This document shows, piece after piece, positions 1 through 64,000 of a stretch of DNA of 64,000 nucleotides (positions are counted from its first letter, which is position 1; every line of letters starts with the position of its first letter). The translations under genes and the position numbers were made by a program. Source of the DNA: Desulfovibrio sp. ZJ369 (GTDB lineage Bacteria > Desulfobacterota > Desulfovibrionia > Desulfovibrionales > Desulfovibrionaceae); contig NZ_JAAKEI010000014.1 in NCBI RefSeq assembly GCF_011039085.1, positions 1 to 64,000 of the forward strand. The letters are read 5' to 3'. Below the pieces are notes generated by a model that was not told the origin of the DNA, did not search any database, and saw only the letters and a list, made by a program, of their open reading frames with translations.

Positions 1-123
1 AAGTGGATTGTTGGCAGGCACAAAGAAATAATCTTGGCTCCAAGATTAATTGGCAATTTACAACTGATCAAGCCAGGATAAAGTTAAAACGACTTTACCC
101 GACACTTGTAGCTTGACGCAACA
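1..123. other. Window edge, no gene seen
   Basis: Short stretch downstream of the HD-protein stop codon. It holds a small inverted repeat (AAAGT..ACTTT around 80-98) but no convincing reading frame, RNA gene or repeat. Any further gene of the effector operon would lie outside the window. Confidence 0.4.
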
Positions 124-744
124 CTAGGCCAATTTTAGCAGGGCAATCCCTTTTTGGCGCGTCTTTTCCTCCATGCGCGTGTCATTCGGAATTGTGCGGA
201 TTTGTTGCCAATCCCGCCAGGCAGTCTCGCTTATGGAAGATTTGGTGTCCGCGTCCACCACCTTCCAGAAAGCCACAAAAAAACCGCTGGCGGCGACTTC
301 ATGCAGGAGGTCAAACTTCTTGCCGGGCCGCAGTCGGGCGTAGCGCCCGGCTTTCATGTGAAGCCGTGCCGCGAGAATGCCGGCCCGCGTGTATTTATCG
401 GAGAGGCCCAGATGGCGCGCCCAGACAGCGACGAGCCGCCTCCCGCGAGATTCGTGACCATAATGGTGTGGCCAAAGGGCACGGGGAGTTGTCAGCTTGC
501 CCGCATCATGACCCAGCGCCATCCAGACAGCCAGGGCATCCCCGGCCACTGCATCCATGCAGCGGGCCGTGTGTGCCAGCACCGACCCTGAATGATAGGG
601 GGCAGGCCCGGCCGGGATAGTGTCCGCATCGGCAAGAAAGGGGGGGAGCCACGCCTCGCGGCGGCGCACAGCCGCAAGCAGCGCCGCGCCCGGGGCCACT
701 GTTTGGAGCAGTGACTCAATAGCCGCGTGGCGTTTGTCTTTCAT
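124..744 (-). CDS. Stand-alone HD-domain phosphohydrolase, CCA-adding-enzyme HD type, in CRISPR effector operon
   Basis: A 206-residue protein. His58, the His79-Asp80 pair, a WPHHYGH stretch (92-97) and His129 follow the pattern of the C-terminal HD domain of bacterial CCA-adding enzymes, including the LGHDAGKLTTP-like core at 77-87. There is no nucleotidyltransferase head domain. In CCA enzymes this domain has 2',3'-cyclic phosphodiesterase, 2'-nucleotidase and phosphatase activity (family knowledge). The start codon overlaps the stop of the upstream CARF-HEPN gene by 4 bp (TCAT on the plus strand, 741-744), so the two are probably translationally coupled. From context I infer that it acts on cyclic oligoadenylate or on RNA 2',3'-cyclic phosphate ends made by the neighbouring nucleases. 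A housekeeping HD protein trapped in the operon is the alternative. Fold assignment is fairly safe; function is open. Confidence 0.75.
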   Translation of the reverse strand: MKDKRHAAIESLLQTVAPGAALLAAVRRREAWLPPFLADADTIPAGPAPYHSGSVLAHTARCMDAVAGDALAVWMALGHDAGKLTTPRALWPHHYGHESRGRRLVAVWARHLGLSDKYTRAGILAARLHMKAGRYARLRPGKKFDLLHEVAASGFFVAFWKVVDADTKSSISETAWRDWQQIRTIPNDTRMEEKTRQKGIALLKLA

Positions 745-2027
745 AGCAGAGCTTTCCAGTCAAGATGGGGGAATGTCGGCAGATCTTTCACATCGGTATG
801 AAGAAATTCCAGTGCCGCAGCCAGCAGCTTTTCATACTTTTCCTTGCCTATGGGATCATACCCGTGAGCAAGCAATGAGCTGTTTCGTGACTGCAATGTT
901 TTCTTCAGGGCATCCCCATGAGCCTGGAAGGACTTTCCCAAGGGATCATTCAGTGCGGCCAGCAGCTGGTATGATCTTTCCAAACCGACACGGGCAACAC
1001 CTTCCGCGTCGGCCAGTGGCCGCCACTCGTCACGGATGGATGCCGGAACGCGGTCCAGCGGCACATGTCCATTATCAATGGTATGCCCTGTCCACAGGGC
1101 AATCTTGGCGCATTTTTCGATAGCGCTATAGAGTCGGGCCACGGCATCGTCATAATGCCCGGCGGCTGCGCAACGCCGCGCATTGCCCACGAGGTCAAGC
1201 AGATAGGGGCGTCCTCTTGCCTCCCCCTGCTGATCAGAAGCGCACCTGAGAGCCGCCGCATCCTGCCTGAGGGTTTCCACCCGCTTCACATCCCGCTTGA
1301 GGGCGCTGAGCAGTTCAGAGAGGCGCGGATTTCGCACGCCATAGGGCGCCAGACGGCCGTGAGCCTGGCTGAGGCATGTCTGGGCTTCCTTGTGATTAAA
1401 GCTGTCCCACGACATGTAGCCCGTTACCATGTCGCCAATGGCGCTGTAGAATTTTTTTTGTGCGCCATCCATATTTTCAGCGAGTGCCCGGGCTGTGGCC
1501 AGGGCATCCGCGAACTGGGCATGATTAAAGGCATAGGCCAGGGCCCGCACTTCGCGCAAGGCCAGTACATCCCAGGGGTTGGCGTCCTGCACCACTTTTT
1601 CCGTTCCGGACTCCACAGTGCCCAGCCCCTGCTTGGTACGGACACCACCCCCGACATAGGAAAAGCGGCTCTTGAACTCCATCATAACCAGGGCCAATGC
1701 CGCCGACATGATCTTTGTGCCGCCAGTGATGTCCGCGACAAGCGGAATGTCCTCCGGCAGGGACATGTCCGCCAGGGCTTTGGCGATGCCCTCTCGCATA
1801 TCTTTCACGCACTGCACCATGTCCTGATAATCACGCAGCGTGACAATCTGTGTATCCCCAATCTTCCATCCAAGGTCATTTTCAATTTCCTGACGGATTG
1901 TCGCGCGTGACTGCGGGGATGCCAGATATATCACATGACTCGGATGGTGATGGCGGATGCTTGTGCGCAGGGGATCCGGCGTGCCCCCTACAGTGCAGAC
2001 CATCACAATGGGTTCGGTAGTGCTCAT
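741..2027 (-). CDS. CARF-HEPN ribonuclease, TIGR02710 (Cas02710) family
   Basis: A Csm6/Csx1-like effector of about 428 residues. The N-terminal CARF domain opens with a hydrophobic strand and CTVGGTPDP, and has the ligand-loop motif DITGGTK (residues 99-105). The C-terminal helical region ends in a HEPN R-x6-H motif (Arg381 to His388, RNSSLLAH), the usual RNase catalytic pair. By family, cyclic oligoadenylate made by Cas10 would bind the CARF domain and switch on RNA cleavage. I start the gene at the ATG at 2027, which overlaps the stop of the upstream CARF nuclease by 4 bp. The longer frame to 2150 has an unrelated, basic N-terminus. It sits second of three in the effector operon downstream of the array. 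Confidence 0.85.
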   Translation of the reverse strand: MSTTEPIVMVCTVGGTPDPLRTSIRHHHPSHVIYLASPQSRATIRQEIENDLGWKIGDTQIVTLRDYQDMVQCVKDMREGIAKALADMSLPEDIPLVADITGGTKIMSAALALVMMEFKSRFSYVGGGVRTKQGLGTVESGTEKVVQDANPWDVLALREVRALAYAFNHAQFADALATARALAENMDGAQKKFYSAIGDMVTGYMSWDSFNHKEAQTCLSQAHGRLAPYGVRNPRLSELLSALKRDVKRVETLRQDAAALRCASDQQGEARGRPYLLDLVGNARRCAAAGHYDDAVARLYSAIEKCAKIALWTGHTIDNGHVPLDRVPASIRDEWRPLADAEGVARVGLERSYQLLAALNDPLGKSFQAHGDALKKTLQSRNSSLLAHGYDPIGKEKYEKLLAAALEFLHTDVKDLPTFPHLDWKALL

Positions 2028-3169
2028 GTTTCGTGGCTCCAGCTGATGAGTATCTCTTCCAGATTCAGTAAATCTTTGCCGCAGACAACGCGCACCCTCA
2101 GATTTTGCGCCCTTTCCCTGTCCTTCCCGCAGAGCGGGCGTACCGAGCAAAGCATGGCTCTGGCGAGAATGCCGCCCAAACGATCGTGCAAGGAATCCAG
2201 CTTGTAAAGAGCTGTGGAAACACGATCCTCAGGTATGTTGCCGCCGCCAGACATGGCGGAAGTTTTACATTCAATGGTGAACAGGCGATTGCGCGCGGCA
2301 AAAAGAGCATCCAGTTCGTTGAGTACCCCGTCACGGCGCACGCTGACGGATGAAGCGAAATCCCTGAGGCGTTGGGCGGCCTTCAAGCGGAAAAGTGTCA
2401 TCCGCACATATTCCTCAAACCAGGCGCCGTTACACCAGCGACGCGCGGCTTCATCAAGAAAGGTCACATGCCCGTTTCCAGCCAGTGCTGTGCCGGCCTC
2501 CTTGCAGATTGCCAGCAGTTCCCGCCATGATGGATCCGGGGGGCCGTCATCACGCGCGTAGAGCGCGCCCGCGGCAGCCTTTGACAGCCGGTTGAGGCGC
2601 CCCATTGCCCTTTCGCCCGCTGGTGCGCAGGCAAGCTTCAACAGACGTGTGAGTGACTCCCGGCGCGGGGCCGGCACCGGCTCACTGTTGGCAGCTTCCA
2701 TATCAAAGCCGTTTGCCGCCAAAAGATCGCGCACTGAGAGGACATCGGGCAAAGGAGCATAGGCCCAGTCGCGCCCCACGCTGATGACTTGTTCCCCATC
2801 CGTATCAATGTAAAAAGCCGGCACTTCGCATACCTGGGCCCACTCGGCCGCTGCCAGCGCCATGAGTTTTGTGCCGCCTGTAAGATTGATGCCCAGTGAT
2901 TCGCTCCCGCATGTGGCGCGGATTTCCTCCAGCACATTGTAAATGGCATTCTGGTCGGAGCTGTCCGCAAGCGGATACTCCGTGAAGGCGCACTGCCTCC
3001 CCCGGGCCTCCAGGGCCTTGCGCAAGAGGTGGGCAGCCCCTTTCATGGCAGGGGTGACCACGGCATGGATATGCACAGGGCCACTCCCCGGAAAGGAGGC
3101 GCCAAGCAGGCTGGGCAGCGCCTGCCGGGAAACGAGGACAATGTGATTTTTCAGCGGCGGAATGGGCAT
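2024..3169 (-). CDS. card1: Card1/Can2-like CARF nuclease (DUF1887 type)
   Basis: A protein of about 381 residues with an N-terminal CARF domain (NLTGGTK near 95-101) and a C-terminal PD-(D/E)XK nuclease domain. Visible active-site residues are the FEEYV glutamates (about 252-253), Asp287 in NELD, and Glu300/Lys302 in IECKT. This matches the Card1/Can2 family: cA4-activated enzymes that nick DNA and cut RNA after type III target recognition (established knowledge). The ATG at 3169 is chosen; an in-frame GTG at 3181 adds four residues but has no better ribosome site. It is the first gene after the array, about 50 bp from the last, degenerate repeat, so it may be transcribed with the pre-crRNA. 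Its stop overlaps the next gene's start. Confidence 0.87.
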   Translation of the reverse strand: MPIPPLKNHIVLVSRQALPSLLGASFPGSGPVHIHAVVTPAMKGAAHLLRKALEARGRQCAFTEYPLADSSDQNAIYNVLEEIRATCGSESLGINLTGGTKLMALAAAEWAQVCEVPAFYIDTDGEQVISVGRDWAYAPLPDVLSVRDLLAANGFDMEAANSEPVPAPRRESLTRLLKLACAPAGERAMGRLNRLSKAAAGALYARDDGPPDPSWRELLAICKEAGTALAGNGHVTFLDEAARRWCNGAWFEEYVRMTLFRLKAAQRLRDFASSVSVRRDGVLNELDALFAARNRLFTIECKTSAMSGGGNIPEDRVSTALYKLDSLHDRLGGILARAMLCSVRPLCGKDRERAQNLRVRVVCGKDLLNLEEILISWSHET

Positions 3170-3222
3170 ATCTGCTCTCACCAGGTACTTATGTAGAGCG
3201 ATGGTGGAGAATTTGGATAAGC

Positions 3223-3845
3223 GTCTTAATCCCTTTTTCTTTCAGGTCGGTTCTTACGACGATGAATCGCAAGCAGCGCCGAGCCGCTGAACGTGCGTCT
3301 TAATCCCTTTCTATTTCAGGTCGTTTCTTACCAAGGAGTGCAGCGCAAACGGCCAGCGCCGGCCAAGCTGTCTTAATCCCTTTCTATTTCAGGTCGTTTC
3401 TTACATTACGGCCATCGGTATTGAAAACGTTCATCGTGCAGCGATGTCTTAATCCCTTTCTATTTCAGGTCGTTTCTTACGCCGTTATGCCAATTTTTGA
3501 CGCCTCAACCGGCAGGCTGTCTTAATCCCTTTCTATTTCAGGTCGTTTCTTACGAGGGAAGAAAGGAAGAGATATTGGGGTTGTTGAAGGAGTCTTAATC
3601 CCTTTCTATTTCAGGTCGTTTCTTACACCATATTTGAGGTTCAAGAAAAAGTACTACGGCTAATGGTCTTAATCCCTTTCTATTTCAGGTCGTTTCTTAC
3701 CCAGTAATCGCACCACAAACAAGCAAGCCGCCGAAAAGTCTTAATCCCTTTCTATTTCAGGTCGTTTCTTACGCCTTGGCGGCTCAAAGGCTTTCGCGCG
3801 GTTTTGTGAGGTCTTAATCCCTTTCTATTTCAGGTCGTTTCTTAC
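3223..3845 (-). CRISPR. CRISPR array, 9 repeats of 35 bp and 8 spacers
   Basis: Repeats start at 3223, 3297, 3370, 3446, 3519, 3592, 3666, 3738 and 3811, each 35 bp. On the plus strand they begin GTCTTAATCCC and end CGTTTCTTAC. Spacers are 37-41 bp (39, 38, 41, 38, 38, 39, 37, 38), typical of type III. The repeat at 3223-3257 carries three substitutions and is therefore the leader-distal end. Read on the minus strand each repeat ends in ATTAAGAC, resembling the ATTGAAAC-type 8-nt tag of type III crRNAs. So transcription runs from about 3850 down to 3223, the same direction as the cas genes. All spacers differ from one another. No cas6 is visible, so processing must rely on a protein encoded elsewhere. 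Confidence 0.97.
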
Positions 3846-4064
3846 TCCTCCCTTCCCACTCCTTTTTCCACAGCACCTGGCTGTCTGACTTGCGCGAACC
3901 TTCAGGGCAACGATGAAACTTCAGCCGTGCATGGGCGAACATGTCAAGCCAACCTACTGAAATAAAAAACTCTTTTCCTTGCGCGAACCTCTCCGGGACA
4001 GACGCGCCATCTTCATTCATTTCAACAGGTTGGCAAAACCCACCGAAGACAGCCACGGTTCGCG
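3846..4064 (-). promoter_or_regulatory. CRISPR leader region
   Basis: A 219-bp gap between the csm5 stop and the first repeat, on the leader side as judged from the degenerate repeat at the far end. On the minus strand it holds a TTGACA (plus-strand positions about 3943-3948) without a clear -10 box. A 13-bp direct repeat, CTTGCGCGAACCT, occurs at 3889-3901 and 3979-3991. No terminator is seen, so read-through from csm5 into the array is possible. Confidence 0.55.
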
Positions 4065-5588
4065 CTACTCGCCGAGAAGCTGTTTTACTTTTGCGACTTT
4101 CTTTTGCTGTTTCTGGGAGAGCTTGCCTTGCCACTTGCCCAGGCGCTGCCAGCAGTCACGCAAGGCAGCCGCCGCCTTTACCCGCAAGTCACCCTCCAGG
4201 CTGTCCAGCCTGGCAAAAAGCTCCATACTGCGCTCCTCCGGGGCATCGGGGGCCGCAACTTCAGCAATGGCACGCTCCTCCGGGGAAAGGGCGGCAAGTG
4301 CCGCCTCGCGTTCCGCTGCCTCGCGCTCTTTCCGGCGCTGTTCCTCAGCGGCTTTTGCCCTGGCTTCGGCAACGGCCTGCGCCCGCTTGCGCTGCTCCTC
4401 CACAGCGCGGCGGATTTCCTCCTCGCGCACGGCACGAATCTGCTCCCGCTCACGCCGGGCGTTCTTGATGGCCTCTTCCACCCGGGCTACGCCATCTTTG
4501 TATTCAGCCTCCTCACAGCGGCACAGCACCACCCAGCCGAAGGGCAATTCACGGTCAGCCAGGGTGCGCGTCTTGCCGGCTCCTTTCCGGGAGCGAGGCG
4601 CATTCGCGCTGACAGTGACACATTCCACATGGGAATAGTGCCCCACGCGCAGCAGGAGTTCCCGCTGTGGATCCAGCTTTTCCATGCGGCTCAGGACGGG
4701 TTTGAGCCGCCTTCCCACCTCGGCAAGATGCGGCAGCCGGTAGAATTTCCCCAGTTCTTCCCGAAAGCGTTTTTCGTAAAAGTTCTTGCAGATGGTTCCG
4801 AGGTCTGCAAACGAAAGCACTTTCCCCCCGGGCAGGCCAATGCCTGCCGCGTCCATGAGCAAACGCCCATAGAGCGGCAGACCACCAGACGCGGCTGGGG
4901 GCAGCACCTCGCAGGGCGTTTTGGGGGTACCAGGCTTTTCCGGGTTGAGCCGCGCTTCGGCAGCGGCCACGATACGCGTGGCGCCCGGCGGTATCGGAAT
5001 ATCCGACACCTTGAGGGCCTGCATGCTGTGGTTGCGGATGGAACCGAGCAGGCGCTTCATCTCGTCCGCATAGGCGCGATTATCCCGCCCGACGGCTCGC
5101 AGACCGCCATGATCAAGCCCATCAATGAGTGCTGTGCTCAGCGCCCCCTTGAGGGAGGAGCCGGGTATATATGGCGCCATGGTGACGGGGCTGCGGGGAA
5201 GGGGCTGGACCTCCGCGTTGCTCAGGCTCCCGGGATTTTTGATATGGGCGCGCAAATTTTCAGCCAGGGCAGCGGAGGACACGGCCACACGCGCGAGCGA
5301 ATAGAGGGCCGCGTCCAGGTGTTCATCCATGAGGCTGCGCAGGTTCAGCATCTCGCCAGAGTCGAGCGCCTTGCGTATGTCCGCCTTGTCCTGTGCCGCC
5401 TGAAGCCAGGCCGCCGCGTCCACCAGGTGCAGGGCGTACACATCGCCCTCCTGCCGGATGACATATTCCAGCGGAGAGAGATCGCTCCCGGAACCGATAA
5501 AAACGGGAGTGAGCGCCTCCAGCCGGAAGGGGAGAAAACTTTCCCGCGTCCAGCGGCGCGGGCCGGAACGTTGGCTGCGGTCAGGCAT
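4065..5588 (-). CDS. csm5: Type III-A CRISPR RAMP protein Csm5 with coiled-coil extension
   Basis: Subunit that caps the crRNA 3' side of the Csm complex. The first 350 residues are RAMP-like, with an early PVFIGSG strand-loop and the glycine-rich motif GSSLKGALSTA at about 143-153. Residues roughly 355-440 are a charged, alanine/glutamate/arginine-rich coiled coil, followed by a lysine-rich tail. The total of 507 residues is longer than a usual Csm5 (about 340-400). I start at the ATG at 5588, which has a perfect AGGAGG six bases upstream; the frame extends seven codons further without a ribosome site. It overlaps the csm4 stop by 8 bp. It is the last gene of the csm operon before the array leader. 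Confidence 0.9.
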   Translation of the reverse strand: MPDRSQRSGPRRWTRESFLPFRLEALTPVFIGSGSDLSPLEYVIRQEGDVYALHLVDAAAWLQAAQDKADIRKALDSGEMLNLRSLMDEHLDAALYSLARVAVSSAALAENLRAHIKNPGSLSNAEVQPLPRSPVTMAPYIPGSSLKGALSTALIDGLDHGGLRAVGRDNRAYADEMKRLLGSIRNHSMQALKVSDIPIPPGATRIVAAAEARLNPEKPGTPKTPCEVLPPAASGGLPLYGRLLMDAAGIGLPGGKVLSFADLGTICKNFYEKRFREELGKFYRLPHLAEVGRRLKPVLSRMEKLDPQRELLLRVGHYSHVECVTVSANAPRSRKGAGKTRTLADRELPFGWVVLCRCEEAEYKDGVARVEEAIKNARREREQIRAVREEEIRRAVEEQRKRAQAVAEARAKAAEEQRRKEREAAEREAALAALSPEERAIAEVAAPDAPEERSMELFARLDSLEGDLRVKAAAALRDCWQRLGKWQGKLSQKQQKKVAKVKQLLGE

Positions 5589-6555
5589 GGTTTTCCTCCT
5601 CAACAACATGGCAGGGCAGAATGAGCGGTTGTGTCACCTGGACGACAGCCGGGTCGGCATTGATCCCCTCCAGCACATAGGGCCCGTGCGGCATGTGCCG
5701 CAACACGCTGCCCTCCTGAAGCAGAAGCATAGGGGCCTTGTGGGGATTGGCATGTCCGGGGCCGGCCTTGCCGCGCTTTGCCTCCACCGCATACCAGCCA
5801 TCAAGCTCCGACATGTTCATGGCGGCGCAGACGGAACAGAGCAGGGAGTGGGGACCGCCCTTTTCCAGCGGCGCGGGGTCGAAACTTTCATCCCGCTCCA
5901 CGGCAAAACGGCCCTTGCCAGTGGAGGCGTCCCTGCCGAAGCCCAGGTCACCTGTTTCAGCCAGCAGCTCCAGTAGCGCATCCGGGGCCTCGGCGCGCGC
6001 GTAGATGTGGAAAGCGGTGCCGGCGGCAAACCAGGTGAGACGGTTGAAATAAAGACCACCCTCGGCGGCTGTGCCGCTCTCCCTGTTGATGGTTACATGC
6101 GGCTCCACGCTTTCGCGGCTCCGGGAGGAGTCAGGCCGCTTTTCCTGCCGGCAGAACCAGGCCAGCAGGGGCTTCAGGGAGAGGGCGGCCGAGTGGCACG
6201 CCCAGACCGCTACTGGCAGATGCCTTGTCTTGCGGAAGAGCTTGTACTCCTGCAACGCGTCAAAGAGCTTGAGGGGCTCGCCCGCGGGGCCACAAAACTC
6301 CCCGGACGCGACCCATTGCCGAAAGCTGCCGCGGCTGGCCGGCGGCAGGCGCGGCATACTGACGGTGTCAAGGGGAAGGGCTGAGGATACGGCAAAGGGC
6401 GGGTTCCCCGAGCGAAAGCCCTCAATGGCGGCGCGGCAGGCCCCCGCCCCCTGGCGCTCGGCCATGCGCCAGAGCAGCATTCCGCACAGCGTATCGCTGC
6501 GCAGGGGCGTCCCCCACGGAGAGAGCGGCCGCACAATGTAGCGCAAAAGTTGCAT
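5581..6555 (-). CDS. csm4: Type III-A CRISPR RAMP protein Csm4
   Basis: A 324-residue Csm4, the subunit that holds the crRNA 5' tag and contacts Cas10. The N-terminus (LLRYIVRPLSPWGTPLRSDT) is the RRM-type strand and loop expected of Csm4. Further on are GLYFNRLTWF and the glycine-rich loop TGDLGFGRDASTGKGRF. The start has GGAG seven bases upstream. It follows csm3 after 12 bp and overlaps csm5. There is no sign of damage. Confidence 0.92.
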   Translation of the reverse strand: MQLLRYIVRPLSPWGTPLRSDTLCGMLLWRMAERQGAGACRAAIEGFRSGNPPFAVSSALPLDTVSMPRLPPASRGSFRQWVASGEFCGPAGEPLKLFDALQEYKLFRKTRHLPVAVWACHSAALSLKPLLAWFCRQEKRPDSSRSRESVEPHVTINRESGTAAEGGLYFNRLTWFAAGTAFHIYARAEAPDALLELLAETGDLGFGRDASTGKGRFAVERDESFDPAPLEKGGPHSLLCSVCAAMNMSELDGWYAVEAKRGKAGPGHANPHKAPMLLLQEGSVLRHMPHGPYVLEGINADPAVVQVTQPLILPCHVVEEENHA

Positions 6556-6567
6556 GGCTGACTCCGG

Positions 6568-7260
6568 CTAGAGGGCCCTGATGCCGGCCAGATCCACTGG
6601 CTCGCCATCCAGCGCCAGATCCTCGAATGCCACCTGCCCATTGCCGCGTGAAGACCCGCCACCCAGGGCGTCAAGCTCCACGAGCCTGAGAGCCTTGAAA
6701 AGCCATTGGGCCAGCTCGTCCGCGTCATCGTGCTCAAAAACCTTGAGGGCGATGCTCAGCTCAAAGGCCACGCCGGCGGGCACGCGCTCCAGCGGGCGGG
6801 GATGTTCGGCTGTGCCGTTGACCCGGTTGATGGTGTTCTCGTACTTGATCTCCATGGAGAGTTGCCCGGCCGCAAAGCGCTTTCTGTCCTCTTTGCAGAG
6901 CATGGCGTCACGCACCAAAAGGCGCGTGGGGCCGAGCTTGGGATCACACTTCCCCGGATCGTTATGCGCGCCGAACAGCACGCATACGGGGCAATCCGCC
7001 CTGCCGCAGCCGCAGGGCGCGCCCTTGGTTATGCATTTCCGGGTCTCAGGGTTCGTGCCCATGACGATACCCACCTCCAGCAGGGATCGCATCTTGCCCT
7101 TCAGGGATGAGCCGGGAATATAGGGCGCCCCGGAAAGCGGATCCTTCACAATGGGCTGGTCAAGCCCGCCGATCTCCACAGTTTCCTTGCCCGCGCCGAT
7201 GTGCAGGCCGGTGCGCAGGCGGATGCGGCCGGTAAGTGTGCGTATGGATTGCAACTGCAT
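6568..7260 (-). CDS. csm3: Type III-A CRISPR RAMP protein Csm3, target-RNA-cleaving backbone subunit
   Basis: Csm3 forms the filament along the crRNA and cuts target RNA at 6-nt steps. From the ATG at 7260 (GGAGGA just upstream) it is 230 residues. The catalytic Asp lies in GGLDQPIVKDP (Asp34), and the GSSLKGK RNA-binding loop follows near 50. A cysteine cluster (CGCGRADCPVC, then FGAH) is the zinc-binding thumb seen in the family. All key residues are present, so RNA cleavage should work. It sits 16 bp after csm2 and 12 bp before csm4. Confidence 0.94.
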   Translation of the reverse strand: MQLQSIRTLTGRIRLRTGLHIGAGKETVEIGGLDQPIVKDPLSGAPYIPGSSLKGKMRSLLEVGIVMGTNPETRKCITKGAPCGCGRADCPVCVLFGAHNDPGKCDPKLGPTRLLVRDAMLCKEDRKRFAAGQLSMEIKYENTINRVNGTAEHPRPLERVPAGVAFELSIALKVFEHDDADELAQWLFKALRLVELDALGGGSSRGNGQVAFEDLALDGEPVDLAGIRAL

Positions 7261-7276
7261 GTCTTCCTCCGTGATG

Positions 7277-7669
7277 TCAATCCTTGAGATAGCGGGCGCT
7301 GAAGCCGACAACCGCCTCAAAGTGCAGCAGGAATGCCTTGAAATCACAAACATCCTCTATACTGTCCACATTCTTCCATAGCCATGTCTTAAAACTTTCA
7401 GGGACGACCTTACGCTTGAGGGCGTATTCCGACTTGGCCTTGAGCAGCTTAATCATAGGCAGGATGCGGCAAAAGGCGGCCTGTTCGTCCCGGGCGTCCA
7501 GCAACTGTCTCTCAAGCGACTTTACGTCCGCGTAAAATTTCCGCAGCTGAGAGGTTTTTATTTCCGGCCTTTCTGTGAAGGATCTTGCCGTTTCCTCTGC
7601 CCTGGAATCTACCCATATGGGGTTGAGCTCCTGCTTGGCTTTGTCCTTGTAATACTCAATTTTACTCAT
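7277..7669 (-). CDS. csm2: Type III-A CRISPR small subunit Csm2
   Basis: A 130-residue, mostly helical protein matching Csm2, the small subunit that lines the target-RNA side of the complex. The features are the motif TSQLRKFYADVKSLE and an internal run with alternating lysines (LKAKSEYALKRK). The ATG at 7669 overlaps the cas10 stop by 4 bp (ATGA), so it is probably translationally coupled. Longer in-frame extensions run through cas10 sequence and are not used. Confidence 0.9.
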   Translation of the reverse strand: MSKIEYYKDKAKQELNPIWVDSRAEETARSFTERPEIKTSQLRKFYADVKSLERQLLDARDEQAAFCRILPMIKLLKAKSEYALKRKVVPESFKTWLWKNVDSIEDVCDFKAFLLHFEAVVGFSARYLKD

Positions 7670-10089
7670 GCTCTGCTCCTCTCTCCGGTAGTGCGGGTGC
7701 GGTACAGTGCCCAGGTGATGCCCAATTCCTCTTGGGGGAAGGCCTTGTTGTCCTGCGCCATGCGCCACAGGCGCTCTGTGTCCACGTTGTCAGGATGGCA
7801 GTTGCGCTTCATGTCATAGGCGAGATGCGCAAGGTAAAGGCCCTTGCGCATGTCGCCCCGGTAAAATTCGCCGCAGGCCCGGGCATAGCCGAGCAGGCGA
7901 CGCACAAAGCCCTGGGTGACGGCCCCTTTCAGGCACATGCTCTCCAGCCATTGACCATTTTCAAGCAGGTGCTTGCATTGAGCCCACCCGGCTGTAACGC
8001 CAAACAACGTGGCCGCGTCCTTGTCGGGCTGATGCTTGGAGGCTTCGAGCGCATCCTCCGCCGCGCGGCGTATGGCCCGCATGGGAAGGCGCGGCTTGAA
8101 GACAGGCAGGCCAGCCGAGAAGGTCACGGCGGGATTTTCGCCGGTAAAGCGTCCGAAGTCCTCACGCAGCCGGCGTGCAAAGTCGATTGCCTGAGACCAC
8201 GGCCCAAGGGCAAAGAGATCGTCACCACCCGCAAAAACGAGGTACATGCCGGGAAATTCCCGCTCCATGAGGCGCGGCACATGCGCGGCGAAAAAGTGGT
8301 TCATCATGCGCGAAAGCATGGCAAAGCGGGAAATGGAGAACAGGCTCTCCTCCCCTGTGCCGAAGCCCATGCCGAAAAGCAGGCCCAGGTTGTCCACGTC
8401 CGCCTTGCATGCCGCCAGACAGGCCACAGAACGCATCCCCGTGGTGTCTGCAATGGGCACGCGGGCCTCTTCGGCCAGCATGGCAAAAGTCTTGGGGGCG
8501 TCAACTTCCACGGCTTCGCCATTCAGGACGGCTGCGCCGTTGATGTCTTCCAGGCGTCCCTCGTTGCGCCACCGCTCCATATCATCCTGAGTCAGACATG
8601 GCACATGCCCGGCAACCGGCACAGCGGCGAAACCGTCATAGCCGCGCATGTTCACAACATCCAGGGCGTCCCGCAGAAGAGCATCGGCGGCGGGATCACG
8701 CGCTTCCAGGCGCAGGCGCAGTCCATCAAAGAGAGCGACCCCATCGCCCTCACGGGTAAAGACGAGGTACTGCGCATTTGGCAGGCGTCGCCCCACCTGC
8801 TCAATGAGGCGACGACACAGCCCGCAGATGGGAGCCCCGTCATCAAGCCGCCCCGTGGCGGGGCGCGCGCGGCAAAAGTCACATTCGCCATATTCAGCGT
8901 AATCTTTCTGCTGCACACCAAGAACCGGGGAGACACCGCCCTTGAAAGCTGTTGCGAAAGGATGGAGTTTGGCCTCCTCCAATGCGTCGTTGAAAGCCTC
9001 GAAACGCCCGCAAAAGCGCGTGCGCTCCAGATCCTCAGGCAACAGTGGCAAGCTTGCGAATGTCATACGCGCTGTGCCCAGGAAGGTCTTCAAGAGCCAC
9101 GCATCCACTTTCTGATGGAGTATGTGGAGGGTTTCACGGCTTTGTGGAGTGTCTGGCAGGAGGAGCACGAAACGACCGCCCGCGTCCGTAATCCTGGCTG
9201 CCGGGGAGAGATCCAGCCGCTCCAGCAGGGAAAGCCATACAGAACGGGTGAGCGCCTGCAAATACAGGGAACGCGCCCGCAAGAGCTTGCTGGCCCCCTT
9301 GTCCGCCTGACCTTCTGCCCCAAAAATGAAGCGCTGGATACCGGAAAGCTCACCACCGGCGAGCAGCAGGCGTTCCTCCCCGCTTGGGCAGGCGAGCAGC
9401 GCCTGAACGATTGCCGCCGTTGTGGCCGCATGGTCATAAAGTGAGATGTCGGCCCGTGTCTTCCACGTTGAGGATGGCACACACCAGGTGAACCGCTCCA
9501 GCAGGCTGACCAGCGATGCCATGTAGTGGTGGCGCCCCATATGAAGCGGCAGGGTGTCGAGGGCAGCCAGGAATTGCTCATACAGGGCTTTATAGGAAGC
9601 GCCTTTTCCCGCTTGCGCGACAGGGAAGAGGGGAGAGTCATCCCCGGCCCCCGGCTGTGTGTCAAGGGGCAGCAGACGGTAGCGCAACGGAGGCGCGTCT
9701 TGCGCCAGTCCCTTGCCGTTCAGACGAACGTTGGTGAACACCGACTCCAGCCGGGCCGTTCTGAAATCGCCTTCGGCCTCACCTTCCAGACGGTCACCGC
9801 CAGACGAGAGACGATCCGCCCTTTGCAGGAACAGTTCCTCCCTTGAAGTGGCGTCGGGTCTGTGGTGTGCCGACGCCAGGCGGGCAAGACGGCTCCTCAT
9901 GCCCTCCAGATCCGGCGGGAGCGGCAGTACATGCTCTATAAAGTAGTCCGTATACAGCACATGCCGGTGCGTGGTTCCGTGGGGGCAGTATTCCTGCGCC
10001 AGTCCCTGGGAACAGGGGGCGTCGGCGCGCTGTGCGAACTTGCCAATATCATGGAGCCATGCCGCCAGTATAGAAAGCTCCTGCTTCAT
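7666..10089 (-). CDS. cas10: Cas10/Csm1, HD nuclease and cyclic oligoadenylate synthase
   Basis: The 807-residue large subunit of the type III-A complex. The N-terminal HD nuclease has LHDIGKFAQRA with His13-Asp14. A zinc finger CDFC...CGLC lies around residue 400-425. The Palm2 domain carries an intact GGDD at 621-624, the catalytic site that makes cyclic oligoadenylates from ATP. Both activities should therefore be functional. The ATG at 10089 has AGGAGG five bases upstream. It is the first intact gene of the csm operon; the gene ahead of it (NE0113 family) is truncated. By family, target-RNA binding activates it and target cleavage by Csm3 turns it off. Confidence 0.96.
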   Translation of the reverse strand: MKQELSILAAWLHDIGKFAQRADAPCSQGLAQEYCPHGTTHRHVLYTDYFIEHVLPLPPDLEGMRSRLARLASAHHRPDATSREELFLQRADRLSSGGDRLEGEAEGDFRTARLESVFTNVRLNGKGLAQDAPPLRYRLLPLDTQPGAGDDSPLFPVAQAGKGASYKALYEQFLAALDTLPLHMGRHHYMASLVSLLERFTWCVPSSTWKTRADISLYDHAATTAAIVQALLACPSGEERLLLAGGELSGIQRFIFGAEGQADKGASKLLRARSLYLQALTRSVWLSLLERLDLSPAARITDAGGRFVLLLPDTPQSRETLHILHQKVDAWLLKTFLGTARMTFASLPLLPEDLERTRFCGRFEAFNDALEEAKLHPFATAFKGGVSPVLGVQQKDYAEYGECDFCRARPATGRLDDGAPICGLCRRLIEQVGRRLPNAQYLVFTREGDGVALFDGLRLRLEARDPAADALLRDALDVVNMRGYDGFAAVPVAGHVPCLTQDDMERWRNEGRLEDINGAAVLNGEAVEVDAPKTFAMLAEEARVPIADTTGMRSVACLAACKADVDNLGLLFGMGFGTGEESLFSISRFAMLSRMMNHFFAAHVPRLMEREFPGMYLVFAGGDDLFALGPWSQAIDFARRLREDFGRFTGENPAVTFSAGLPVFKPRLPMRAIRRAAEDALEASKHQPDKDAATLFGVTAGWAQCKHLLENGQWLESMCLKGAVTQGFVRRLLGYARACGEFYRGDMRKGLYLAHLAYDMKRNCHPDNVDTERLWRMAQDNKAFPQEELGITWALYRTRTTGERSRA

Positions 10090-10189
10090 GCGGGCCTCCT
10101 GATGTGTCAGCCGATATTTTTTTTGAAAAATATCCCTTCACCTGCCCTGTCGCAAGGGCAAGTGAGGATGCACTCTCCGTAAAACAGGG
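10090..10189 (-). promoter_or_regulatory. Two hairpins and a candidate promoter upstream of cas10
   Basis: A 100-bp gap with two stems on the minus strand. TCACTTGCCCT pairs with AGGGCAGGTGA (about 10135-10163), and GATATTTTT pairs with AAAAATATC (about 10113-10134). A -35-like TTGCGA (10150-10155) and a -10-like TATTTT (10127-10132) are 17 bp apart. This could give cas10 its own promoter now that the upstream gene is broken. Only pattern evidence supports this; a processing site or attenuator is equally possible. Confidence 0.35.
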
Positions 10190-10760
10190 CTATCCTTGAC
10201 ATGTACCGCACTGACCATTGCAGGCGAACGCGCGCTTATGACGGGTAAACCAGAGGAAAAGCGCAAAAAGAACCGGGGGCAGGATGCACAGACGCCCATT
10301 GACAACCACCCGGCGTTCCTTGATGTAGATATGCACACTGGGCGCAGCCGACGCGTCGAAGCTGCGAAGCATGTCTTGCGGGAAGGCCGGCTTCCGTAAC
10401 AGGGCCTCCGGCAGGTGAGGGCGCAAACGGGGAAAGAGTACCGGAGCCAAGGTTATCTGCGCATCCGCGGCTGCATCGGGTGAAGGGTAGTAAAAGTGCG
10501 CATCTGTCTCGCAGTGTGGGGCGACAAGCACATGGAACAGACGATCCTGCTCACGACCGTAGCATTGCGCGGCCAGAGCAAGGCTCGCGCTCATGGTCTT
10601 TCGGCCCCCGGCGAGGGAAAAGTCAACACGGCGGCTCCGGCCTTGTGCCCATCTCCACGCCTGGCGCATGGCCAGTTCCTGAAAAGCCTCACTTTCCTCT
10701 CTTGTTGTGATGTCCTGCAAGACACGCCCCTTGCAGCGGGGAATCAGTATATCTTTTTCA
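10190..10760 (-). pseudogene. NE0113-family (TIGR02584) CRISPR-associated CARF-type protein, N-terminus lost to IS1
   Basis: Reading frame of about 190 codons running straight out of the IS1 inverted repeat at 10761. The residues match the C-terminal part of the NE0113 family: an opening IPRCKGRVLQDITT, the signature SLAGGRKTMSASLALA, then REQDRLFHVLVAP and a late LPPVLFALFLWF. The usual N-terminal CARF portion (the LLAVTGxSPQVV-type start) is missing and I do not find it beyond the IS. A TTG at 10720 could start a 176-residue remnant, but without the N-terminal half it is unlikely to be functional. It would have been the first gene of the csm operon. Its role in the family is not well defined; it is linked to type III systems. 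Confidence 0.8.
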
Positions 10761-10767
10761 GAGAGTA

Positions 10768-11614
10768 TTAATTAAATAATGTTTTAATGTCATCCAGAGT
10801 TCCATTCACATGAAACCTGGCAAAAAGATCCATCGTCAAGTCAACCATGTGCAGACTTCGTGAAACAACGACCGATTTTCGGCGGAATCTGGCAAACCAG
10901 TGACGCTGGCGACAATTGTTCCTTTCTATACGGACTGTTCCACCTTTCCCCTGAAACAGATCGTTTTCGGCTATCTCCAGAGGATAAACCTTCCACTTGT
11001 CCGTACAGTAAAGCCAGACTTTCCACTTTTTCAAACGCTCCATCAATCTGTGGAGGGTAGCCTGATCACGCCCGCCACATTCCCAGTCGATGAGTTGACC
11101 GGTATCACGACAATAGGCTTTCCAGATCCAAAGTTTGTTTTTTTGACTTTAGATCAGATTACCTTTGACTTTTTATGAAAGTCAAAGGTGCCATTCAGGC
11201 GAAAAATGCGGTTTTCACCTGAATGTACGCCGCGTTGCGGCGGCTGCCGCTTTCGCGTCAGCAGAGCATTTTTAAAGTGAAAATGATCTAGAAAATGCCA
11301 CATTTCATCAAGTTCAACAATGATGGCCTCACCAGGTTCAGGCTTTTCATAAACACGTTCCGCAAAATTTCGTACCCAACGTAAAACAGCGGGGGGGGTG
11401 AAACATGAAAAATTCGGGCAATGGCAGACAGGGACAGACCCATGGTATACAGCGTGACAGCAAGGGCTTTTTCACTTGCCGGGCGGCCCCGTGGAGTGGT
11501 GCGAGTAAATTGAAATCCACAATTCTTGCAGCGATACCGTTGTTTTCCCAGAATCTTTCCGCTTCGATATACCGTGCTGGCATGGCACTTGGGGCAGTCG
11601 GGCTTTGCTTCCAT
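10768..11614 (-). pseudogene. IS1-family transposase, split by a MITE and frameshifted
   Basis: The N-terminal part has an InsA-like zinc ribbon (CPKC, then YRCKNCGFQF) and a helix-turn-helix (SLSAIARIFHVS). A run of eight C (minus strand, 11391-11398) shifts the frame. The next frame gives AVLRWVRNFAERVYEKP and the DDE start ELDEMWHFL. There the 141-bp element interrupts the gene. Beyond it follow WIWKAYCRDTGQLIDWE, CTDKW, and RIERNNCRQRHWFARF of the InsB catalytic end. Rejoining the halves needs one extra A in an A7 run. Homopolymer shifts could be slippage sites, mutations or sequencing errors, but the insertion alone kills the gene. Confidence 0.85.
11150..11290 (+). repeat. Element A copy 1 (141-bp MITE-like repeat) inside IS1
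   Basis: 141 bp with terminal TAGATCA/TGATCTA. The other copies have TAGAGCA/TGCTCTA, so both ends changed together. The body contains nested palindromes: TTGACTTT..AAAGTCAA, TTCAGGCG..CACCTGAA, and GCCGCGTTGCGGCGGC. TA borders both ends, consistent with a TA target duplication in the IS1 transposase gene. Confidence 0.85.
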
Positions 11615-11669
11615 GTGTTTCTCCTTTTGGAGGGATATAACACATTTACATCATATTATTAATACTCTC

Positions 11670-11996
11670 AAATTCCGCTACAGTCATACCCCTGCCCCGC
11701 AGGCCGCCAAAACGGACGCGCAAGCAGTCTTCAGCCGGACGCCGCTTGAACAAATGCGTCAGGACATGCAAACCGGAGAGAGAGTTCAGCGCGGCATATA
11801 CGTTGGCCTGCTGCCAGGGCCGGCCTTGCGCGAGGCAATGTTCGCGAGAGGCAGGACAGGCGCATCTTATGCGTCAGCCCTGCAGAGAGCGGCGAGAGGG
11901 CTTGCCTCAAGCGCGCCGCGACAGTAGGATCCATGCAGGCTTTGCCCGGCCCGGCATTGCGCGCCGGGGGCGGACGCCGGCAACAGGCTTCAGGAC
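11670..11996. other. Non-coding stretch between IS1 and repeat B
   Basis: No reading frame here has recognisable protein features. The only notable piece is GCATCTTATGCGTCAGCCCTGC (11863-11884), whose motif recurs inverted near 42590-42612 and is part of the local repeat vocabulary. The missing N-terminal half of the NE0113 gene is not recognisable here. Confidence 0.4.
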
Positions 11997-12146
11997 TAGA
12001 GCATTTTTTGATTGAAAATATCTATTTTCAATCACGTCGCTGCCATCATTTCGCGTCCAGAACGCGGTCTGGACGCTCATTCGGCGCGGGCGCCAGCTAA
12101 CGCTGTCGCCAGAGCGTTTAGCTAATGCCATTAGCAAAACGCTCTA
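11997..12146 (+). repeat. Element B copy 1 (variant, 150 bp)
   Basis: Starts TAGAGCATTTT and ends GCTCTA. It shares the internal blocks CGCTGCCATCATTTCGC and CTCATTCGGCGCGGGCG with the copies at 38460 and 45225, but its hairpin arms differ (TTGATTGAAAATATCTATTTTCAATCA; GAGCGTTTAGCTAATGCCATTAGC). The conserved blocks with variable but self-complementary arms point to a structured repeat family. Confidence 0.75.
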
Positions 12147-12173
12147 AACATTTGCGGCAATCAGGAGCATGCC

Positions 12174-13031
12174 ATGATCAGAGCCATTTCCGACACCCTG
12201 CCTCTCAACAACGGCCAGAGTATGCCCGGCTACGGCTTCGGCTGCTACAAGGCCTCAGGGCATGAGCTGGCTCTGGCCGTGCGCGAAGCCGTGGCCTGCG
12301 GATACCGCTACATTGATACGGCCGCCTATTACCGAAATGAAGATATTGTGGGCCGGGCCCTGCACGCCTGCGGGATCCCCAGAGAAGAGCTTTTTGTGCT
12401 CTCCAAAATCTGGCCTTCGGATTTCGGAGCTCCGGCGCGGGCTTTGGAGCAGAGCCTCAGGCTTTTGGGTCTTGAGTACCTGGACGGCTGTCTGCTGCAC
12501 TGGCCGGGCATGGACGTTTCCTGCCGCCTGCGCGTTTTTGAGGCCCTGCTGCGCTTGCAGGAGCAAGGCAAGATCCGCGTGCCGGGCGTTTCCAATTTTC
12601 TGGCCGGGCATCTGATTCCGTTGCAGGAGAATTTTGGTTTCTGGCCTGCTCTGAATCAGATTGAAATCCATCCTTTTTTCACGCAGTCCGCATTGTGCCG
12701 TTTTTGCGCTGATCGCGGCATCCGGGTCATTTCCTGGAGTCCGCTGGGCAGAGGCAGGGATCTGGAACATCCGATGGTGCAAAGTCTGGCCGCGGAGCTC
12801 CATAAAACACCGGCTCAGATCGTCCTGCGCTGGCATCTGGAAAAAGGCCTGCTGCCCATTCCCAAGTCCGTGCATGCCGAGCGGATCAGAGAGAACGCCG
12901 ATGTTTTCGATTTCAGCCTGGATGCGGCGCAAATCGCGGCGTTGGACGGGCTTGAACTGCCTGAAGGCCGGGGCAGAATGGGGCCGGATCCGCTTTGTTA
13001 CCCGCCCGTGCAGAGCAGGAAAGATTCATGA
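12174..13031 (+). CDS. Aldo/keto reductase
   Basis: A 285-residue NADPH-dependent oxidoreductase of the AKR superfamily, closest in pattern to 2,5-diketo-gluconate/methylglyoxal-type reductases. The catalytic tetrad is complete: Asp48 and Tyr53 in YIDTAAYY, Lys78 in LSKIW, and His109 in LLHW. The late IPKSVHAERIRENADVFDF segment is the cofactor-binding motif. An AGGAGC precedes the ATG by five bases. It stands alone between a repeat and the convergent ybaK gene, so context gives no substrate. Confidence 0.9.
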   Translation: MIRAISDTLPLNNGQSMPGYGFGCYKASGHELALAVREAVACGYRYIDTAAYYRNEDIVGRALHACGIPREELFVLSKIWPSDFGAPARALEQSLRLLGLEYLDGCLLHWPGMDVSCRLRVFEALLRLQEQGKIRVPGVSNFLAGHLIPLQENFGFWPALNQIEIHPFFTQSALCRFCADRGIRVISWSPLGRGRDLEHPMVQSLAAELHKTPAQIVLRWHLEKGLLPIPKSVHAERIRENADVFDFSLDAAQIAALDGLELPEGRGRMGPDPLCYPPVQSRKDS

Positions 13032-13046
13032 ACGTCGGGCCAGGCC

Positions 13047-13547
13047 TCACACGGGCGCACGGGCCAGAAACGCATAGCGCCCGTTGACCGCGCGCAGCAG
13101 ATCGTCGGGCTTGAGAAAAAGCTGCAGGCCGCGCGCGCCCGCGCTTACATAGATGCGCTCGCAGGCAGAGGCGCTGTGATCCACAAAGACGGGATAGGCT
13201 TTTTTCGCGCCCAACGGGGAACAGCCGCCGCGCCGATAGCCGGTGAGGGGCAGCACATCCTTGAGGCGGACCATTTCCGCATGCTTGTTGCCGGAAGCCT
13301 GGGCCAAAGCCTTGAGATCCAGTTCGGCCGCCGCCGGGATGCAGGCCATCAGCACCCCTGTCCTGTCGCCTCTGGCGACCAGCGTTTTAAACACGCATTC
13401 CGGCGCCGCGCCCAGAGCGCGCGCCATGCTCACGGCGGAAAGATCCTTTTCATCCACGTCTACGCGATGCAGGCTGAAGGCAATGCCCATTTTTTCAAGC
13501 AGACGGGCAGCGTTGGTCTTGGAAATTTTGGCGGCTGAAACGCTCAT
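13047..13547 (-). CDS. ybaK: Cys-tRNA(Pro)/Cys-tRNA(Cys) deacylase YbaK
   Basis: A 166-residue single-domain YbaK/EbsC editing protein that hydrolyses mischarged Cys-tRNA(Pro) in trans. Typical features are the N-terminal ARLLEKMGIAFSLHRV, then VFKTLVARGD with its conserved lysine, and YRRGGCSPLGAKK, the GxxSPxG loop of the family. It is convergent with the aldo/keto reductase. A possible 41-codon gene lies 21 bp upstream on the same strand. Confidence 0.92.
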   Translation of the reverse strand: MSVSAAKISKTNAARLLEKMGIAFSLHRVDVDEKDLSAVSMARALGAAPECVFKTLVARGDRTGVLMACIPAAAELDLKALAQASGNKHAEMVRLKDVLPLTGYRRGGCSPLGAKKAYPVFVDHSASACERIYVSAGARGLQLFLKPDDLLRAVNGRYAFLARAPV

Positions 13548-13568
13548 GGCGAGGATGCGAGCCGGCGA

Positions 13569-13694
13569 TCAATGCCGGCTGAGCCAGTAGGAGGGTTTTT
13601 TGCGCGGAACGGCAACGTCAAACGGCCTGGAGATATGGTCGTCCATGCCTGCATCCAGAATATCGTCAATAGTGTCGGGCAGCGAAAGATTCAC
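13569..13694 (-). CDS. Possible small protein of 41 residues, unknown
   Basis: A GTG-started frame directly upstream of ybaK, in the same direction. It reads MNLSLPDTIDDILDAGMDD and ends PSYWLSRH, with a GAGGG about eight bases ahead of the GTG. It is acidic at the N-terminus and basic at the C-terminus, with no membrane segment and no known motif. Support is codon character, ribosome-site position and the 21-bp gap to ybaK. I do not recognise a family, and it could be chance. Confidence 0.35.
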   Translation of the reverse strand: MNLSLPDTIDDILDAGMDDHISRPFDVAVPRKKPSYWLSRH

Positions 13695-13873
13695 TTTGAG
13701 AGTCCCTCACATATAAATCCCTGGAGTGCCCTTACGATATATTTTCTTTAATTTCATAGAGATATAGGAAAACCCCGGAGCCTGACTCTGACATTTCATG
13801 CCCCGGTGATCCCTTGGTTGATTATCCATTTTCTTATCCATTTTTTTGTCTTCTTCTTTATTTAAAAATCGTT

Positions 13874-14014
13874 TAGAGCATTTCCACTTTGAAAATGCTC
13901 TGCTGACGCGAAAGCGGCAGCCGCCGCAACGCGGCGTACATTCAGGCGAAAACCGCGTTTTTCGCCTGAATGCCACCTTTGACTTTCATAAAAAGTCAAA
14001 GGTAATCTGCTCTA
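13874..14014 (-). repeat. Element A copy 2 (141 bp, inverted orientation)
   Basis: Ends TAGAGCA at 13874 and TGCTCTA at 14014. The body is the reverse complement of the copies at 20418 and 38321 with few changes. It ends 10 bp before the start codon of an IS630-like fragment. Confidence 0.88.
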
Positions 14015-14024
14015 GATTGCAGAG

Positions 14025-14300
14025 ATGAAATTTGCATCTGAAGAAATCCGAACCAAGGCTGTTCATGCGTATCTTGATGGAAAAGCAACAGCCAGGCAAT
14101 TGGCAGATATTTTAGGTTATACCCCGGCTAGCATCTGCAATTGGGTCAGAGCTTACCGTGAAAACCAACGATTATCAGCCAAACCCAATGGCCATCGCCC
14201 AAGTTGTTTCTCATGCGAGGAGATTCGGGAATTGCAAGCCCTTCTTGATAAAAATGGTGATATGACGCTTCAGGAAATTAAAGAGCATTTTATTGAACAC
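14025..14300 (+). pseudogene. IS630-family transposase fragment (N-terminal HTH)
   Basis: About 90 codons resembling the first helix-turn-helix region of IS630-type transposases: KAVHAYLDGKATARQLADIL, then SICNWVRAYREN, followed by EIRELQALLDKNGDMTLQEI. The catalytic DDE portion is absent. The frame runs into the right end of an IS200/IS605 element at about 14301 and stops shortly after. IS630 elements insert at TA, the same dinucleotide that borders the 141-bp repeats. Confidence 0.7.
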
Positions 14301-14481
14301 TCCACCGGCTAAAGCCGGTGGATTCACCTTGGCGACTAAAGTCGCGTTCCGGCTAAATCCGGTATGGTTCCTGCTGAAGCAGGCTTAAGTCATTCACCCT
14401 CAATCCGGAAGGTCTCATCAGCATCTTCCTGTTGAGCAATGTATTGCTTGATAACCTCATCGGTCACATTACCACTGCTGC
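14301..14481 (-). mobile_element. IS200/IS605 right-end remnant with last 30 codons of tnpA
   Basis: On the minus strand a frame from 14481 to 14390 reads SSGNVTDEVIKQYIAQQ, then DADETFRIEGE and stop, the C-terminus typical of IS200/IS605 TnpA. An upstream in-frame stop shows the rest is gone. Between the stop and 14301 are four small hairpins: CCACCGGCTAAAGCCGGTGG (14302-14321), GCGACTAAAGTCGC, CCGGCTAAATCCGG and CCTGCTGAAGCAGG. The first is probably the right-end hairpin recognised by TnpA. It truncates the IS630 fragment. Confidence 0.75.
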
Positions 14482-14775
14482 AACAGATTCAAAATTTTAT
14501 CATCGGTTGCTATGTGCGATACAAATATTATCTATATCTTTGCCACCAATTTCCTTGTGGGGAAACTCCTGCCAGAGACAAATATGCCAGACCGTATCCT
14601 CATACCAAGAGACAGTTTGCAAAGGCTTCTGTATGAGAACATATTGCTTTTGAAACGCTCGCTCCGGCGCGTAACGGCGCAAGTACATTGCGTCTGCGCC
14701 TGTCTCTGCTGTCGTCATCCGTAAGGCGGCACAGCCGCCAACGGCTGACGCGCGCGGACATGGCTTCGCCCTGCC
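14482..14775. other. Non-coding remnant DNA
   Basis: AT-richer than its surroundings, with several short open frames on both strands but none with recognisable motifs or a ribosome site. Probably further debris of mobile elements. Confidence 0.4.
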
Positions 14776-14811
14776 AGAGCGTTGAGCTGCTTTCATGAGC
14801 AAAACGATCTA
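14776..14811. repeat. Palindromic repeat C copy at the metallophosphoesterase stop codon
   Basis: AGAGCGTTGAGCTGCTTTC followed by ATGAGCAAAACGATCTA forms an imperfect hairpin. Its terminal CTA (14809-14811), read on the minus strand, is the TAG stop codon of the neighbouring gene. It may also act as a transcript-end hairpin. Confidence 0.6.
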
Positions 14812-15492
14812 CTCCAGCACGCGCAGCTCCGCGGACAATTGCCCGGAGTTGGAGCGCAGCACCACATAGCCGCCCGCGGCCAGGGCGCCGGGGTTGACCA
14901 CCACCGTGCGCCCCACGCGATCCACGGCGCGCGCCTCGTGAATATGGCCGCAGAGGCAGATGTCGGGCTGGGCCTCTTCCAGAAACTCGCGCACGGCCAT
15001 GGAGCCCACATGTACGCCGCCCGGGATCACGTCGCAGGCCGTGTCCTTGGGCGGATTGTGCGAGACCAGCACCGTATGCGGATACATACGGGCGCGCTGC
15101 CATGCGGCTTCCAGCCATGCGGCAAAGGCGGATTCGGGATACTCGCTGGGCGTGCCGAAGGGCGTGAACGTGGAAGCGCCCACCCCGAAAACGGCAATCT
15201 CCGGAGTCAGTTCGCGGGTGAAGGTGTGCAGATTCCAGCCTTTTTCGCTGAGCCAGGCGTCCACCTCCGGGCGATCCATATTGCCGATCTGGGCCAGGAC
15301 CGGGATGTCGTGGGCGCGCAGAGCTTCCATGACCAGTTCGGCCTGCTTGACCCCGCCGGTGATGGTCAAATCGCCGGTCACGATAACCCCGTCGGCCTGA
15401 GACAGCTCAGGGATTTGATCAAAACGCGCGGGCTCGTCGTGGATGTCGCCCACGGCGATCCAGAGGTAGTCCCGGGTAGCAGCGCTTGGCAT
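14809..15492 (-). CDS. Metallophosphoesterase, calcineurin-like
   Basis: A 227-residue phosphoesterase with the metal-binding motif series: GDIHD near the start (DxH), TGDLT (GD), GNMDRPE (GN-type), LVSHNPP (H), and CGHIHEAR (GHxH). The fold is that of YfcE/Icc-like phosphodiesterases; the substrate is unknown. The ATG at 15492 has AAGGATG upstream. The frame extends to 15633 but that part is antisense to the divergent folate gene. Its stop codon comes from a palindromic repeat. Confidence 0.88.
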   Translation of the reverse strand: MPSAATRDYLWIAVGDIHDEPARFDQIPELSQADGVIVTGDLTITGGVKQAELVMEALRAHDIPVLAQIGNMDRPEVDAWLSEKGWNLHTFTRELTPEIAVFGVGASTFTPFGTPSEYPESAFAAWLEAAWQRARMYPHTVLVSHNPPKDTACDVIPGGVHVGSMAVREFLEEAQPDICLCGHIHEARAVDRVGRTVVVNPGALAAGGYVVLRSNSGQLSAELRVLE

Positions 15493-15550
15493 GACGGTAC
15501 ATCCTTTGTTATAGAACTTTTTATGGAAATTCTGCCATAACTCCTGCCAG

Positions 15551-16189
15551 ATGAAAAGAGCCGCCATGCCCGAGAAAGCCGTTGATTCCGCAGAGTCCCC
15601 TGGCGTGCAGAAAGCCGCCCTGCGCGAGCGCATCCGCAGGCAACGCCGCGAGCAGCCGCCGGGCCTGGCCCGCGCGCGCAGCCTGGAGGCCCAGCAGCGC
15701 CTGCTGGATGCCCCATGCTGGGGCGCTGCGCGCTCCGTGGCCCTTTATGTGGCCCTCAAGGGGGAAGTGTCCACCGATGCATTGCTGGAGGCCGCCTGGC
15801 GGAGCGGGCGCACAGTCTATCTGCCGCGCGTGCATCCGCATGAGCCCGGCCGCATGAGCTTCGTCGCCTGCGCCGGTTTTGCGCAGTTGCGGCCCGGCCC
15901 CTTTGGACTGCGCGAGCCCGAGGAAAGCCTGCCCGGCTTTGGAGCGGAAGACATCGGCAATGGTTTTGACCCGGATCTGCTGGTGCTGCCCGGCCTGGCC
16001 TTTGACCGGCGCGGCGGCCGCCTGGGTTTTGGCGGCGGCTATTACGACCGTTTTCTGGACGACGCCAGGCTGCACTGCCCGCGCGTGGGCCTGTGTTTCG
16101 CCTTTCAGGTGTTCAGGGAGCTGCCTCTTGAGCAATGGGATCAGCGCGTGCAGTTTCTGTGCACGGAAGAGAGCTTCGTATGTCTGTGA
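15551..16189 (+). CDS. fau: 5-formyltetrahydrofolate cyclo-ligase
   Basis: A 212-residue enzyme that converts 5-formyl-THF to 5,10-methenyl-THF with ATP. The C-terminal signature GLAFDRRGGRLGFGGGYYDR is the family's ATP/folate loop, and an early basic stretch (ALRERIRRQRREQ) fits the N-terminal helix. A second ATG at 15566 with a weak AAGAG may be the real start. The stop overlaps the next gene by 10 bp, so the two are co-transcribed. Confidence 0.92.
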   Translation: MKRAAMPEKAVDSAESPGVQKAALRERIRRQRREQPPGLARARSLEAQQRLLDAPCWGAARSVALYVALKGEVSTDALLEAAWRSGRTVYLPRVHPHEPGRMSFVACAGFAQLRPGPFGLREPEESLPGFGAEDIGNGFDPDLLVLPGLAFDRRGGRLGFGGGYYDRFLDDARLHCPRVGLCFAFQVFRELPLEQWDQRVQFLCTEESFVCL

Positions 16190-16935
16190 GTTTCCTTCCT
16201 TTTGCCTTTCCGGGGCTTGAAAATGTGCGCTGCGTTTTTCAGACCCGTCCGGGCGGGGCAAGCCGGGGCGCATACGGCGGCGGCAATATCTCTTACAGCA
16301 CGGGCGACGACCCCGCCCATGTGGCGGCCAACCGTTGTTCTCTGCTGCAAAGTCTGAAAGGCGAGGGCCTTGCCGCCTGGGCCGAGCTCAATCAGGTGCA
16401 CAGCGACACCCTGGTTTTCGAGCCGGATGCCGTAGGCTGTGAGGCGCAAGCCATAGTGGACGGCGACGGACTGGCCTCGTCGCGTCCGGGCCTTGGCCTG
16501 CTGATCAAGACGGCCGACTGCCAGCCCATTCTGCTGGCCCATCGCAGCGGCCGCCACATAGCGGCCTTGCATGTGGGCTGGCGGGGCAATCGTTGCAACT
16601 TTCCGGGCACGGGCGTGGCCCGCTTCTGCGCGCATTACGGCCTCAGGCCGCGCGATCTGGTGGCCGTGCGCGGGCCGAGCCTGGGGCCGGAAAAGGCGGA
16701 GTTCGTCCATTTCGAGCAAGAGTGGAGCGCGGACTTTCGCCCCTGGTTTGATCCGGCTTCGCGCACAATGGATCTCTGGGGGCTGACCCGCGCGCAGTTG
16801 CTGGAGGCCGGGCTTCTGCCGCGCCATATCTACAGTCTTGACTGCTGCACTTTTTCACTGCCAGGTCAATTCTTTTCCTACCGGCGGGAAAAGAAGTCCG
16901 GCCGCCAGGCCAGTCTGATCTGGATGACAGGCTGA
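16180..16935 (+). CDS. pgeF: YfiH/PgeF-family multicopper-like protein (laccase domain)
   Basis: A 251-residue protein of the DUF152/YfiH family. Members act as purine nucleoside phosphorylase/adenosine deaminase or as a peptidoglycan-editing factor (both reported for the family). The metal ligands are visible: NQVHSD, KTADCQP, and ALHVGWRG. The start at 16180 lies inside the preceding folate gene; the longer frame is out-of-register coding sequence. Confidence 0.88.
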   Translation: MSVSFLPFAFPGLENVRCVFQTRPGGASRGAYGGGNISYSTGDDPAHVAANRCSLLQSLKGEGLAAWAELNQVHSDTLVFEPDAVGCEAQAIVDGDGLASSRPGLGLLIKTADCQPILLAHRSGRHIAALHVGWRGNRCNFPGTGVARFCAHYGLRPRDLVAVRGPSLGPEKAEFVHFEQEWSADFRPWFDPASRTMDLWGLTRAQLLEAGLLPRHIYSLDCCTFSLPGQFFSYRREKKSGRQASLIWMTG

Positions 16936-17035
16936 AGTCCGCGCGTATTGATGGCGTAGCGCGTTTTGCGCATGAAAGGAGCTGAACGCTCTCATCTTTC
17001 GATACGTCAGCCCTGTGATCCGGGTCCGGGCCGCA

Positions 17036-17064
17036 TTGACAGCGCGCCGCCCCGCGTCTAGAGT
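17036..17064 (+). promoter_or_regulatory. Sigma-70 promoter of the cobalamin riboswitch/btu operon
   Basis: TTGACA at 17036-17041, a 17-bp spacer, then TAGAGT at 17059-17064. Transcription would begin near 17071, right where the riboswitch begins. Confidence 0.6.
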
Positions 17065-17070
17065 GCTCCC

Positions 17071-17232
17071 TGGCTACGGTAGCCGGGCTTTTTCCGGCTT
17101 GAAAAGGGAATCCCGTGCGAAGCGGGAGCGGACCCGCCGCCGTGAGCCCCATAACCGCATCCCTTTTTGCGCCACTGGAAACGGGAAGGCCGGGACTGCG
17201 GGGGGCAAGCCGGAAGACCTGCCGTGCCGCGG
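17071..17232 (+). ncRNA. Cobalamin (B12) riboswitch aptamer
   Basis: The order of conserved blocks is that of the AdoCbl riboswitch: AAAAGGGAA (17102-17110), CCCGTGCGAAGCGGG, CCGCCGCCGTGA, GCCACTGG, GGGAAGGC, and the B12 box GCCGGAAGACCTGCC (17209-17223). It lies between a good promoter and an intrinsic terminator upstream of btuCDF. B12 binding should therefore reduce expression of the transporter. Confidence 0.93.
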
Positions 17233-17312
17233 AGCCGTTTGATACGGGCTTCGGCAGCGGTGTCTACCGCTCCGGCAACGGGTTTTTGCCGGAAAGGCGG
17301 AGGAAATACGGA

Positions 17313-17344
17313 CCTCTTCCATGACGCATGGAAGGGGTTTTTTT
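17313..17344 (+). terminator. Intrinsic terminator of the B12 riboswitch
   Basis: Stem CCTCTTCCATG/CATGGAAGGGG with a three-base loop, followed by seven T. It lies 80 bp after the aptamer, fitting a transcription-termination expression platform. Confidence 0.8.
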
Positions 17345-17534
17345 GTGGCCTGCGGCGCCTGCCGGGCGGCCGCGGCGCGGGACAGCTCGCGGGTGCGCTG
17401 TCACAACCTTGCGCAAGGCTCACTGCAGGCCCTCCGGCATGAGCGGGCGGTACGCCGCCACATGGAGAAAGGCTGCTTTGCGGCGGACGATGTACTGAGG
17501 GCTGACCCCAGCAGCAGCCCGGGCGGTTGAGCAC

Positions 17535-18617
17535 ATGAGCAAGCCGGATCTGATCCCCGCATTTTCAGGAGCGGCCGCGCAACGCCGCCTGTTATGGGCC
17601 TTGGCCGGGCTCGCGGCGCTCTGGCTTTGCTCCCTGCCCCTGGCCTGCCTGCCCGGTCCGATGCCCTTGAGCGCGCACGAGGTTTTCCGGGCCCTGGCCG
17701 TGAATTTCGGTTTTTCGGACGCGCCGCAGAACAGCGCGCAATCGCTGGTGGTGAACCAGATCCGTCTGGCGCGGGTCTGTCTTTCGGCGCTCTGCGGCGG
17801 GGCCCTGGCCGTGGCCGGAGTCGCGCTGCAAGGCGTGCTGCGCAACCCGCTGGCAGATCCTTTCACCCTGGGCATTTCCGCGGGGGCGGCCTGCGGAGCC
17901 AGCCTCGCCATTGCCCTGGGCGGCATGGCCGGAAGTCAGATTCGTTTGTCCGGCCTGTTCGGGCTGTCCCAGGCGGGGCTGGTGGCTCCGGCAGCCCTGG
18001 CCGGAGCCTTGCTGGCGTTGTGCGGTGCGCTTTGGCTGGGCCGGAGCCGGGGAAGCTTCAGCCGGGAGAGCGTGATTCTCGCAGGCATTGCCGTGGCCGC
18101 CTTTCTGGGGGCGCTGGTGGCGCTGATCAAGGCGCTGAACGAGGAATCCGTCACCAGCATCGTATTTTGGATTATGGGTTCCCTGCAGGGCCGCGGCTGG
18201 GACAGCCTGCCCCTGCTTCTGACCACGCTCGTGCCCGGGCTTCTGGCCGTGGCTCTGGGCTGGCGCGCCCTGGATGTGCTCTCCCTGGGCGACGAGCAGG
18301 CCGCGCAACTGGGTCTCAACGTGGGCCGGGCGCGTTTCTGGCTGCTGGCCGGGGCCAGTTGCATGACTGCCGGTTGCGTGGCGGTGGCCGGCGTCATCGG
18401 TTTTGTGGGTCTGGTGGTGCCGCATGTGCTGCGCCTGCTGCTGGGGGCCGGGCATGGGCCGTTGCTGACCGGCGCGTTTTTCGGCGGCGGTATTCTGCTG
18501 GTCTGGGCCGACGTTCTGGCCCGCAGCGTACTGGACGGCGGCCAGGAATTGCCGGTGGGCGTTGTGACGGCCCTTTTGGGCGGCCCGTTTTTCGCCATGC
18601 TGGTGCGGAGGCGCTGA
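17535..18617 (+). CDS. btuC: Cobalamin ABC transporter permease, FecCD family
   Basis: A 360-residue inner-membrane permease of the BtuC/FecCD family with about ten hydrophobic segments. Recognisable blocks are VNQIRLARV, the GVALQGVLRNPLADPFTLG motif near 100, and late GFVGLVVPHVLRLLLG, which contacts the ATPase. The upstream riboswitch makes cobalamin (or a precursor) the likely cargo. Its stop overlaps the start of btuD by 1 bp (TGATG). Confidence 0.93.
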   Translation: MSKPDLIPAFSGAAAQRRLLWALAGLAALWLCSLPLACLPGPMPLSAHEVFRALAVNFGFSDAPQNSAQSLVVNQIRLARVCLSALCGGALAVAGVALQGVLRNPLADPFTLGISAGAACGASLAIALGGMAGSQIRLSGLFGLSQAGLVAPAALAGALLALCGALWLGRSRGSFSRESVILAGIAVAAFLGALVALIKALNEESVTSIVFWIMGSLQGRGWDSLPLLLTTLVPGLLAVALGWRALDVLSLGDEQAAQLGLNVGRARFWLLAGASCMTAGCVAVAGVIGFVGLVVPHVLRLLLGAGHGPLLTGAFFGGGILLVWADVLARSVLDGGQELPVGVVTALLGGPFFAMLVRRR

Positions 18618-19522
18618 TGCTCACGGTGCGCGGGCTCACAGCGGGATACGGCGGGCGGCGCGTGCTGCGCGGGGTGAGTTTTGCGGCCCGCGCAGGAGAA
18701 AGCGTGGCCCTGCTGGGGCCTAACGGCAGCGGCAAGACAACGCTGCTGCGGGCCATCTCGGGCGTCTTGCGGCCGGAAAGCGGGCATCTGGCTCTCCAGG
18801 GCAGACCGCTGGAGCAGCTTGGGCCGCGCAGCCGGGCCCGTCTCGCGGCAGTGGTGCCGCAGCGCGGCGAAGTCCCGCAAGGGATGAGCGTGCGGCAGAT
18901 GGTGCTTTTGGGGCGCTACCCCTATCTTTCCTGGCTGGGCGGCTACAGCGGCCGGGATTACGCGGCGGCTGAAGAGGCTCTGGCAGCCACGGCCGCGTTG
19001 GATCTGGCCGAGCGCCGGGTCAGCGAGCTTTCGGGGGGGGAGCTGCAACGCGTGCTGCTGGCGCGGGCGCTGGCCCAGCAAAGCCCCCTGCTTCTGCTGG
19101 ACGAGCTGGCTGCCGGTCTGGATCTGGCCCGCATGGTGGAATTGTTCGACCTTCTGGAACGCTGTCGGGCCGCCGGGACCTGCGTGCTGATGGCCATGCA
19201 CGATTGCAACCTGGCCGCGCTGTACGCCACGCGGCTGATCGGTCTGAAAAACGGGCGTGTGCTGTTTGACGGCCCTGTAACCCACGTCTTTACGGAGGAG
19301 CGACTCAGTGCCTTGTACGATCTTCCCATACGGGTTTTTCCGCATCCGCAATGGGGGCTGCCCCAGGCGCTGCCGGGCCGCGCGGCCGGCCCGTGGAGCC
19401 ATGCCGCTTCTTCTGTTCAGCCTTGCGGCTGCGCTGCCGACGCCCCCGGCCCTGGCCGTGACGCCGGCTGTGCCCCGGAGCGACTACCAGGCCATTGCCG
19501 GCACAACAGTGGACAGCCCTGA
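18617..19522 (+). CDS. btuD: Cobalamin ABC transporter ATP-binding protein
   Basis: ATPase with Walker A GPNGSGKTT (about 35-43), signature LSGGELQR, Walker B LLLLDEL, and the switch His in AMHD. It is tightly coupled to btuC. The frame continues 122 bp into btuF and ends in a proline/alanine/cysteine-rich tail of about 50 residues that is not part of the ABC fold. Either the overlap is real or a frameshift has removed an earlier stop. The core of about 250 residues is normal. Confidence 0.9.
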   Translation: MLTVRGLTAGYGGRRVLRGVSFAARAGESVALLGPNGSGKTTLLRAISGVLRPESGHLALQGRPLEQLGPRSRARLAAVVPQRGEVPQGMSVRQMVLLGRYPYLSWLGGYSGRDYAAAEEALAATAALDLAERRVSELSGGELQRVLLARALAQQSPLLLLDELAAGLDLARMVELFDLLERCRAAGTCVLMAMHDCNLAALYATRLIGLKNGRVLFDGPVTHVFTEERLSALYDLPIRVFPHPQWGLPQALPGRAAGPWSHAASSVQPCGCAADAPGPGRDAGCAPERLPGHCRHNSGQP

Positions 19523-20369
19523 CAGAAAAAACAGCGCTCCGGCCCGGCTCTGCGTCACGGACGACGCAGGCGTCACTGTGCTGCTGGAGAAACCGGCCAC
19601 GCGGATTATTGCCCTTTACGGAGCCTACAACGAGCTGCTGCTGGCCCTGGGCGCGGGCGATCTGCTGGTGGCCCGCACCGTGGCCGACGCGCGGCTTCCG
19701 CAATTGGCGGAATTGGCGGATCTGTCCGTCATCGGCACGCATATGCGCCCTAATGCCGAACTGATTGTGGGGCAAAAGCCGGATCTGGTGCTGCAACTTT
19801 CCGGCCGCAAAGAGGCGCGACTTCAGACCGAGGCCCTGCGCAAGCTGGGCATCAATGTTCTGACGTTTGAGATGAATTCTTTTGAGCGGATGTTCGACGT
19901 GCTGGGGAAAATCGCGCTGCTCACGGGCCGGGAGCAACAGGCCGCCGCGCTGATCCGGGGCTGGCGCGGCCGCCTGGCCGCGCTCAGGGCCCGCCATGCC
20001 GGGCAAAGGCCGGTGCGCGTCTTTTACGAGGTCCGCTATCCGAACCTGCTGGCTGCCGGGAAGGGCAGCATCGTCGATGAGATCATTGCCTATGCCGGGG
20101 GCGCAAACGTGGTCCGGGAAGAGAAAAAGCTGGTGCGTATCAACGAGGAGGCCTTGATCCAGGCCGACCCGGACGTGTACCTGCTTCAGAAAGGCCCCAT
20201 GAATCCCGATCCCGAGCCTTTGGAGCGGCGGGCCCATTACAGGGAGCTGCGCGCCGCGCGCGCGGGCAGGGTGCTGGTTGTGGATGAGGATCGCTTTGCC
20301 CGGCCCGGCCCCCGCGCCGTGGATGCGGCGGAGGAGTTGGAGCGTTGGCTGCATCCGCAAGCACGTTGA
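19401..20369 (+). CDS. btuF: Cobalamin-binding periplasmic protein
   Basis: A 322-residue substrate-binding protein of the BtuF/FepB class. It opens with a short signal peptide (PLLLFSLAAALPTPPALA) and continues with ATRIIALYGAYNELLLALG and KPDLVLQLSG, the family's hinge strands. The late GGANVVREE and INEEALIQADPDVYLL are also typical. The start at 19401 has GGAG just upstream; the longer frame to 19308 lacks a ribosome site. It overlaps the end of btuD by 122 bp. Confidence 0.88.
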   Translation: MPLLLFSLAAALPTPPALAVTPAVPRSDYQAIAGTTVDSPDRKNSAPARLCVTDDAGVTVLLEKPATRIIALYGAYNELLLALGAGDLLVARTVADARLPQLAELADLSVIGTHMRPNAELIVGQKPDLVLQLSGRKEARLQTEALRKLGINVLTFEMNSFERMFDVLGKIALLTGREQQAAALIRGWRGRLAALRARHAGQRPVRVFYEVRYPNLLAAGKGSIVDEIIAYAGGANVVREEKKLVRINEEALIQADPDVYLLQKGPMNPDPEPLERRAHYRELRAARAGRVLVVDEDRFARPGPRAVDAAEELERWLHPQAR

Positions 20370-20417
20370 AAAAGTTCTTCCGCCCCCTGGCAATGTCCGG
20401 GGCCCGGGCTTGTGTTC

Positions 20418-20558
20418 CAGAGCAGATTACCTTTGACTTTTTATGAAAGTCAAAGGTGGCATTCAGGCGAAAAACGCGGTTTTCGCCTGAATGTACGCCG
20501 CGTTGCGGCGGCTGCCGCTTTCGCGTCAGCAGAGCATTTTCAAAGAGAAAATGCTCTA
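20418..20558 (+). repeat. Element A copy 3 (141 bp)
   Basis: Lies between btuF and cbiL. The left end reads CAGAGCA rather than TAGAGCA; the right end TGCTCTA is intact. The body is identical or nearly so to the copy at 38321. It may place a structured RNA between transport and biosynthesis genes of the B12 operon. Confidence 0.88.
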
Positions 20559-20624
20559 TGCCCCAGGCGCAGGGGCCGGGCGTTTTTCTCTGAAGGGAAT
20601 TTTTTCAAAGCGAGTTGAACGACT

Positions 20625-21350
20625 ATGACCGGAACTCTTTACGGCATCGGCGTTGGCCCGGGCGCGCCGGATTTGCTGACCCTGCGGGCCGTGGCCGTGC
20701 TGCGCAGCGTGGATGTGATTCTGGCCGCCGCCTCGCCGCGCAATGATTATTCCGCGGCGCTGGAAACCGCGCGCCCGCATCTGCGGCCCGAGACGCGTCT
20801 GTTGCGTTTGGAATTTCCCATGACCCGCGATCCCGGCACATTGCGCGCGGCCTGGCAAAAAGCCGCGCAGGCCGCCAGAGAAGTGCTGGAAGGCGGGGAA
20901 AGCGCGGCTTTTCTGACCATCGGGGACCCGTTGATCTACAGCACGTTCGGCTATCTTTTGCGCACCTTGCGGGAAAGCGCGCCGGATCTGCCCGTGGAAA
21001 TCGTGCCGGGAATCACCTCCTTTCAGGCCGCGGCGGCGCGTACCGGCACAGTCTTGTGCGAAAGCGGCGAAACGCTGCGCATCCTGCCCGGCATCAACGG
21101 CTGCAACGATCTGGCGGAAGAATTGCGCCATGCCGACACGGCCGTGATTCTCAAGGCGTATCGTAATTTTCCGGCCATCAGTGAAGCTCTGCGCGGCACG
21201 GGCCGCAGCGCGAGCTCCCTGCTGGCCAGCCATGTGGAGCAGGCAGAAGAAAACATCCGCCGCGGCATGGACGCGGTGGACGGCACGCCGCCTTATATGT
21301 CATTGATTTTAAGCCGGAAGCCGGAATCCGGCACGGGAAAAGGGCGCTGA
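20625..21350 (+). CDS. cbiL: Precorrin-2/cobalt-factor II C20-methyltransferase
   Basis: A 241-residue SAM-dependent methyltransferase of the tetrapyrrole methylase family. Motifs: GTLYGIGVGPGAPDLLTLRA at the N-terminus, FLTIGDPLIYSTFGYL, and EIVPGITSFQAAAA. It adds the C20 methyl in corrin ring synthesis (CbiL/CobI). It lies 255 bp after btuF in the same direction, with a 141-bp repeat between. It may share the riboswitch transcript, tying synthesis and uptake together. Confidence 0.92.
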   Translation: MTGTLYGIGVGPGAPDLLTLRAVAVLRSVDVILAAASPRNDYSAALETARPHLRPETRLLRLEFPMTRDPGTLRAAWQKAAQAAREVLEGGESAAFLTIGDPLIYSTFGYLLRTLRESAPDLPVEIVPGITSFQAAAARTGTVLCESGETLRILPGINGCNDLAEELRHADTAVILKAYRNFPAISEALRGTGRSASSLLASHVEQAEENIRRGMDAVDGTPPYMSLILSRKPESGTGKGR

Positions 21351-21359
21351 GAAGAACCC

Positions 21360-21394
21360 GGAGCGTTGAGCTCATTTCATGAGCAAAACGCTCC
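21360..21394. repeat. Palindromic repeat C between convergent cbiL and hypE
   Basis: GGAGCGTTGAGCTCATTTC followed by ATGAGCAAAACGCTCC, an imperfect hairpin in the 52-bp gap between convergent genes. Its place suggests a two-way transcript end, although there is no T-run. Confidence 0.6.
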
Positions 21395-21402
21395 AGGGAT
21401 CT

Positions 21403-22410
21403 TCAGCAGATCCGGGGCAGTTGGGCGCCTTCCAGCATTCCCAGGAGGCGCTGCCCGCCGATGCGGGTGCGCAAGGCGACCCAGCCGGGCTTGCCGTTGC
21501 CTACCGTGCCGATGCGCGCGGCCTCGGCTCCGTGCGGGGAGGCCCGCATGGCCGCCAGCGCGGCCTCGGCGCGCGCTTCGGGCAGAATGCAGATGCACTT
21601 GCCTTCATTGGCCAGATAGAGCGGGTCCAGCCCCAGAAAGGAGCAGCCGTTTTTTACGGCTTCGTGTACCGGAATGCGCTCTTCTTCAATGTCGATGCTC
21701 ACGCCGGACTGTTCCGCGATTTCATTGAGCGTGGTGGCCAGGCCGCCGCGCGTGGGATCGCGCAGAACATGCACCTGGCCCGCGGCGGCGATTACCTCCG
21801 CGATCATCCGGTTCAGCGGCGCCGAGTCCGAGGCCACGTCCGTGAGAAAGGAGAGATTTTCGCGGCTGCCCATGATCGTCAGGCCGTGATCGCCCAGCGC
21901 ACCGCTGATCAGCACCGCGTCGCCGGGCCGGGCATTGTGCCCCGAAGGAGCGGGAGCAGTGAAAACTTCACCGATGCCCGTGGTATTGATGAACATTTTG
22001 TCGCAGGCTCCGCGCGGCACGACCTTGGTATCGCCGGTCACGATGCGCACCCCGGCAGCGCGGGCCGCTTGCGCCATGTCCGCCGCAACGCGCTCCAGCG
22101 TCGCCAGGGACAGGCCTTCTTCCAGAATGAAAGCGCAACTCAGGTAGCGGGGCCGCGCGCCGAGCATGGCCACGTCGTTGACCGTTCCGTGCACGGCGAG
22201 GCTGCCGATGCTGCCGCCCGGAAAAAAGAGGGGCGTCACTGTGTAGGAATCCGTACTCATGGCCAGGGGGCCGCGCAGATCCTCCAGCAAAGCCGCATCG
22301 TCCAGACGTTCCAGGAGGGGATTGGCGAAATGGCGGAGGAAACATTGGGCCACCAGGCGTTGCGAGGCCCGGCCGCCGCTGCCCGCGTCCAGCAGAAGAC
22401 AATCATCCAT
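21403..22410 (-). CDS. hypE: Hydrogenase maturation carbamoyltransferase/dehydratase HypE
   Basis: A 335-residue HypE. It dehydrates the carbamoyl group on its C-terminal cysteine to the thiocyanate used for CN ligands of [NiFe] hydrogenase. The protein ends in PRIC with Cys335 last, as required. Also visible are the N-terminal LLLDAGSGGRAS, the STDSYTVTPLFFPGG loop, and DPTRGGLATTLNE. It starts 3 bp after the hypD stop. No other hyp genes are in the window. Confidence 0.96.
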   Translation of the reverse strand: MDDCLLLDAGSGGRASQRLVAQCFLRHFANPLLERLDDAALLEDLRGPLAMSTDSYTVTPLFFPGGSIGSLAVHGTVNDVAMLGARPRYLSCAFILEEGLSLATLERVAADMAQAARAAGVRIVTGDTKVVPRGACDKMFINTTGIGEVFTAPAPSGHNARPGDAVLISGALGDHGLTIMGSRENLSFLTDVASDSAPLNRMIAEVIAAAGQVHVLRDPTRGGLATTLNEIAEQSGVSIDIEEERIPVHEAVKNGCSFLGLDPLYLANEGKCICILPEARAEAALAAMRASPHGAEAARIGTVGNGKPGWVALRTRIGGQRLLGMLEGAQLPRIC

Positions 22411-22413
22411 GAA

Positions 22414-23505
22414 TCAATGCTCCCCGTATTTGAAGTAGGCCGCGCAACTGCCTTCGGTGGAAACCATGCACGGCCCCACGGGCGTGGCCGGCGTGCATTT
22501 TTTGCCGAACAACGGGCACTGCGGCGGCCGGAGTTGCCCCTTGAGCACCTGGCCGCAGCGACAGCCGGGCAAGGGGCGCGTTTCCGGCAGGCGCAGGTCA
22601 AGGCGGATCAGGGCGTCCAGATCGGCATATTCGGGCCGCAAGGCAAGGCCGCTGCGCGGGATGCGGCCAAGGCCGCGCCAGAGCGCGTCAGAGGGGGTGA
22701 AAAACTGTTCCATCAGAGCGCGGGCGCGCGCGTTGCCTGTGTCGCTCACCGCGCGGGGATAGGCGTTGATCACGGCCGGGGCCCTGTCCCGCAGTTGTTC
22801 GGCCATGATGCACAGGGCCAGCAGGATGTCCGCGGGCTCAAAGCCGCCCACAACGCCGGGCATGTGATATTCGTCGGCCAGAAAGGCGTAGGGCGCAAGG
22901 CCCAGAACCGTGGAGACATGGCCGGGCAAAAGAAAGGCTTCCACAGCGCAGGATGCGTCGTCAAGCAGCGCGCGCAGCGCGGGCGGCACCAGCTTGTGCA
23001 GGGAGAGCACGCAGAAATTTTCGATCTTTTTTTGCCGGGCCGTGAGCAGGGTGGCGGCCACGGTGGGAGCGGTGGTTTCAAAGCCGATGCCCAGAAAGAC
23101 CACCAGATCGCCGGGGTTGTTTCTGGCGAGCGCAAGCGCGTCCAGGGCCGAGTAGACGATTTCCACCCGCGCGCCCTGGGCCTGAGCGTGCTTGAGGCTG
23201 CGGCCGTCCGGGCCCGGCACGCGCAGCAGATCCCCGAAAGTGGCCACAATGACCTTGTCCCGTCCGGCCAGATCCAGAAATGCCGCCACTTCCGCGTCAT
23301 GGGTCACGCACACCGGGCAGCCCGGCCCGGAGAGATGCGTGACCGAGGCGGGCAGCAAAGAGCGCAGGCCGCTTTGAAAAATGGCCACCGTATGCGTGCC
23401 GCAGACTTCCATGAATCTCATGGAACGCCCGTTCAGAGCTGTTTCCAGACGTTGAAGCAGGGCGCGGCAGAGGTGGGGATCCTGAAAAGCGCTGTTGAGT
23501 TGCAT
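22414..23505 (-). CDS. hypD: Hydrogenase maturation iron-sulfur protein HypD
   Basis: A 363-residue HypD, the [4Fe-4S] scaffold on which Fe(CN)2CO is built together with HypC. Motifs: FMEVCGTHTVAI (first CGTH cysteine), SGPGCPVCVT, GFETTAP, and the C-terminal cysteine set including CRCGQVLKGQ and CPLFGKKCTP. Co-transcribed with hypE. The 226 bp upstream of its start (to argC) hold no recognisable gene. Confidence 0.96.
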   Translation of the reverse strand: MQLNSAFQDPHLCRALLQRLETALNGRSMRFMEVCGTHTVAIFQSGLRSLLPASVTHLSGPGCPVCVTHDAEVAAFLDLAGRDKVIVATFGDLLRVPGPDGRSLKHAQAQGARVEIVYSALDALALARNNPGDLVVFLGIGFETTAPTVAATLLTARQKKIENFCVLSLHKLVPPALRALLDDASCAVEAFLLPGHVSTVLGLAPYAFLADEYHMPGVVGGFEPADILLALCIMAEQLRDRAPAVINAYPRAVSDTGNARARALMEQFFTPSDALWRGLGRIPRSGLALRPEYADLDALIRLDLRLPETRPLPGCRCGQVLKGQLRPPQCPLFGKKCTPATPVGPCMVSTEGSCAAYFKYGEH

Positions 23506-23731
23506 GTATGCTCCGCGTGCGGCCGGGCCGGGTGCGCTGTGCGGAAAGAATTTTCACAGGGAGGGGTGCGCGCCGGCGACCGCTGTGCCTCTTCATAAAC
23601 CCGGAGATCTTTTTTGGCAAATGGCGGCTCGTCCCGCCTGGCGAACACTCCGCACGGGCGCAGTCCTTTGCTCGCGAATTGCGGAAGGGCGTAGTGTTCC
23701 TCGGCAGCTCCCTTGCAGGCTCGTTGCGCGC

Positions 23732-24784
23732 TTATGCCAGCGGCGCGAGATTGAGCCCGGTATCCACCGGCAGGCCGCACATCAGGTTGGCGTTGGCCAG
23801 AGCCTGCCCCGCGGCGCCGCGGCAGAGATTGTCAATGGCTGCGAGAATGATCAGCCGCCCGGTGCGCGGATCCACTACCAGACCCAGATCGCAGAACATG
23901 CTGCCGCGCACATAGCGCGTTTCCGGCAGGCTGCCCTTGGGCAGCACGCGAATCCAGGGGCTGCGCTCCCACACGCGGCAAAAGGCCTCGTGCACGGCAT
24001 CCAGAGTGGTCTTGGGGTTTTTGAGCTTAGTATAGATGGTGGAAAGAATGCCCCGGTTCATGGGCAAAATATGCGTGTTGAACGAGATCCGCACGTCGCG
24101 ACCGGCCAGCAGGGAAATTTCCTGCTCGATTTCAGGGGTATGCCGATGCCTGGGCAGGCCGTAAGCCCGGAAGTTGTCCGAGACTTCGCAAAAAAGTGTG
24201 GGCAGCGCGGCTTTGCGCCCGGCGCCTGTGGCGCCGGATTTGGCGTCCACCACAATGTCCGCGCTTTCGATGAGGTCACTCTTCAGGGCGGCGTAAAGGC
24301 CGAGAATCACCGAAGTGGGGTAGCAGCCGGGGTTGGCGGTCAGGGCGGTATGGGCAAGATCCGCGGCATAGAGTTCGGGCAGCCCGTAAACGGCCCAGCG
24401 CAGCAAATCCTTGCGGCTGTGGGCATGTTTGTACCACTGCTCGTAGACCGAGGCATCATGGATGCGGAAGTCCGCCGAAAGGTCCACGACTTTGGCCCCG
24501 GCGTCCAGCAGCGGCCCGGCCATCTCCATGGCCGTGCCCGCCGGCACGGCCAGGAAAACCAGATCACACCGCGCGGCGGCCTCCTTGGGCTCAAAGACGC
24601 TGATCACAACGTCCGAACCGGGCAGATTTTCCAGAAAGGGATAAAATTCCCCCAGACGTCTTCCGGCCTCGGCTCTGGAGCAGGCCAGGGCAAGCCGCAT
24701 GGCCGGATGAACGGCCAACAGCCGGGCCAGCTCCATGCCCGCATACCCGGTAATGCCCACCAGCCCCACATTGAATGTCTTCAT
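23732..24784 (-). CDS. argC: N-acetyl-gamma-glutamyl-phosphate reductase
   Basis: The third step of arginine biosynthesis, NADPH-dependent. The 350 residues begin with the Rossmann motif VGLVGITGYAGMELARLL. The catalytic cysteine is Cys154 in NPGCYPTS, and the HRHTPEIEQE segment provides the active-site histidine. It follows the DUF1844 gene after 12 bp, in the same direction. Confidence 0.96.
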   Translation of the reverse strand: MKTFNVGLVGITGYAGMELARLLAVHPAMRLALACSRAEAGRRLGEFYPFLENLPGSDVVISVFEPKEAAARCDLVFLAVPAGTAMEMAGPLLDAGAKVVDLSADFRIHDASVYEQWYKHAHSRKDLLRWAVYGLPELYAADLAHTALTANPGCYPTSVILGLYAALKSDLIESADIVVDAKSGATGAGRKAALPTLFCEVSDNFRAYGLPRHRHTPEIEQEISLLAGRDVRISFNTHILPMNRGILSTIYTKLKNPKTTLDAVHEAFCRVWERSPWIRVLPKGSLPETRYVRGSMFCDLGLVVDPRTGRLIILAAIDNLCRGAAGQALANANLMCGLPVDTGLNLAPLA

Positions 24785-24796
24785 GCCCGGCAGTCC

Positions 24797-25120
24797 TTAT
24801 GCGTGTTCGCCGCAGTTTTTTTTGCAATCCGGCCCGCATTTGATCACATATTTCATGCGCAATTCATATAAAATGCCGTCCAGAAGCCGGCGCTCCTCTT
24901 CTTCAAGACAGCTGGAGGTTTTTTGCCGCAACATGTCCAGCACGTCAATATTATGGCGGGCCAGGAGCAAATCCTGCTCCAGGCGGCCGGTTTCAGGGTT
25001 GGGCACTTCGCCCAACTGCACCAGGGCCGAAGAGGCCAGGGAAAGAATAAAGGTGGAAAAGGTCACTTCGGGCATGGGCCCTTCGGCCGGGGGCTGGCAG
25101 CCGCACGTTTCTTGACTCAT
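24797..25120 (-). CDS. DUF1844 protein, cysteine-rich at both ends
   Basis: A 107-residue protein of unknown function. The central part (VTFSTFILSLASSALVQLGE, then LLLARHNIDVLDMLRQKT) is the DUF1844 core, predicted helical. Both ends carry cysteines: CGC near the N-terminus and CGPDCKKNCGEH at the C-terminus, which could bind metal. I start at the ATG at 25120 by homology; the frame runs further upstream without motif support. It is just upstream of argC. Confidence 0.8.
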   Translation of the reverse strand: MSQETCGCQPPAEGPMPEVTFSTFILSLASSALVQLGEVPNPETGRLEQDLLLARHNIDVLDMLRQKTSSCLEEEERRLLDGILYELRMKYVIKCGPDCKKNCGEHA

Positions 25121-25377
25121 GACAACCTCATTTTTTGCTGCATGGTCTGCAGGTAAAGTGCTACACTGAATTATCCCGACAGTTAAGCTTTTTTTATGGG
25201 CTGGCAAGGCGCGCGCGCAAATATGGCCGGGGCGCGAACGGTACCTCCGGGGAAGCGGATGCCGTTTATGGGTTGCAAGCAGCGCGGAAGCAGACGGGCA
25301 GCACAAATTTTTTCAATGCCTCGCCGCACTTGACGCGGAGAGGCACACGAAGAGGGGCATTTCTCCGAACAGATTTT
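25121..25377. other. Gap between aminotransferase end and DUF1844 gene
   Basis: No gene recognised. On the minus strand TTAACT and TAGCAC with a 17-bp spacer (about 25158-25186) could be a weak promoter for the DUF1844-argC unit. This is pattern evidence only. Confidence 0.3.
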
Positions 25378-25429
25378 TAGAGCGTTTAGAGCGGGTTGCA
25401 ACAGCAAACCGCTCTAGCAAAACGCGCTA
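25378..25429. repeat. Nested palindromic repeat supplying a stop codon
   Basis: Outer arms TAGAGCGTTT/AAAACGCGCTA enclose an inner hairpin AGAGCGGGTTG/CAAACCGCTCT. Its last three bases (CTA, 25427-25429), read on the minus strand, are the TAG that ends the aminotransferase gene. Confidence 0.65.
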
Positions 25430-26611
25430 ACTGTGAATCAGGGGCAAGGGCTCGCCGGGTTTGCCAGCCAGTGCGGAACGGTATGCGGCCAGGGCCTGCT
25501 CCAGGTAGTCGCGCGCGCCGGAAAAGCCGCCCGCCTCGGTGATGCTGCGTTCAAGGGCGTACAAAGCGGCCGCCACATCGGCCCAGTCCACCCAGCCCAT
25601 ATGGCCGATGCGCACGATCCGGCCTTTGAGCTGATCCTGTCCTCCGGCCATGCATACGCCGTATTTTTCGGCGGCCAGGCGCAGCACTTCCACGCCGTCC
25701 ACGCCCTGGGGCAGAAGCACGCTGGTGATGCCCCAGGCAAAGTGCTCGGGCGCGAAAAGCTCAAGGCCCAGCGCGTGCGCGCCTGCGCGGGTGAGCATGG
25801 TCAGGGCCCACTGCCTGGCGTAGATGGGTTCCAGCCCGTTCTCCAGCAGCATGTCCAGGCTTGCGTCCAGGCCCAGGATCAGCCCCACCGGCGAGGTGAA
25901 CAAGGTTTGGCCTTTTTCCAGTTTGGCCCGCTCCTGGGGCAGATTGAAATAAAAACAGCCCGGCGTCACGCGTTCGGCCTTTTTCCAGGCGCGCTCCGAA
26001 AGAGCCAGCAAAGCCAGGCCGGGCGGCAGCATCAGGCCTTTCTGCGAGCCGGTGAGCAGACAATCCAGACCCCAGGCATCCAGCGGGCAGGGCGAAAGGC
26101 CCACGCCGGAAATGCCATCCACCAGCAGCAGCGTGTTCCGCTGCCGGGTGATCCGGGCCACTTCCCGGACGGGGTGCAATACGCCGGTGGATGTCTCGGA
26201 AAGCTGAATCAGCACGCCCGTGATGCCGGGATCGGCCGTCAGGGCTTCTTCCACGGCTTCAGGCCGCACGGCACGGCCCCAGGGCACGGGCAGCGTCGTC
26301 ACTTCCAGACCGCGCGCCGCGGCAATCTGCGCCCAGCGCTGGCCGAACTTGCCTGCATCCACCACCAGAACTTTCTCGCCGGGCTGAAACAGGCTGTACA
26401 CGGCGGCGGTCATGGCTCCGGTGCCTGAGCAGGAGAGCGGCAGCACCGGCCCGGCTGTGCCGAACAGCAGCCGCAACCGTTCCTGAACCCGGCCCATGAC
26501 TGCCTTGAATTCCTTTTTGCGGTGGTGAATCATGTCTCTGGCCAGGGCCAGGCGCACGCGCTCCGGCAGGGGCGTGGGGCCCGGGGTCAGCAGGCGAAAC
26601 TTGTTGAGCAT
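25427..26611 (-). CDS. PLP-dependent alanine--glyoxylate/serine--pyruvate aminotransferase family
   Basis: A 394-residue class V aminotransferase. It opens with LLTPGPTPLPERVRLAL. The PLP-phosphate pocket is SCSGTGAMTAA, the PLP-binding aspartate lies in LVDGISGVG, and the Schiff-base lysine is in TGSQKGLMLPPGLA. The family interconverts glyoxylate/glycine or hydroxypyruvate/serine; the exact substrate is not determined. It lies 18 bp after the methyltransferase gene. Confidence 0.88.
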   Translation of the reverse strand: MLNKFRLLTPGPTPLPERVRLALARDMIHHRKKEFKAVMGRVQERLRLLFGTAGPVLPLSCSGTGAMTAAVYSLFQPGEKVLVVDAGKFGQRWAQIAAARGLEVTTLPVPWGRAVRPEAVEEALTADPGITGVLIQLSETSTGVLHPVREVARITRQRNTLLLVDGISGVGLSPCPLDAWGLDCLLTGSQKGLMLPPGLALLALSERAWKKAERVTPGCFYFNLPQERAKLEKGQTLFTSPVGLILGLDASLDMLLENGLEPIYARQWALTMLTRAGAHALGLELFAPEHFAWGITSVLLPQGVDGVEVLRLAAEKYGVCMAGGQDQLKGRIVRIGHMGWVDWADVAAALYALERSITEAGGFSGARDYLEQALAAYRSALAGKPGEPLPLIHS

Positions 26612-26629
26612 GACAGACTCCGTGAAGGT

Positions 26630-27808
26630 TTAGCCCACCTGGGCGATGAAGCACTTCAGATACGCGGTTTCGGGCATGGCGCTGTGCACCGGATGATCAG
26701 GCCCCTGGCCGCCCGCGAAAAGCAGCCTGGCGTGCAGCCTGCGCCGCGCGGCAGCCTGCGCCACGCAGCCGCGCAGGGCTTCGGCCGGGAGATGGTGCGA
26801 GCAGGAAGAGCTTGCCACTATGCCGCCGGGCGTCAGCAGCCGGAGAGCCAGGGCATTGATCTTGCGATAGGCCGCAAGGCCCTGGGCGGCATCCTTGCGG
26901 CGCTTGATGAAGGCCGGCGGATCCAGGCAGATCAGGGAAAAGCGTCGGCCTTCCTCATAAAGTTCGTTGAGCTGCTGAAAGGCGTCGCCGCAGATTGTCT
27001 CAGCCGGGCAGTCCGGCGCATTGATCGCCGCGTTTTCACGCGCCAGAGCCAGGGCCTGGGGCGAGGCATCCAGAAATGTGACGGATTTTGCCCCGGCAGC
27101 GGCGGCCGTGACCCCGAAGCCCCCTGCATAGCAGAAGATATCCAGCACGTCAGCGCCTTGGGCATAGCGTGCCGCTTCCCGGCGATTGCCGCGCTGATCG
27201 TAAAACCAGCCGGTTTTCTGGCCCGTGGCGCAGGGCGCGTGGAAACGGCAGCCGTTTTCCGGCACCAGCAGGCGAGGGGGCAGCGTGCCCCGGCTTTGCG
27301 GCTCGCGCGCCAGGCCTTCCAGGCCGCGAGCGGCCAGGTCATTGTCCCAGAACAGCGTAGCCGGAGCGAGAATTTCGTCAAGGCATGCCTCAATGATTTC
27401 GCGCCGGGCTTCCATGCCCGCGGTGCTGATCTGTATGGTCAGGTGATCGCCGTAGCGGTCAATGACCAGACCGGGCAGAAAATCGCCCTCGCCGTGGCAG
27501 AGCCGGTACCAGGGCCCGGAATAGAGCCGTTCGCGCAAGGCCAGCGCCGCGCCCAGGCGTTGCCGCAACAGGGCTGCGTCCAGGGGCTGTTCGCCCTGGC
27601 GGGAATGCAGGCGCGCGCAGATCAGCGAGGCCGGATTCAGGCAGGCGCTGCCCAGCGTGGCGCCGCGCGCGTCGCAGAGCGTGACTTCCTCGCCGGGCGC
27701 AAAGTCCGTGAGCGGGCTTTTTTGCACGTCCACTTCATTGCTGAATACCCAGAGATGCCCTGCGCGCAGGCGGCGGTCTTCATTTTTTTTGAGCCAGAGT
27801 TTACGCAT
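26630..27808 (-). CDS. RlmI-like 23S rRNA (m5C) methyltransferase
   Basis: 392 residues: an N-terminal PUA domain (LRAGHLWVFSNEVD), a central strand-rich part, and a C-terminal Rossmann methyltransferase. Motifs include TGWFYDQRGNR, VLDIFCYAGGFGVTAA (motif I), ICLDPPAFIKRR (motif IV), and SSSCSHHL with the catalytic cysteine. This is the YccW/RlmI class that methylates C1962 of 23S rRNA. It lies 30 bp after the upstream anchored protein. Confidence 0.88.
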   Translation of the reverse strand: MRKLWLKKNEDRRLRAGHLWVFSNEVDVQKSPLTDFAPGEEVTLCDARGATLGSACLNPASLICARLHSRQGEQPLDAALLRQRLGAALALRERLYSGPWYRLCHGEGDFLPGLVIDRYGDHLTIQISTAGMEARREIIEACLDEILAPATLFWDNDLAARGLEGLAREPQSRGTLPPRLLVPENGCRFHAPCATGQKTGWFYDQRGNRREAARYAQGADVLDIFCYAGGFGVTAAAAGAKSVTFLDASPQALALARENAAINAPDCPAETICGDAFQQLNELYEEGRRFSLICLDPPAFIKRRKDAAQGLAAYRKINALALRLLTPGGIVASSSCSHHLPAEALRGCVAQAAARRRLHARLLFAGGQGPDHPVHSAMPETAYLKCFIAQVG

Positions 27809-27838
27809 GTGTCACAAAGGGGAAAGTGGTGTGAAAAA

Positions 27839-28684
27839 TTACGGCTGCGCCTTCAATGCGGCGTTGATGCGCTCCATCTCCCGGTCCGGGGTTGTGTCGC
27901 CGGCTTGCGCCGAAACGCGCACCAAGGCGCCCACATCCCCGGCCTTCAGCGCGTCCAGCACTTCGCCCGGCAGCAGCATGCCGTGTTGGCTCAAGGCATC
28001 CAGGCGCAGAACCTCCAGATCAGCAACGCGAAATTCCAGATTGGCGAGTGTGAGTTCTTCCAGGCTGCGGCCATGCCAGTTCCGCGCAAAGACTTTCTTG
28101 ATCCGTATCTGTTCGGGCCGGCTCACGGTGGGAATGTCCACGTTGAGAAAAGAGGCGCGGGCCTCCGCAACTCTGATTTGGGAAAGAAGGCTGCAAGGCT
28201 CAAGGGAGCCCTGCCCCTCAAGCACTGCCGCGACAAGGGAACTTTGCGCGCGGATTTCGCTTAGCTCCACGCGCTGGACGCCGGTTGTGCTCCACGGCGT
28301 CCGGATCCGGAGGTTGCGCAGCACCACGTTTTCGGCCACGGGCAGCATGCCGCCTTGCGGCAGAATCGCGCCGCGCAAAGGCGTACAGGCCAGCAGGGCC
28401 CGCCAGGGAAGACGCAGGGAGATTTCCGCTATGTGGCAGGTCACGGGCCCCTGCGGCGGCAGGGCTTGCATTTCCAGACCGCGCGCCAGCACGCGCCGGG
28501 AAAAAGGCGAAAAAACCACCTCGCGCGCGCGGGCCTGAGTCACCACGCCGTCCGCAACGGCCGGCGCGGCCAGACTGCGCCGCAACTGTTCCTCCACATG
28601 CGGGCGCAGCCAGAACTGCGCGGCCAGCGCAAGGGCCAGTGCCGCGGCCAGCAGGGGAGCAAGGAGCAGGAAAGTTCTTTTCAT
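27839..28684 (-). CDS. Membrane-anchored protein of unknown function (paralogue of next gene)
   Basis: 281 residues with one N-terminal hydrophobic segment (about 5-24), then an extracytoplasmic-looking body. It shares blocks with the upstream neighbour: FSPFSRRVLARGLEM, LRLPWRALLACTPLRG and RNWHGRSLEELTLANLEFRV. It has no catalytic motif. The arrangement of an anchor followed by strand-rich repeats recalls AsmA-like or DUF748-type proteins, but I cannot assign a family. It is 6 bp after its paralogue. Confidence 0.7.
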   Translation of the reverse strand: MKRTFLLLAPLLAAALALALAAQFWLRPHVEEQLRRSLAAPAVADGVVTQARAREVVFSPFSRRVLARGLEMQALPPQGPVTCHIAEISLRLPWRALLACTPLRGAILPQGGMLPVAENVVLRNLRIRTPWSTTGVQRVELSEIRAQSSLVAAVLEGQGSLEPCSLLSQIRVAEARASFLNVDIPTVSRPEQIRIKKVFARNWHGRSLEELTLANLEFRVADLEVLRLDALSQHGMLLPGEVLDALKAGDVGALVRVSAQAGDTTPDREMERINAALKAQP

Positions 28685-28690
28685 GGGTCG

Positions 28691-30331
28691 CTATTGTGCC
28701 GGGGCTGTGGCTGCCGCGTTCAAGCTGTCGATCTGCGCCTCCAGACTTTCCTTGCCGGGCTGCGCCGTGACAGTGAACAGCGCGCCCGGATCCCCGCCCA
28801 GCAGACCTATAAAGTCCAGAATGCGGAACGTCCTGCCCGGCTTGCTTTGCGCTTCAAGGATGCCCGGCATGGTTACAAAGGTATCCAGAGCCTTGCGGAT
28901 GGCCGGATTTTCCGGCGCGGGCCCGGAGCAGAATGCGGCAACAGCTTCCTTCAGGATCGGCGTGGCCTCCCGGGCCGAAGGCAGGATGTTTCTGGCCAGA
29001 TACGCCATGAGCCCCTGATCCGCGTACTTCAGGCGGACATCCCGGAACGCGCTGCCCAACAGGGCTTGCCCCAAGGTCAGCGCCCCCGCCTTGCCGGAAA
29101 TCACGAAGTCGTACTCCAGAGCGCCGAGAGCCGCGGCGCGGATCGTGCCTTGCTCGCGCATGGCGTCCGCGTCCTGAGCCGCGAAACTCAGGCTCGCGTC
29201 CAGAACCAGCGCGGGCAGTCCGGGGAACGCCAGGCCGCTCTTGCGTTGCACGAGGGCCGTGGGCAGGGAAAGGGCATCCACACTGAAACTGTAGCGCAAG
29301 GGCGCGCTGGACTGCCAATGCAAGGCGGCCTTGCTGAGCGTCACGGCCTGGCCCGCCTTGTCGTCCAGGGCAACGCGCAGATCCGCCGCGCTGAGTTCCC
29401 TGATCAGAGGCTCGCCGCTGGTGAACATGCGCAGCAGCAGTGTCTGCAAGGCCCTTTGATCGGGATTGGGCCGGCAGGCCTGGGCTATCAGCTCACGCAG
29501 AGCCGCTTCTTCCGGAAAGGTGATGCCTTTTTCAGTCAGGTTGCCGAGCCGCAAAAATTCCTGGCCGTCCACGTTCAGGTTGAGGCCGTTCAGGGACGCT
29601 TCCTGCAGGCTGCGCCCTTCCCAGTTGCGCATATGTATGGATTCGCAACTGAAGTCCACAGTACCGTGGCCTTCGGGAAGGGTGCTGCTCATGCGCATGT
29701 CCGACACGCGCAGTTCCCTGATTGCCATGCCGTAGAAAATCTCCAGCACGTCCGGGGCAGGCTGCGCGCGCGGCGTGTCCCCCTGGCTCTCCCGCTCTTC
29801 CAGCAATTGCCTGAGCAAGGCGCTGTCCATGCGGATGCCTTCCGCTTCCTTGCTTTTCACGGTGCTTTGCGTCCTGATGGGGCCCTGGGCGAGAAAGCTC
29901 GCAAAGTTGGAAAGGCGCACGTCCTCGCCGATGGTGATCATGCCCGTTTCGGGCAGTACCAGGCCGCGCAGGGGCGTGTACAGCAGGAGCGCGCGCAGGG
30001 GCAGCCGGCAGGAGATCTCTTCCAGAGTATAGCGCGCCTCCCCGGGAGCGGGCTGCCGCTCTGGCGTGCCGCCTTCCAGGGCCTGCGGGGCCATTGTGCC
30101 GCGCATTTCCAGACCGCGCAGGGTCAGGCGGCGGGAAAAGGGGGAAAATGCAATTTCCCGCACTTCGGGCGGGGAGAAGCGCAGATATTCCGTAGCGGCG
30201 GCTTCCGGCAGTTCGGCCAGCTCCCGGCGCGCCATTTCCTCCACCCTGGGGCCGACCCAGAAGCTCAGCGCCGCGATTCCGGCCAGAATCAGGGCTGCCA
30301 GAACAAGAAGCGCGCGGAAAAGAGTTTTCAT
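28691..30331 (-). CDS. Membrane-anchored protein of unknown function, long paralogue
   Basis: 546 residues with an N-terminal signal-anchor (LFRALLVLAALILAGIAAL). Shared with the shorter neighbour: FSPFSRRLTLRGLEM, LPLRALLLYTPLRG, and RNWEGRSLQEASLNGLNL. It adds a second half of about 250 residues with strand-helix texture. The two arose by tandem duplication with loss or gain of the C-terminal half. An envelope role is likely given the anchor, otherwise unknown. It starts 19 bp after nadB. Confidence 0.7.
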   Translation of the reverse strand: MKTLFRALLVLAALILAGIAALSFWVGPRVEEMARRELAELPEAAATEYLRFSPPEVREIAFSPFSRRLTLRGLEMRGTMAPQALEGGTPERQPAPGEARYTLEEISCRLPLRALLLYTPLRGLVLPETGMITIGEDVRLSNFASFLAQGPIRTQSTVKSKEAEGIRMDSALLRQLLEERESQGDTPRAQPAPDVLEIFYGMAIRELRVSDMRMSSTLPEGHGTVDFSCESIHMRNWEGRSLQEASLNGLNLNVDGQEFLRLGNLTEKGITFPEEAALRELIAQACRPNPDQRALQTLLLRMFTSGEPLIRELSAADLRVALDDKAGQAVTLSKAALHWQSSAPLRYSFSVDALSLPTALVQRKSGLAFPGLPALVLDASLSFAAQDADAMREQGTIRAAALGALEYDFVISGKAGALTLGQALLGSAFRDVRLKYADQGLMAYLARNILPSAREATPILKEAVAAFCSGPAPENPAIRKALDTFVTMPGILEAQSKPGRTFRILDFIGLLGGDPGALFTVTAQPGKESLEAQIDSLNAAATAPAQ

Positions 30332-30350
30332 GCCTGTTTTTCCTTATGCG

Positions 30351-31958
30351 TCAGTCCACCCGGTGATGACAGCCCAGGCTTACAGGATTGCGCATGGCCG
30401 CCTGGGTGATCACATAGGCCGTCTGCGAGCCGTGGAAGAGATCCACCAGACGCCGCGAGATATGCGTGCGAATGTAAAAATCGTGAATGTGGCGCACCAG
30501 ATCGCGCATGTCTTCAAAGGCGCGCCGCAGCCGGGCCTCGGTGCGCGCGATGCCCACATAGTTCCACATGGTGTTGCGGATGTTGGTCCAGTCCTGAGCC
30601 ACCAGGGCCGGGTCGTCGCGGCGCTCGTCGCCTTCATGCTGCCAGTCCGGAATGGCGGCTGCCAGTCCCTTGGGCATGGAAGTGCCGGATGCCGCGCGCC
30701 GGGCCAGATCCCGCCCGCAGCTCACGCCCCAGACCAAAGCCTCCAGCAGGGAAGTGCTGGCCAGACGGTTGGCGCCGTGCAGGCCGGTGCAGGCGCATTC
30801 GCCGATGGCGTAAAGGCCGGGCATGGAGGTGCGGCCCCGCGTATCGGTCAGCACGCCGCCGCAGAAATAGTGCGCGGCAGGCACCACCGGGATGGGTTCC
30901 TTTCGGATGTCCAGCCCTGCCTGCCTGCATTCCTCGAACACCGTGGGGAAGCGGGTGGGCAGATCCTGCTTCACGCCGCTCACGTCCAGAAAAAGGCAGG
31001 GCGCGCCGCTGTGCAGCATTTCTTCCATCATGGCCTGGGCCACCACGTCGCGGGGGGCAAGATCGCCCCTGCTGTCATGGCGGAGCATAAAGGGGCGGCC
31101 GTTGTGATCCAGCAGGCGCGCGCCTTCCCCGCGCATGGCCTCGGTGATCAGCGGGCGGCGGTTGCTGCGCTCCTCATACAGGGCCGTGGGGTGAAACTGC
31201 ATGTACTCCAGATTGGCCAGATTCACGCCCGCGCGAAAGGCCATGGACACGCCCGCGCCCACGCAGCCCGGCGCATTGGTGGAGTGCAGAAAAACCTGGC
31301 CCACGCCGCCGGTGGCCAGCACGGTCCAATCGGCCAGAATGGTCTCCGGCTCGCCGCTTTGCTCGTTGAGTACATAGGCCCCCAGGCAGCGGTTGGTCAC
31401 CTCGTAGCGGTATTGAGAGCTTTTGGCGTGGTGCTGGCTGGTCAGGAGGTCAATGGCCGCGCGCCGGTGCAGACAGGTGATGCGGGGATGCGCCTGCACC
31501 TGGGCCGTGAGCCCGTCCATCAGGGCCCGGCCGGAATAATCGGCCCGGTGCAGGATGCGCGGCGCCGAATGGCCGCCCTCACGGGTCAGATTGAAGCTGC
31601 CGTCGGCATTGCGGTCAAATTCCACCCCGGCGCGCCTGATCAGCATTTCATCCACGCAGGCCGGGCCCTGGCGGCAGAGCCAGCGCACAGCCTTGCGATA
31701 ATTGCAGCAGTGCCCGGCCACCAGGATGTCTTTTTCCAGAGCCGCGGCGTCGCGGAGGCTTTCAGGGTCGTCCGGCGTGGGAGCGGCGCGGTAGATGATG
31801 CCGCCCTGGGCCAGTTCGGAATTGCCGTCCGCCAGTTTGTCGCCGGCATTGAGCAGCAGCACGTCGCAACCGGCGTCGGCAAGAGTCAGGGCCGCAGTGC
31901 AACCGGCCACGCCGGAACCGATAATCAGGATGGGCACATGGCGGCGGGTGGGAGTCAC
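30351..31958 (-). CDS. nadB: L-aspartate oxidase
   Basis: The first step of de novo NAD synthesis, producing iminoaspartate with FAD. 535 residues. FAD-binding motif IIGSGVAGCTAALTLADAG, the substrate loop DGNSELAQGGI, HSAPRILHRAD, and the late GLYAIGECACTGLHGANRLA. It follows nadA by 13 bp, completing a nadC-nadA-nadB unit. Confidence 0.95.
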   Translation of the reverse strand: MTPTRRHVPILIIGSGVAGCTAALTLADAGCDVLLLNAGDKLADGNSELAQGGIIYRAAPTPDDPESLRDAAALEKDILVAGHCCNYRKAVRWLCRQGPACVDEMLIRRAGVEFDRNADGSFNLTREGGHSAPRILHRADYSGRALMDGLTAQVQAHPRITCLHRRAAIDLLTSQHHAKSSQYRYEVTNRCLGAYVLNEQSGEPETILADWTVLATGGVGQVFLHSTNAPGCVGAGVSMAFRAGVNLANLEYMQFHPTALYEERSNRRPLITEAMRGEGARLLDHNGRPFMLRHDSRGDLAPRDVVAQAMMEEMLHSGAPCLFLDVSGVKQDLPTRFPTVFEECRQAGLDIRKEPIPVVPAAHYFCGGVLTDTRGRTSMPGLYAIGECACTGLHGANRLASTSLLEALVWGVSCGRDLARRAASGTSMPKGLAAAIPDWQHEGDERRDDPALVAQDWTNIRNTMWNYVGIARTEARLRRAFEDMRDLVRHIHDFYIRTHISRRLVDLFHGSQTAYVITQAAMRNPVSLGCHHRVD

Positions 31959-31971
31959 GGGAAAATCCTCA

Positions 31972-33015
31972 TTAAGCGCAGGCTTCCAGCATGCGGGTTA
32001 GAGAGAGACGGGCAGGTTCGCAAAGCGCGGCTTCCACTTGGAGGGGCGCGGCCTGCCCTCGGGCAATGGCCGAGAGTGTAGCCGAAAGTTTTTCTTCCGT
32101 CACCTTGGCCATGTCCGGGCAGAAAGCCCGGCCCAGCGGCAGGATGCGGCAGCGCCCGGCATGGCGGGCCGCCAGTCGTGCAACCAGATTGTTTTCCGTG
32201 CCGATGATCAGCGTGGAGCCCGGCGCCTTCTCGGCCAGCCGCGCGGCATCCTTGATCAGAAAGGATGTGGAGCCGGCCGCGTCGCAAGCGTGGATGACTT
32301 CCGGCCGGCATTCGGGATGCGCCGTTATCCGGCAACCGGGATGGGCGGCGCGCGCATCCGCCACCTGCGCGGGCGTGAATCGGGCATGGATGGCGCAACA
32401 GCCCGGCCAGAGCAGCAGCGGCCGGCCCAAAAAAGCGCTTTCGGGCTCTGCAAGGCCCTGGCCGCTCACCTTGAGGATATGTTGGTCCTCCGGCGCAAGG
32501 CCCAACTTTTCAGCCGTGTTGCGGCCCAGATGTTTATCCGGCAGAAAAAGCACGCCATCGCCCCGTTCCAGGGCCCAGCGCAGCATTGTCTCGGCATTGG
32601 CCGAGGTGCAGACCGCGCCGCCGTATTCCCCCACCACGGCCTTGAGCGCCAGCGTGGTGTTGACATAGGCCAGGGGCACGATGCGGCGGCCCGTGGCCGT
32701 CAATTGTTCCAGCACGCGGCGGGCCAGCCCGGCCGGGCTCATCAGGGACATCATGCAGTCGGCCGCGGGATCCGGCAAATGCACGGCCTGGCCCGGCTTG
32801 GCCAGAAGCGCCGCGGATTCGCCCATGAAATACACCCCGCAGAAAACAATATGCGCGGCCTCAATGCCCGGCACCTGGCGGGCCAGTTCCAGAGAATCGC
32901 CCGTGATGTCGCAATGAGCCACTACCCGGTCGTTCTGATAGTGATGCCCCATGATGCAAAGATCCCGGCCCAGTTCCTTTTTCAGCGCCGCTATGGCGGA
33001 TGCAAGAGTGCGCAT
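31972..33015 (-). CDS. nadA: Quinolinate synthase
   Basis: 347 residues. It condenses iminoaspartate with dihydroxyacetone phosphate to give quinolinate, using a [4Fe-4S] cluster. Cysteines are seen in VFCGVYFMGES, AVCTSANAE and at MLEACA near the end; GHHYQND and HPECRPEV are family motifs. It lies between nadC and nadB in one operon. Confidence 0.96.
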   Translation of the reverse strand: MRTLASAIAALKKELGRDLCIMGHHYQNDRVVAHCDITGDSLELARQVPGIEAAHIVFCGVYFMGESAALLAKPGQAVHLPDPAADCMMSLMSPAGLARRVLEQLTATGRRIVPLAYVNTTLALKAVVGEYGGAVCTSANAETMLRWALERGDGVLFLPDKHLGRNTAEKLGLAPEDQHILKVSGQGLAEPESAFLGRPLLLWPGCCAIHARFTPAQVADARAAHPGCRITAHPECRPEVIHACDAAGSTSFLIKDAARLAEKAPGSTLIIGTENNLVARLAARHAGRCRILPLGRAFCPDMAKVTEEKLSATLSAIARGQAAPLQVEAALCEPARLSLTRMLEACA

Positions 33016-33069
33016 GGTTGTTCGATCCGTTTGGTGTAGAGAAGAAGGGAGAGCGGCCGGAAGAGCGTT

Positions 33070-33957
33070 TCAGGCCTGAACAAGAGTCATGCTGAAGTCA
33101 GCGGCCACTGCCGAATGGGTAAGGCGGCCCACGGAGATGAAATCCGGCCTGCGCGGGCCGGTCAGGGCAATGCGGCGGATCGTCTCCAGGCGGACGCCGC
33201 CGCTGACCTCGGCCTCAATATGCCGGGGCACCAGTGAAAGCGCGCGGCTCAGCAATTCGCCTTCCATATTGTCCATCATGATCCGCTCGGCCCCGGCTGC
33301 CAGGGCCTCGCGCACATGCTCAAGCGTGCGGCACTCCACCTCCACGGGAGGGCAGGGCCTGTAGCAGGCGCGCAGCCTGGCCACGGCCACGCTGATCGAA
33401 CCCGCGGCGTCAATATGATTGTCCTTGAGCATCAGCATTTCAGCGAGATTTTTGCGGTGGTTCGCCCCGCCGCCCGCCTGCACGGCGTACTTTTCGGGCC
33501 AGCGCAGGCCCGGCGTGGTCTTGCGCGTGTCCAGCAGGCGCACGCCCGTGCCGTCAAGCTCGCGCACATAGCGGGCCGTAAGATTGGCAATGCCCGAAAG
33601 ATGCGTGATGAAATTCAGGATCACCCGCTCGGCCTTGAGCATGGCCACGGCCGGGGCCGTGATACGGGCCACCTCGGTCATGGGCGGGACGTGTGAGGCT
33701 TCAGCGCAGAGCGCCTGCCAGCGGAAAGGGACGTGCAGGCTTCTGAGTACCGCGCCGATGATCGGCAGGCCCACCACCAGAGTGTCTTCCTTGGCGCGGA
33801 TGGTTGCGCGCATCTGCGTTTTTGGCGCAAAGAGCCCTTGAGCCGTCAGCTCCGGGCCGTCCTCGGCCAGAGCCAGATCAATGCTTTGTTGCAGCAGTCG
33901 CTTCCCTTCAGGAGAAAAAAAAGCTGCCCAGGGCGTGAACATTGCGCTTGTCCCCAC
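33070..33957 (-). CDS. nadC: Nicotinate-nucleotide pyrophosphorylase (carboxylating)
   Basis: A 295-residue enzyme that joins quinolinate and PRPP to nicotinate mononucleotide with CO2 loss. Signature blocks: FITHLSGIANLTARYV, LLDTRKTTPGLR, GGGANHRKNLAEMLMLKDNH, and VEVECRTLE. It is the first gene of the nad operon, 91 bp downstream of a good minus-strand promoter. Confidence 0.96.
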   Translation of the reverse strand: MGTSAMFTPWAAFFSPEGKRLLQQSIDLALAEDGPELTAQGLFAPKTQMRATIRAKEDTLVVGLPIIGAVLRSLHVPFRWQALCAEASHVPPMTEVARITAPAVAMLKAERVILNFITHLSGIANLTARYVRELDGTGVRLLDTRKTTPGLRWPEKYAVQAGGGANHRKNLAEMLMLKDNHIDAAGSISVAVARLRACYRPCPPVEVECRTLEHVREALAAGAERIMMDNMEGELLSRALSLVPRHIEAEVSGGVRLETIRRIALTGPRRPDFISVGRLTHSAVAADFSMTLVQA

Positions 33958-34048
33958 TAGGTACGCATGCTAAAAAAGAAAAGCGTCCGCACGCGGCACG
34001 GGCGCGTCGCCGGGCTCCGGCCCGCTCCTCGGCCCGGAACATTGCATG

Positions 34049-34077
34049 TAGATAGAATGACCGGGCGGCCGCGTCAA
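34049..34077 (-). promoter_or_regulatory. Promoter of the nadCAB operon
   Basis: Minus strand: TTGACG (plus-strand 34072-34077), a 17-bp spacer, TATCTA (34049-34054). About 90 bp upstream of the nadC start. Confidence 0.6.
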
Positions 34078-34333
34078 GGCGGGAAGGCTCTTGGGACGTT
34101 TTTCACATATTCGTCGTCCCGGACCGGATGCGCTTTCCGTGTTCGCGCCTCCGGCTTGCCCCGTGCTGCCTGTAAAAGCAGTATGTTGCGTCACATCGGG
34201 CATGGGCCGCGACGCGTAAGGTGCAGAAAACGCGGGATGCCGACAGTGCGTCTGCGCCCGGCCGCGGGCACGGTTCGGGCGGCATCCGGGTCTTGCGGCA
34301 AACCGCCCTGGAATGTAACGCTTGTTTTTTGTC

Positions 34334-34363
34334 AACGGCCGTTCCAAACGCGGCCGTTTTTTT
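34334..34363 (+). terminator. Intrinsic terminator in the mgtE leader
   Basis: AACGGCCG/CGGCCGTT stem with a nine-base loop and seven T, 37 bp before the mgtE start. The region 34090-34333 upstream holds no gene but several GC-rich inverted repeats. The arrangement suggests a regulated leader; I do not recognise the M-box or another known aptamer. Confidence 0.65.
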
Positions 34364-34399
34364 CACGATCACTTCCGATTCCGGCAAAGGGCACACTGC

Positions 34400-35836
34400 A
34401 TGGCTGACGAACGCACTGACGAAATCCGCCCGCGTAAGGCTTCGGATGGGGCATTGCCGCCCGCCGGGCCGGGTCGCGCCCTGCCGCCCGGCCAGGGGCC
34501 CGGACAGCCCGAGGGCGCGGAGAGCCACGGCATCAGCATGCCCGATGCCTGTCTGGATGACGGGATGGGGGCGGAATTCGTCCATCCCGCGGACATGGCC
34601 GATCATCTGGAAAACCTGAGCCTGGAAAAGCAGGTCTGCGCCCTGCGCCACATGCCCACCGAGGATGCGGCCGAGGCCCTGGCCGAGCTGGACGGCAGCG
34701 TGGCCGTGGACGTGCTGGAAAATCTCGACGCCGACGTGGCCGCCCAGATCATTGCGGAGATGGCCCCGGACGACGCGGCCGACGTGCTGGACGAGCTGGA
34801 CGAGGATCACCGCGACGTGCTCCTGGAAAAGCTGACCAGAGAAAGTTCCGAGGAATTGCGCAATCTGCTCAATTTCGACCCGGATTCCGCAGCCGGGGCC
34901 ATGAATACCGAGCTCATCCTCCTGGAAAAAAATTTTAGCGTGGATGAGGCCATTGCCCATATCCGGCGCGAGATGGAGGACAAGGAAAGCCCGTATTACG
35001 GCTATGTGGTGGATCAGAAGGATGTGCTGGTGGGCGTGCTCTCCCTGCGCGATCTGATGCTGGCCCGGCCCGGCACCATCGTGGGCGACGCCGTGGCCGG
35101 GCAAAGCGTGGTCAGCGTGACCTACGACACGGACAGGCGCGAGGTGGCGAGCCTGCTCTCGCACTACAATTATCTGGCCATGCCCGTGGTGGATTATGAA
35201 GGGCACATCATGGGCGTGGTCACCTACGACGACATCATGGACATCATGCACGACGAGGCCAGCGCCGACATGCTCGGCATGGTGGGCGCGGACCCGGAGG
35301 AAAGCGTGGATACGCCCTGGCCGGAAAGCGTGCGCAAGCGCCTGCCCTGGCTGGTGGTCAATTTGCTCAACTCCGCGCTTTCAGCCTCGGTGGTCTATAT
35401 GTTCGAGGGCACCATTGCGCAGATGGCCGTGCTGGCCGTGCTCATGCCCATGGTCGCCAATCAGGCGGGCAATACCGGCCAGCAGGCCCTGGCCGTGATG
35501 ATCCGCCAGTTGGCCACGGATCGCTTTGATCAGAAAAAAGCCTGGCTGGCCGTGCTGCGCGAGGGCAAGATCGGCATCGTCACCGGCCTGATCGTGGCTG
35601 TGACGGCATTTTTCGGGGCCTGGGCATTCACGGGCAACGCCGTGGTCGGGGCCGTCATGGGCGGCGCGCTCTTGTGCGACATGATTCTCGGCGCGGTGGC
35701 CGGCGGCTCCATCCCCCTGATTTTTCGCGCCGTGGGGCGCGATCCGGCCCAGGCGTCCAGTATTTTTCTGACCACCATCACCGACGGCGCGGGCTTTTTC
35801 ATTTTTCTGGGCCTGGCCTCGCTGTTTATTTTTTGA
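34400..35836 (+). CDS. mgtE: Magnesium transporter MgtE
   Basis: 478 residues. After a disordered, proline/glycine-rich N-terminus come the MgtE N domain (DVLENLDADVAAQIIAEM, DDAADVLDELDE), two CBS domains (DEAIAHIRREME; GHIMGVVTYDDIMD), and five hydrophobic segments with the ion-path signature MPMVANQAGNTGQQALAV. The N domain and CBS pair sense Mg2+ and gate the channel (family knowledge). ATG at 34400; an intrinsic terminator lies just upstream. Confidence 0.95.
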   Translation: MADERTDEIRPRKASDGALPPAGPGRALPPGQGPGQPEGAESHGISMPDACLDDGMGAEFVHPADMADHLENLSLEKQVCALRHMPTEDAAEALAELDGSVAVDVLENLDADVAAQIIAEMAPDDAADVLDELDEDHRDVLLEKLTRESSEELRNLLNFDPDSAAGAMNTELILLEKNFSVDEAIAHIRREMEDKESPYYGYVVDQKDVLVGVLSLRDLMLARPGTIVGDAVAGQSVVSVTYDTDRREVASLLSHYNYLAMPVVDYEGHIMGVVTYDDIMDIMHDEASADMLGMVGADPEESVDTPWPESVRKRLPWLVVNLLNSALSASVVYMFEGTIAQMAVLAVLMPMVANQAGNTGQQALAVMIRQLATDRFDQKKAWLAVLREGKIGIVTGLIVAVTAFFGAWAFTGNAVVGAVMGGALLCDMILGAVAGGSIPLIFRAVGRDPAQASSIFLTTITDGAGFFIFLGLASLFIF

Positions 35837-36035
35837 GCCGGGCAGGCTGGGGCGGCTTTGCATGGCTTAGAGCGTTTTGCTCATGCCATCGCCGGCCGCT
35901 CCGGCACACGGCTCTCGTTCAAATGCTCCCCCGAGACGACGCTCAAGCCCGTCCAGGGGAGCATATTTCTTCTTTTCTCTTCAGTGCTTTTGTGCTAGAA
36001 AAACAGAAAAATGCTTTGAACGCCAGAGAGGAACA

Positions 36036-36599
36036 ATGTTTAACCTTGCCAATAAAATCACATTGTTGCGTATCCTTATGGCGCCTCTGGTGGTACTTCT
36101 GCTTTATTTCCAGGGTCCTGTCTTCTGTGTGCTGGCGGCCCTGGCTTTCATCTTCGCTTCCATCACCGACTGGGTTGACGGATATATTGCGCGACGTGGC
36201 AACATGGTCACCAGCATGGGCAAATTTTTGGATCCTCTGGCCGACAAGGTGCTGATCTGCTCGGTGCTAATCATGTTCGTCAAGCTGGCCTGGGCTCCGG
36301 CGTGGGTGGTGATCGTGATTGTCTGCCGCGAACTGGTGGTCACGGGATTGCGGGCCATGGCCATTGACGAAGGCGTGGTGCTGGCGGCGGACTATTTCGG
36401 CAAGGCCAAAACCGTGCTCCAGATCTTTGCCATAGTGCCTTTGATGCTCCATTATCCCATATTTGGGGTCCGGCTTTGGCCCACAGGCGAGGTTCTTTTG
36501 TATGTGGCGATGATCCTGGCCCTGATTTCCGGCGTCAATTATTGCTATGATTTTTATCGTAATACCTGCGGTAAGCCCCAGCCTGAGAAGCAAGCATGA
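36036..36599 (+). CDS. pgsA: CDP-diacylglycerol--glycerol-3-phosphate 3-phosphatidyltransferase
   Basis: A 187-residue integral membrane enzyme for phosphatidylglycerol synthesis. The CDP-alcohol phosphotransferase motif is complete: Asp45, Asp48-Gly49, Ala52-Arg53, Gly62, Asp66 and Asp70. About five or six hydrophobic helices. ATG at 36036 after AGAGAGGAAC; the open frame from 35877 crosses a palindromic repeat. It heads a small operon with three downstream genes that overlap end to start. Confidence 0.95.
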   Translation: MFNLANKITLLRILMAPLVVLLLYFQGPVFCVLAALAFIFASITDWVDGYIARRGNMVTSMGKFLDPLADKVLICSVLIMFVKLAWAPAWVVIVIVCRELVVTGLRAMAIDEGVVLAADYFGKAKTVLQIFAIVPLMLHYPIFGVRLWPTGEVLLYVAMILALISGVNYCYDFYRNTCGKPQPEKQA

Positions 36600-36850
36600 G
36601 CACATTGCAACTGCGTCTTAAAAATTGCATCCAGACTATTCTCGATCTCGAGCCCGATATGCGCGCCGGGATCTGGGGACGGCATTTTGATGAGGAGCTT
36701 TCGACCCTCAAGGCGTGCTTGCAGCGTGTGGACGCCATGGACCTGGCGGAGGACGACGTGCAGCGGCTTGAAGCCGCCACAGCCGGTTTTTTGTCCGAGC
36801 TCAGGCTTTCCCCGAAGAGCCGGCCGCAACAAAAGCACCCGCTGCAATGA
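36596..36850 (+). CDS. Small helical protein, unknown
   Basis: 84 residues, acidic and helical (LQLRLKNCIQTILDLEP; EDDVQRLEAATAGFLSEL). It overlaps pgsA by 4 bp and ftsB by 4 bp, so it belongs to a translationally coupled set. No membrane segment and no motif I recognise. Confidence 0.7.
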   Translation: MSTLQLRLKNCIQTILDLEPDMRAGIWGRHFDEELSTLKACLQRVDAMDLAEDDVQRLEAATAGFLSELRLSPKSRPQQKHPLQ

Positions 36851-37176
36851 TTATGTTCTGGCGGGTTTTCCTACTGGTCGCTTTGGGCCTGGTGAACGTG
36901 GTGCTTTTCAGCCGTATGATTTGGGGACCCACCGGGCTTGTGGAATACCGCGAGCTCAAAGGGCAGTATGCCGAACTTCAAAAAGAGCTTGCCGACATTG
37001 ATACGGAAAATCTGGCCTTGAGCCAGGAAATTCGCCTGTTGCAGTCCGACAGGCAGTATGTTGAGAAAATGATTCGGCAACGCCTGCATTATGTGCGGGA
37101 TAATGAAGTGTTATACCTCTTTGGCGATTCGCGCGAGACCGGATCGGGAGCCGTAAAAGATGACGGAAAAAATTGA
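36847..37176 (+). CDS. ftsB: Septum formation initiator FtsB/DivIC family
   Basis: 109 residues: one N-terminal transmembrane helix (FWRVFLLVALGLVNVVLF), then a coiled coil with heptads (LKGQYAELQKELADIDTENL), and the YVEKMIRQRLHYVRDNEVLYLF end typical of FtsB. It bridges FtsQ and FtsL in the divisome (family knowledge). It overlaps the next gene by 17 bp. Confidence 0.85.
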   Translation: MIMFWRVFLLVALGLVNVVLFSRMIWGPTGLVEYRELKGQYAELQKELADIDTENLALSQEIRLLQSDRQYVEKMIRQRLHYVRDNEVLYLFGDSRETGSGAVKDDGKN

Positions 37177-38323
37177 ATGGTATAAAGAGGTTCTGGAGCT
37201 GGAACCCAATTCAAAGGTTTTTTTCCCCCTTGCCCGTATGTTGGCCGAAGAGCAACGGTACGACGAGGCCGTGGAGGTGCTGGAGCGCGGGCTGGAGCGG
37301 CATTCGGAATTTCTGGAGGCCCGGCTTTTTTTTATTGAACTGCTGTTTAAAACCGGGCGGCGGCCTGCCTGCACAGCCCAGGTCAACAAGCTCAGCACAA
37401 TGTTCGCCGCCTACGCGGGTTTCTGGCAGGCGTGGGCCGCTTGCCTTTCGGTTTCGGGAGAATCGCCGGATGCCGCCGCTGTCTTGCGCGTTCTGGCTGC
37501 CAATTTTTTGCGCGGCCCGGTCTCGCTGCATGAGCTTCTGGATCGGGGCGTTGCCTCCCTCCTGGAAGAAAGCGCCGGGCAGGAAAGCGGCCGTCCTGTG
37601 CCCCAGCCGGTAAACGCTGCGGGCGAGGCGCAGATTGCGCCGGTACAGCCGAAACTCGCGGAAGATGCGCCTCAATCCGGGAGTACGGAAGCTGAATCTG
37701 TAAAAAGCGAGGGCTTTTTCGCGTTCCCCGAAAGCGAAGAAAACGAGATGCTGTTGCCGCTGGAAGACGCGCCCGGCGCGTCGGCCGCCCCGCCGGACAC
37801 GGACGTTGCATCCTTTGCTGATGCTCCCGAACCGGAGTACGGCGGCGAGACGTCTTTTGATCCCGCTGCGGCCATGGCCGACGACGAGCCTTTGCCGGAA
37901 GAAACATCTGCCGCTGTGCGGCAGGAGGCCGAAGCCGATCCCGCGGCGCAGGATTCTGCTGCAAAGGATCAGGCCGACGCCGGGCCGGGAACAGAAAGCG
38001 CCGTCTCTCCCCGCGATGAATCCGAAGACGCCGAGGAACGCTTTTCCCTGCGCACCCGCTCCATGGCGGAAGTGCTGGCGGAGCAGGGCGACATCAGGGG
38101 CGCTCTGGACATTTATTATGAGCTGGCTGCAGCCGCGGTCAGCCTTCAAGAGGCTGCCGATCTGCAGCAGCGCATCGCTACCCTGAGCGCGCGGCTCGGC
38201 ACGGCCCAGGAAGCGGATGCGGCGCAGCCCCCGGCCCAGCCGGAGTCTGCCAGCGGCAAAGACAAGCTGATCAGCATGCTTGAGGCGTTGGCGGAGCGCG
38301 TGGAAGCCAGGGCGCACAGCTAG
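37160..38323 (+). CDS. Tetratricopeptide-repeat protein
   Basis: 387 residues. An N-terminal TPR-like superhelix (VFFPLARMLAEEQRYDEAVE, VLERGLERHSEFLEARLFF), a long acidic, alanine/glutamate-rich linker (about 160-300), and a C-terminal TPR unit (SMAEVLAEQGDIRGALDIYY). A scaffold role is likely, partner unknown. Its TAG stop is the first three bases of the 141-bp element at 38321, so the original C-terminus may have been different. Confidence 0.8.
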   Translation: MTEKIEWYKEVLELEPNSKVFFPLARMLAEEQRYDEAVEVLERGLERHSEFLEARLFFIELLFKTGRRPACTAQVNKLSTMFAAYAGFWQAWAACLSVSGESPDAAAVLRVLAANFLRGPVSLHELLDRGVASLLEESAGQESGRPVPQPVNAAGEAQIAPVQPKLAEDAPQSGSTEAESVKSEGFFAFPESEENEMLLPLEDAPGASAAPPDTDVASFADAPEPEYGGETSFDPAAAMADDEPLPEETSAAVRQEAEADPAAQDSAAKDQADAGPGTESAVSPRDESEDAEERFSLRTRSMAEVLAEQGDIRGALDIYYELAAAAVSLQEAADLQQRIATLSARLGTAQEADAAQPPAQPESASGKDKLISMLEALAERVEARAHS

Positions 38324-38461
38324 AGCAGATTACCTTTGACTTTTTATGAAAGTCAAAGGTGGCATTCAGGCGAAAAACGCGGTTTTCGCCTGAATGTACG
38401 CCGCGTTGCGGCGGCTGCCGCTTTCGCGTCAGCAGAGCATTTTCAAAGAGAAAATGCTCTA
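38321..38461 (+). repeat. Element A copy 4 (141 bp), chained to element B
   Basis: TAGAGCA...TGCTCTA, exactly 141 bp. Its first TAG ends the upstream TPR gene. Its last TA is also the first TA of element B at 38460. Confidence 0.9.
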
Positions 38462-38643
38462 GAGCATTTTGCTTTTGAAATTATTCAATTTCAAAAGCGA
38501 CGCTGCCATCATTCCCCGCAAGCGGGACAAGTCCCCGCAAGCGGGACAAGCGCCTGAAAAGCGTGGTTTTCAGGCTCATTCGGCGCGGGCGTCCGCTCCG
38601 CGGCCGCCAGAGCGGTTGCCGTTTTCAACAGCAAACCGCTCTA
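38460..38643 (+). repeat. Element B copy 2 (184 bp)
   Basis: Starts TAGAGCATTTTGC and ends CCGCTCTA. It shares all blocks of the 150-bp copy at 45225 but carries a 34-bp insertion made of two near-identical units, TCCCCGCAAGCGGGACAAG. The long arms TTTTGAAATT/AATTTCAAAA and GCGGTTGCCG/CAGCAAACCGC form hairpins. Confidence 0.8.
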
Positions 38644-38660
38644 AAGCAGAGGAGAGTACG

Positions 38661-40154
38661 GTGTCAAAATCATTGTTGCGTTGTTTTCTTTTGCTGATAG
38701 CCGTTGCGGCATTGGCGGTCGGCTGCAGTTCCTATCAGCCCACCAAAAACGCCTGGAAAAGCACCAAAGGATTCTGGAACACCTACGTCAGCCCTCCGGC
38801 CACTGTGGACTATGAAGAAAAAGGGAATCTTTCCCCCCGCGCTCTGGCGCTGACGACTTCCATGCTGGGCATTGACGTGGAGTTGGGCCGCCTCGAACGC
38901 GTCATGCTCAATGCTGACAAGCCGCCCACAAAGGAATGGATCGCCGATTTCTTCACTACCTTCCCCTGGATCGACGGCTTTGCGGGCGTCAAGTATGACG
39001 GCGCCATACTGGGGCAGGAGCCGGCGACTTCTCTGAAAGAACTGGATTTCATCCCCCTTCTTTATGAAGATAAAAAACAAAACAGCCGCGCGTTGCGCGG
39101 CGATGTGCAAAACACGCCTCTGGGGCCGGAAGTCATGCTGGCGGCTCCGCTCTACGATGGCGTGGACTTCCTGGGCATTGTGGCGGCATACTTCGACATG
39201 CGGGCTCTGATGCAATATTCCGACAATCCGGAAAATCTGGTCATTCTTTCTCCTCACGCGCTGCTCTGGCCCGGCAAGTATGATTTCGCAGCAACGCCCC
39301 TGGCCGGCGTGAACTGGTCTGAGACCGTGGCCAAAAGCTCTTCCGGCACATGCACCAATGCCACAGGCACTTTTTATTATATGGTGCGTTACCTGGGCAA
39401 TCTGCCCCTGGTTTTTGCCGTGGCCGAGTCAGGCGCCTTCCCTGAAGGCAACGGCGATGTGGCGCAGGGGCTGCCGTTCTTTCCCAGGGAACGGGAAAAA
39501 CTGCCGCCGCCGCCCCAGCCCGAGAGGAAGACCAAAGTCGATTTGTCCGAGGGACAGACCTTCGGAACGCCTGCCCGGAGCGGCGCATCTGACGGCAATG
39601 CCGTAGGCGCGCCCACCGGGACTGCGGGAGGAACTTCGCCCAACGACATCCAGCCGGGCAGCCGTGACAGTGTGTTGCTCAAGGGCAAGGGCGCGGAAAA
39701 ATCCCGCGTGGATGAACGTCCTCTGGCAGGCGAGAATGCGCCGGTGGAGCGCGTGCGGCGTCCCGCCAAGGCCACTGCGCCCCAGCGCCCGCGCCGCGCT
39801 CCGAGCGTGGATCTTGTGCCGGATATCGATATGCCCTCCTTGCCCGGCGGCCGCCCCAGCCCCTTCGGGCCCGCGCGCGAGGCTCCGGGCATACAGCGGC
39901 CCAGTCCATTCGGACCGCGCACGGACGCGACGACCGCCCCGGTTGAGGCATCCAGGCGGGAGCCCAATCACGACGAGCAGCGTAATGAGCAGGCCCCGGC
40001 AGCGCAGCAAACCGAGACCCCGGCGCAGCAGGACGCGCTGCCTGCTGCGCAAACAAAACCGTCCGAGAACAAAACCACGGACAGCACGCCCGCAGCAGAG
40101 CCGCCTGCTCAACTGCCGGGCGGTCGCCCGAGTCCCTTCGGACCGCGGAACTGA
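38661..40154 (+). CDS. Lipoprotein with sensor-like N-domain and proline-rich RPSPFGP repeats
   Basis: 497 residues from a GTG at 38661 with AGAGGAGA upstream. The signal peptide ends in a lipobox (LAVGC, cysteine about 20). Residues about 50-250 look like a Cache-type extracytoplasmic domain ([20 protein letters not shown]), though this is a weak call. The last 230 residues are disordered, rich in Pro/Ala/Gln, with the motif RPSPFGP three times (GGRPSPFGP twice). No catalytic motif. An outer-membrane or periplasmic lipoprotein of unknown role. Confidence 0.75.
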
Positions 40155-40254
40155 GGCATCGTGGAAATACTGGCTTGCGCCGCCCGTCAGGGTGGCGCAG
40201 ACCGTTACTGAGCCGGATCCAAACTCGCATTCCGGCCTTAGCAAGGAGGTCATC

Positions 40255-41262
40255 ATGGCTGACGTTACGGTTACCGAGCACCTTCTTCTCCACCAGAAGC
40301 AAACCCCCCAGGCCACAGGGCAGTTTACCGGTCTGCTTTACGATCTTATTCTTTCCGGGAAAACCATTTCCCGCCGCATCAACAAGGCCGGTCTGCTTGA
40401 TATTCTGGGCGGCACAGGCGAAGTGAATGTGCAAGGCGAAAATGTGCAAAAGCTGGATGAAATCGCCAACCGGATCATGATCTACCGGATGGAACGCTGC
40501 GGAGCGTTGTGCGCCATGAGCTCTGAGGAGGAGGCCGAGCTGATCCGCGTCAGCCCGGAATTTCCCCGCGGCGACTATATCCTGATTTTTGATCCCCTGG
40601 ATGGCTCCTCCAATATTGACGTCAACATCAATGTGGGCACTATTTTTTCCATTTTGCGGCGGCCGGAAGGCTGCACGGGCGAGGTGGCCCTGGAAGAAGT
40701 GCTCCAGCCCGGCCGCAATCAGGTGGCGGCAGGCTACATCTTATATGGCCCTTCCACCATGCTGGTGTTCAGCACCGGGCAGGGCGTGCACGGCTTTACA
40801 TTAGACCCCGGCGTGGGGGAGTTTTTGCTTTCCCATCCCAATATGCGCATTCCTGAGCAAGGCGGCATTTACTCCGTCAATGAAGGCTACAGGAACAACT
40901 GGGATGCGCCGACCCGCGAAGCGGTGGACTGGTTTCACAATTGTGAAACCCAGGACGGAAAATTTTATTCTTCCCGCTATGTGGGCGCCCTGGTCGCGGA
41001 TTTTCATCGTACCCTGATTTACGGCGGCATTTACATGTATCCGCCCTACGTCAACAAGCCCAACGGCAAGTTGCGCTTGATGTGCGAGGCCTCGCCGCTT
41101 GCTTTTCTGGCGGAACAGGCGGGAGGCAAGGCCAGCGACGGCAAGCGCCGGATTCTGGATCTCCAGCCTGAGCGCCTGCATGCCCGCACTCCTCTTTTTA
41201 TCGGTTCCGTCAAAGACGTGGAAGCCGTGGAAAAAGTCTATGCCAGGCACAAGACTGCCTGA
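40255..41262 (+). CDS. fbp: Fructose-1,6-bisphosphatase class I
   Basis: A 335-residue gluconeogenic phosphatase. Metal and substrate motifs: [14 protein letters not shown] near 115, [32 protein letters not shown], and [11 protein letters not shown]. It has an ideal AAGGAGG seven bases before the ATG. It is followed 89 bp later by tsaD. Confidence 0.96.
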
Positions 41263-41351
41263 ACCGGTTTGGCGTCGATTGTTGCGCCCTGGCATGGGAC
41301 TGCCTCGACCTGTCCGCTCAGGCCTCGCTCTCAACTCCGGAAGATGGCTCC

Positions 41352-42437
41352 ATGCTTTGTCTGGGTATTGAAAGTTCTTGCGACGAAACCGCCTTGGCTC
41401 TGGTGGAGGACGGACGCCTGCTGGGTTCCGTGCTGGCGAGCCAGTCCGATGTGCATGCGCTTTTCGGGGGGGTAGTGCCTGAACTGGCCTCGCGCGAGCA
41501 TTATCGCTATCTGGGGCCTCTTTTTGACGAGCTTATGCAGCGTTGCGGCGCAGAACCGGACAGTATCGATCTTGTGGCTGTCGCGCGCGGTCCGGGTTTG
41601 CTGGGCAGCCTGCTGGTGGGCGTGGCCTTTGCAAAAGCATTGGCTTTGGGCTTGGGCGCGTCCTTTCTTGGCGTCAATCATCTGCATGCGCATTTGCTGG
41701 CCGTTGGGCTGGAACACGATCTGACATTTCCGGCCCTGGGGCTGCTGGTTTCCGGCGGGCACACCCATCTTTACCGCCTGGAGTCGCCCTGGCGCTGCCT
41801 GCAGTTGGGCCGCACGCTGGATGATGCCGCGGGCGAGGCCTTTGATAAAGTGGGCAAACTTCTGGGATTGGCGTATCCCGGCGGTCAGTTGATGGACGCG
41901 TTGGCAAGGGCCGGTGTGGCCTCTTCCGGGCTTTTCCCTCGCCCTTACCTTGACAATGACAACCTGGATTTCAGTTTCAGCGGCCTGAAAACGGCAGCCG
42001 CCGCGTATATTGAGCGGAATTTTGGCTCCGCGCAGTGGCCGCGCCCTTTGCGGCGGATTGAAGACGCGCCGGAATCCTTGAGAAATTGTTGCGCCTCCTT
42101 CAATGCAGCAGTGGTGGAGACGCTTTGCGCAAAAGTGGAGCGTGCCTTGAAGCGCCATCCGGACTTGCGCAGGCTTCTGGTGGCCGGAGGCGTCGCTTCC
42201 AACAGCCTCTTGCGAACGCGCATGACAGAGCTGATGCGGGAGAGGGGAGGCGACGCCCTTATGCCGAGCCGCGCTCTCTGTACCGATAATGCCGCCATGA
42301 TCGCCTATGCCGGCTGGCTGCTCGGCAGTGCCGGTTATCGTCATGATTTGCGGATGGAGACTATCCCCCGCGGCAGATGCATCCCGGATGATATGTTTTG
42401 CGCGGCAGCCTGCGCCTCAAAGCTGCAAACCGACTGA
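41352..42437 (+). CDS. tsaD: tRNA N6-adenosine threonylcarbamoyltransferase TsaD
   Basis: 361 residues. It transfers the threonylcarbamoyl group to A37 of ANN-decoding tRNAs. N-terminal [14 protein letters not shown], metal-binding NHLHAH (His110, His114), [10 protein letters not shown], and [12 protein letters not shown] are all in place. About 340 bp of repeat-rich DNA follow. Confidence 0.97.
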
Positions 42438-42479
42438 AAGGCGCAGGGCAGACGCATCTAAGTATTAAGTGCAATAATT

Positions 42480-42612
42480 TTGTTATGTTATCATAAACGC
42501 TGAGAAGAGCCGCTGCGGCGGCGGAGCCGCACTTCGCTCCCACGAAGCCTGCGGCTTCGGGCGATGCTGTCGCATCGCCGCCAGGGCTGCCGCATAAGAT
42601 GCGTCAGCCCTG
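42480..42612. repeat. Hairpin-rich intergenic repeat block
   Basis: Consecutive inverted repeats between tsaD and trxA: GCGGCGGCGGAGCCGC, CGAAGCCTGCGGCTTCG, GCGATGCTGTCGCATCGC, and AGGGCTG...CAGCCCT. The last unit, with GCATAAGATGCGTCAGCCCTG, recurs inverted near 11863. No gene is seen; part may end the tsaD transcript. Confidence 0.55.
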
Positions 42613-42631
42613 CTGAAAGGCGCAGATTATC

Positions 42632-42660
42632 TTGACACTGAAGCGTTTGGAATCTACTCT
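42632..42660 (+). promoter_or_regulatory. Promoter of trxA-trxB
   Basis: TTGACA (42632-42637), a 17-bp spacer, TACTCT (42655-42660), about 120 bp before trxA. Confidence 0.55.
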
Positions 42661-42778
42661 CAGTGCATACGGCAACGGTCGCTGCCTTGCCGGCTGCCGC
42701 CTGCACAATGAGCGTCCCGCCGTTGCAGGCGTATCGACGCCTGAAACGTGACGCCAAGAAAAGCAAGGAGATATCCCA

Positions 42779-43102
42779 ATGGCTGAACAGGTAACTGACG
42801 CTACCTTTGAAAATGTCGTGCTCAAGTCCGAGCTGCCGGTTCTTCTCGACTTCTGGGCTCCCTGGTGCGGCCCCTGCCGCGCGGTGGGTCCGATCATTGA
42901 TGAGCTTTCCAAAGAATACGACGGCAAGGTCCGCATTGTGAAGATGAATGTTGATGAAAATCCCGCCACGCCTACTAAATTCGGCATTCGCGCCATTCCC
43001 ACTTTGGTGTTGTTTAAAAACGGTGAAACGGTGGAACAAATCACCGGCGCCGTCACCAAGGCGGCCATGAAAGAATTGCTTGATTCAAAGGCCCTGGCAT
43101 GA
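42779..43102 (+). CDS. trxA: Thioredoxin
   Basis: A 107-residue canonical thioredoxin: FWAPWCGPC with Cys30 and Cys33, the cis-proline loop AIPTLVLF, and the buried aspartate at DFW. It overlaps the reductase gene by 4 bp, giving a complete thioredoxin couple under one promoter. Confidence 0.97.
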
Positions 43103-44025
43103 AGGTATTTGACGCCGTTGTCATTGGCAGCGGGCCTGCCGGCATTACGGCTGCTTTATATCTTGCGCGCTCCGGCTGCTCCGTGCTCCTGTTTGAGCAA
43201 CTGAGCCCCGGAGGGCAGGTGCTTTCAACGGAATCCCTTGAGAATTACCCCGGCTACCCCAAAGGCATCAAGGGGTATGAGCTGGCGGATCTCTTTGCCG
43301 CCCATCTGGACGGCCTTGACATTGAACGGCCCACCGGTGCCGTGGAATCCGTTTCCGGCACGGCGGGCCAGTTCAATGTGCGCGCCAGCGGCGAGGTATA
43401 TGCCTGCAAAACCGTCCTGGTCTGCTCCGGCGCGCGTCATCGTCCCTTGGGCCTTGAAAATGAAGACAGGTTGATCGGGCATGGCGTTTCGTACTGCGCT
43501 CTCTGCGACGGAAATTTTTTTCGGGATCAGGCCGTGGCTGTCGTCGGTGGGGGCAACGCGGCTTTGGAGGAATCTCTGTACCTCTCCAACATTGCGGACA
43601 AAGTATATCTGATTCATCGACGCGAGGGATTCAGGGGCCTTAAAGTCTATCTTGACAGGCTGGAAGGCATGCCGGAGAAGGTCGAAATTCTGCGGAACAC
43701 CATTATTACTCGCCTGAACGGCGATACCGAGCTGACCGGCCTCACTCTTCAGAATGTTCAAACCGGTGAAGAGAGGCAGTTGCCCCTTGATGGCCTTTTT
43801 ATCTATGTGGGCCTCACGCCTGCCACGGAATTTCTGCCCGATGCGCTGGAACGGGATGCCCAGGGCTTTCTTGTGACGGATACGGAAATGCGTACCAATA
43901 TTCCCGGCATATTCGCAGCGGGCGATATCCGCTCAAAACTTTGCCGACAGGTTATTACCGCCGCGGGCGATGGGGCAACAGCGGCCCAGGCGGCCTTTAT
44001 CTTTTTGGAGCAGCTTCATCCCTGA
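43099..44025 (+). CDS. trxB: Thioredoxin reductase
   Basis: A 308-residue FAD enzyme with FAD motif [15 protein letters not shown], redox pair Cys133/Cys136 in [12 protein letters not shown]-binding GGGNAALEE, and the late FAAGDIRS. The NADPH loop ends in [10 protein letters not shown], where HRRE-type basic residues favour NADPH. Translationally coupled to trxA. Confidence 0.96.
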
Positions 44026-44249
44026 GCGGAGTGCGTTTACCTGATACGTTTGGATATAATCGGCGGCCTGAGCGGCTTTTGCGCCTCTCAGCCGCACTGG
44101 CCTCTGCGGCATCCAGGCCACATCGCGTGTCGGCGCTCAAAAGACCGGCATCGGCGTGGGAAGAGCCGCGAGAGCCTTCGCGGTTTTGGCTCGCAGGATC
44201 GCGTCAGCGATTTTGCATTCAATCTGTTTTGTCTTTTTGGAACAGCTCC

Positions 44250-44981
44250 ATGCATAAAAAACTGCTTCGCTCGCTCCTGCTTGTCATCAGCATGTTCGCG
44301 GTTTCCGGTTGCGGCATTATCGACATGATTTATCTGCCGCCTGCTGAAGATACCGCGCAAGAGATTTTTGAAGCCGGCAATGACGCCATGAGCGAGAAGA
44401 ATTATGTGCGCGCCGTGGAGTTGTATAATAAGTTGCGTGATGCCTATCCTTTTAGCCCCTATACCATTGATGCCGAGCTTTCCCTTGGCGACGCCTACTT
44501 TTTGGATGAAGAGTATGAGCTGGCCGCTGAAAGCTATAAAGATTTCGAGTCGCTGCATCCTCGTCACGAAGCTATTCCCTATGTGCTTTATCAGACGGGC
44601 ATGTCTCTCTTGAAACAATTCCGCTCCATTGACAGGGCCACGACGGGCTTGCAGGAAGCCTATGATTATTTCAACCGCCTGCGCCAGACCTATCCGGATT
44701 CTCCGTATGCCAAGAGCGCGGAAGAACATATGCTCACCTGCCGCAAACTGATGGCTGAGCATGAGCTGTACATAGCTGACGTGTTCTGGCACATGAAAAA
44801 ATACGGCCCGGCCTGGCGGCGCTATGAGTTTATCGTGGAAAACTTTAAAGATGTGCCGGAAGTTGCGGATCACGCCAAAGAAAAAGGTCTTGCCTCGTAT
44901 CATTATTACCGTGAAGAGCAAGGGGCCCAAGTGCGTGAAAAGCGGCAGGGTACCTGGCGGCAGTGGTTTACCTGGCTGTAA
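44250..44981 (+). CDS. bamD: Outer-membrane assembly lipoprotein BamD
   Basis: 243 residues with a lipoprotein signal ([15 protein letters not shown], cysteine about 21) and a TPR-type body: [39 protein letters not shown], and [13 protein letters not shown]. Length and layout fit BamD/ComL of the BAM complex. ATG at 44250; the preceding 224 bp after trxB have no clear gene. Confidence 0.88.
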
Positions 44982-45153
44982 TTCCGACATATGAGCGCAG
45001 AGACTGTCTCCAGGACCTGCTGACACGACGTTTTGGCTTTGGCCGCAGGCGAGCTCGGCGAGCCGTACGGAGAAAAACAGCACTTGGCTTGCGCTGAGCT
45101 TTGCCTAAAGAAACCGCTGTGGGTATCCGTATGCCGCTGCCGCGGCGACGGCC

Positions 45154-45189
45154 AGAGCGTTTTGCTAATGAAATTAGCTAAACGCTCTA
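45154..45189. repeat. Palindromic repeat C
   Basis: AGAGCGTTTTGCTAATGAAA followed by TTAGCTAAACGCTCTA, an 11-13 bp stem. It sits in the 887-bp gap between bamD and the CDF gene, which otherwise holds elements B and A. Confidence 0.65.
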
Positions 45190-45224
45190 AACGCGCGACT
45201 GTGCTCCAGCCGCTGAGATTTTTC

Positions 45225-45374
45225 TAGAGCATTTTGCTTTTGAAATTATTCAATTTCAAAAGCGGCGCTGCCATCATTTCGCCTGAAAAGCGTGGTTTTC
45301 AGGCTCATTCGGCGCGGGCGTCCGCTCCCGCGGCCGCCAGAGCGGTTTGCTGTTTTCAACAGCAAACCGCTCTA
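45225..45374 (+). repeat. Element B copy 3 (150 bp), chained to element A
   Basis: TAGAGCATTTTGC...CCGCTCTA with the same internal blocks as the 38460 copy but without its 34-bp insertion. Its final TA is the first TA of the adjacent element A. Confidence 0.85.
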
Positions 45375-45513
45375 GAGCATTTTCTTTTTGAAAATGCTCT
45401 GCTGACGCGAAAGCGGCAGCCGCCGCAACGCGGCGTACATTCAGGCGAAAAACGCGGTTTTCGCCTGAATGCCACCTTTGACTTTCATAAAAAGTCAAAG
45501 GTAATCTGCTCTA
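45373..45513 (-). repeat. Element A copy 5 (141 bp, inverted orientation)
   Basis: TAGAGCA at 45373, TGCTCTA at 45513, exactly 141 bp, in the orientation of the 13874 copy. It abuts element B through a shared TA. Confidence 0.9.
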
Positions 45514-45868
45514 AGTTCCGATGTTTGCAGTCTCTGTCGATGCAGTCGCTTTCCAGGTTCGCAACCCGCGACAAGAGCTTCACAGCGGCTGTGCAAAATC
45601 TGACCTTTGTGCTTGCTCGCAGCCTGCAACGAACCGCATATATCGATTTCTTCCGGGCAGGGCTGTGGCCTGTGGTTGACTGTGGAATAGCGCGTGAACC
45701 CGCACAGAATTTCAACGTAGAACTTTTCAGGGATGCAGGGCGCACCCTCCGGATGCAGCCGGCGCCCAAAATGCTTATCAGCGCCGCTGAAAACCGGGAT
45801 ATACAAGGTTGAAATAAGTTCTGGGCCTCTTCCGGGGCTTTTTTACTTGGACTCGCGGGAGAAAGCCC
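45514..45868. other. Leader region of the CDF gene, no gene seen
   Basis: 355 bp without a convincing gene. A short stem GGGCCTC/GGGGCTT followed by six T (about 45823-45844) sits 25 bp before the start codon and may be an attenuator or a terminator. No zinc- or cobalt-responsive element is recognised. Confidence 0.35.
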
Positions 45869-47332
45869 ATGACGGTTCCTGACGCCACAACTGAAAAGCA
45901 CAGGGCAGCACTTGCTTCGCTGGTCGCCGCTTTTGCCTTGACCGCGCTCAAGCTGGCAGTCGGCTTGCACACCAACAGTCTGGGCATTCTCTCCGAAGCC
46001 TTGCACAGCGGCCTTGATCTGCTTGCCGCAGGCATGACCCTGATGGCAGTGCGGATTTCAGCGCTGCCGCCGGACAGCTGTCACCCCTACGGTCACGGCA
46101 AGATCGAAAATCTTTCCGCGCTGGGCGAGACTCTCCTGTTGTTTTTGACCTGTATTTGGGTGGTTTACGAAGGCGTGCAACGCCTGATGGAGGGGGCCAG
46201 TCCGGTGACGCCTTCCCTGTGGGGCGTTGGCGTCATGGCGATCTCCGTGGCCGTTGACGTCAACCGCGTGCGTATTTTGCGACGTGTTGCCCGGCAGTAT
46301 AAAAGTCAGGCCCTGGAAGCTGATGCCCTGCACTTTTCCACGGATATTCTTTCTTCCGCGGTGGTTCTGGTGGGCGTGCTGGCCGTTTGGCTGGCGTCAG
46401 CCCTGCAATTGCCCGATCCGCTGTACAGGGTGCTGGCCCAGGCCGATACGGTGGCGGCCTTGCTGGTGGCTCTGATTATTTTCCGGGCCAGCCTGAGCAT
46501 GGCCTGCGCAGCCGTTAACGCGCTCATGGATTCGGGCTCCGCGAAAGAGCAAAAAGACGTGGTCGCCGCCGTCAAACAGGTTCCGGGCATAACCGCGGTG
46601 CGCCGCGTGCGTTTGCGCAGCAGCGGGCCGCAAAGCTTTGTAGAACTGACCGTGGGAGTGGCCCCGGGCATCCGCGTCAGTGACGGGCACAGACTGGCCC
46701 ATGAGGCGGAACAGGCCGTGGCAGCGGTTTTGCCGGGATCGGACGTGAGCGTGCATGTGGAACCGTTGAGCAACGGCTCACAGCAGAGCGACAATCCTTT
46801 TGTCCTGGTGCAGCTCATCGCCTCGGAACACGGTTTGGCGACGCATAATGTGCATGTGCTGCGCGGCGGCGAATGCGATCATATTGAGCTGCATGTGGAA
46901 CTGCCCGGCCTATTGCCCTTTGCCAAAGGGTATGAGCGCGTACAGGCTTTTGAGCAGGATTTGCGCCGCGCTCTGCCGGGCGTGGAGATCGTGAGCCATA
47001 TGGAGCCTGAAGGCGCAGCCAGCGTGCTGTGCGCCGGGGCCGCTGTTTCCGTGCCTTTCTCCGGGCTGGCCTGGGAGCAGGTTCAATCCATTGTGGACGG
47101 CGAGCCCCTGGCTGACAATCCGCATAAATTTTCCATATATGAATTGCCGGAACAGGGCGTCTGCATTTCTTTTCATTGCAATATCGACGGCACGTTGAGC
47201 GTCCAGGAGGCGCATACTGTCTGCCTCAGGCTGGAAAAGCAGCTCCGCGCCGCAGTGCCGTTTCTGGCACGAATTATCGTGCACATGGAGCCGCGGCAAG
47301 CTGCGGCGGGCAAGGAAGAGGCAGTCCGCTGA
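45869..47332 (+). CDS. Cation diffusion facilitator with three C-terminal modules
   Basis: 487 residues. The N-terminal six-helix CDF domain has the metal site HxxxD in SEALHSGLDLL and ALHFSTDILSS, plus HPYGHGKIENL. After it come three ferredoxin-like modules, each ending in a near-identical tag: VHVEP (295-299), SHMEP (376-380), VHMEP (471-475). Normal CDF proteins have one such cytoplasmic domain and about 300 residues. The extra two may be sensory. Metal not assignable from sequence; Zn/Fe/Mn are family substrates. Confidence 0.88.
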   Translation: MTVPDATTEKHRAALASLVAAFALTALKLAVGLHTNSLGILSEALHSGLDLLAAGMTLMAVRISALPPDSCHPYGHGKIENLSALGETLLLFLTCIWVVYEGVQRLMEGASPVTPSLWGVGVMAISVAVDVNRVRILRRVARQYKSQALEADALHFSTDILSSAVVLVGVLAVWLASALQLPDPLYRVLAQADTVAALLVALIIFRASLSMACAAVNALMDSGSAKEQKDVVAAVKQVPGITAVRRVRLRSSGPQSFVELTVGVAPGIRVSDGHRLAHEAEQAVAAVLPGSDVSVHVEPLSNGSQQSDNPFVLVQLIASEHGLATHNVHVLRGGECDHIELHVELPGLLPFAKGYERVQAFEQDLRRALPGVEIVSHMEPEGAASVLCAGAAVSVPFSGLAWEQVQSIVDGEPLADNPHKFSIYELPEQGVCISFHCNIDGTLSVQEAHTVCLRLEKQLRAAVPFLARIIVHMEPRQAAAGKEEAVR

Positions 47333-47335
47333 AGG

Positions 47336-47968
47336 TTAGTTTTCTTCCGGCTTTTTTTCGCTTGCCGGAGTGCTTTGCCACGCTTCAGGTTCCGCTTCCG
47401 CAGCAACGGCCAATGCCCGCCAGAGTTGCTCCATGCCCAGGCGGCTTTCGGCCGAAGTCACCACGGGCCTTACGCCCAGCAGATTCTGCCATTGCTTTTG
47501 CCGCAAGGCGCGTTCCTGCTGCTTGCATTTATCAGCCTTGGTCAGAACAGGCAGCAGGGGCAGGCGGCACTGGCGGGCAAACGAGGCCAGCTCCAGATCT
47601 ATTTTCTGCGGCGGCAGACGGCAGTCCAACAAGAGAACAAGAGCCCTGAGCTTCTTGCAGTCCGCCAGATAGTGTTCCAACAGGCGCGCCCATTTCTGCC
47701 GCTCCGTATGGCTTGCGCGGGCATAGCCGTAGCCCGGAAGATCCACAAGATAGAAGTCATAGGGCTCCACCTTGTAGAAGTTGACGGATCGCGTCTTGCC
47801 GGGCGTTGAGCTGACTTTGGCCAGTTTTTTTCGTCCGGCGAGCGCGTTGATCAGTGATGACTTGCCCACATTGGAGCGCCCTGCAAGGGCAAGCTGCGGC
47901 TCTGGTCGGGAAATCAGCTGATCCAATGTATAGGCCGTGGTTTCCAGCGTGAGACTGACGGTGATCAT
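47336..47968 (-). CDS. engB: Ribosome-biogenesis GTPase EngB/YsxC
   Basis: 210 residues: P-loop GRSNVGKS (30-37), G2 TPGKTR, G3 DLPGYGYA, G4 TKAD, G5 TSA. Required for large-subunit assembly in many bacteria. Convergent with the CDF gene, with a 3-bp gap. The last 25 residues are a basic/acidic tail of no known role. Confidence 0.95.
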
Positions 47969-47999
47969 AAAACCTCATGTTTTACTTTATTATTATATC

Positions 48000-48028
48000 T
48001 TGACAACAAGGCGCTTTTCATCGAATAT
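48000..48028 (+). promoter_or_regulatory. Candidate promoter of efp
   Basis: TTGACA at 48000-48005, 17 bp, then GAATAT (48023-48028), a poor -10. About 130 bp before the efp start. Confidence 0.35.
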
Positions 48029-48158
48029 TTTTAATTCAGGATTCTGCTCTCACATAACCTAACTTTCGGCGCAGAGTAGCCGCTCCAGCCTTGTTTGGCA
48101 AATGAAGGGCGAGCTTTTCGGCCACTACCGGGCATGCGGCTTCATGCAGGAGGAAAGC

Positions 48159-48716
48159 ATGTATTCAACCACCGATTTTCGCAAGGGCCTTAAGATAGAA
48201 GTGGAAGGCACGCCTTACGAAATAGTGGATTTTCAGCATTTCAAGCCCGGCAAAGGCGGCGCCATGGTCCGCACCAAGCTGCGCAATATTCTGACGGGGC
48301 GTATGCAGGACATAACATTCCGTTCCGGCGACAAGGTGGGGAAGCCGGATCTGGAAACGCGCGACATGCAGTTTCTTTATCGTCAGGATGACGAACTTAT
48401 TTTCATGGACATGACGACCTACGAGCAGTTGCAGATGGCCGTCGCTTCCACCGGCGGCAAAGAGGGCTTTCTCAAAGACGGGCAGGAGTGCCGCGTGCTG
48501 CTTTACAAAAGCTCTCCTTTGGATATTGATATCCCGCTGACCCTGGTGCTGGAAGTCACGGAAACCGAACCGGGCGTCAAGGGCGATACGGTGAGCAACG
48601 TCACCAAACCGGCCAAGCTTGAAACCGGCCTCATGGTCCAGGTACCCATCTTTGTCAATACCGGCGACAGAATCAAAGTGGACACGCGCACCAAGGAGTA
48701 TTTGGGCAGGGAATGA
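48159..48716 (+). CDS. efp: Elongation factor P
   Basis: A 185-residue three-domain EF-P that relieves stalling at polyproline stretches. The loop carrying the modifiable residue is KPGKGGA with Lys32, implying lysine modification; no modifying enzyme is in the window. Late motifs [12 protein letters not shown] and [16 protein letters not shown] are diagnostic. ATG at 48159 has AGGAGG seven bases upstream. Confidence 0.96.
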
Positions 48717-48965
48717 GAGCACGCGTTTGCAGCATGGCAGTTCCTGTGACTTGCTGCCTCGATATGTTCCCGGCTTCCCCCGGCATGCTGAGGATCAAAT
48801 GCGCGAGCCAGTGCGCAGGGAATGGGCTTCGCTCCTCCGGATACGGCGTCCGAACAAGCCGGGGCTTGAGCAGGGAAGGGGGCAGTATGGTTTCAGTTCG
48901 TGCTGTGCGCCGCGCCCCTTTCTTTCTCTTCCCAGGGGCGGCTTTGGGGATTTGTTTTTTGTCGG
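48717..48965. other. Gap between efp and ftsK
   Basis: Open frames exist on both strands but none shows protein features. Conserved FtsK sequence begins only near 49150. No promoter or RNA is recognised. Confidence 0.35.
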
Positions 48966-51539
48966 ATGCCGCTGCTCACCCCCCTGTTCAATCCGCAATG
49001 CAGGGAGTGCAACGGTCGGCTTTGCTGCCTTTGTCCTCGCTTGTCGGCAAAAAACAGCGGGCAGGGAAAGCAGAGCCCGGCGTTTTTATCCACTTTCGAA
49101 CGGAGCAGGCAGCAACCCCTTTGCTCTGTCCGGGAGGTTAGTCTTACGGACGCCCATAAATTCGGCCGGGAGCTGTTCGGCCTTTTTCTTCTCTTCTGGG
49201 CTTTGCTTTTGCTGCTCAGCCTGCTCAGCTTTGACGCCAATGATCCAAGCTTTAATCATGTAGTCAGCGGACATGCGGATGTGCAGAACAAGGCAGGCCT
49301 GTTCGGCGCTTACGCGGCAGGTTTTCTCAATGATGTTTTCGGGGTGGCCGCCTTGCTCTGGCCGCTGGTTTTCGGAGCGCTGGGGGCCGCCTATGTCTCC
49401 CCGGCCTACGCAATGCACTGGTGGCGTTGGTGCGGTTTTTTTCTCCTGACTGTCTGTCTGCTTGTCATGGGCGCGGCCTGGGATATTTCTCTGGGCGATC
49501 TCTGGGGCGGCGGCATGGTAGGCAACGCCCTGCATACCAACGCCAGCCTTTATTTAAGCCCCGGCGGCTCTGCCTTGCTGTGGGTGTTTGTCCTGCTGGT
49601 CGGTCTGCAACTGGCTTGCAATATCTCCTGGTTCAGCCTGGCCGGGCGCTTCGGCCATTGGCTGAGCGCCAGGCTCACTGCTGAAAACGCGGCTGTGAGC
49701 GATCAGGAGGGGCGCAAAAAATGGCGCTTGCCCCCATTACGTTTGCCGCAATGGAGCTTTCTGACCCGCCTGGCCCAATGGCGGGATGCGCTCGGCGACA
49801 TCCGCCCCGCCGTCGATACCCTGCCCGAAGTCTATGAGGATGAAAAAAAAGCTGCGCCGCGCGCTCCAAAGGCAAAGCAAACACAGTCGGGTGAAGACAA
49901 TGACGAGCCTTTTGCCCAGACCGAGGATCTGGGCGACATGGCGGCGCATTCCGGGGATGAGGCTGCTCCGGAACCGATTGAAAACGAAGAGCAGGCTTCA
50001 GCCGCGCCCAGGCAGGAAATGCCGGTAGACGGCGGTGTTGAAAAGGAGCAGCGTGATGCGAAAAAACCGGTATGGGAGAAACTGATTTCCGCTGCCATGG
50101 GCAAAAAGGTCCCTGTGCCGTTGCCGGGCCTGGAACTGCTTGCGCCGCCCGCCAAAGCGCCGCACGGTCAAGGCCGTGAAGATCGCGAAGGCAAAGGCAG
50201 GACCCTGATGGCCTGCCTTAAGGATTTTGACATTCAGGGCGAGCTGGTGCGGATCACGCCGGGGCCGGTGGTGACCATGTATGAGGTGCGCCCGGCTCCG
50301 GGCATCCGGGTAAGCCGCATCGCCAACCTGAGCGACGATCTTGCCCTGGCCCTGAAGGCCATGGCCGTGCGCATTCAAGCGCCCATTCCCGGCTCGGACA
50401 CAGTGGGGATTGAAATACCCAATGACAATCGGGAAATTGTCAACTTCAGGGAACTGGCCGCCTGTGAGGCTTTTCGCAAGGGCTGCGGCCCGTTGACCAT
50501 GATTCTGGGCAAGGATATTGCAGGCAAACCCTTTATGGCCGATCTCACCCGCATGCCGCATTTGCTGGTGGCCGGAGCCACGGGCGCGGGCAAGAGCGTC
50601 TGCCTGAACGGTATTCTGATCAGCCTGCTCTATCGGACGCAGCCGGAAGATATGCAGCTTTTGCTGATTGATCCCAAGCGCATAGAAATGGCGGTCTATG
50701 CCGATGAGCCGCATCTGGTGCATCCTGTGGTCACGGAAATGAACGAGGCCAAAAATGCGCTGGATTGGGCGGTGCACGAAATGGACCGCCGCTATGAAGC
50801 CATGGCGCGTCTTGGCGTGCGCAATGTGGCAGGCTTCAATCAGAAGCTGGCGGCCTTTAAAAATGATCTGCCGCCCGACTTTGCGGATCTGGAACCCTTG
50901 CCCTATCTGGTCATTGTCATTGACGAACTGGCGGATCTGATGATGACCGCGGCCCGCGAAGTGGAAACCAGCATCGTGCGCCTGGCCCAGTTGGCGCGCG
51001 CCGCCGGCATTCACTTGATTCTGGCCACGCAGCGCCCCAGCGTGGATGTGGTCACTGGCCTGATCAAGGCCAATTTCCCCTGCCGCATTTCTTTTCAGGT
51101 CACATCCAAACATGATTCGCGCACCATTTTGGATCAGGTCGGCGCCGAGCACCTGCTGGGCAGGGGAGATATGCTGTTCAAGCCCAGCGGCGGCCGTTTG
51201 CAGCGTTTGCACGGTCCTTTTTTGAGCGACGAGGAAGTGCAGGGCGTGGTGACGTACTGGAAGCGGCACTTGCGCCCCTCGTACAAAGTGGATTTTGCCG
51301 AGTGGGGAGTGGAAAGCAGCGGCGCGGGCCAGAGCAGCGGGGCCGGCGACGCTGCTCAGGATCCCCTGTATGCCGAAGTGCAGGCTTTTGTCAGCGAACA
51401 GGGCCGGGCTTCCATTTCTCTGGTACAGCGCCGCTTCAAAATCGGTTTCAACCGCGCCGCCCGCCTTGTGGAACAACTGGAACAAGACGGTATCATCGGC
51501 CCGGCCGACGGCAGCAAGCCGCGGCCCGTTGTCCGGTAG
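48966..51539 (+). CDS. ftsK: DNA translocase FtsK/SpoIIIE (start unresolved)
   Basis: Recognisable FtsK begins near 49150 with RELFGLFLLFWALLLLLSLL, the first of four membrane helices. An acidic linker (about 49800-50160) leads to the motor: Walker A GATGAGKS, Walker B YLVIVIDELADL, and ATQRPSVDVVTG. The C-terminal winged-helix gamma domain (ASISLVQRRFKIGFNRAARLV) would read KOPS. Between 48966 and 49150 the only in-frame starts are ATG 48966 and TTG 49041, neither with a ribosome site. A GGGAGG sits at 49131 but is followed by no usual start codon. A frameshift or a rare start is possible. Confidence 0.9.
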   Translation: MPLLTPLFNPQCRECNGRLCCLCPRLSAKNSGQGKQSPAFLSTFERSRQQPLCSVREVSLTDAHKFGRELFGLFLLFWALLLLLSLLSFDANDPSFNHVVSGHADVQNKAGLFGAYAAGFLNDVFGVAALLWPLVFGALGAAYVSPAYAMHWWRWCGFFLLTVCLLVMGAAWDISLGDLWGGGMVGNALHTNASLYLSPGGSALLWVFVLLVGLQLACNISWFSLAGRFGHWLSARLTAENAAVSDQEGRKKWRLPPLRLPQWSFLTRLAQWRDALGDIRPAVDTLPEVYEDEKKAAPRAPKAKQTQSGEDNDEPFAQTEDLGDMAAHSGDEAAPEPIENEEQASAAPRQEMPVDGGVEKEQRDAKKPVWEKLISAAMGKKVPVPLPGLELLAPPAKAPHGQGREDREGKGRTLMACLKDFDIQGELVRITPGPVVTMYEVRPAPGIRVSRIANLSDDLALALKAMAVRIQAPIPGSDTVGIEIPNDNREIVNFRELAACEAFRKGCGPLTMILGKDIAGKPFMADLTRMPHLLVAGATGAGKSVCLNGILISLLYRTQPEDMQLLLIDPKRIEMAVYADEPHLVHPVVTEMNEAKNALDWAVHEMDRRYEAMARLGVRNVAGFNQKLAAFKNDLPPDFADLEPLPYLVIVIDELADLMMTAAREVETSIVRLAQLARAAGIHLILATQRPSVDVVTGLIKANFPCRISFQVTSKHDSRTILDQVGAEHLLGRGDMLFKPSGGRLQRLHGPFLSDEEVQGVVTYWKRHLRPSYKVDFAEWGVESSGAGQSSGAGDAAQDPLYAEVQAFVSEQGRASISLVQRRFKIGFNRAARLVEQLEQDGIIGPADGSKPRPVVR

Positions 51540-51564
51540 GTTGCCGCTTTAGTGTGGAGGTATC

Positions 51565-52245
51565 ATGCGCAGTTTTTGCAAAATCAGCACTGCCGGAACA
51601 CTTTTTTGCGCCTTGCTCTGCGCGTCGGTCCCGGCCCTGGCGTCGGATCTGACCGGCCTCATTCAGCAACGGTATGAAAAATTGCAATCTTTTTCCGCCT
51701 CCTTTGAGCAAACCCTGACCCACAAGGAAAGCGGCTCCGTGGAAAAACGGCAAGGCACGCTCCTGTTTCAAAAGCCATTGCTGATCCGTTGGCAGACGGC
51801 CAAACCGCATGCCGAAACCCTGGTGGTGACGGCCAGGGAAATCTGGGATTATCTGCCGGATGAAGAGGTGGCGTACCGATACCCGCCCAGCCTGGCGCAG
51901 GATTCGCGCAGCATCATCCAGGTCATTACCGGGCAGGCGGTTTTGACCCAGGACTTTGAGGTCAAGGATGAGGGCCTGGAAAACGGACTTGCCAAATTGC
52001 GTCTTTATCCCAGGGAACCCGCGCCGCAAATGGTGGAAGCGCTGATCTGGGTGGAGCCGGGGAGCGGATATATCCGCCGGGCCAGTATTGTGGATTTTTA
52101 CGGCAACATCAATGACGTGCGTTTCACCGAGTTTAAACCGGATGCACGATCCAAAGCCTCTGATTTCAGCTTTACGCCGCCCAAAGGCGTGGAGGTTGAG
52201 GATCGCATTGATCAGGCAGTGCCGGAAAAAGAATTGTTCAAGTAA
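51565..52245 (+). CDS. lolA: Outer-membrane lipoprotein carrier LolA
   Basis: 226 residues with a cleavable signal peptide (TLFCALLCASVPALA) and the LolA fold pattern: QQRYEKLQSFSASFEQTL, KPLLIRWQTAKPH, VVTAREIWDYLPDEE. It carries lipoproteins across the periplasm from LolCDE to the outer membrane. It lies 25 bp after ftsK, probably one transcript. Confidence 0.93.
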   Translation: MRSFCKISTAGTLFCALLCASVPALASDLTGLIQQRYEKLQSFSASFEQTLTHKESGSVEKRQGTLLFQKPLLIRWQTAKPHAETLVVTAREIWDYLPDEEVAYRYPPSLAQDSRSIIQVITGQAVLTQDFEVKDEGLENGLAKLRLYPREPAPQMVEALIWVEPGSGYIRRASIVDFYGNINDVRFTEFKPDARSKASDFSFTPPKGVEVEDRIDQAVPEKELFK

Positions 52246-52274
52246 AGCGGGAAGTTTTTTCAGGCTGGGAAGAA

Positions 52275-52309
52275 TGAGCGTTTTGCTCATGAAATCAGCT
52301 CAACGCTCT
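52275..52309. repeat. Palindromic repeat C after lolA
   Basis: GAGCGTTTTGCTCATGAAA followed by TCAGCTCAACGCTC, hairpin-forming, 30 bp after the lolA stop. Confidence 0.6.
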
Positions 52310-52406
52310 GGCAGGGCAGATTCAAGGCGACGCTGCATTGGCTTTTCTGTCGCTTCATGGCGATAGAGGGCGCAACCGCCTGAAAAGGCCCCACAATTCG
52401 GGCAGT

Positions 52407-52462
52407 AAAAAAGGCATGGCCCGCCATGAAGTTTTACGTTCATGCGCGGGCCATGCCTTTTT
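52407..52462. terminator. Bidirectional intrinsic terminator between lolA and the convergent gene
   Basis: AAAAAAGGCATGGCCCGC pairs with GCGGGCCATGCCTTTTT around a 20-base partly self-complementary loop (CATGAA..TTCATG). A-run and T-run flank the stem, so it can end transcripts from both sides. Confidence 0.85.
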
Positions 52463-52492
52463 GCCAATCCCGATTGCAGATCCTGCTTCCGT

Positions 52493-53647
52493 TTACGTCT
52501 TATTGGCGTAGCCCAGCCTATTCTGCATGTTTTGCATACCCTTGCTTATGGAGTTCATGGCTTCGTCAAATTCCTTTTGCAGGGATTCCATAAGTTCCTT
52601 GACGGAAATAATTTTGTTCACGCGAAAAACATTGGCCCCGCAAAAGGCAAAACCGCGTTCCAGATTCCCTTTCATGGCGTTGATCAAAGCCTGAGCAATG
52701 CAGTACGGAGTCTTTTCTTGCTGGCAGGTGCTTACGCAGTGGAAAATGCATTTAAAGGGCTTTTTAAGGCCTTCGCGCGCCGCGTTGATGAATTCGTTGC
52801 CCAATGCGCGGCCGGGCATGCCCACGGGGCTTTTGATGATGGTGACATCTTCCGGTCGGGCAGCGAGGTAGCTCTGCTTGAAACGAACGTCCGCGTCGCA
52901 CTCATGGGTGGCCACAAAACGCGTGCCCATCTGAACGCCCGCGGCGCCCAGATCCAGAAAGCGCTTGATGTCCGCGCCAGTGTATACGCCGCCCGCGGCA
53001 ATGATCGGCACGGCGCGGCCAACACGGTCCTCAAAGGGCTTCACGGCTTCCACCACCTGCGGGACAAGATTTTCCAGCGCGAGAGCCGGGTCTTGCAGTT
53101 CTTCGGCCTTGAAGCCCAGATGCCCGCCCGCCTTGGGCCCTTCGACAACAAAGGCGTCCGGGAGATAATTGAAGCGTGAGAGCCATTTTTTGGCAATGAT
53201 CGAAGCTGCTCTGGCCGAAGAGACGATGGGCACCAGCCTGGTTTTAAATTCCTGTTTTCTCTCTTCGCAAAGTTGCAGCAGATGGCGCGGCATCTCCAAG
53301 GGCAGGCCCGCGCCGGAAAAGATGATGTCGGCCTTGTTTTCAATGGACGTGCGCACCATCTGGCTGAAGGTGGTCAAGGCAACCATGATGTTCACGCCGA
53401 TAATGCCGCTGGAAAGCTGGCGGGCTTTGAGAATTTCATTGCGCAGGGCGCGCAGATTGGCTTCCAGGGGATTTTTGGCCACATCCGGCTCTTTCATGCC
53501 GATCATGGCCCCGGCAATGACGCCGATGCCGCCCTGATTGGCAACAGCGGACGCCAGACCGGAAAGAGAGATGCCCACGCCCATGCCCCCTTGAACGATA
53601 GGAACTTTAGCCGTGAGATCGCCTATTTGCAAAGGAGGGAAAGGCAT
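52493..53647 (-). CDS. Nitronate monooxygenase/2-nitropropane dioxygenase-like FMN protein
   Basis: 384 residues from the ATG at 53647, with GGAGG upstream. TIM-barrel flavoprotein motifs: VPIVQGGMGVGISLSGLASA, VEGPKAGGHLGFK, PIIAAGGVYTGADIKRFL, and AGVQMGTRFVATHEC. The last 100 residues have several cysteines (CIFHCVSTCQ, YCIAQA, FAFCGAN), unlike the classic enzyme. The family includes enoyl-ACP reductase-like members, so the substrate is open. Confidence 0.85.
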   Translation of the reverse strand: MPFPPLQIGDLTAKVPIVQGGMGVGISLSGLASAVANQGGIGVIAGAMIGMKEPDVAKNPLEANLRALRNEILKARQLSSGIIGVNIMVALTTFSQMVRTSIENKADIIFSGAGLPLEMPRHLLQLCEERKQEFKTRLVPIVSSARAASIIAKKWLSRFNYLPDAFVVEGPKAGGHLGFKAEELQDPALALENLVPQVVEAVKPFEDRVGRAVPIIAAGGVYTGADIKRFLDLGAAGVQMGTRFVATHECDADVRFKQSYLAARPEDVTIIKSPVGMPGRALGNEFINAAREGLKKPFKCIFHCVSTCQQEKTPYCIAQALINAMKGNLERGFAFCGANVFRVNKIISVKELMESLQKEFDEAMNSISKGMQNMQNRLGYANKT

Positions 53648-53730
53648 TGCAAGACCTCCGTCGTGACGAGTGTGGGGTCGCCGTCCGGCCTCCCGGCCGG
53701 GCATCAGGCCCCATAATCCATAGCGCAATC

Positions 53731-53759
53731 AGCATAGACTGAAAATACGCGAGACGCAA
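53731..53759 (-). promoter_or_regulatory. Promoter of the nitronate monooxygenase-like gene
   Basis: Minus strand: TTGCGT (plus 53754-53759), 17 bp, TATGCT (53731-53736), 84 bp before the start. The rest of the 316-bp gap to addB (53648-53963) holds no gene. An AT-rich stretch near 53790-53840 includes AATGAAAATGATATTGCAA. Confidence 0.5.
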
Positions 53760-53963
53760 CAAGATGCCCCGGAAGAGACATTCACGTTTTCAATGAAAAT
53801 GATATTGCAACCATCTGAAATTCAAAACGAATTTTTTAGAAAAGCATCTCAAAGGTGAATCCCTCCAGTGTAACATGAAGAAGAAAAATCAGTTCATCGT
53901 ACCAGGCAAAGCCGGCAACAGGCAGACGACACGCCCGGCAAAGACTTTTTTCCGGTTCCGGAC

Positions 53964-56906
53964 TCAGGCTTTGCATAACGTGGCATAGGGGCACCACGCG
54001 CAGTGCTGTTTCGGCTGTGCCGCAAACTCCGGGGCAGTTTCCAGGTGACGCAGGGTCAAGGCGAGCGCCAGATCGCAATATTCCAGGGCCGCCGCAAGCT
54101 CGTCTTCCGCAAGTCCGCCGAATAAAGGCACTTCCGCTCCGTCGTCCCTCAATTCCACCAGCGCGGCATCGCCGGGGGAACCCAGGCCTTTGGCGCGTAT
54201 CATGGAAATGTAGCAGGGCAATTGCAGGCTGGGCAACCGTTCGCGCAGTTCCGTGAACACGCTGTCAAGCTGCTCCGCACAGGCCGCACTTTGCCCCGGC
54301 TCCAGAGCCAACGCGGCTTGCACGCGTTGGAAAAAGCCTCTGTCCGTCCACAAACTGCCGTCATGCCGCGCGATCCGCCCTGTTTTATAATCCAGCACAT
54401 ATAAAAGGCCGTCGCGCCGGTCCAGGCGGTCCAGGGTTCCGGTAAAGGTGTAGTTGCGGCCTGCCAGATGCAGAGTCGCAAGCAATTTCTGCTCCAGCGC
54501 CAAAATCGTGGCGCATTCCGGCTGCCGGTCCAGAAAACGCTCCAGCCTCAGGGGCACGGCGGCCTCCAGCATCAAGCAACTGTCCGGCGGCAGAACACGC
54601 CGCAGATCCGCCGCCTCCAAAGCCTCATAAAAGCAGGCGCGCCCGGTTTGCGGCGAAATATCACCCCGGCGCACCTCTTTATGCAGGTAAGGCTCGAAAA
54701 GGGCACGCAGGGTCTGGTGAAGGCAGATGCCCACCGCGGCCGGATCATCGCCTTCGTTGATTTCCTGCACTGGAGCCAGCCCGCATAAATGTTGCCAGGC
54801 AAAACGCAGCGGGCATTGCAGGTAAACATCCAGACGCGTGGCGGAAAGGGGCGCGCGCAACAGTTTTTCCAGAGCAGTGTCGAGACCCGCGTTCCGGTGC
54901 AGTTTTTTGGGCACGGGCTGCGTGGCGCGAACCGTGCAACGCGCGGCGCGCAAGGGCTCGCGCCCGGGGACAAGCAGCGCGCCCCGGCGCTGTTCCTCCT
55001 CCCAGAGCAGTTGCTCCACAAAACGGCTGCGGCTTTTCTTCCCGTCAAAAAGCGTGGACCGGCTGATGCCCTCCTGCCAGAAAAAATGCAGTTCCCGGGC
55101 TCCGGCGCAAAGACGGTAGAGCGTATGCGCGGCCGTGCGTTCGCGCCGTCGCGCGTCAGGCAGTCCCAGAACCTGCCGCAGCGAGTCGGGCAGGAGCGGA
55201 TCCTGAGCCGGATTGCCCGGCAATTTGTCATCCGTTGCGTCCACGATGAACACACGTTCAAAATGCAGGAGGCGGGTTTCCAGCATGCCGATCACCTGCA
55301 GACCGGTAAGCGGCTCAGCCTCAAAGGGGACGCGCTCCTGCGCAAGCACCTGCCGGGTAAGGTTGTGCAGCACTGCTTTGGGAAAGGGCGTGCGCGCAAG
55401 GCAGGTTTCGCGCAGAATGGGCGCGGCATGTTGCACAAGGCGATAGATGGCCTCGGCATCCAGGGGAAAATGACGCCACATGTCGCCGCCGCGCGCCAGC
55501 AGCAAATCGCAAATGCCGCGCAGGCTTTCGGCCATTTCGGCCGTGGTGGAAGCGGCTGCCGTGGCATTCACCATAACTTCCAGCGTTTCCGCAAGCAGGC
55601 TTGCCAGGGCAGGGGGCAGGGCGGAGCGACATTCCGCAGACAGTGCCTCCAGATCCACAAAACGGCTGCCGTTGCGTATCAGGCTTTCCAGACGATGCAG
55701 GGCCTCGCGCAAAAAAAGCTGTTCGCCGTCCCCGTTATCCACCCGCAGCATGTTCAAGTACGGGTGGCGCAGGCATTGCAAGAGATCGCGCCAGTAATAG
55801 CGGCCGTCTTCGCGCCGTCCGGCCTGCAGATGCAGCAGGGCATCCAGAAGACGGTTCAGCGGCGATCGCTCCAGGGGATAGCCCATAGACACGTTGACGT
55901 CCTTGTCCGGCAGATGATGCAGCACCGGCATCAGCAGGGCGCTGTCCGTGAGGACAACCGCCGTGGAGGGCGAAGACGACGCCGGATTTCCGCTTTCCCT
56001 GAGGGTCTCGCGCAGAGCTTCAAGTTGGGAGTGGCAGTCGTAGCCGGCAAAAAAGAAGAGGCGCGGCCTGTGCTCCAGCTCTTCGGGGCGAGGCTCAAGC
56101 GCGGGAACAGCTCCGGCCTGCCAGCGGCGCATCCAGGCCGCATGTTCGGCGCAGGCCCAATGCCCGGCTTTGCCCAGGGCCAGATTGAGATCGCTGTGCA
56201 GGCAGATCCGCGCCCCGGACTCCCACAAGCTGCGCAGAAGCATATCTTCCGCGCGAGTCAGCACGGAAAAACCCGCGATCAGCACAGGCCTGTCCGGGCC
56301 GGGCAGAAGCAGCGGCGGGATAGCGGCCGCCTCGCGGCAGACTTCATAATAATCCAGGCCTGGGGTTGTCCAGTTGCGTTGGGCCAGAGCCGCCAGATAG
56401 GCGCGGCTGATCCGGCCCAGCGCGCCCAGAAGCGCGGCAGCCGGGGCAGCCACTTCGCTTTCCACATGGAGCAGATCCGCGGCTTCGATCCTCTGCCCGA
56501 ACATTTCTTCCAACAGCGCGGCCAATCGCAATCCCCAAGGCAGAAAAAGCGCCATGTCCATGCGCGCAAAGCGGGCGGAAAGCGCTGCGTCCTCACGGGC
56601 GAGGGCCAGCACGCACTCATGGAGCAGGGCCGCGCGATCCAGCATATTGGCCGTATGCAGCGGAGCCGTGCTCGTATGCGCCCGCCAGATGCCGATCATC
56701 CCGGAGAGGGTGATCACCTTGGGCAAAAGGCGGCGGCCGCCGTCCTGGGCATAGAGCTGCAGAAGATAGCGCCAGGGACGATTGTGCGGCACGATCAGCA
56801 GGGCCGAGCCGGGGCGCCCGTGGCTTTGCTCCTCAAGAACCGCCTTGAGATCCGGCAGAAAAGGGCGCTGCCAGGGAAAAATCAGAAAAGGCGCGCGTCT
56901 TGTCAT
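53964..56906 (-). CDS. addB: AddB-type nuclease subunit of the AddAB recombination complex
   Basis: 980 residues. The N-terminal region lacks a proper Walker A (SALLIVPHNRPWRYLL), as in inactive AddB/RexB helicases. The C-terminal PD-(D/E)XK nuclease has GTLDRLDRRDGLLYVLDYKTG. An iron-sulfur staple is formed by the cysteine of YLQCPLRF with Cys969, Cys972 and Cys978 at the end. With AddA it resects double-strand breaks and recognises a Chi-like site. It overlaps addA by 4 bp. Confidence 0.9.
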   Translation of the reverse strand: MTRRAPFLIFPWQRPFLPDLKAVLEEQSHGRPGSALLIVPHNRPWRYLLQLYAQDGGRRLLPKVITLSGMIGIWRAHTSTAPLHTANMLDRAALLHECVLALAREDAALSARFARMDMALFLPWGLRLAALLEEMFGQRIEAADLLHVESEVAAPAAALLGALGRISRAYLAALAQRNWTTPGLDYYEVCREAAAIPPLLLPGPDRPVLIAGFSVLTRAEDMLLRSLWESGARICLHSDLNLALGKAGHWACAEHAAWMRRWQAGAVPALEPRPEELEHRPRLFFFAGYDCHSQLEALRETLRESGNPASSSPSTAVVLTDSALLMPVLHHLPDKDVNVSMGYPLERSPLNRLLDALLHLQAGRREDGRYYWRDLLQCLRHPYLNMLRVDNGDGEQLFLREALHRLESLIRNGSRFVDLEALSAECRSALPPALASLLAETLEVMVNATAAASTTAEMAESLRGICDLLLARGGDMWRHFPLDAEAIYRLVQHAAPILRETCLARTPFPKAVLHNLTRQVLAQERVPFEAEPLTGLQVIGMLETRLLHFERVFIVDATDDKLPGNPAQDPLLPDSLRQVLGLPDARRRERTAAHTLYRLCAGARELHFFWQEGISRSTLFDGKKSRSRFVEQLLWEEEQRRGALLVPGREPLRAARCTVRATQPVPKKLHRNAGLDTALEKLLRAPLSATRLDVYLQCPLRFAWQHLCGLAPVQEINEGDDPAAVGICLHQTLRALFEPYLHKEVRRGDISPQTGRACFYEALEAADLRRVLPPDSCLMLEAAVPLRLERFLDRQPECATILALEQKLLATLHLAGRNYTFTGTLDRLDRRDGLLYVLDYKTGRIARHDGSLWTDRGFFQRVQAALALEPGQSAACAEQLDSVFTELRERLPSLQLPCYISMIRAKGLGSPGDAALVELRDDGAEVPLFGGLAEDELAAALEYCDLALALTLRHLETAPEFAAQPKQHCAWCPYATLCKA

Positions 56907-59900
56907 ATGTTTTCCGGGCTGAAGGTCGGCAGAGGCAGATCTCTGTAGTTTCCGCGCAATTCCGAGGCCTGGGCGGAATCAACCAATTGAAACCGGCGCA
57001 AATCAAGATACACCAGCAGCCCCCGCGCCCGGCCGGGCTTTGCCTCGCCGCTGTCCTCCAGGCAGGCGAGGTAGCGGCGGATTTGGGCAATATGATCCAA
57101 CTCAGGCCGGCCGCTTTTGTAATCCACAACCAACGTCCCCCAAGGCTCGCGCACCAGCAGATCCATGCGCAGCACGCGGCCTCGCTCGTCCATTATGGAT
57201 TGCTCGGGCCAGCCGCGCTCAAGCCAGCGCCGGGCCTCGGGCTGGCCCGCAAACCATGCCAGGATGGCGCTCAACTCGGCCCGCAAGGCCGGATCCTCCG
57301 GCACGGGCAGCGGAAAATGACGCAAGCCGAAGTGCAGCGCGGCCTGGGCATCCTCCTCCGGCTTGCCGGTGAGCCGCAAGCGCTCCAGGCAGAAGTGCAA
57401 CAGACTGCCGCGATCCTCGGCTTTGAAGGTAAATCCGCCCAGGGGGTTGCGAAAGATTTTCAGGCGCGGCAGCCATTGCATGGGCCGCCACTCCCCGGCA
57501 TAAGCCGGGTCGGGCGTGCTTTCCGGCGCGGGCGGCTCCGGGCGGGGAGGGGCGTCTTCGGCCTCGCGGCTTCCCGCTTCTGTCGAGCTTCCCAGGCTGT
57601 ACGGCAAACGCAAACCTGCCTCCTGCCACAAAATATCCAGCCCGGCACAAAGCGAGCCCAGTTTCTGAAGCCCGGGCGTCTGGGTGCGAAAAGCATACAG
57701 CTCATCCCTGGCGCGGGTAAAAGCCACATAGAGCAGATGCAGATTTTCGCAAGCCTGCCGGGCCAGTTCGGAAAAATAGGGCAGGCCGAGCGCCTTCTGG
57801 TTGGGCACAACCATGCGCAGGCCCTCCACTTCCGTGACGACCGGCGCGCCGGCGGCCCGGATGCCGAGGCTGGTCCAGGGCATAATCACCACCGGCGACT
57901 CCAGGCCCTTGGATTTATGTATGGTCATGACGCGCACGGCATTCATGCTTTCCGGCATGGGCACTTTTTCCTCGTCGCTTTTGGCCCGCCAGTGCTCAAG
58001 AAAGGCCGGCAGGGTCGCAAGACCCTTTTCTTCGGCATTGTGCAGAACCTCCATAAAGCGACGCAAAAATGTTCCGGCTTCCGGGAAACGCGCCTCCACA
58101 TCAAGGCGCGCGAACCACTCCAGGGTCATGTCATAAGGCGTCATCAGCCCGGATTGGCTGTAAAAAGGAGCCAGCAGGCGCTGCCAGACATGGGGCCAGC
58201 GCTTTCGGAAAAGCAGATGCAGCGGACCCTGCCCGCGCGTCGGACACCACTCGTGCAGAGCCTCCCAGCTCAGGCAGGCTGCTTCTGGGTGTTCCCTGAA
58301 AACAGGGCCCGTGAGCATGGTCCAAAAGGCCACATCGTCATTGGGATTATCCAGAAAGGTCAGCAAAGCCACGGTTTGCACGATGAGCGGATGCCCGGCC
58401 AGCAGCAGGCTGTTTTCGGTGATGACCGGGATGCCCTCCTGCACCAGTCGTTCGGCCACAAAGCCCGCAGTCTGATTGCCGCGCACCAGCACAAGCACGT
58501 CGGACCATCGCCTGCGCGGGGCGATTTCCTCGCGCAACAGCGTGCAGAGACGATCCAGCACAAGCTCGCGCAGCTCCTCGGCATCGTCGGCGACCAGATT
58601 TTCCATCCGCACCAGGCCGCCCTCCAGGGCCTGAGGCGGGCACTGTTGGCTGACACCTTGAAAGGCCCCGGCCAGGCGCTGCGCGGCGGTGTCCAGCGCG
58701 GCCACGGCGTCAGGAGTATCGCCCGGCAGCAGGGCGCTCAAGACCTGCCGGGCCGTGCGCAAATTCGCCAGGGGCGCAAAAAAGCCGTTGTTGTGCTCCA
58801 CCACAACGCGCCGACTGCGCCAGTTGTACGGCAAGTTGCAACGCTCTCCATCGGGGGCCAGGCGAGCAAGGCCCTGATCTTCAAAAACGGCGTCAAAAAG
58901 TTCGGGATCTCCGTCGCGCCACCCATAAATGGACTGCTTCACATCCCCCACCCAGGTCAGCGAACCGCCGCGTGAGAGCGCTTCTTCAATCAGGGGCCGC
59001 AAGGCTTGCCATTGTTCACGGCTGGTATCCTGGAATTCGTCCACCAGAAAATGCTGCAATCGCGTGCCCAGTCGGCAGAGCGCATCCGGCACGCCGCGCT
59101 CGCCGAGCAGGATTTCCCGGGCCAGGCGCGGCGCGAGCAGGCCGGGCAACGCGCCTTCCTGTTCCTGATTTTGCAGAAAAGCCTTCACCAGTACTTGAGC
59201 AAGGCGCACAAAAGGCAAAAGGCGCAGGGCCTGGGTGATCAGCGCTCCGCTTTTCTTCCTGCGCCCGGCGCAGGCAGCGTACGCGGCATAGGCCTGGCCT
59301 GCGTTTGCAGGCAGAACGCTGTTTTTACAAAAAAGTTCTTCAACTCTTGCCTTAGAGGTATAGGCTGAAGAACAGCATTCCAGGCGGCCTGCGGCCAATT
59401 GCTCCACCGCCGCGAGGGCCGTTTTTTTCCAGCGCAGGCTGTGTGCCGGGGCGACTGCCAGCAAGGCCCGGGCGGCATGTATGGCGGCCTTGTCCATTTC
59501 TTGAAGTTTTTCTTTAAGAAAGCTTTCGGACGCCAGATCCTCAAAGCGGCCCAACAGCACGTCGTCCAGCAGATCCCGCAGAGGGCGCAGCAATTTTTCA
59601 CCGGCCAGAAAGCCCTTGCTTTGACCGTAAACCACTAAGGCGCGGCAGGCTTGCCACAGCAGATCGCGCATGTCTGGATCGCCCTGCCAGGCGCGCTCCA
59701 TGACCACGTCCAGGTAGGGCGTCAGGGCTTCCTCCGTGGCGAAAACCGGCTGAAAATCCGGATGGAGATTCAACTCCAGGGCAGCGGCGCGCACAATCAA
59801 ATGCAGCAGGCTGTCAATGGTGCGGATGTTCAGCGCGCTCAAATCGCGCAAAACCACATTTACCCAGAAGCGGGCGTCAGCAGGTCGCAGAACGAGGCTC

Positions 59901-60193
59901 TTGTCCGAAACATCCTGGCAGTTGCCGAGCGCGACGCTTTTCAGATGCATGATCACGCGATCGCGCATTTCGGCTGCGGCCGCATTGGTAAAGGTGATGG
60001 CCAGGATGTCGCCCCAGCCGCTTTGCAGGCCGTCGACAGCCAGAGCGCAGGCCGGGGAGACCGAGACGGCGCTTTGCGCGCCGCCGCACTCCAGAAGGCG
60101 CTGCAAAAAGCAGCGGGTCAGTTCATACGTTTTGCCGGAACCGGCCGAAGCCTTGACCTGGCGCAAACGCGGCATACCGGAAAGCTCGCGCAT
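56903..60193 (-). CDS. addA: AddA-type UvrD-family helicase-nuclease
   Basis: 1096 residues. Walker A SAGSGKT (16-22), motif Ia ITFTNAAAAEMRDRV, Walker B LVDEFQDTS, motif III WVGDVKQSIYGWRDGD, motif V VRVMTIHKSKGLESPVVI. A C-terminal nuclease domain has RMDLLVREPWGTLVVDYKSG. It is the active motor and second nuclease of AddAB. Its ATG shares a base with the pfk stop (TAATG), so translation is probably re-initiated from that gene. Confidence 0.95.
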   Translation of the reverse strand: MRELSGMPRLRQVKASAGSGKTYELTRCFLQRLLECGGAQSAVSVSPACALAVDGLQSGWGDILAITFTNAAAAEMRDRVIMHLKSVALGNCQDVSDKSLVLRPADARFWVNVVLRDLSALNIRTIDSLLHLIVRAAALELNLHPDFQPVFATEEALTPYLDVVMERAWQGDPDMRDLLWQACRALVVYGQSKGFLAGEKLLRPLRDLLDDVLLGRFEDLASESFLKEKLQEMDKAAIHAARALLAVAPAHSLRWKKTALAAVEQLAAGRLECCSSAYTSKARVEELFCKNSVLPANAGQAYAAYAACAGRRKKSGALITQALRLLPFVRLAQVLVKAFLQNQEQEGALPGLLAPRLAREILLGERGVPDALCRLGTRLQHFLVDEFQDTSREQWQALRPLIEEALSRGGSLTWVGDVKQSIYGWRDGDPELFDAVFEDQGLARLAPDGERCNLPYNWRSRRVVVEHNNGFFAPLANLRTARQVLSALLPGDTPDAVAALDTAAQRLAGAFQGVSQQCPPQALEGGLVRMENLVADDAEELRELVLDRLCTLLREEIAPRRRWSDVLVLVRGNQTAGFVAERLVQEGIPVITENSLLLAGHPLIVQTVALLTFLDNPNDDVAFWTMLTGPVFREHPEAACLSWEALHEWCPTRGQGPLHLLFRKRWPHVWQRLLAPFYSQSGLMTPYDMTLEWFARLDVEARFPEAGTFLRRFMEVLHNAEEKGLATLPAFLEHWRAKSDEEKVPMPESMNAVRVMTIHKSKGLESPVVIMPWTSLGIRAAGAPVVTEVEGLRMVVPNQKALGLPYFSELARQACENLHLLYVAFTRARDELYAFRTQTPGLQKLGSLCAGLDILWQEAGLRLPYSLGSSTEAGSREAEDAPPRPEPPAPESTPDPAYAGEWRPMQWLPRLKIFRNPLGGFTFKAEDRGSLLHFCLERLRLTGKPEEDAQAALHFGLRHFPLPVPEDPALRAELSAILAWFAGQPEARRWLERGWPEQSIMDERGRVLRMDLLVREPWGTLVVDYKSGRPELDHIAQIRRYLACLEDSGEAKPGRARGLLVYLDLRRFQLVDSAQASELRGNYRDLPLPTFSPENI

Positions 60194-61500
60194 TACTCGG
60201 GCGGCAGCATGCCTGTGAGCATGCCCTGGCCGGTGGATTCAAGCACCGCGCGCCAGAGGTCGGAATAAATATTCAGCTTGCGGCGCTTGCGGGTGACCAG
60301 TTGCAGGGGCAGATGCACATAGCGGTCCTGCAGTTTCGCCACCACCATGTCGGTGCGCCCGGCCATGGCCGCATGCACGGCATATTGTCCGAGAAAGCCG
60401 CAGTAAACCTTATCGTTGGCATTGGCCGGGACCGATCGGATAATGTAGCTCGGGTCTATGTATTTGATCGAGTGTTCCACATGGCGGGCATCCAGATAGG
60501 CATTGATTTCCTTGCGCAGCAGATCGGCAATGTCGCCGAGAACGGGATTGCCCGATGCGTCAGTGCCGGCATTGTGCTTCAGCAGATGCTGGCCTGCGCC
60601 TTCGGCCGCCACGATCACGGCATGCCCGCGCGCCTTCAGGCGTTGTGCCAGGGCGGGCAGCAGGCCGCCTTCGCCCTCCAGGGTAAAGGGAGCCTCAGGA
60701 ATCAGAACAAAATTTACTTCTTTGAGGGCCAGAGCGGCCCGCGCCGCAATAAAGCCGGATTCCCGGCCCATCAGTTTGACCAGGCCGATGCCGTTGGGCG
60801 TGCCGCAAGCTTCGGTATGCGCGCATTCAATGGCCTCGGTGGCTTTGAAGACCGCAGTTTCAAAGCCGAAGGACTGCGTGATGAAGTTAATGTCGTTGTC
60901 AATGGTTTTGGGGATGCCGATGACCGAGATTTTCAGGCCCCGCTTTTGCACTTCCTGGCTGATGGAGAGCGCGGCCTTCATGGTGCCGTCGCCGCCGATG
61001 ACAAAAAGGGCGTTGATGTTGCAGCGCTCCAGAGTGTCCACGATTTCATCCGGCGGCTGCGGCCCGCGGGAGGAAGCCAATATTGTGCCGCCGAAGCGGT
61101 GGATGTCGGCCACCATTTCCGGGTTCAGCTCAAGCAGCGCATGCCGGTATTTGGGGATAAAGCCTTCCAGGCCGTACGGAATGCCGAGAACGGCCGGCAC
61201 GTTATAGGCGTGATAGGCCTCCATGACTATGGCGCGGATCACGTCGTTGATGCCCGGGCAGAGTCCGCCGCAGGTGACAATGGCGCATTTGGCGCGGGAA
61301 GAATCGAAATAGAGCTTCTTGCGCGGCCCGGCCGCCTCAAAGCTCACGCAGAAGGGCTCCTGGGCATCCTCGCTCAGCTCCTCATCCACAAATATGGGTA
61401 TGCATTTGTCGTCGGCCCAGGTCCTGTACGGCAAATGCGATTCCAGCTTGCAGGGCCCAAGGGTGCGAATGGATGTATTCAGCGTGCGATCTTCAGTCAT
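60193..61500 (-). CDS. pfkA: 6-phosphofructokinase, long-type (G/K active-site combination)
   Basis: 435 residues. The phosphoryl-donor site reads GGDGT (169-173), with Gly where PPi-dependent enzymes have Asp. The catalytic loop reads PKTIDND (197-203), with Lys where the classic ATP enzyme has Gly. This mix is known from ATP-dependent PFKs of the PPi-like clade (as in trypanosomes), so ATP is the likely donor but not proven. The N-terminal 70 residues are an extension. Coupled to addA. Confidence 0.88.
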   Translation of the reverse strand: MTEDRTLNTSIRTLGPCKLESHLPYRTWADDKCIPIFVDEELSEDAQEPFCVSFEAAGPRKKLYFDSSRAKCAIVTCGGLCPGINDVIRAIVMEAYHAYNVPAVLGIPYGLEGFIPKYRHALLELNPEMVADIHRFGGTILASSRGPQPPDEIVDTLERCNINALFVIGGDGTMKAALSISQEVQKRGLKISVIGIPKTIDNDINFITQSFGFETAVFKATEAIECAHTEACGTPNGIGLVKLMGRESGFIAARAALALKEVNFVLIPEAPFTLEGEGGLLPALAQRLKARGHAVIVAAEGAGQHLLKHNAGTDASGNPVLGDIADLLRKEINAYLDARHVEHSIKYIDPSYIIRSVPANANDKVYCGFLGQYAVHAAMAGRTDMVVAKLQDRYVHLPLQLVTRKRRKLNIYSDLWRAVLESTGQGMLTGMLPPE

Positions 61501-61647
61501 AAATTCTCTGCCTCACAGGCCATAAAGATCCGGTTGGCCGCCAAAGGGCAGCGACAGTATGTTCTCGCTCCGTCCCGAGCGCAAAAGAGCCCAACAGCCC
61601 TTCGCCCGGCTTTGCGCGGCGACGCGCCGCGTGTTGCCGGCAATTGG

Positions 61648-62217
61648 TCAGCCCCTGTCCGGAGCCTGCAAACCGAGTTCCGAAGCCCGATCCCGCATGG
61701 CTTCGATCGCCAGGGCCAGAAAGGCATCCAAGTCCAGCCCGGCCTGGGAACATTGGCGGATATTTTCCCGGTTGACGCCGGCGGCAAAGGCTTTGTCCTT
61801 CATCTTTTTTTTGATGCTTTTCGGCTCCATGCCGTCAAGCCCGGTGGGGCGCATGCGAGCGGCCGCGCCGATCAGGCCGGTCACGGTTTCGCCGCAGCGC
61901 AGGGCGTAGTCGAAACGGCTTCGAGGCTCAAAGCCGTTCATCTCGCCATTGTGGGCGCGAATGGCAGTCAGGGCTTCTTCCGGCAAAAGGCCTTGCAGCC
62001 GCTCAGCCGCCTCCAGACCATGCCGTTCTGGCGTTCTTGCAGTGCGCGGAAAATCCAGATCGTGCAAAAGCCCGGTCAGGCCCCAAAGTTCCTCATCTTC
62101 GTCCCAATGCCGCGCAAGCGCGCGCATGACGGCTTCCGAGGCCAGAGCGTGCTGCAAAAGCGATTCCGGCGTGCCCTCTTCGGCCAGCAATTTCAGGGCT
62201 TCGGCTCTTTGGATCAT
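61648..62217 (-). CDS. HD-domain hydrolase
   Basis: 189 residues with HALASEAVM, LLHDLDFPRT (the HD pair), HGLEAAERL and IRAHNGEM, the order of metal ligands in small HDIG-type phosphohydrolases. No partner domain. It is unrelated in detail to the HD protein at 124-744. The 147 bp separating it from pfk have no recognised gene. Confidence 0.85.
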   Translation of the reverse strand: MIQRAEALKLLAEEGTPESLLQHALASEAVMRALARHWDEDEELWGLTGLLHDLDFPRTARTPERHGLEAAERLQGLLPEEALTAIRAHNGEMNGFEPRSRFDYALRCGETVTGLIGAAARMRPTGLDGMEPKSIKKKMKDKAFAAGVNRENIRQCSQAGLDLDAFLALAIEAMRDRASELGLQAPDRG

Positions 62218-62386
62218 GACATTCTCCCCTCAAGAAGGTAAATAGTAAGGCAGCGGCGGCCTGATGGCAAGCCGCGGCGCGGGCAGTGAACCCTTGAAAT
62301 TCCGCCGCCTGTTGACAGCACGGCTGATATGGCCGAAAAGAAAAGTCTTCAGACATTTTTCCCGATTTTTATCATAAGTGACGCTT

Positions 62387-64000
<1,614 letters not shown>

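Follow-up and report, generated by a model that had tools for sequence, protein, structure and literature searches.

Results

Five copies of a short repeat in the window

The window analyzed here is a 64,000-nucleotide stretch of Desulfovibrio sp. ZJ369 (contig C12 in that genome), and it carries a short repeat, which we call family A, interspersed with remnants of insertion sequences and with members of sister families B and B2:

10768..11046, minus strand: DDE_Tnp_IS1 part of an interrupted IS1-family transposase gene (PF03400, E 1.5e-9)
11150..11290, plus strand: family A copy interrupting the IS1-family transposase gene, TA on both sides
11288..11614, minus strand: InsA zinc ribbon part of the interrupted IS1 element (PF03811, E 2e-7)
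11997..12146, plus strand: sister family element of B2 type, 150 bp, TA borders, plan similar to that of family A
13874..14014, minus strand: family A copy within a degraded element of the IS630 family, 10 bases upstream of its orfA, TA on both sides
14025..14312, plus strand: orfA (HTH) remnant of a helper-type IS630-family element, adjoining the 13874 copy
20418..20558, plus strand: family A copy, left border now CA instead of TA
38321..38461, plus strand: family A copy adjoining a B element, TA common to both
38460..38643, plus strand: sister family B copy, 184 bp, with an internal duplicated unit, TA borders, similar plan
45225..45374, plus strand: sister family B copy, 150 bp, TA borders, left end a 17-nt exact prefix with an IS630 right end
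45373..45513, minus strand: family A copy adjoining a B element, TA common to both

There are five family A copies, each of exactly 141 bp, three on the plus and two on the minus strand, and in this the initial annotation of the sequence was confirmed. Its description of the borders stands in part: TA is present on both sides of four of the five copies, but the 20418 copy starts with CA; the exact 7-bp terminal inverted repeat TAGAGCA/TGCTCTA is found at 13874, 38321, and 45373, but it has lost its first T at 20418 and reads TAGATCA/TGATCTA at 11150. The wider terminal inverted repeat of the family is imperfect, with 15 of 19 positions in agreement. The assertion that the element lacks coding capacity likewise needs to be narrowed. 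The 141 bp amount to 47 codons at most, into which no transposase fits; however, two of the six consensus frames are open through the element after a first TAG codon, and a mechanically called open reading frame (45234-45812, plus strand) passes through the 45373 copy, so the assertion holds only in the sense that there is no room for a transposase.

The internal stem pairs described earlier were recovered as five stem-loops in the predicted fold of the 38321 copy, whose sequence is identical to that of at least 11 further copies elsewhere in the genome. The predicted energy of this fold (RNA parameters) is -75.4 kcal/mol, compared with a mean of -35.7 for 50 mononucleotide shuffles (z -11.2).

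Size of the family and its relatives in the genome

The genome-wide search for copies that the initial annotation had proposed gave 106 matches to the hairpin-1 pattern (at most 3 mismatches) in the 2.88-Mb genome and none in the reversed control, which excludes chance; coordinates are available for 100 of the 106 among the matches listed. From the window and 60 further stretches we gathered 92 hairpin-1 copies, 75 of which are full copies with enough flanking sequence; the remaining 17 were excluded because they are truncated, have a changed right end, have lost internal sequence, are solo, or run into the end of a stretch. Size is nearly invariant among the full copies (141 bp in 70, 140 bp in 4, and 142 bp in 1), and 60 of the 75 have TA on both sides, one or both TA being missing in the remaining 15. 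The 141-bp copies differ from their consensus by a mean of 1.87 bases, and 12 of the 70 match it exactly. No match to the element was found in the plasmid or phage collections, and the exact hairpin-1 sequence occurs in none of the stretches of the genome-contig collection, from which records near the window's genome may be absent.

Family A belongs, as one subfamily, to a modular set of repeats built from hairpins that is seen in several Desulfovibrio genomes. Related subfamilies of similar plan were seen in loci of G016, G055, G079, G024, G078, and G085 and in named MAGs. Other forms of the repeat include copies with internal deletions, 28-51-bp solo hairpins with TA at their ends, and one copy (L105:1488) that carries the end hairpin of another family. 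In the central hairpin the loop is kept (CGYG core), while the stem is changed on both sides from one subfamily to another.

Empty sites and target preference

The initial annotation proposed that the repeat was a mobile, MITE-like element and that empty sites would show whether the TA is duplicated; both points were borne out, since five empty sites have a single TA where the filled sites have two. The copy at 11150, which had been taken as proof of movement from its position between two TA in a transposase gene, does split an IS1-family transposase, and uninterrupted IS1 copies of the same genome (L009-L012) are without the element at that site, reading a single TA in L010 and L011 and CA in L009 and L012. 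The site of the 13874 copy reads ATCGTTTAGATTGCAG, with one TA, in uninterrupted IS630-family copies, L110 among them. The third empty site, that of L075:1398, is the TA of a B-type end hairpin, a sister repeat. The last two belong to copies in prophage genes (L172:1866 and L172:4552) on a viral contig of another genome (IMG record 2901948472); both copies are absent from the homologous L176 (IMG record 2899440089), which has a single TA at each place. We take L176 to be the window's own strain, because three other contigs of its record (L168, L169, and L171) are as similar to loci of the window's genome as they are to themselves. Left out of this count were L042, L151, L162, L082, and L024, which are other forms or are sites that do not show a single element cleanly inserted in unrelated sequence. 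A further copy in an IS630-type gene on C36 (L017/L080/L113:454) was rejected as an empty-site case: there is no TA at that point in its best uninterrupted relative, which is 82% identical.

The repeats are thus true miniature transposons that have inserted at many places in the Desulfovibrio genome. Family A is short, has no transposase gene, possesses terminal inverted repeats, duplicates TA at its empty sites, and is interspersed in high copy number. These results bear directly on the idea that the copies are structured RNAs or regulatory elements fixed at conserved positions, an idea to which the strength of the predicted fold and the alteration of the central stem on both sides across subfamilies lend some credit. 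Against it, the insertions are absent from close homologous sequences, and for location the empty sites contradict it; the copies occur in both orientations and lie in transposase and prophage genes, and Rfam gives a single match at gathering score in the window, to a cobalamin riboswitch situated outside the copies. We consider fixed elements highly improbable.

Extragenic palindromes of the REP/BIME type, spread by a Y1 (RAYT) transposase, would account for the high copy number, the palindromic modules, the abutting elements, and the solo hairpins. But such RAYT-associated repeats are extragenic and make no target duplication, whereas family A lies inside genes, has ends that match a DDE element, and in its 141-bp form is bordered by duplicated TA. 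On the strength of these duplications we reject a REP/RAYT origin for the 141-bp form, and we did not assign the family to this class; its probability is very slight.

Not every TA is an equally favored target. The sequence YTAR is found at 61 of the 75 sites, compared with 9.3% of 8316 background TAs, and at 46 of 59 once the 16 copies whose flank resembles the end of another element are dropped; CTAG accounts for 18 of the 75 sites as opposed to 1.8% of the background. No intergenic enrichment was seen: by crude ORF calling, 30 of the 75 sites fall in genes, compared with 304 of 636 YTAR sites of the background. We take this comparison to be uninformative because many of the loci are about 3 kb long and their genes are cut at the locus edges.

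The adjoining sister families, the size of the family, the YTAR preference, and the position of the 13874 copy within a relic of the helper type are observations additional to those of the initial annotation.

A resident IS630-type element with matching ends

The TA targeting had led to the guess that an IS630/Tc1-mariner-type helper is involved, and an element of this kind is indeed resident in the same genome. The DDE_3 domain (PF13358) occurs at nine places, two of which have diverged from the main IS (56% identity on C36 and 33% on C20). The best assembled copy of the main IS (C73:3520-4517) measures 998 bp from left end to right end; its orfA encodes an HTH (HTH_23, E 4.2e-7) and its orfB a DDE_3 domain (E 7.7e-37), and the protein matches Sleeping Beauty in sequence (5cr4, E 1.8e-5). 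In the L110 copy there is TA at both ends. The DDE_3 domain, the N-terminal HTH, and the terminal TA are those of the IS630/Tc1-mariner group.

The right end of this IS is found at 26 places in the genome (19 of them exact) and the left end at 24. Of the right ends, at least 14 are no more than 130 bases from a contig end, presumably because the assembler cannot resolve near-identical copies. The orfB of L110 has a stop near the C terminus that is absent in L109; as many copies run into contig ends and L110 bears this stop, no intact transposase could be read end to end.

Comparison of the ends of the repeat with those of the IS, as proposed in the initial annotation, revealed a likeness: 17 of 19 nucleotides are the same in the family A right end and the left end of the L110 IS, and 21 of 26 in the family A left end and the IS right end. 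In 22 of 70 copies the family A right end is exactly the first 17 nucleotides of the L110 left end. This L110 form is exact in only 5 of the 24 left ends; 18 have a second form, TAGAGCAATTTGACTTT, with two bases different, so that family A is a poorer match to the most frequent form of the IS left end. In family B, the first 17 nucleotides of the left end are identical to those of the IS right end in L111, and the right end is slightly different (TAGAGCGGTTTGC). At the one junction seen in L009, the left end of an IS630 element shares its TA with half of a family A hairpin that has been cut at the loop TA.

Distribution in the genus

Of 79 genomes of the genus, 24 (the window's own among them) gave matches to the helper protein, many of them short or weak, with 89% identity in G024. 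The window's genome and ten others of the 79, 11 in all, contain the 17-nt end pattern; among the ten others, DDE_3 is matched in G024 and G078 and has no match in the remaining eight. G016, with 23 matches to the repeat, and G079 (one contig), with 16 occurrences of the end pattern, are both without a DDE_3 match, so no helper of the IS630 type is seen there now. Among the matches listed, 37 of 48 are titled Desulfovibrio or Desulfovibrionaceae, and the other 11 are scattered. TAGAGC also stands at the apparent ends of a distant IS630 element in G015 (L122), which is 45% identical.

Discussion

Probable mobilization by the resident element

From the correspondence of the sequences we think it very probable that family A has been moved in trans by the resident IS630/Tc1-mariner-type transposase by means of shared ends. 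According to this proposal, the transposase would recognize the ends common to the IS and the repeat (TAGAGCA..TT..C.TTT.A), the short element would be cut and pasted in trans, and it would insert into a TA within YTAR, with duplication of the TA. The movement was probably recent, and the mover was presumably this particular transposase rather than another with the same end specificity. It would be otherwise if some other TA-specific transposase with this end specificity had moved the repeat and the resident IS630 shared only the ancestry of its ends. Such an enzyme could explain why the subfamilies use slightly different ends (as at the right end of family B), and its existence is compatible with the TAGAGC ends of the distant G015 element, with the diverged DDE_3 places on C36 and C20, and with the eight other genomes that have the end pattern and no DDE_3 match. 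Nonetheless, the main resident IS, with its 24-26 ends and their match to family A, speaks against it, and we judge this alternative unlikely. The repeat and the resident IS make a clear case of an IS-MITE pair in Desulfovibrio, with many insertions and a resident candidate helper; since there are also relatives that carry such repeats without a detectable helper, one can compare from species to species how such pairs amplify and decay.

Is the fold itself under selection?

The family also offers a natural test of selection on hairpin structure inside MITEs. In an alignment of the central hairpin (11 representatives, 10 distinct rows), 92.9% of the cells are paired and double changes occur in 5 of the 7 pairs. 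The covariation score was reached by none of 500 shuffles and the values fell when the pairing was slid; for another of the five measures, the number of further pair types, 81 of 500 shuffles attained the observed value. The rows were picked by hand: four come from the window's own genome, the G024 and A70 rows come from a single genome (L156 = L180), and two with a 5-nt loop misfit the fixed register. As the rows are thus related and hand-picked, the covariation is a lead only, and it may have arisen from template-switch correction of palindromes rather than from selection. One could imagine that the whole set forms a modular MITE lineage of Desulfovibrio under constraint by its fold, in which end hairpins are swapped between subfamilies, solo hairpins keep the same TA ends, and the central stem is rewritten around a conserved loop; we regard this as a rather doubtful, though conceivable, extension. 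If it were true, the folded single strand, whether as DNA during movement or as RNA, would itself be recognized and selected, beyond the terminal repeats.

Comparison with known systems

ERIC is a further TA-bordered bacterial MITE, in addition to those considered below. The Correia elements of Neisseria are described as small, with terminal inverted repeats and TA at the termini (PMC2229807); these and other TA-bordered MITEs have other hosts and other sequences, and we liken them to family A by description. The BOX elements of the pneumococcus are modular structured repeats with lone modules (PMC3049150), in which they resemble the family A set; however, they are tied there to ISSpn2, whereas the ends here are of the IS630 type.

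As to the putative helper, the ISY100 transposase is reported to suffice alone in vitro and to insert almost only at TA, which is duplicated (PMC2170065), and a preference for CTAG figures in the title of a paper cited there (Tenzen and Ohtsubo 1991). Family A shares with IS630 and ISY100, as so described, the insertion at TA and its duplication, but it has no transposase; the resident IS differs from them in that its two parts are in different frames in L109 and L110.

Among the papers listed on MITEs, IS630, REP, or insertion sequences in Desulfovibrio, no title or abstract opening describes such elements, and the words "Desulfo" and "IS630" are absent from the main text of a 2024 review of prokaryotic MITEs. 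The nearest precedent in the sources cited here is RUP of Streptococcus pneumoniae, a 107-bp repeat in 108 copies that inserts at TA, has insertions in IS genes, and has ends resembling those of the resident IS630-Spn1 (PMC2229807, PMC3049150). Insertion at TA, IS630-like ends, and insertions in IS genes are common to both; the likeness is one of kind, by description, and family A differs in its Desulfovibrio host, its length of 141 bp, its five separate stem-loops, and its several subfamilies. The kind of element is therefore already well known from cases such as RUP with IS630-Spn1, and it is the host that is new.

Small inserts and sequences adjoining the repeats

Three elements of the B type, the sister family of hairpin-built repeats with TA borders, harbour a second small insert of about 120 bp (L107:366-634, L083:144-405 and L020:2603-2871, as positions within the fetched stretches), which reads GCTTCAGCC...GCTACCGC. 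The loop site that it occupies is apparently common to two of these three elements, and no target duplication at the insert was seen in them on inspection by eye. A sequence resembling the right-end hairpin of the B-type elements is present in the window as an inverted pair, and it also adjoins other loci:

14768-14809 and 52276-52317, inverted: 42-nt pair

Copies of the 141-bp family A in three other stretches (L054, L058 and L077) are abutted by other TAGAGC ends, for example TAGAGCATTTTAACTTTAATTTTT, and these may be part of another IS630-like element. At the copy at 38321 in the window, the border TAG serves as the stop codon of a TPR-domain ORF (37160-38323, + strand).

Other features of the window

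17060-17240, +: aptamer of a cobalamin riboswitch, with a score of 99.9 bits
10190-10720, -: ORF carrying a Cas_NE0113 domain

A CRISPR-like array lies at 3203-3845 and comprises nine repeats at a spacing of 72-76.
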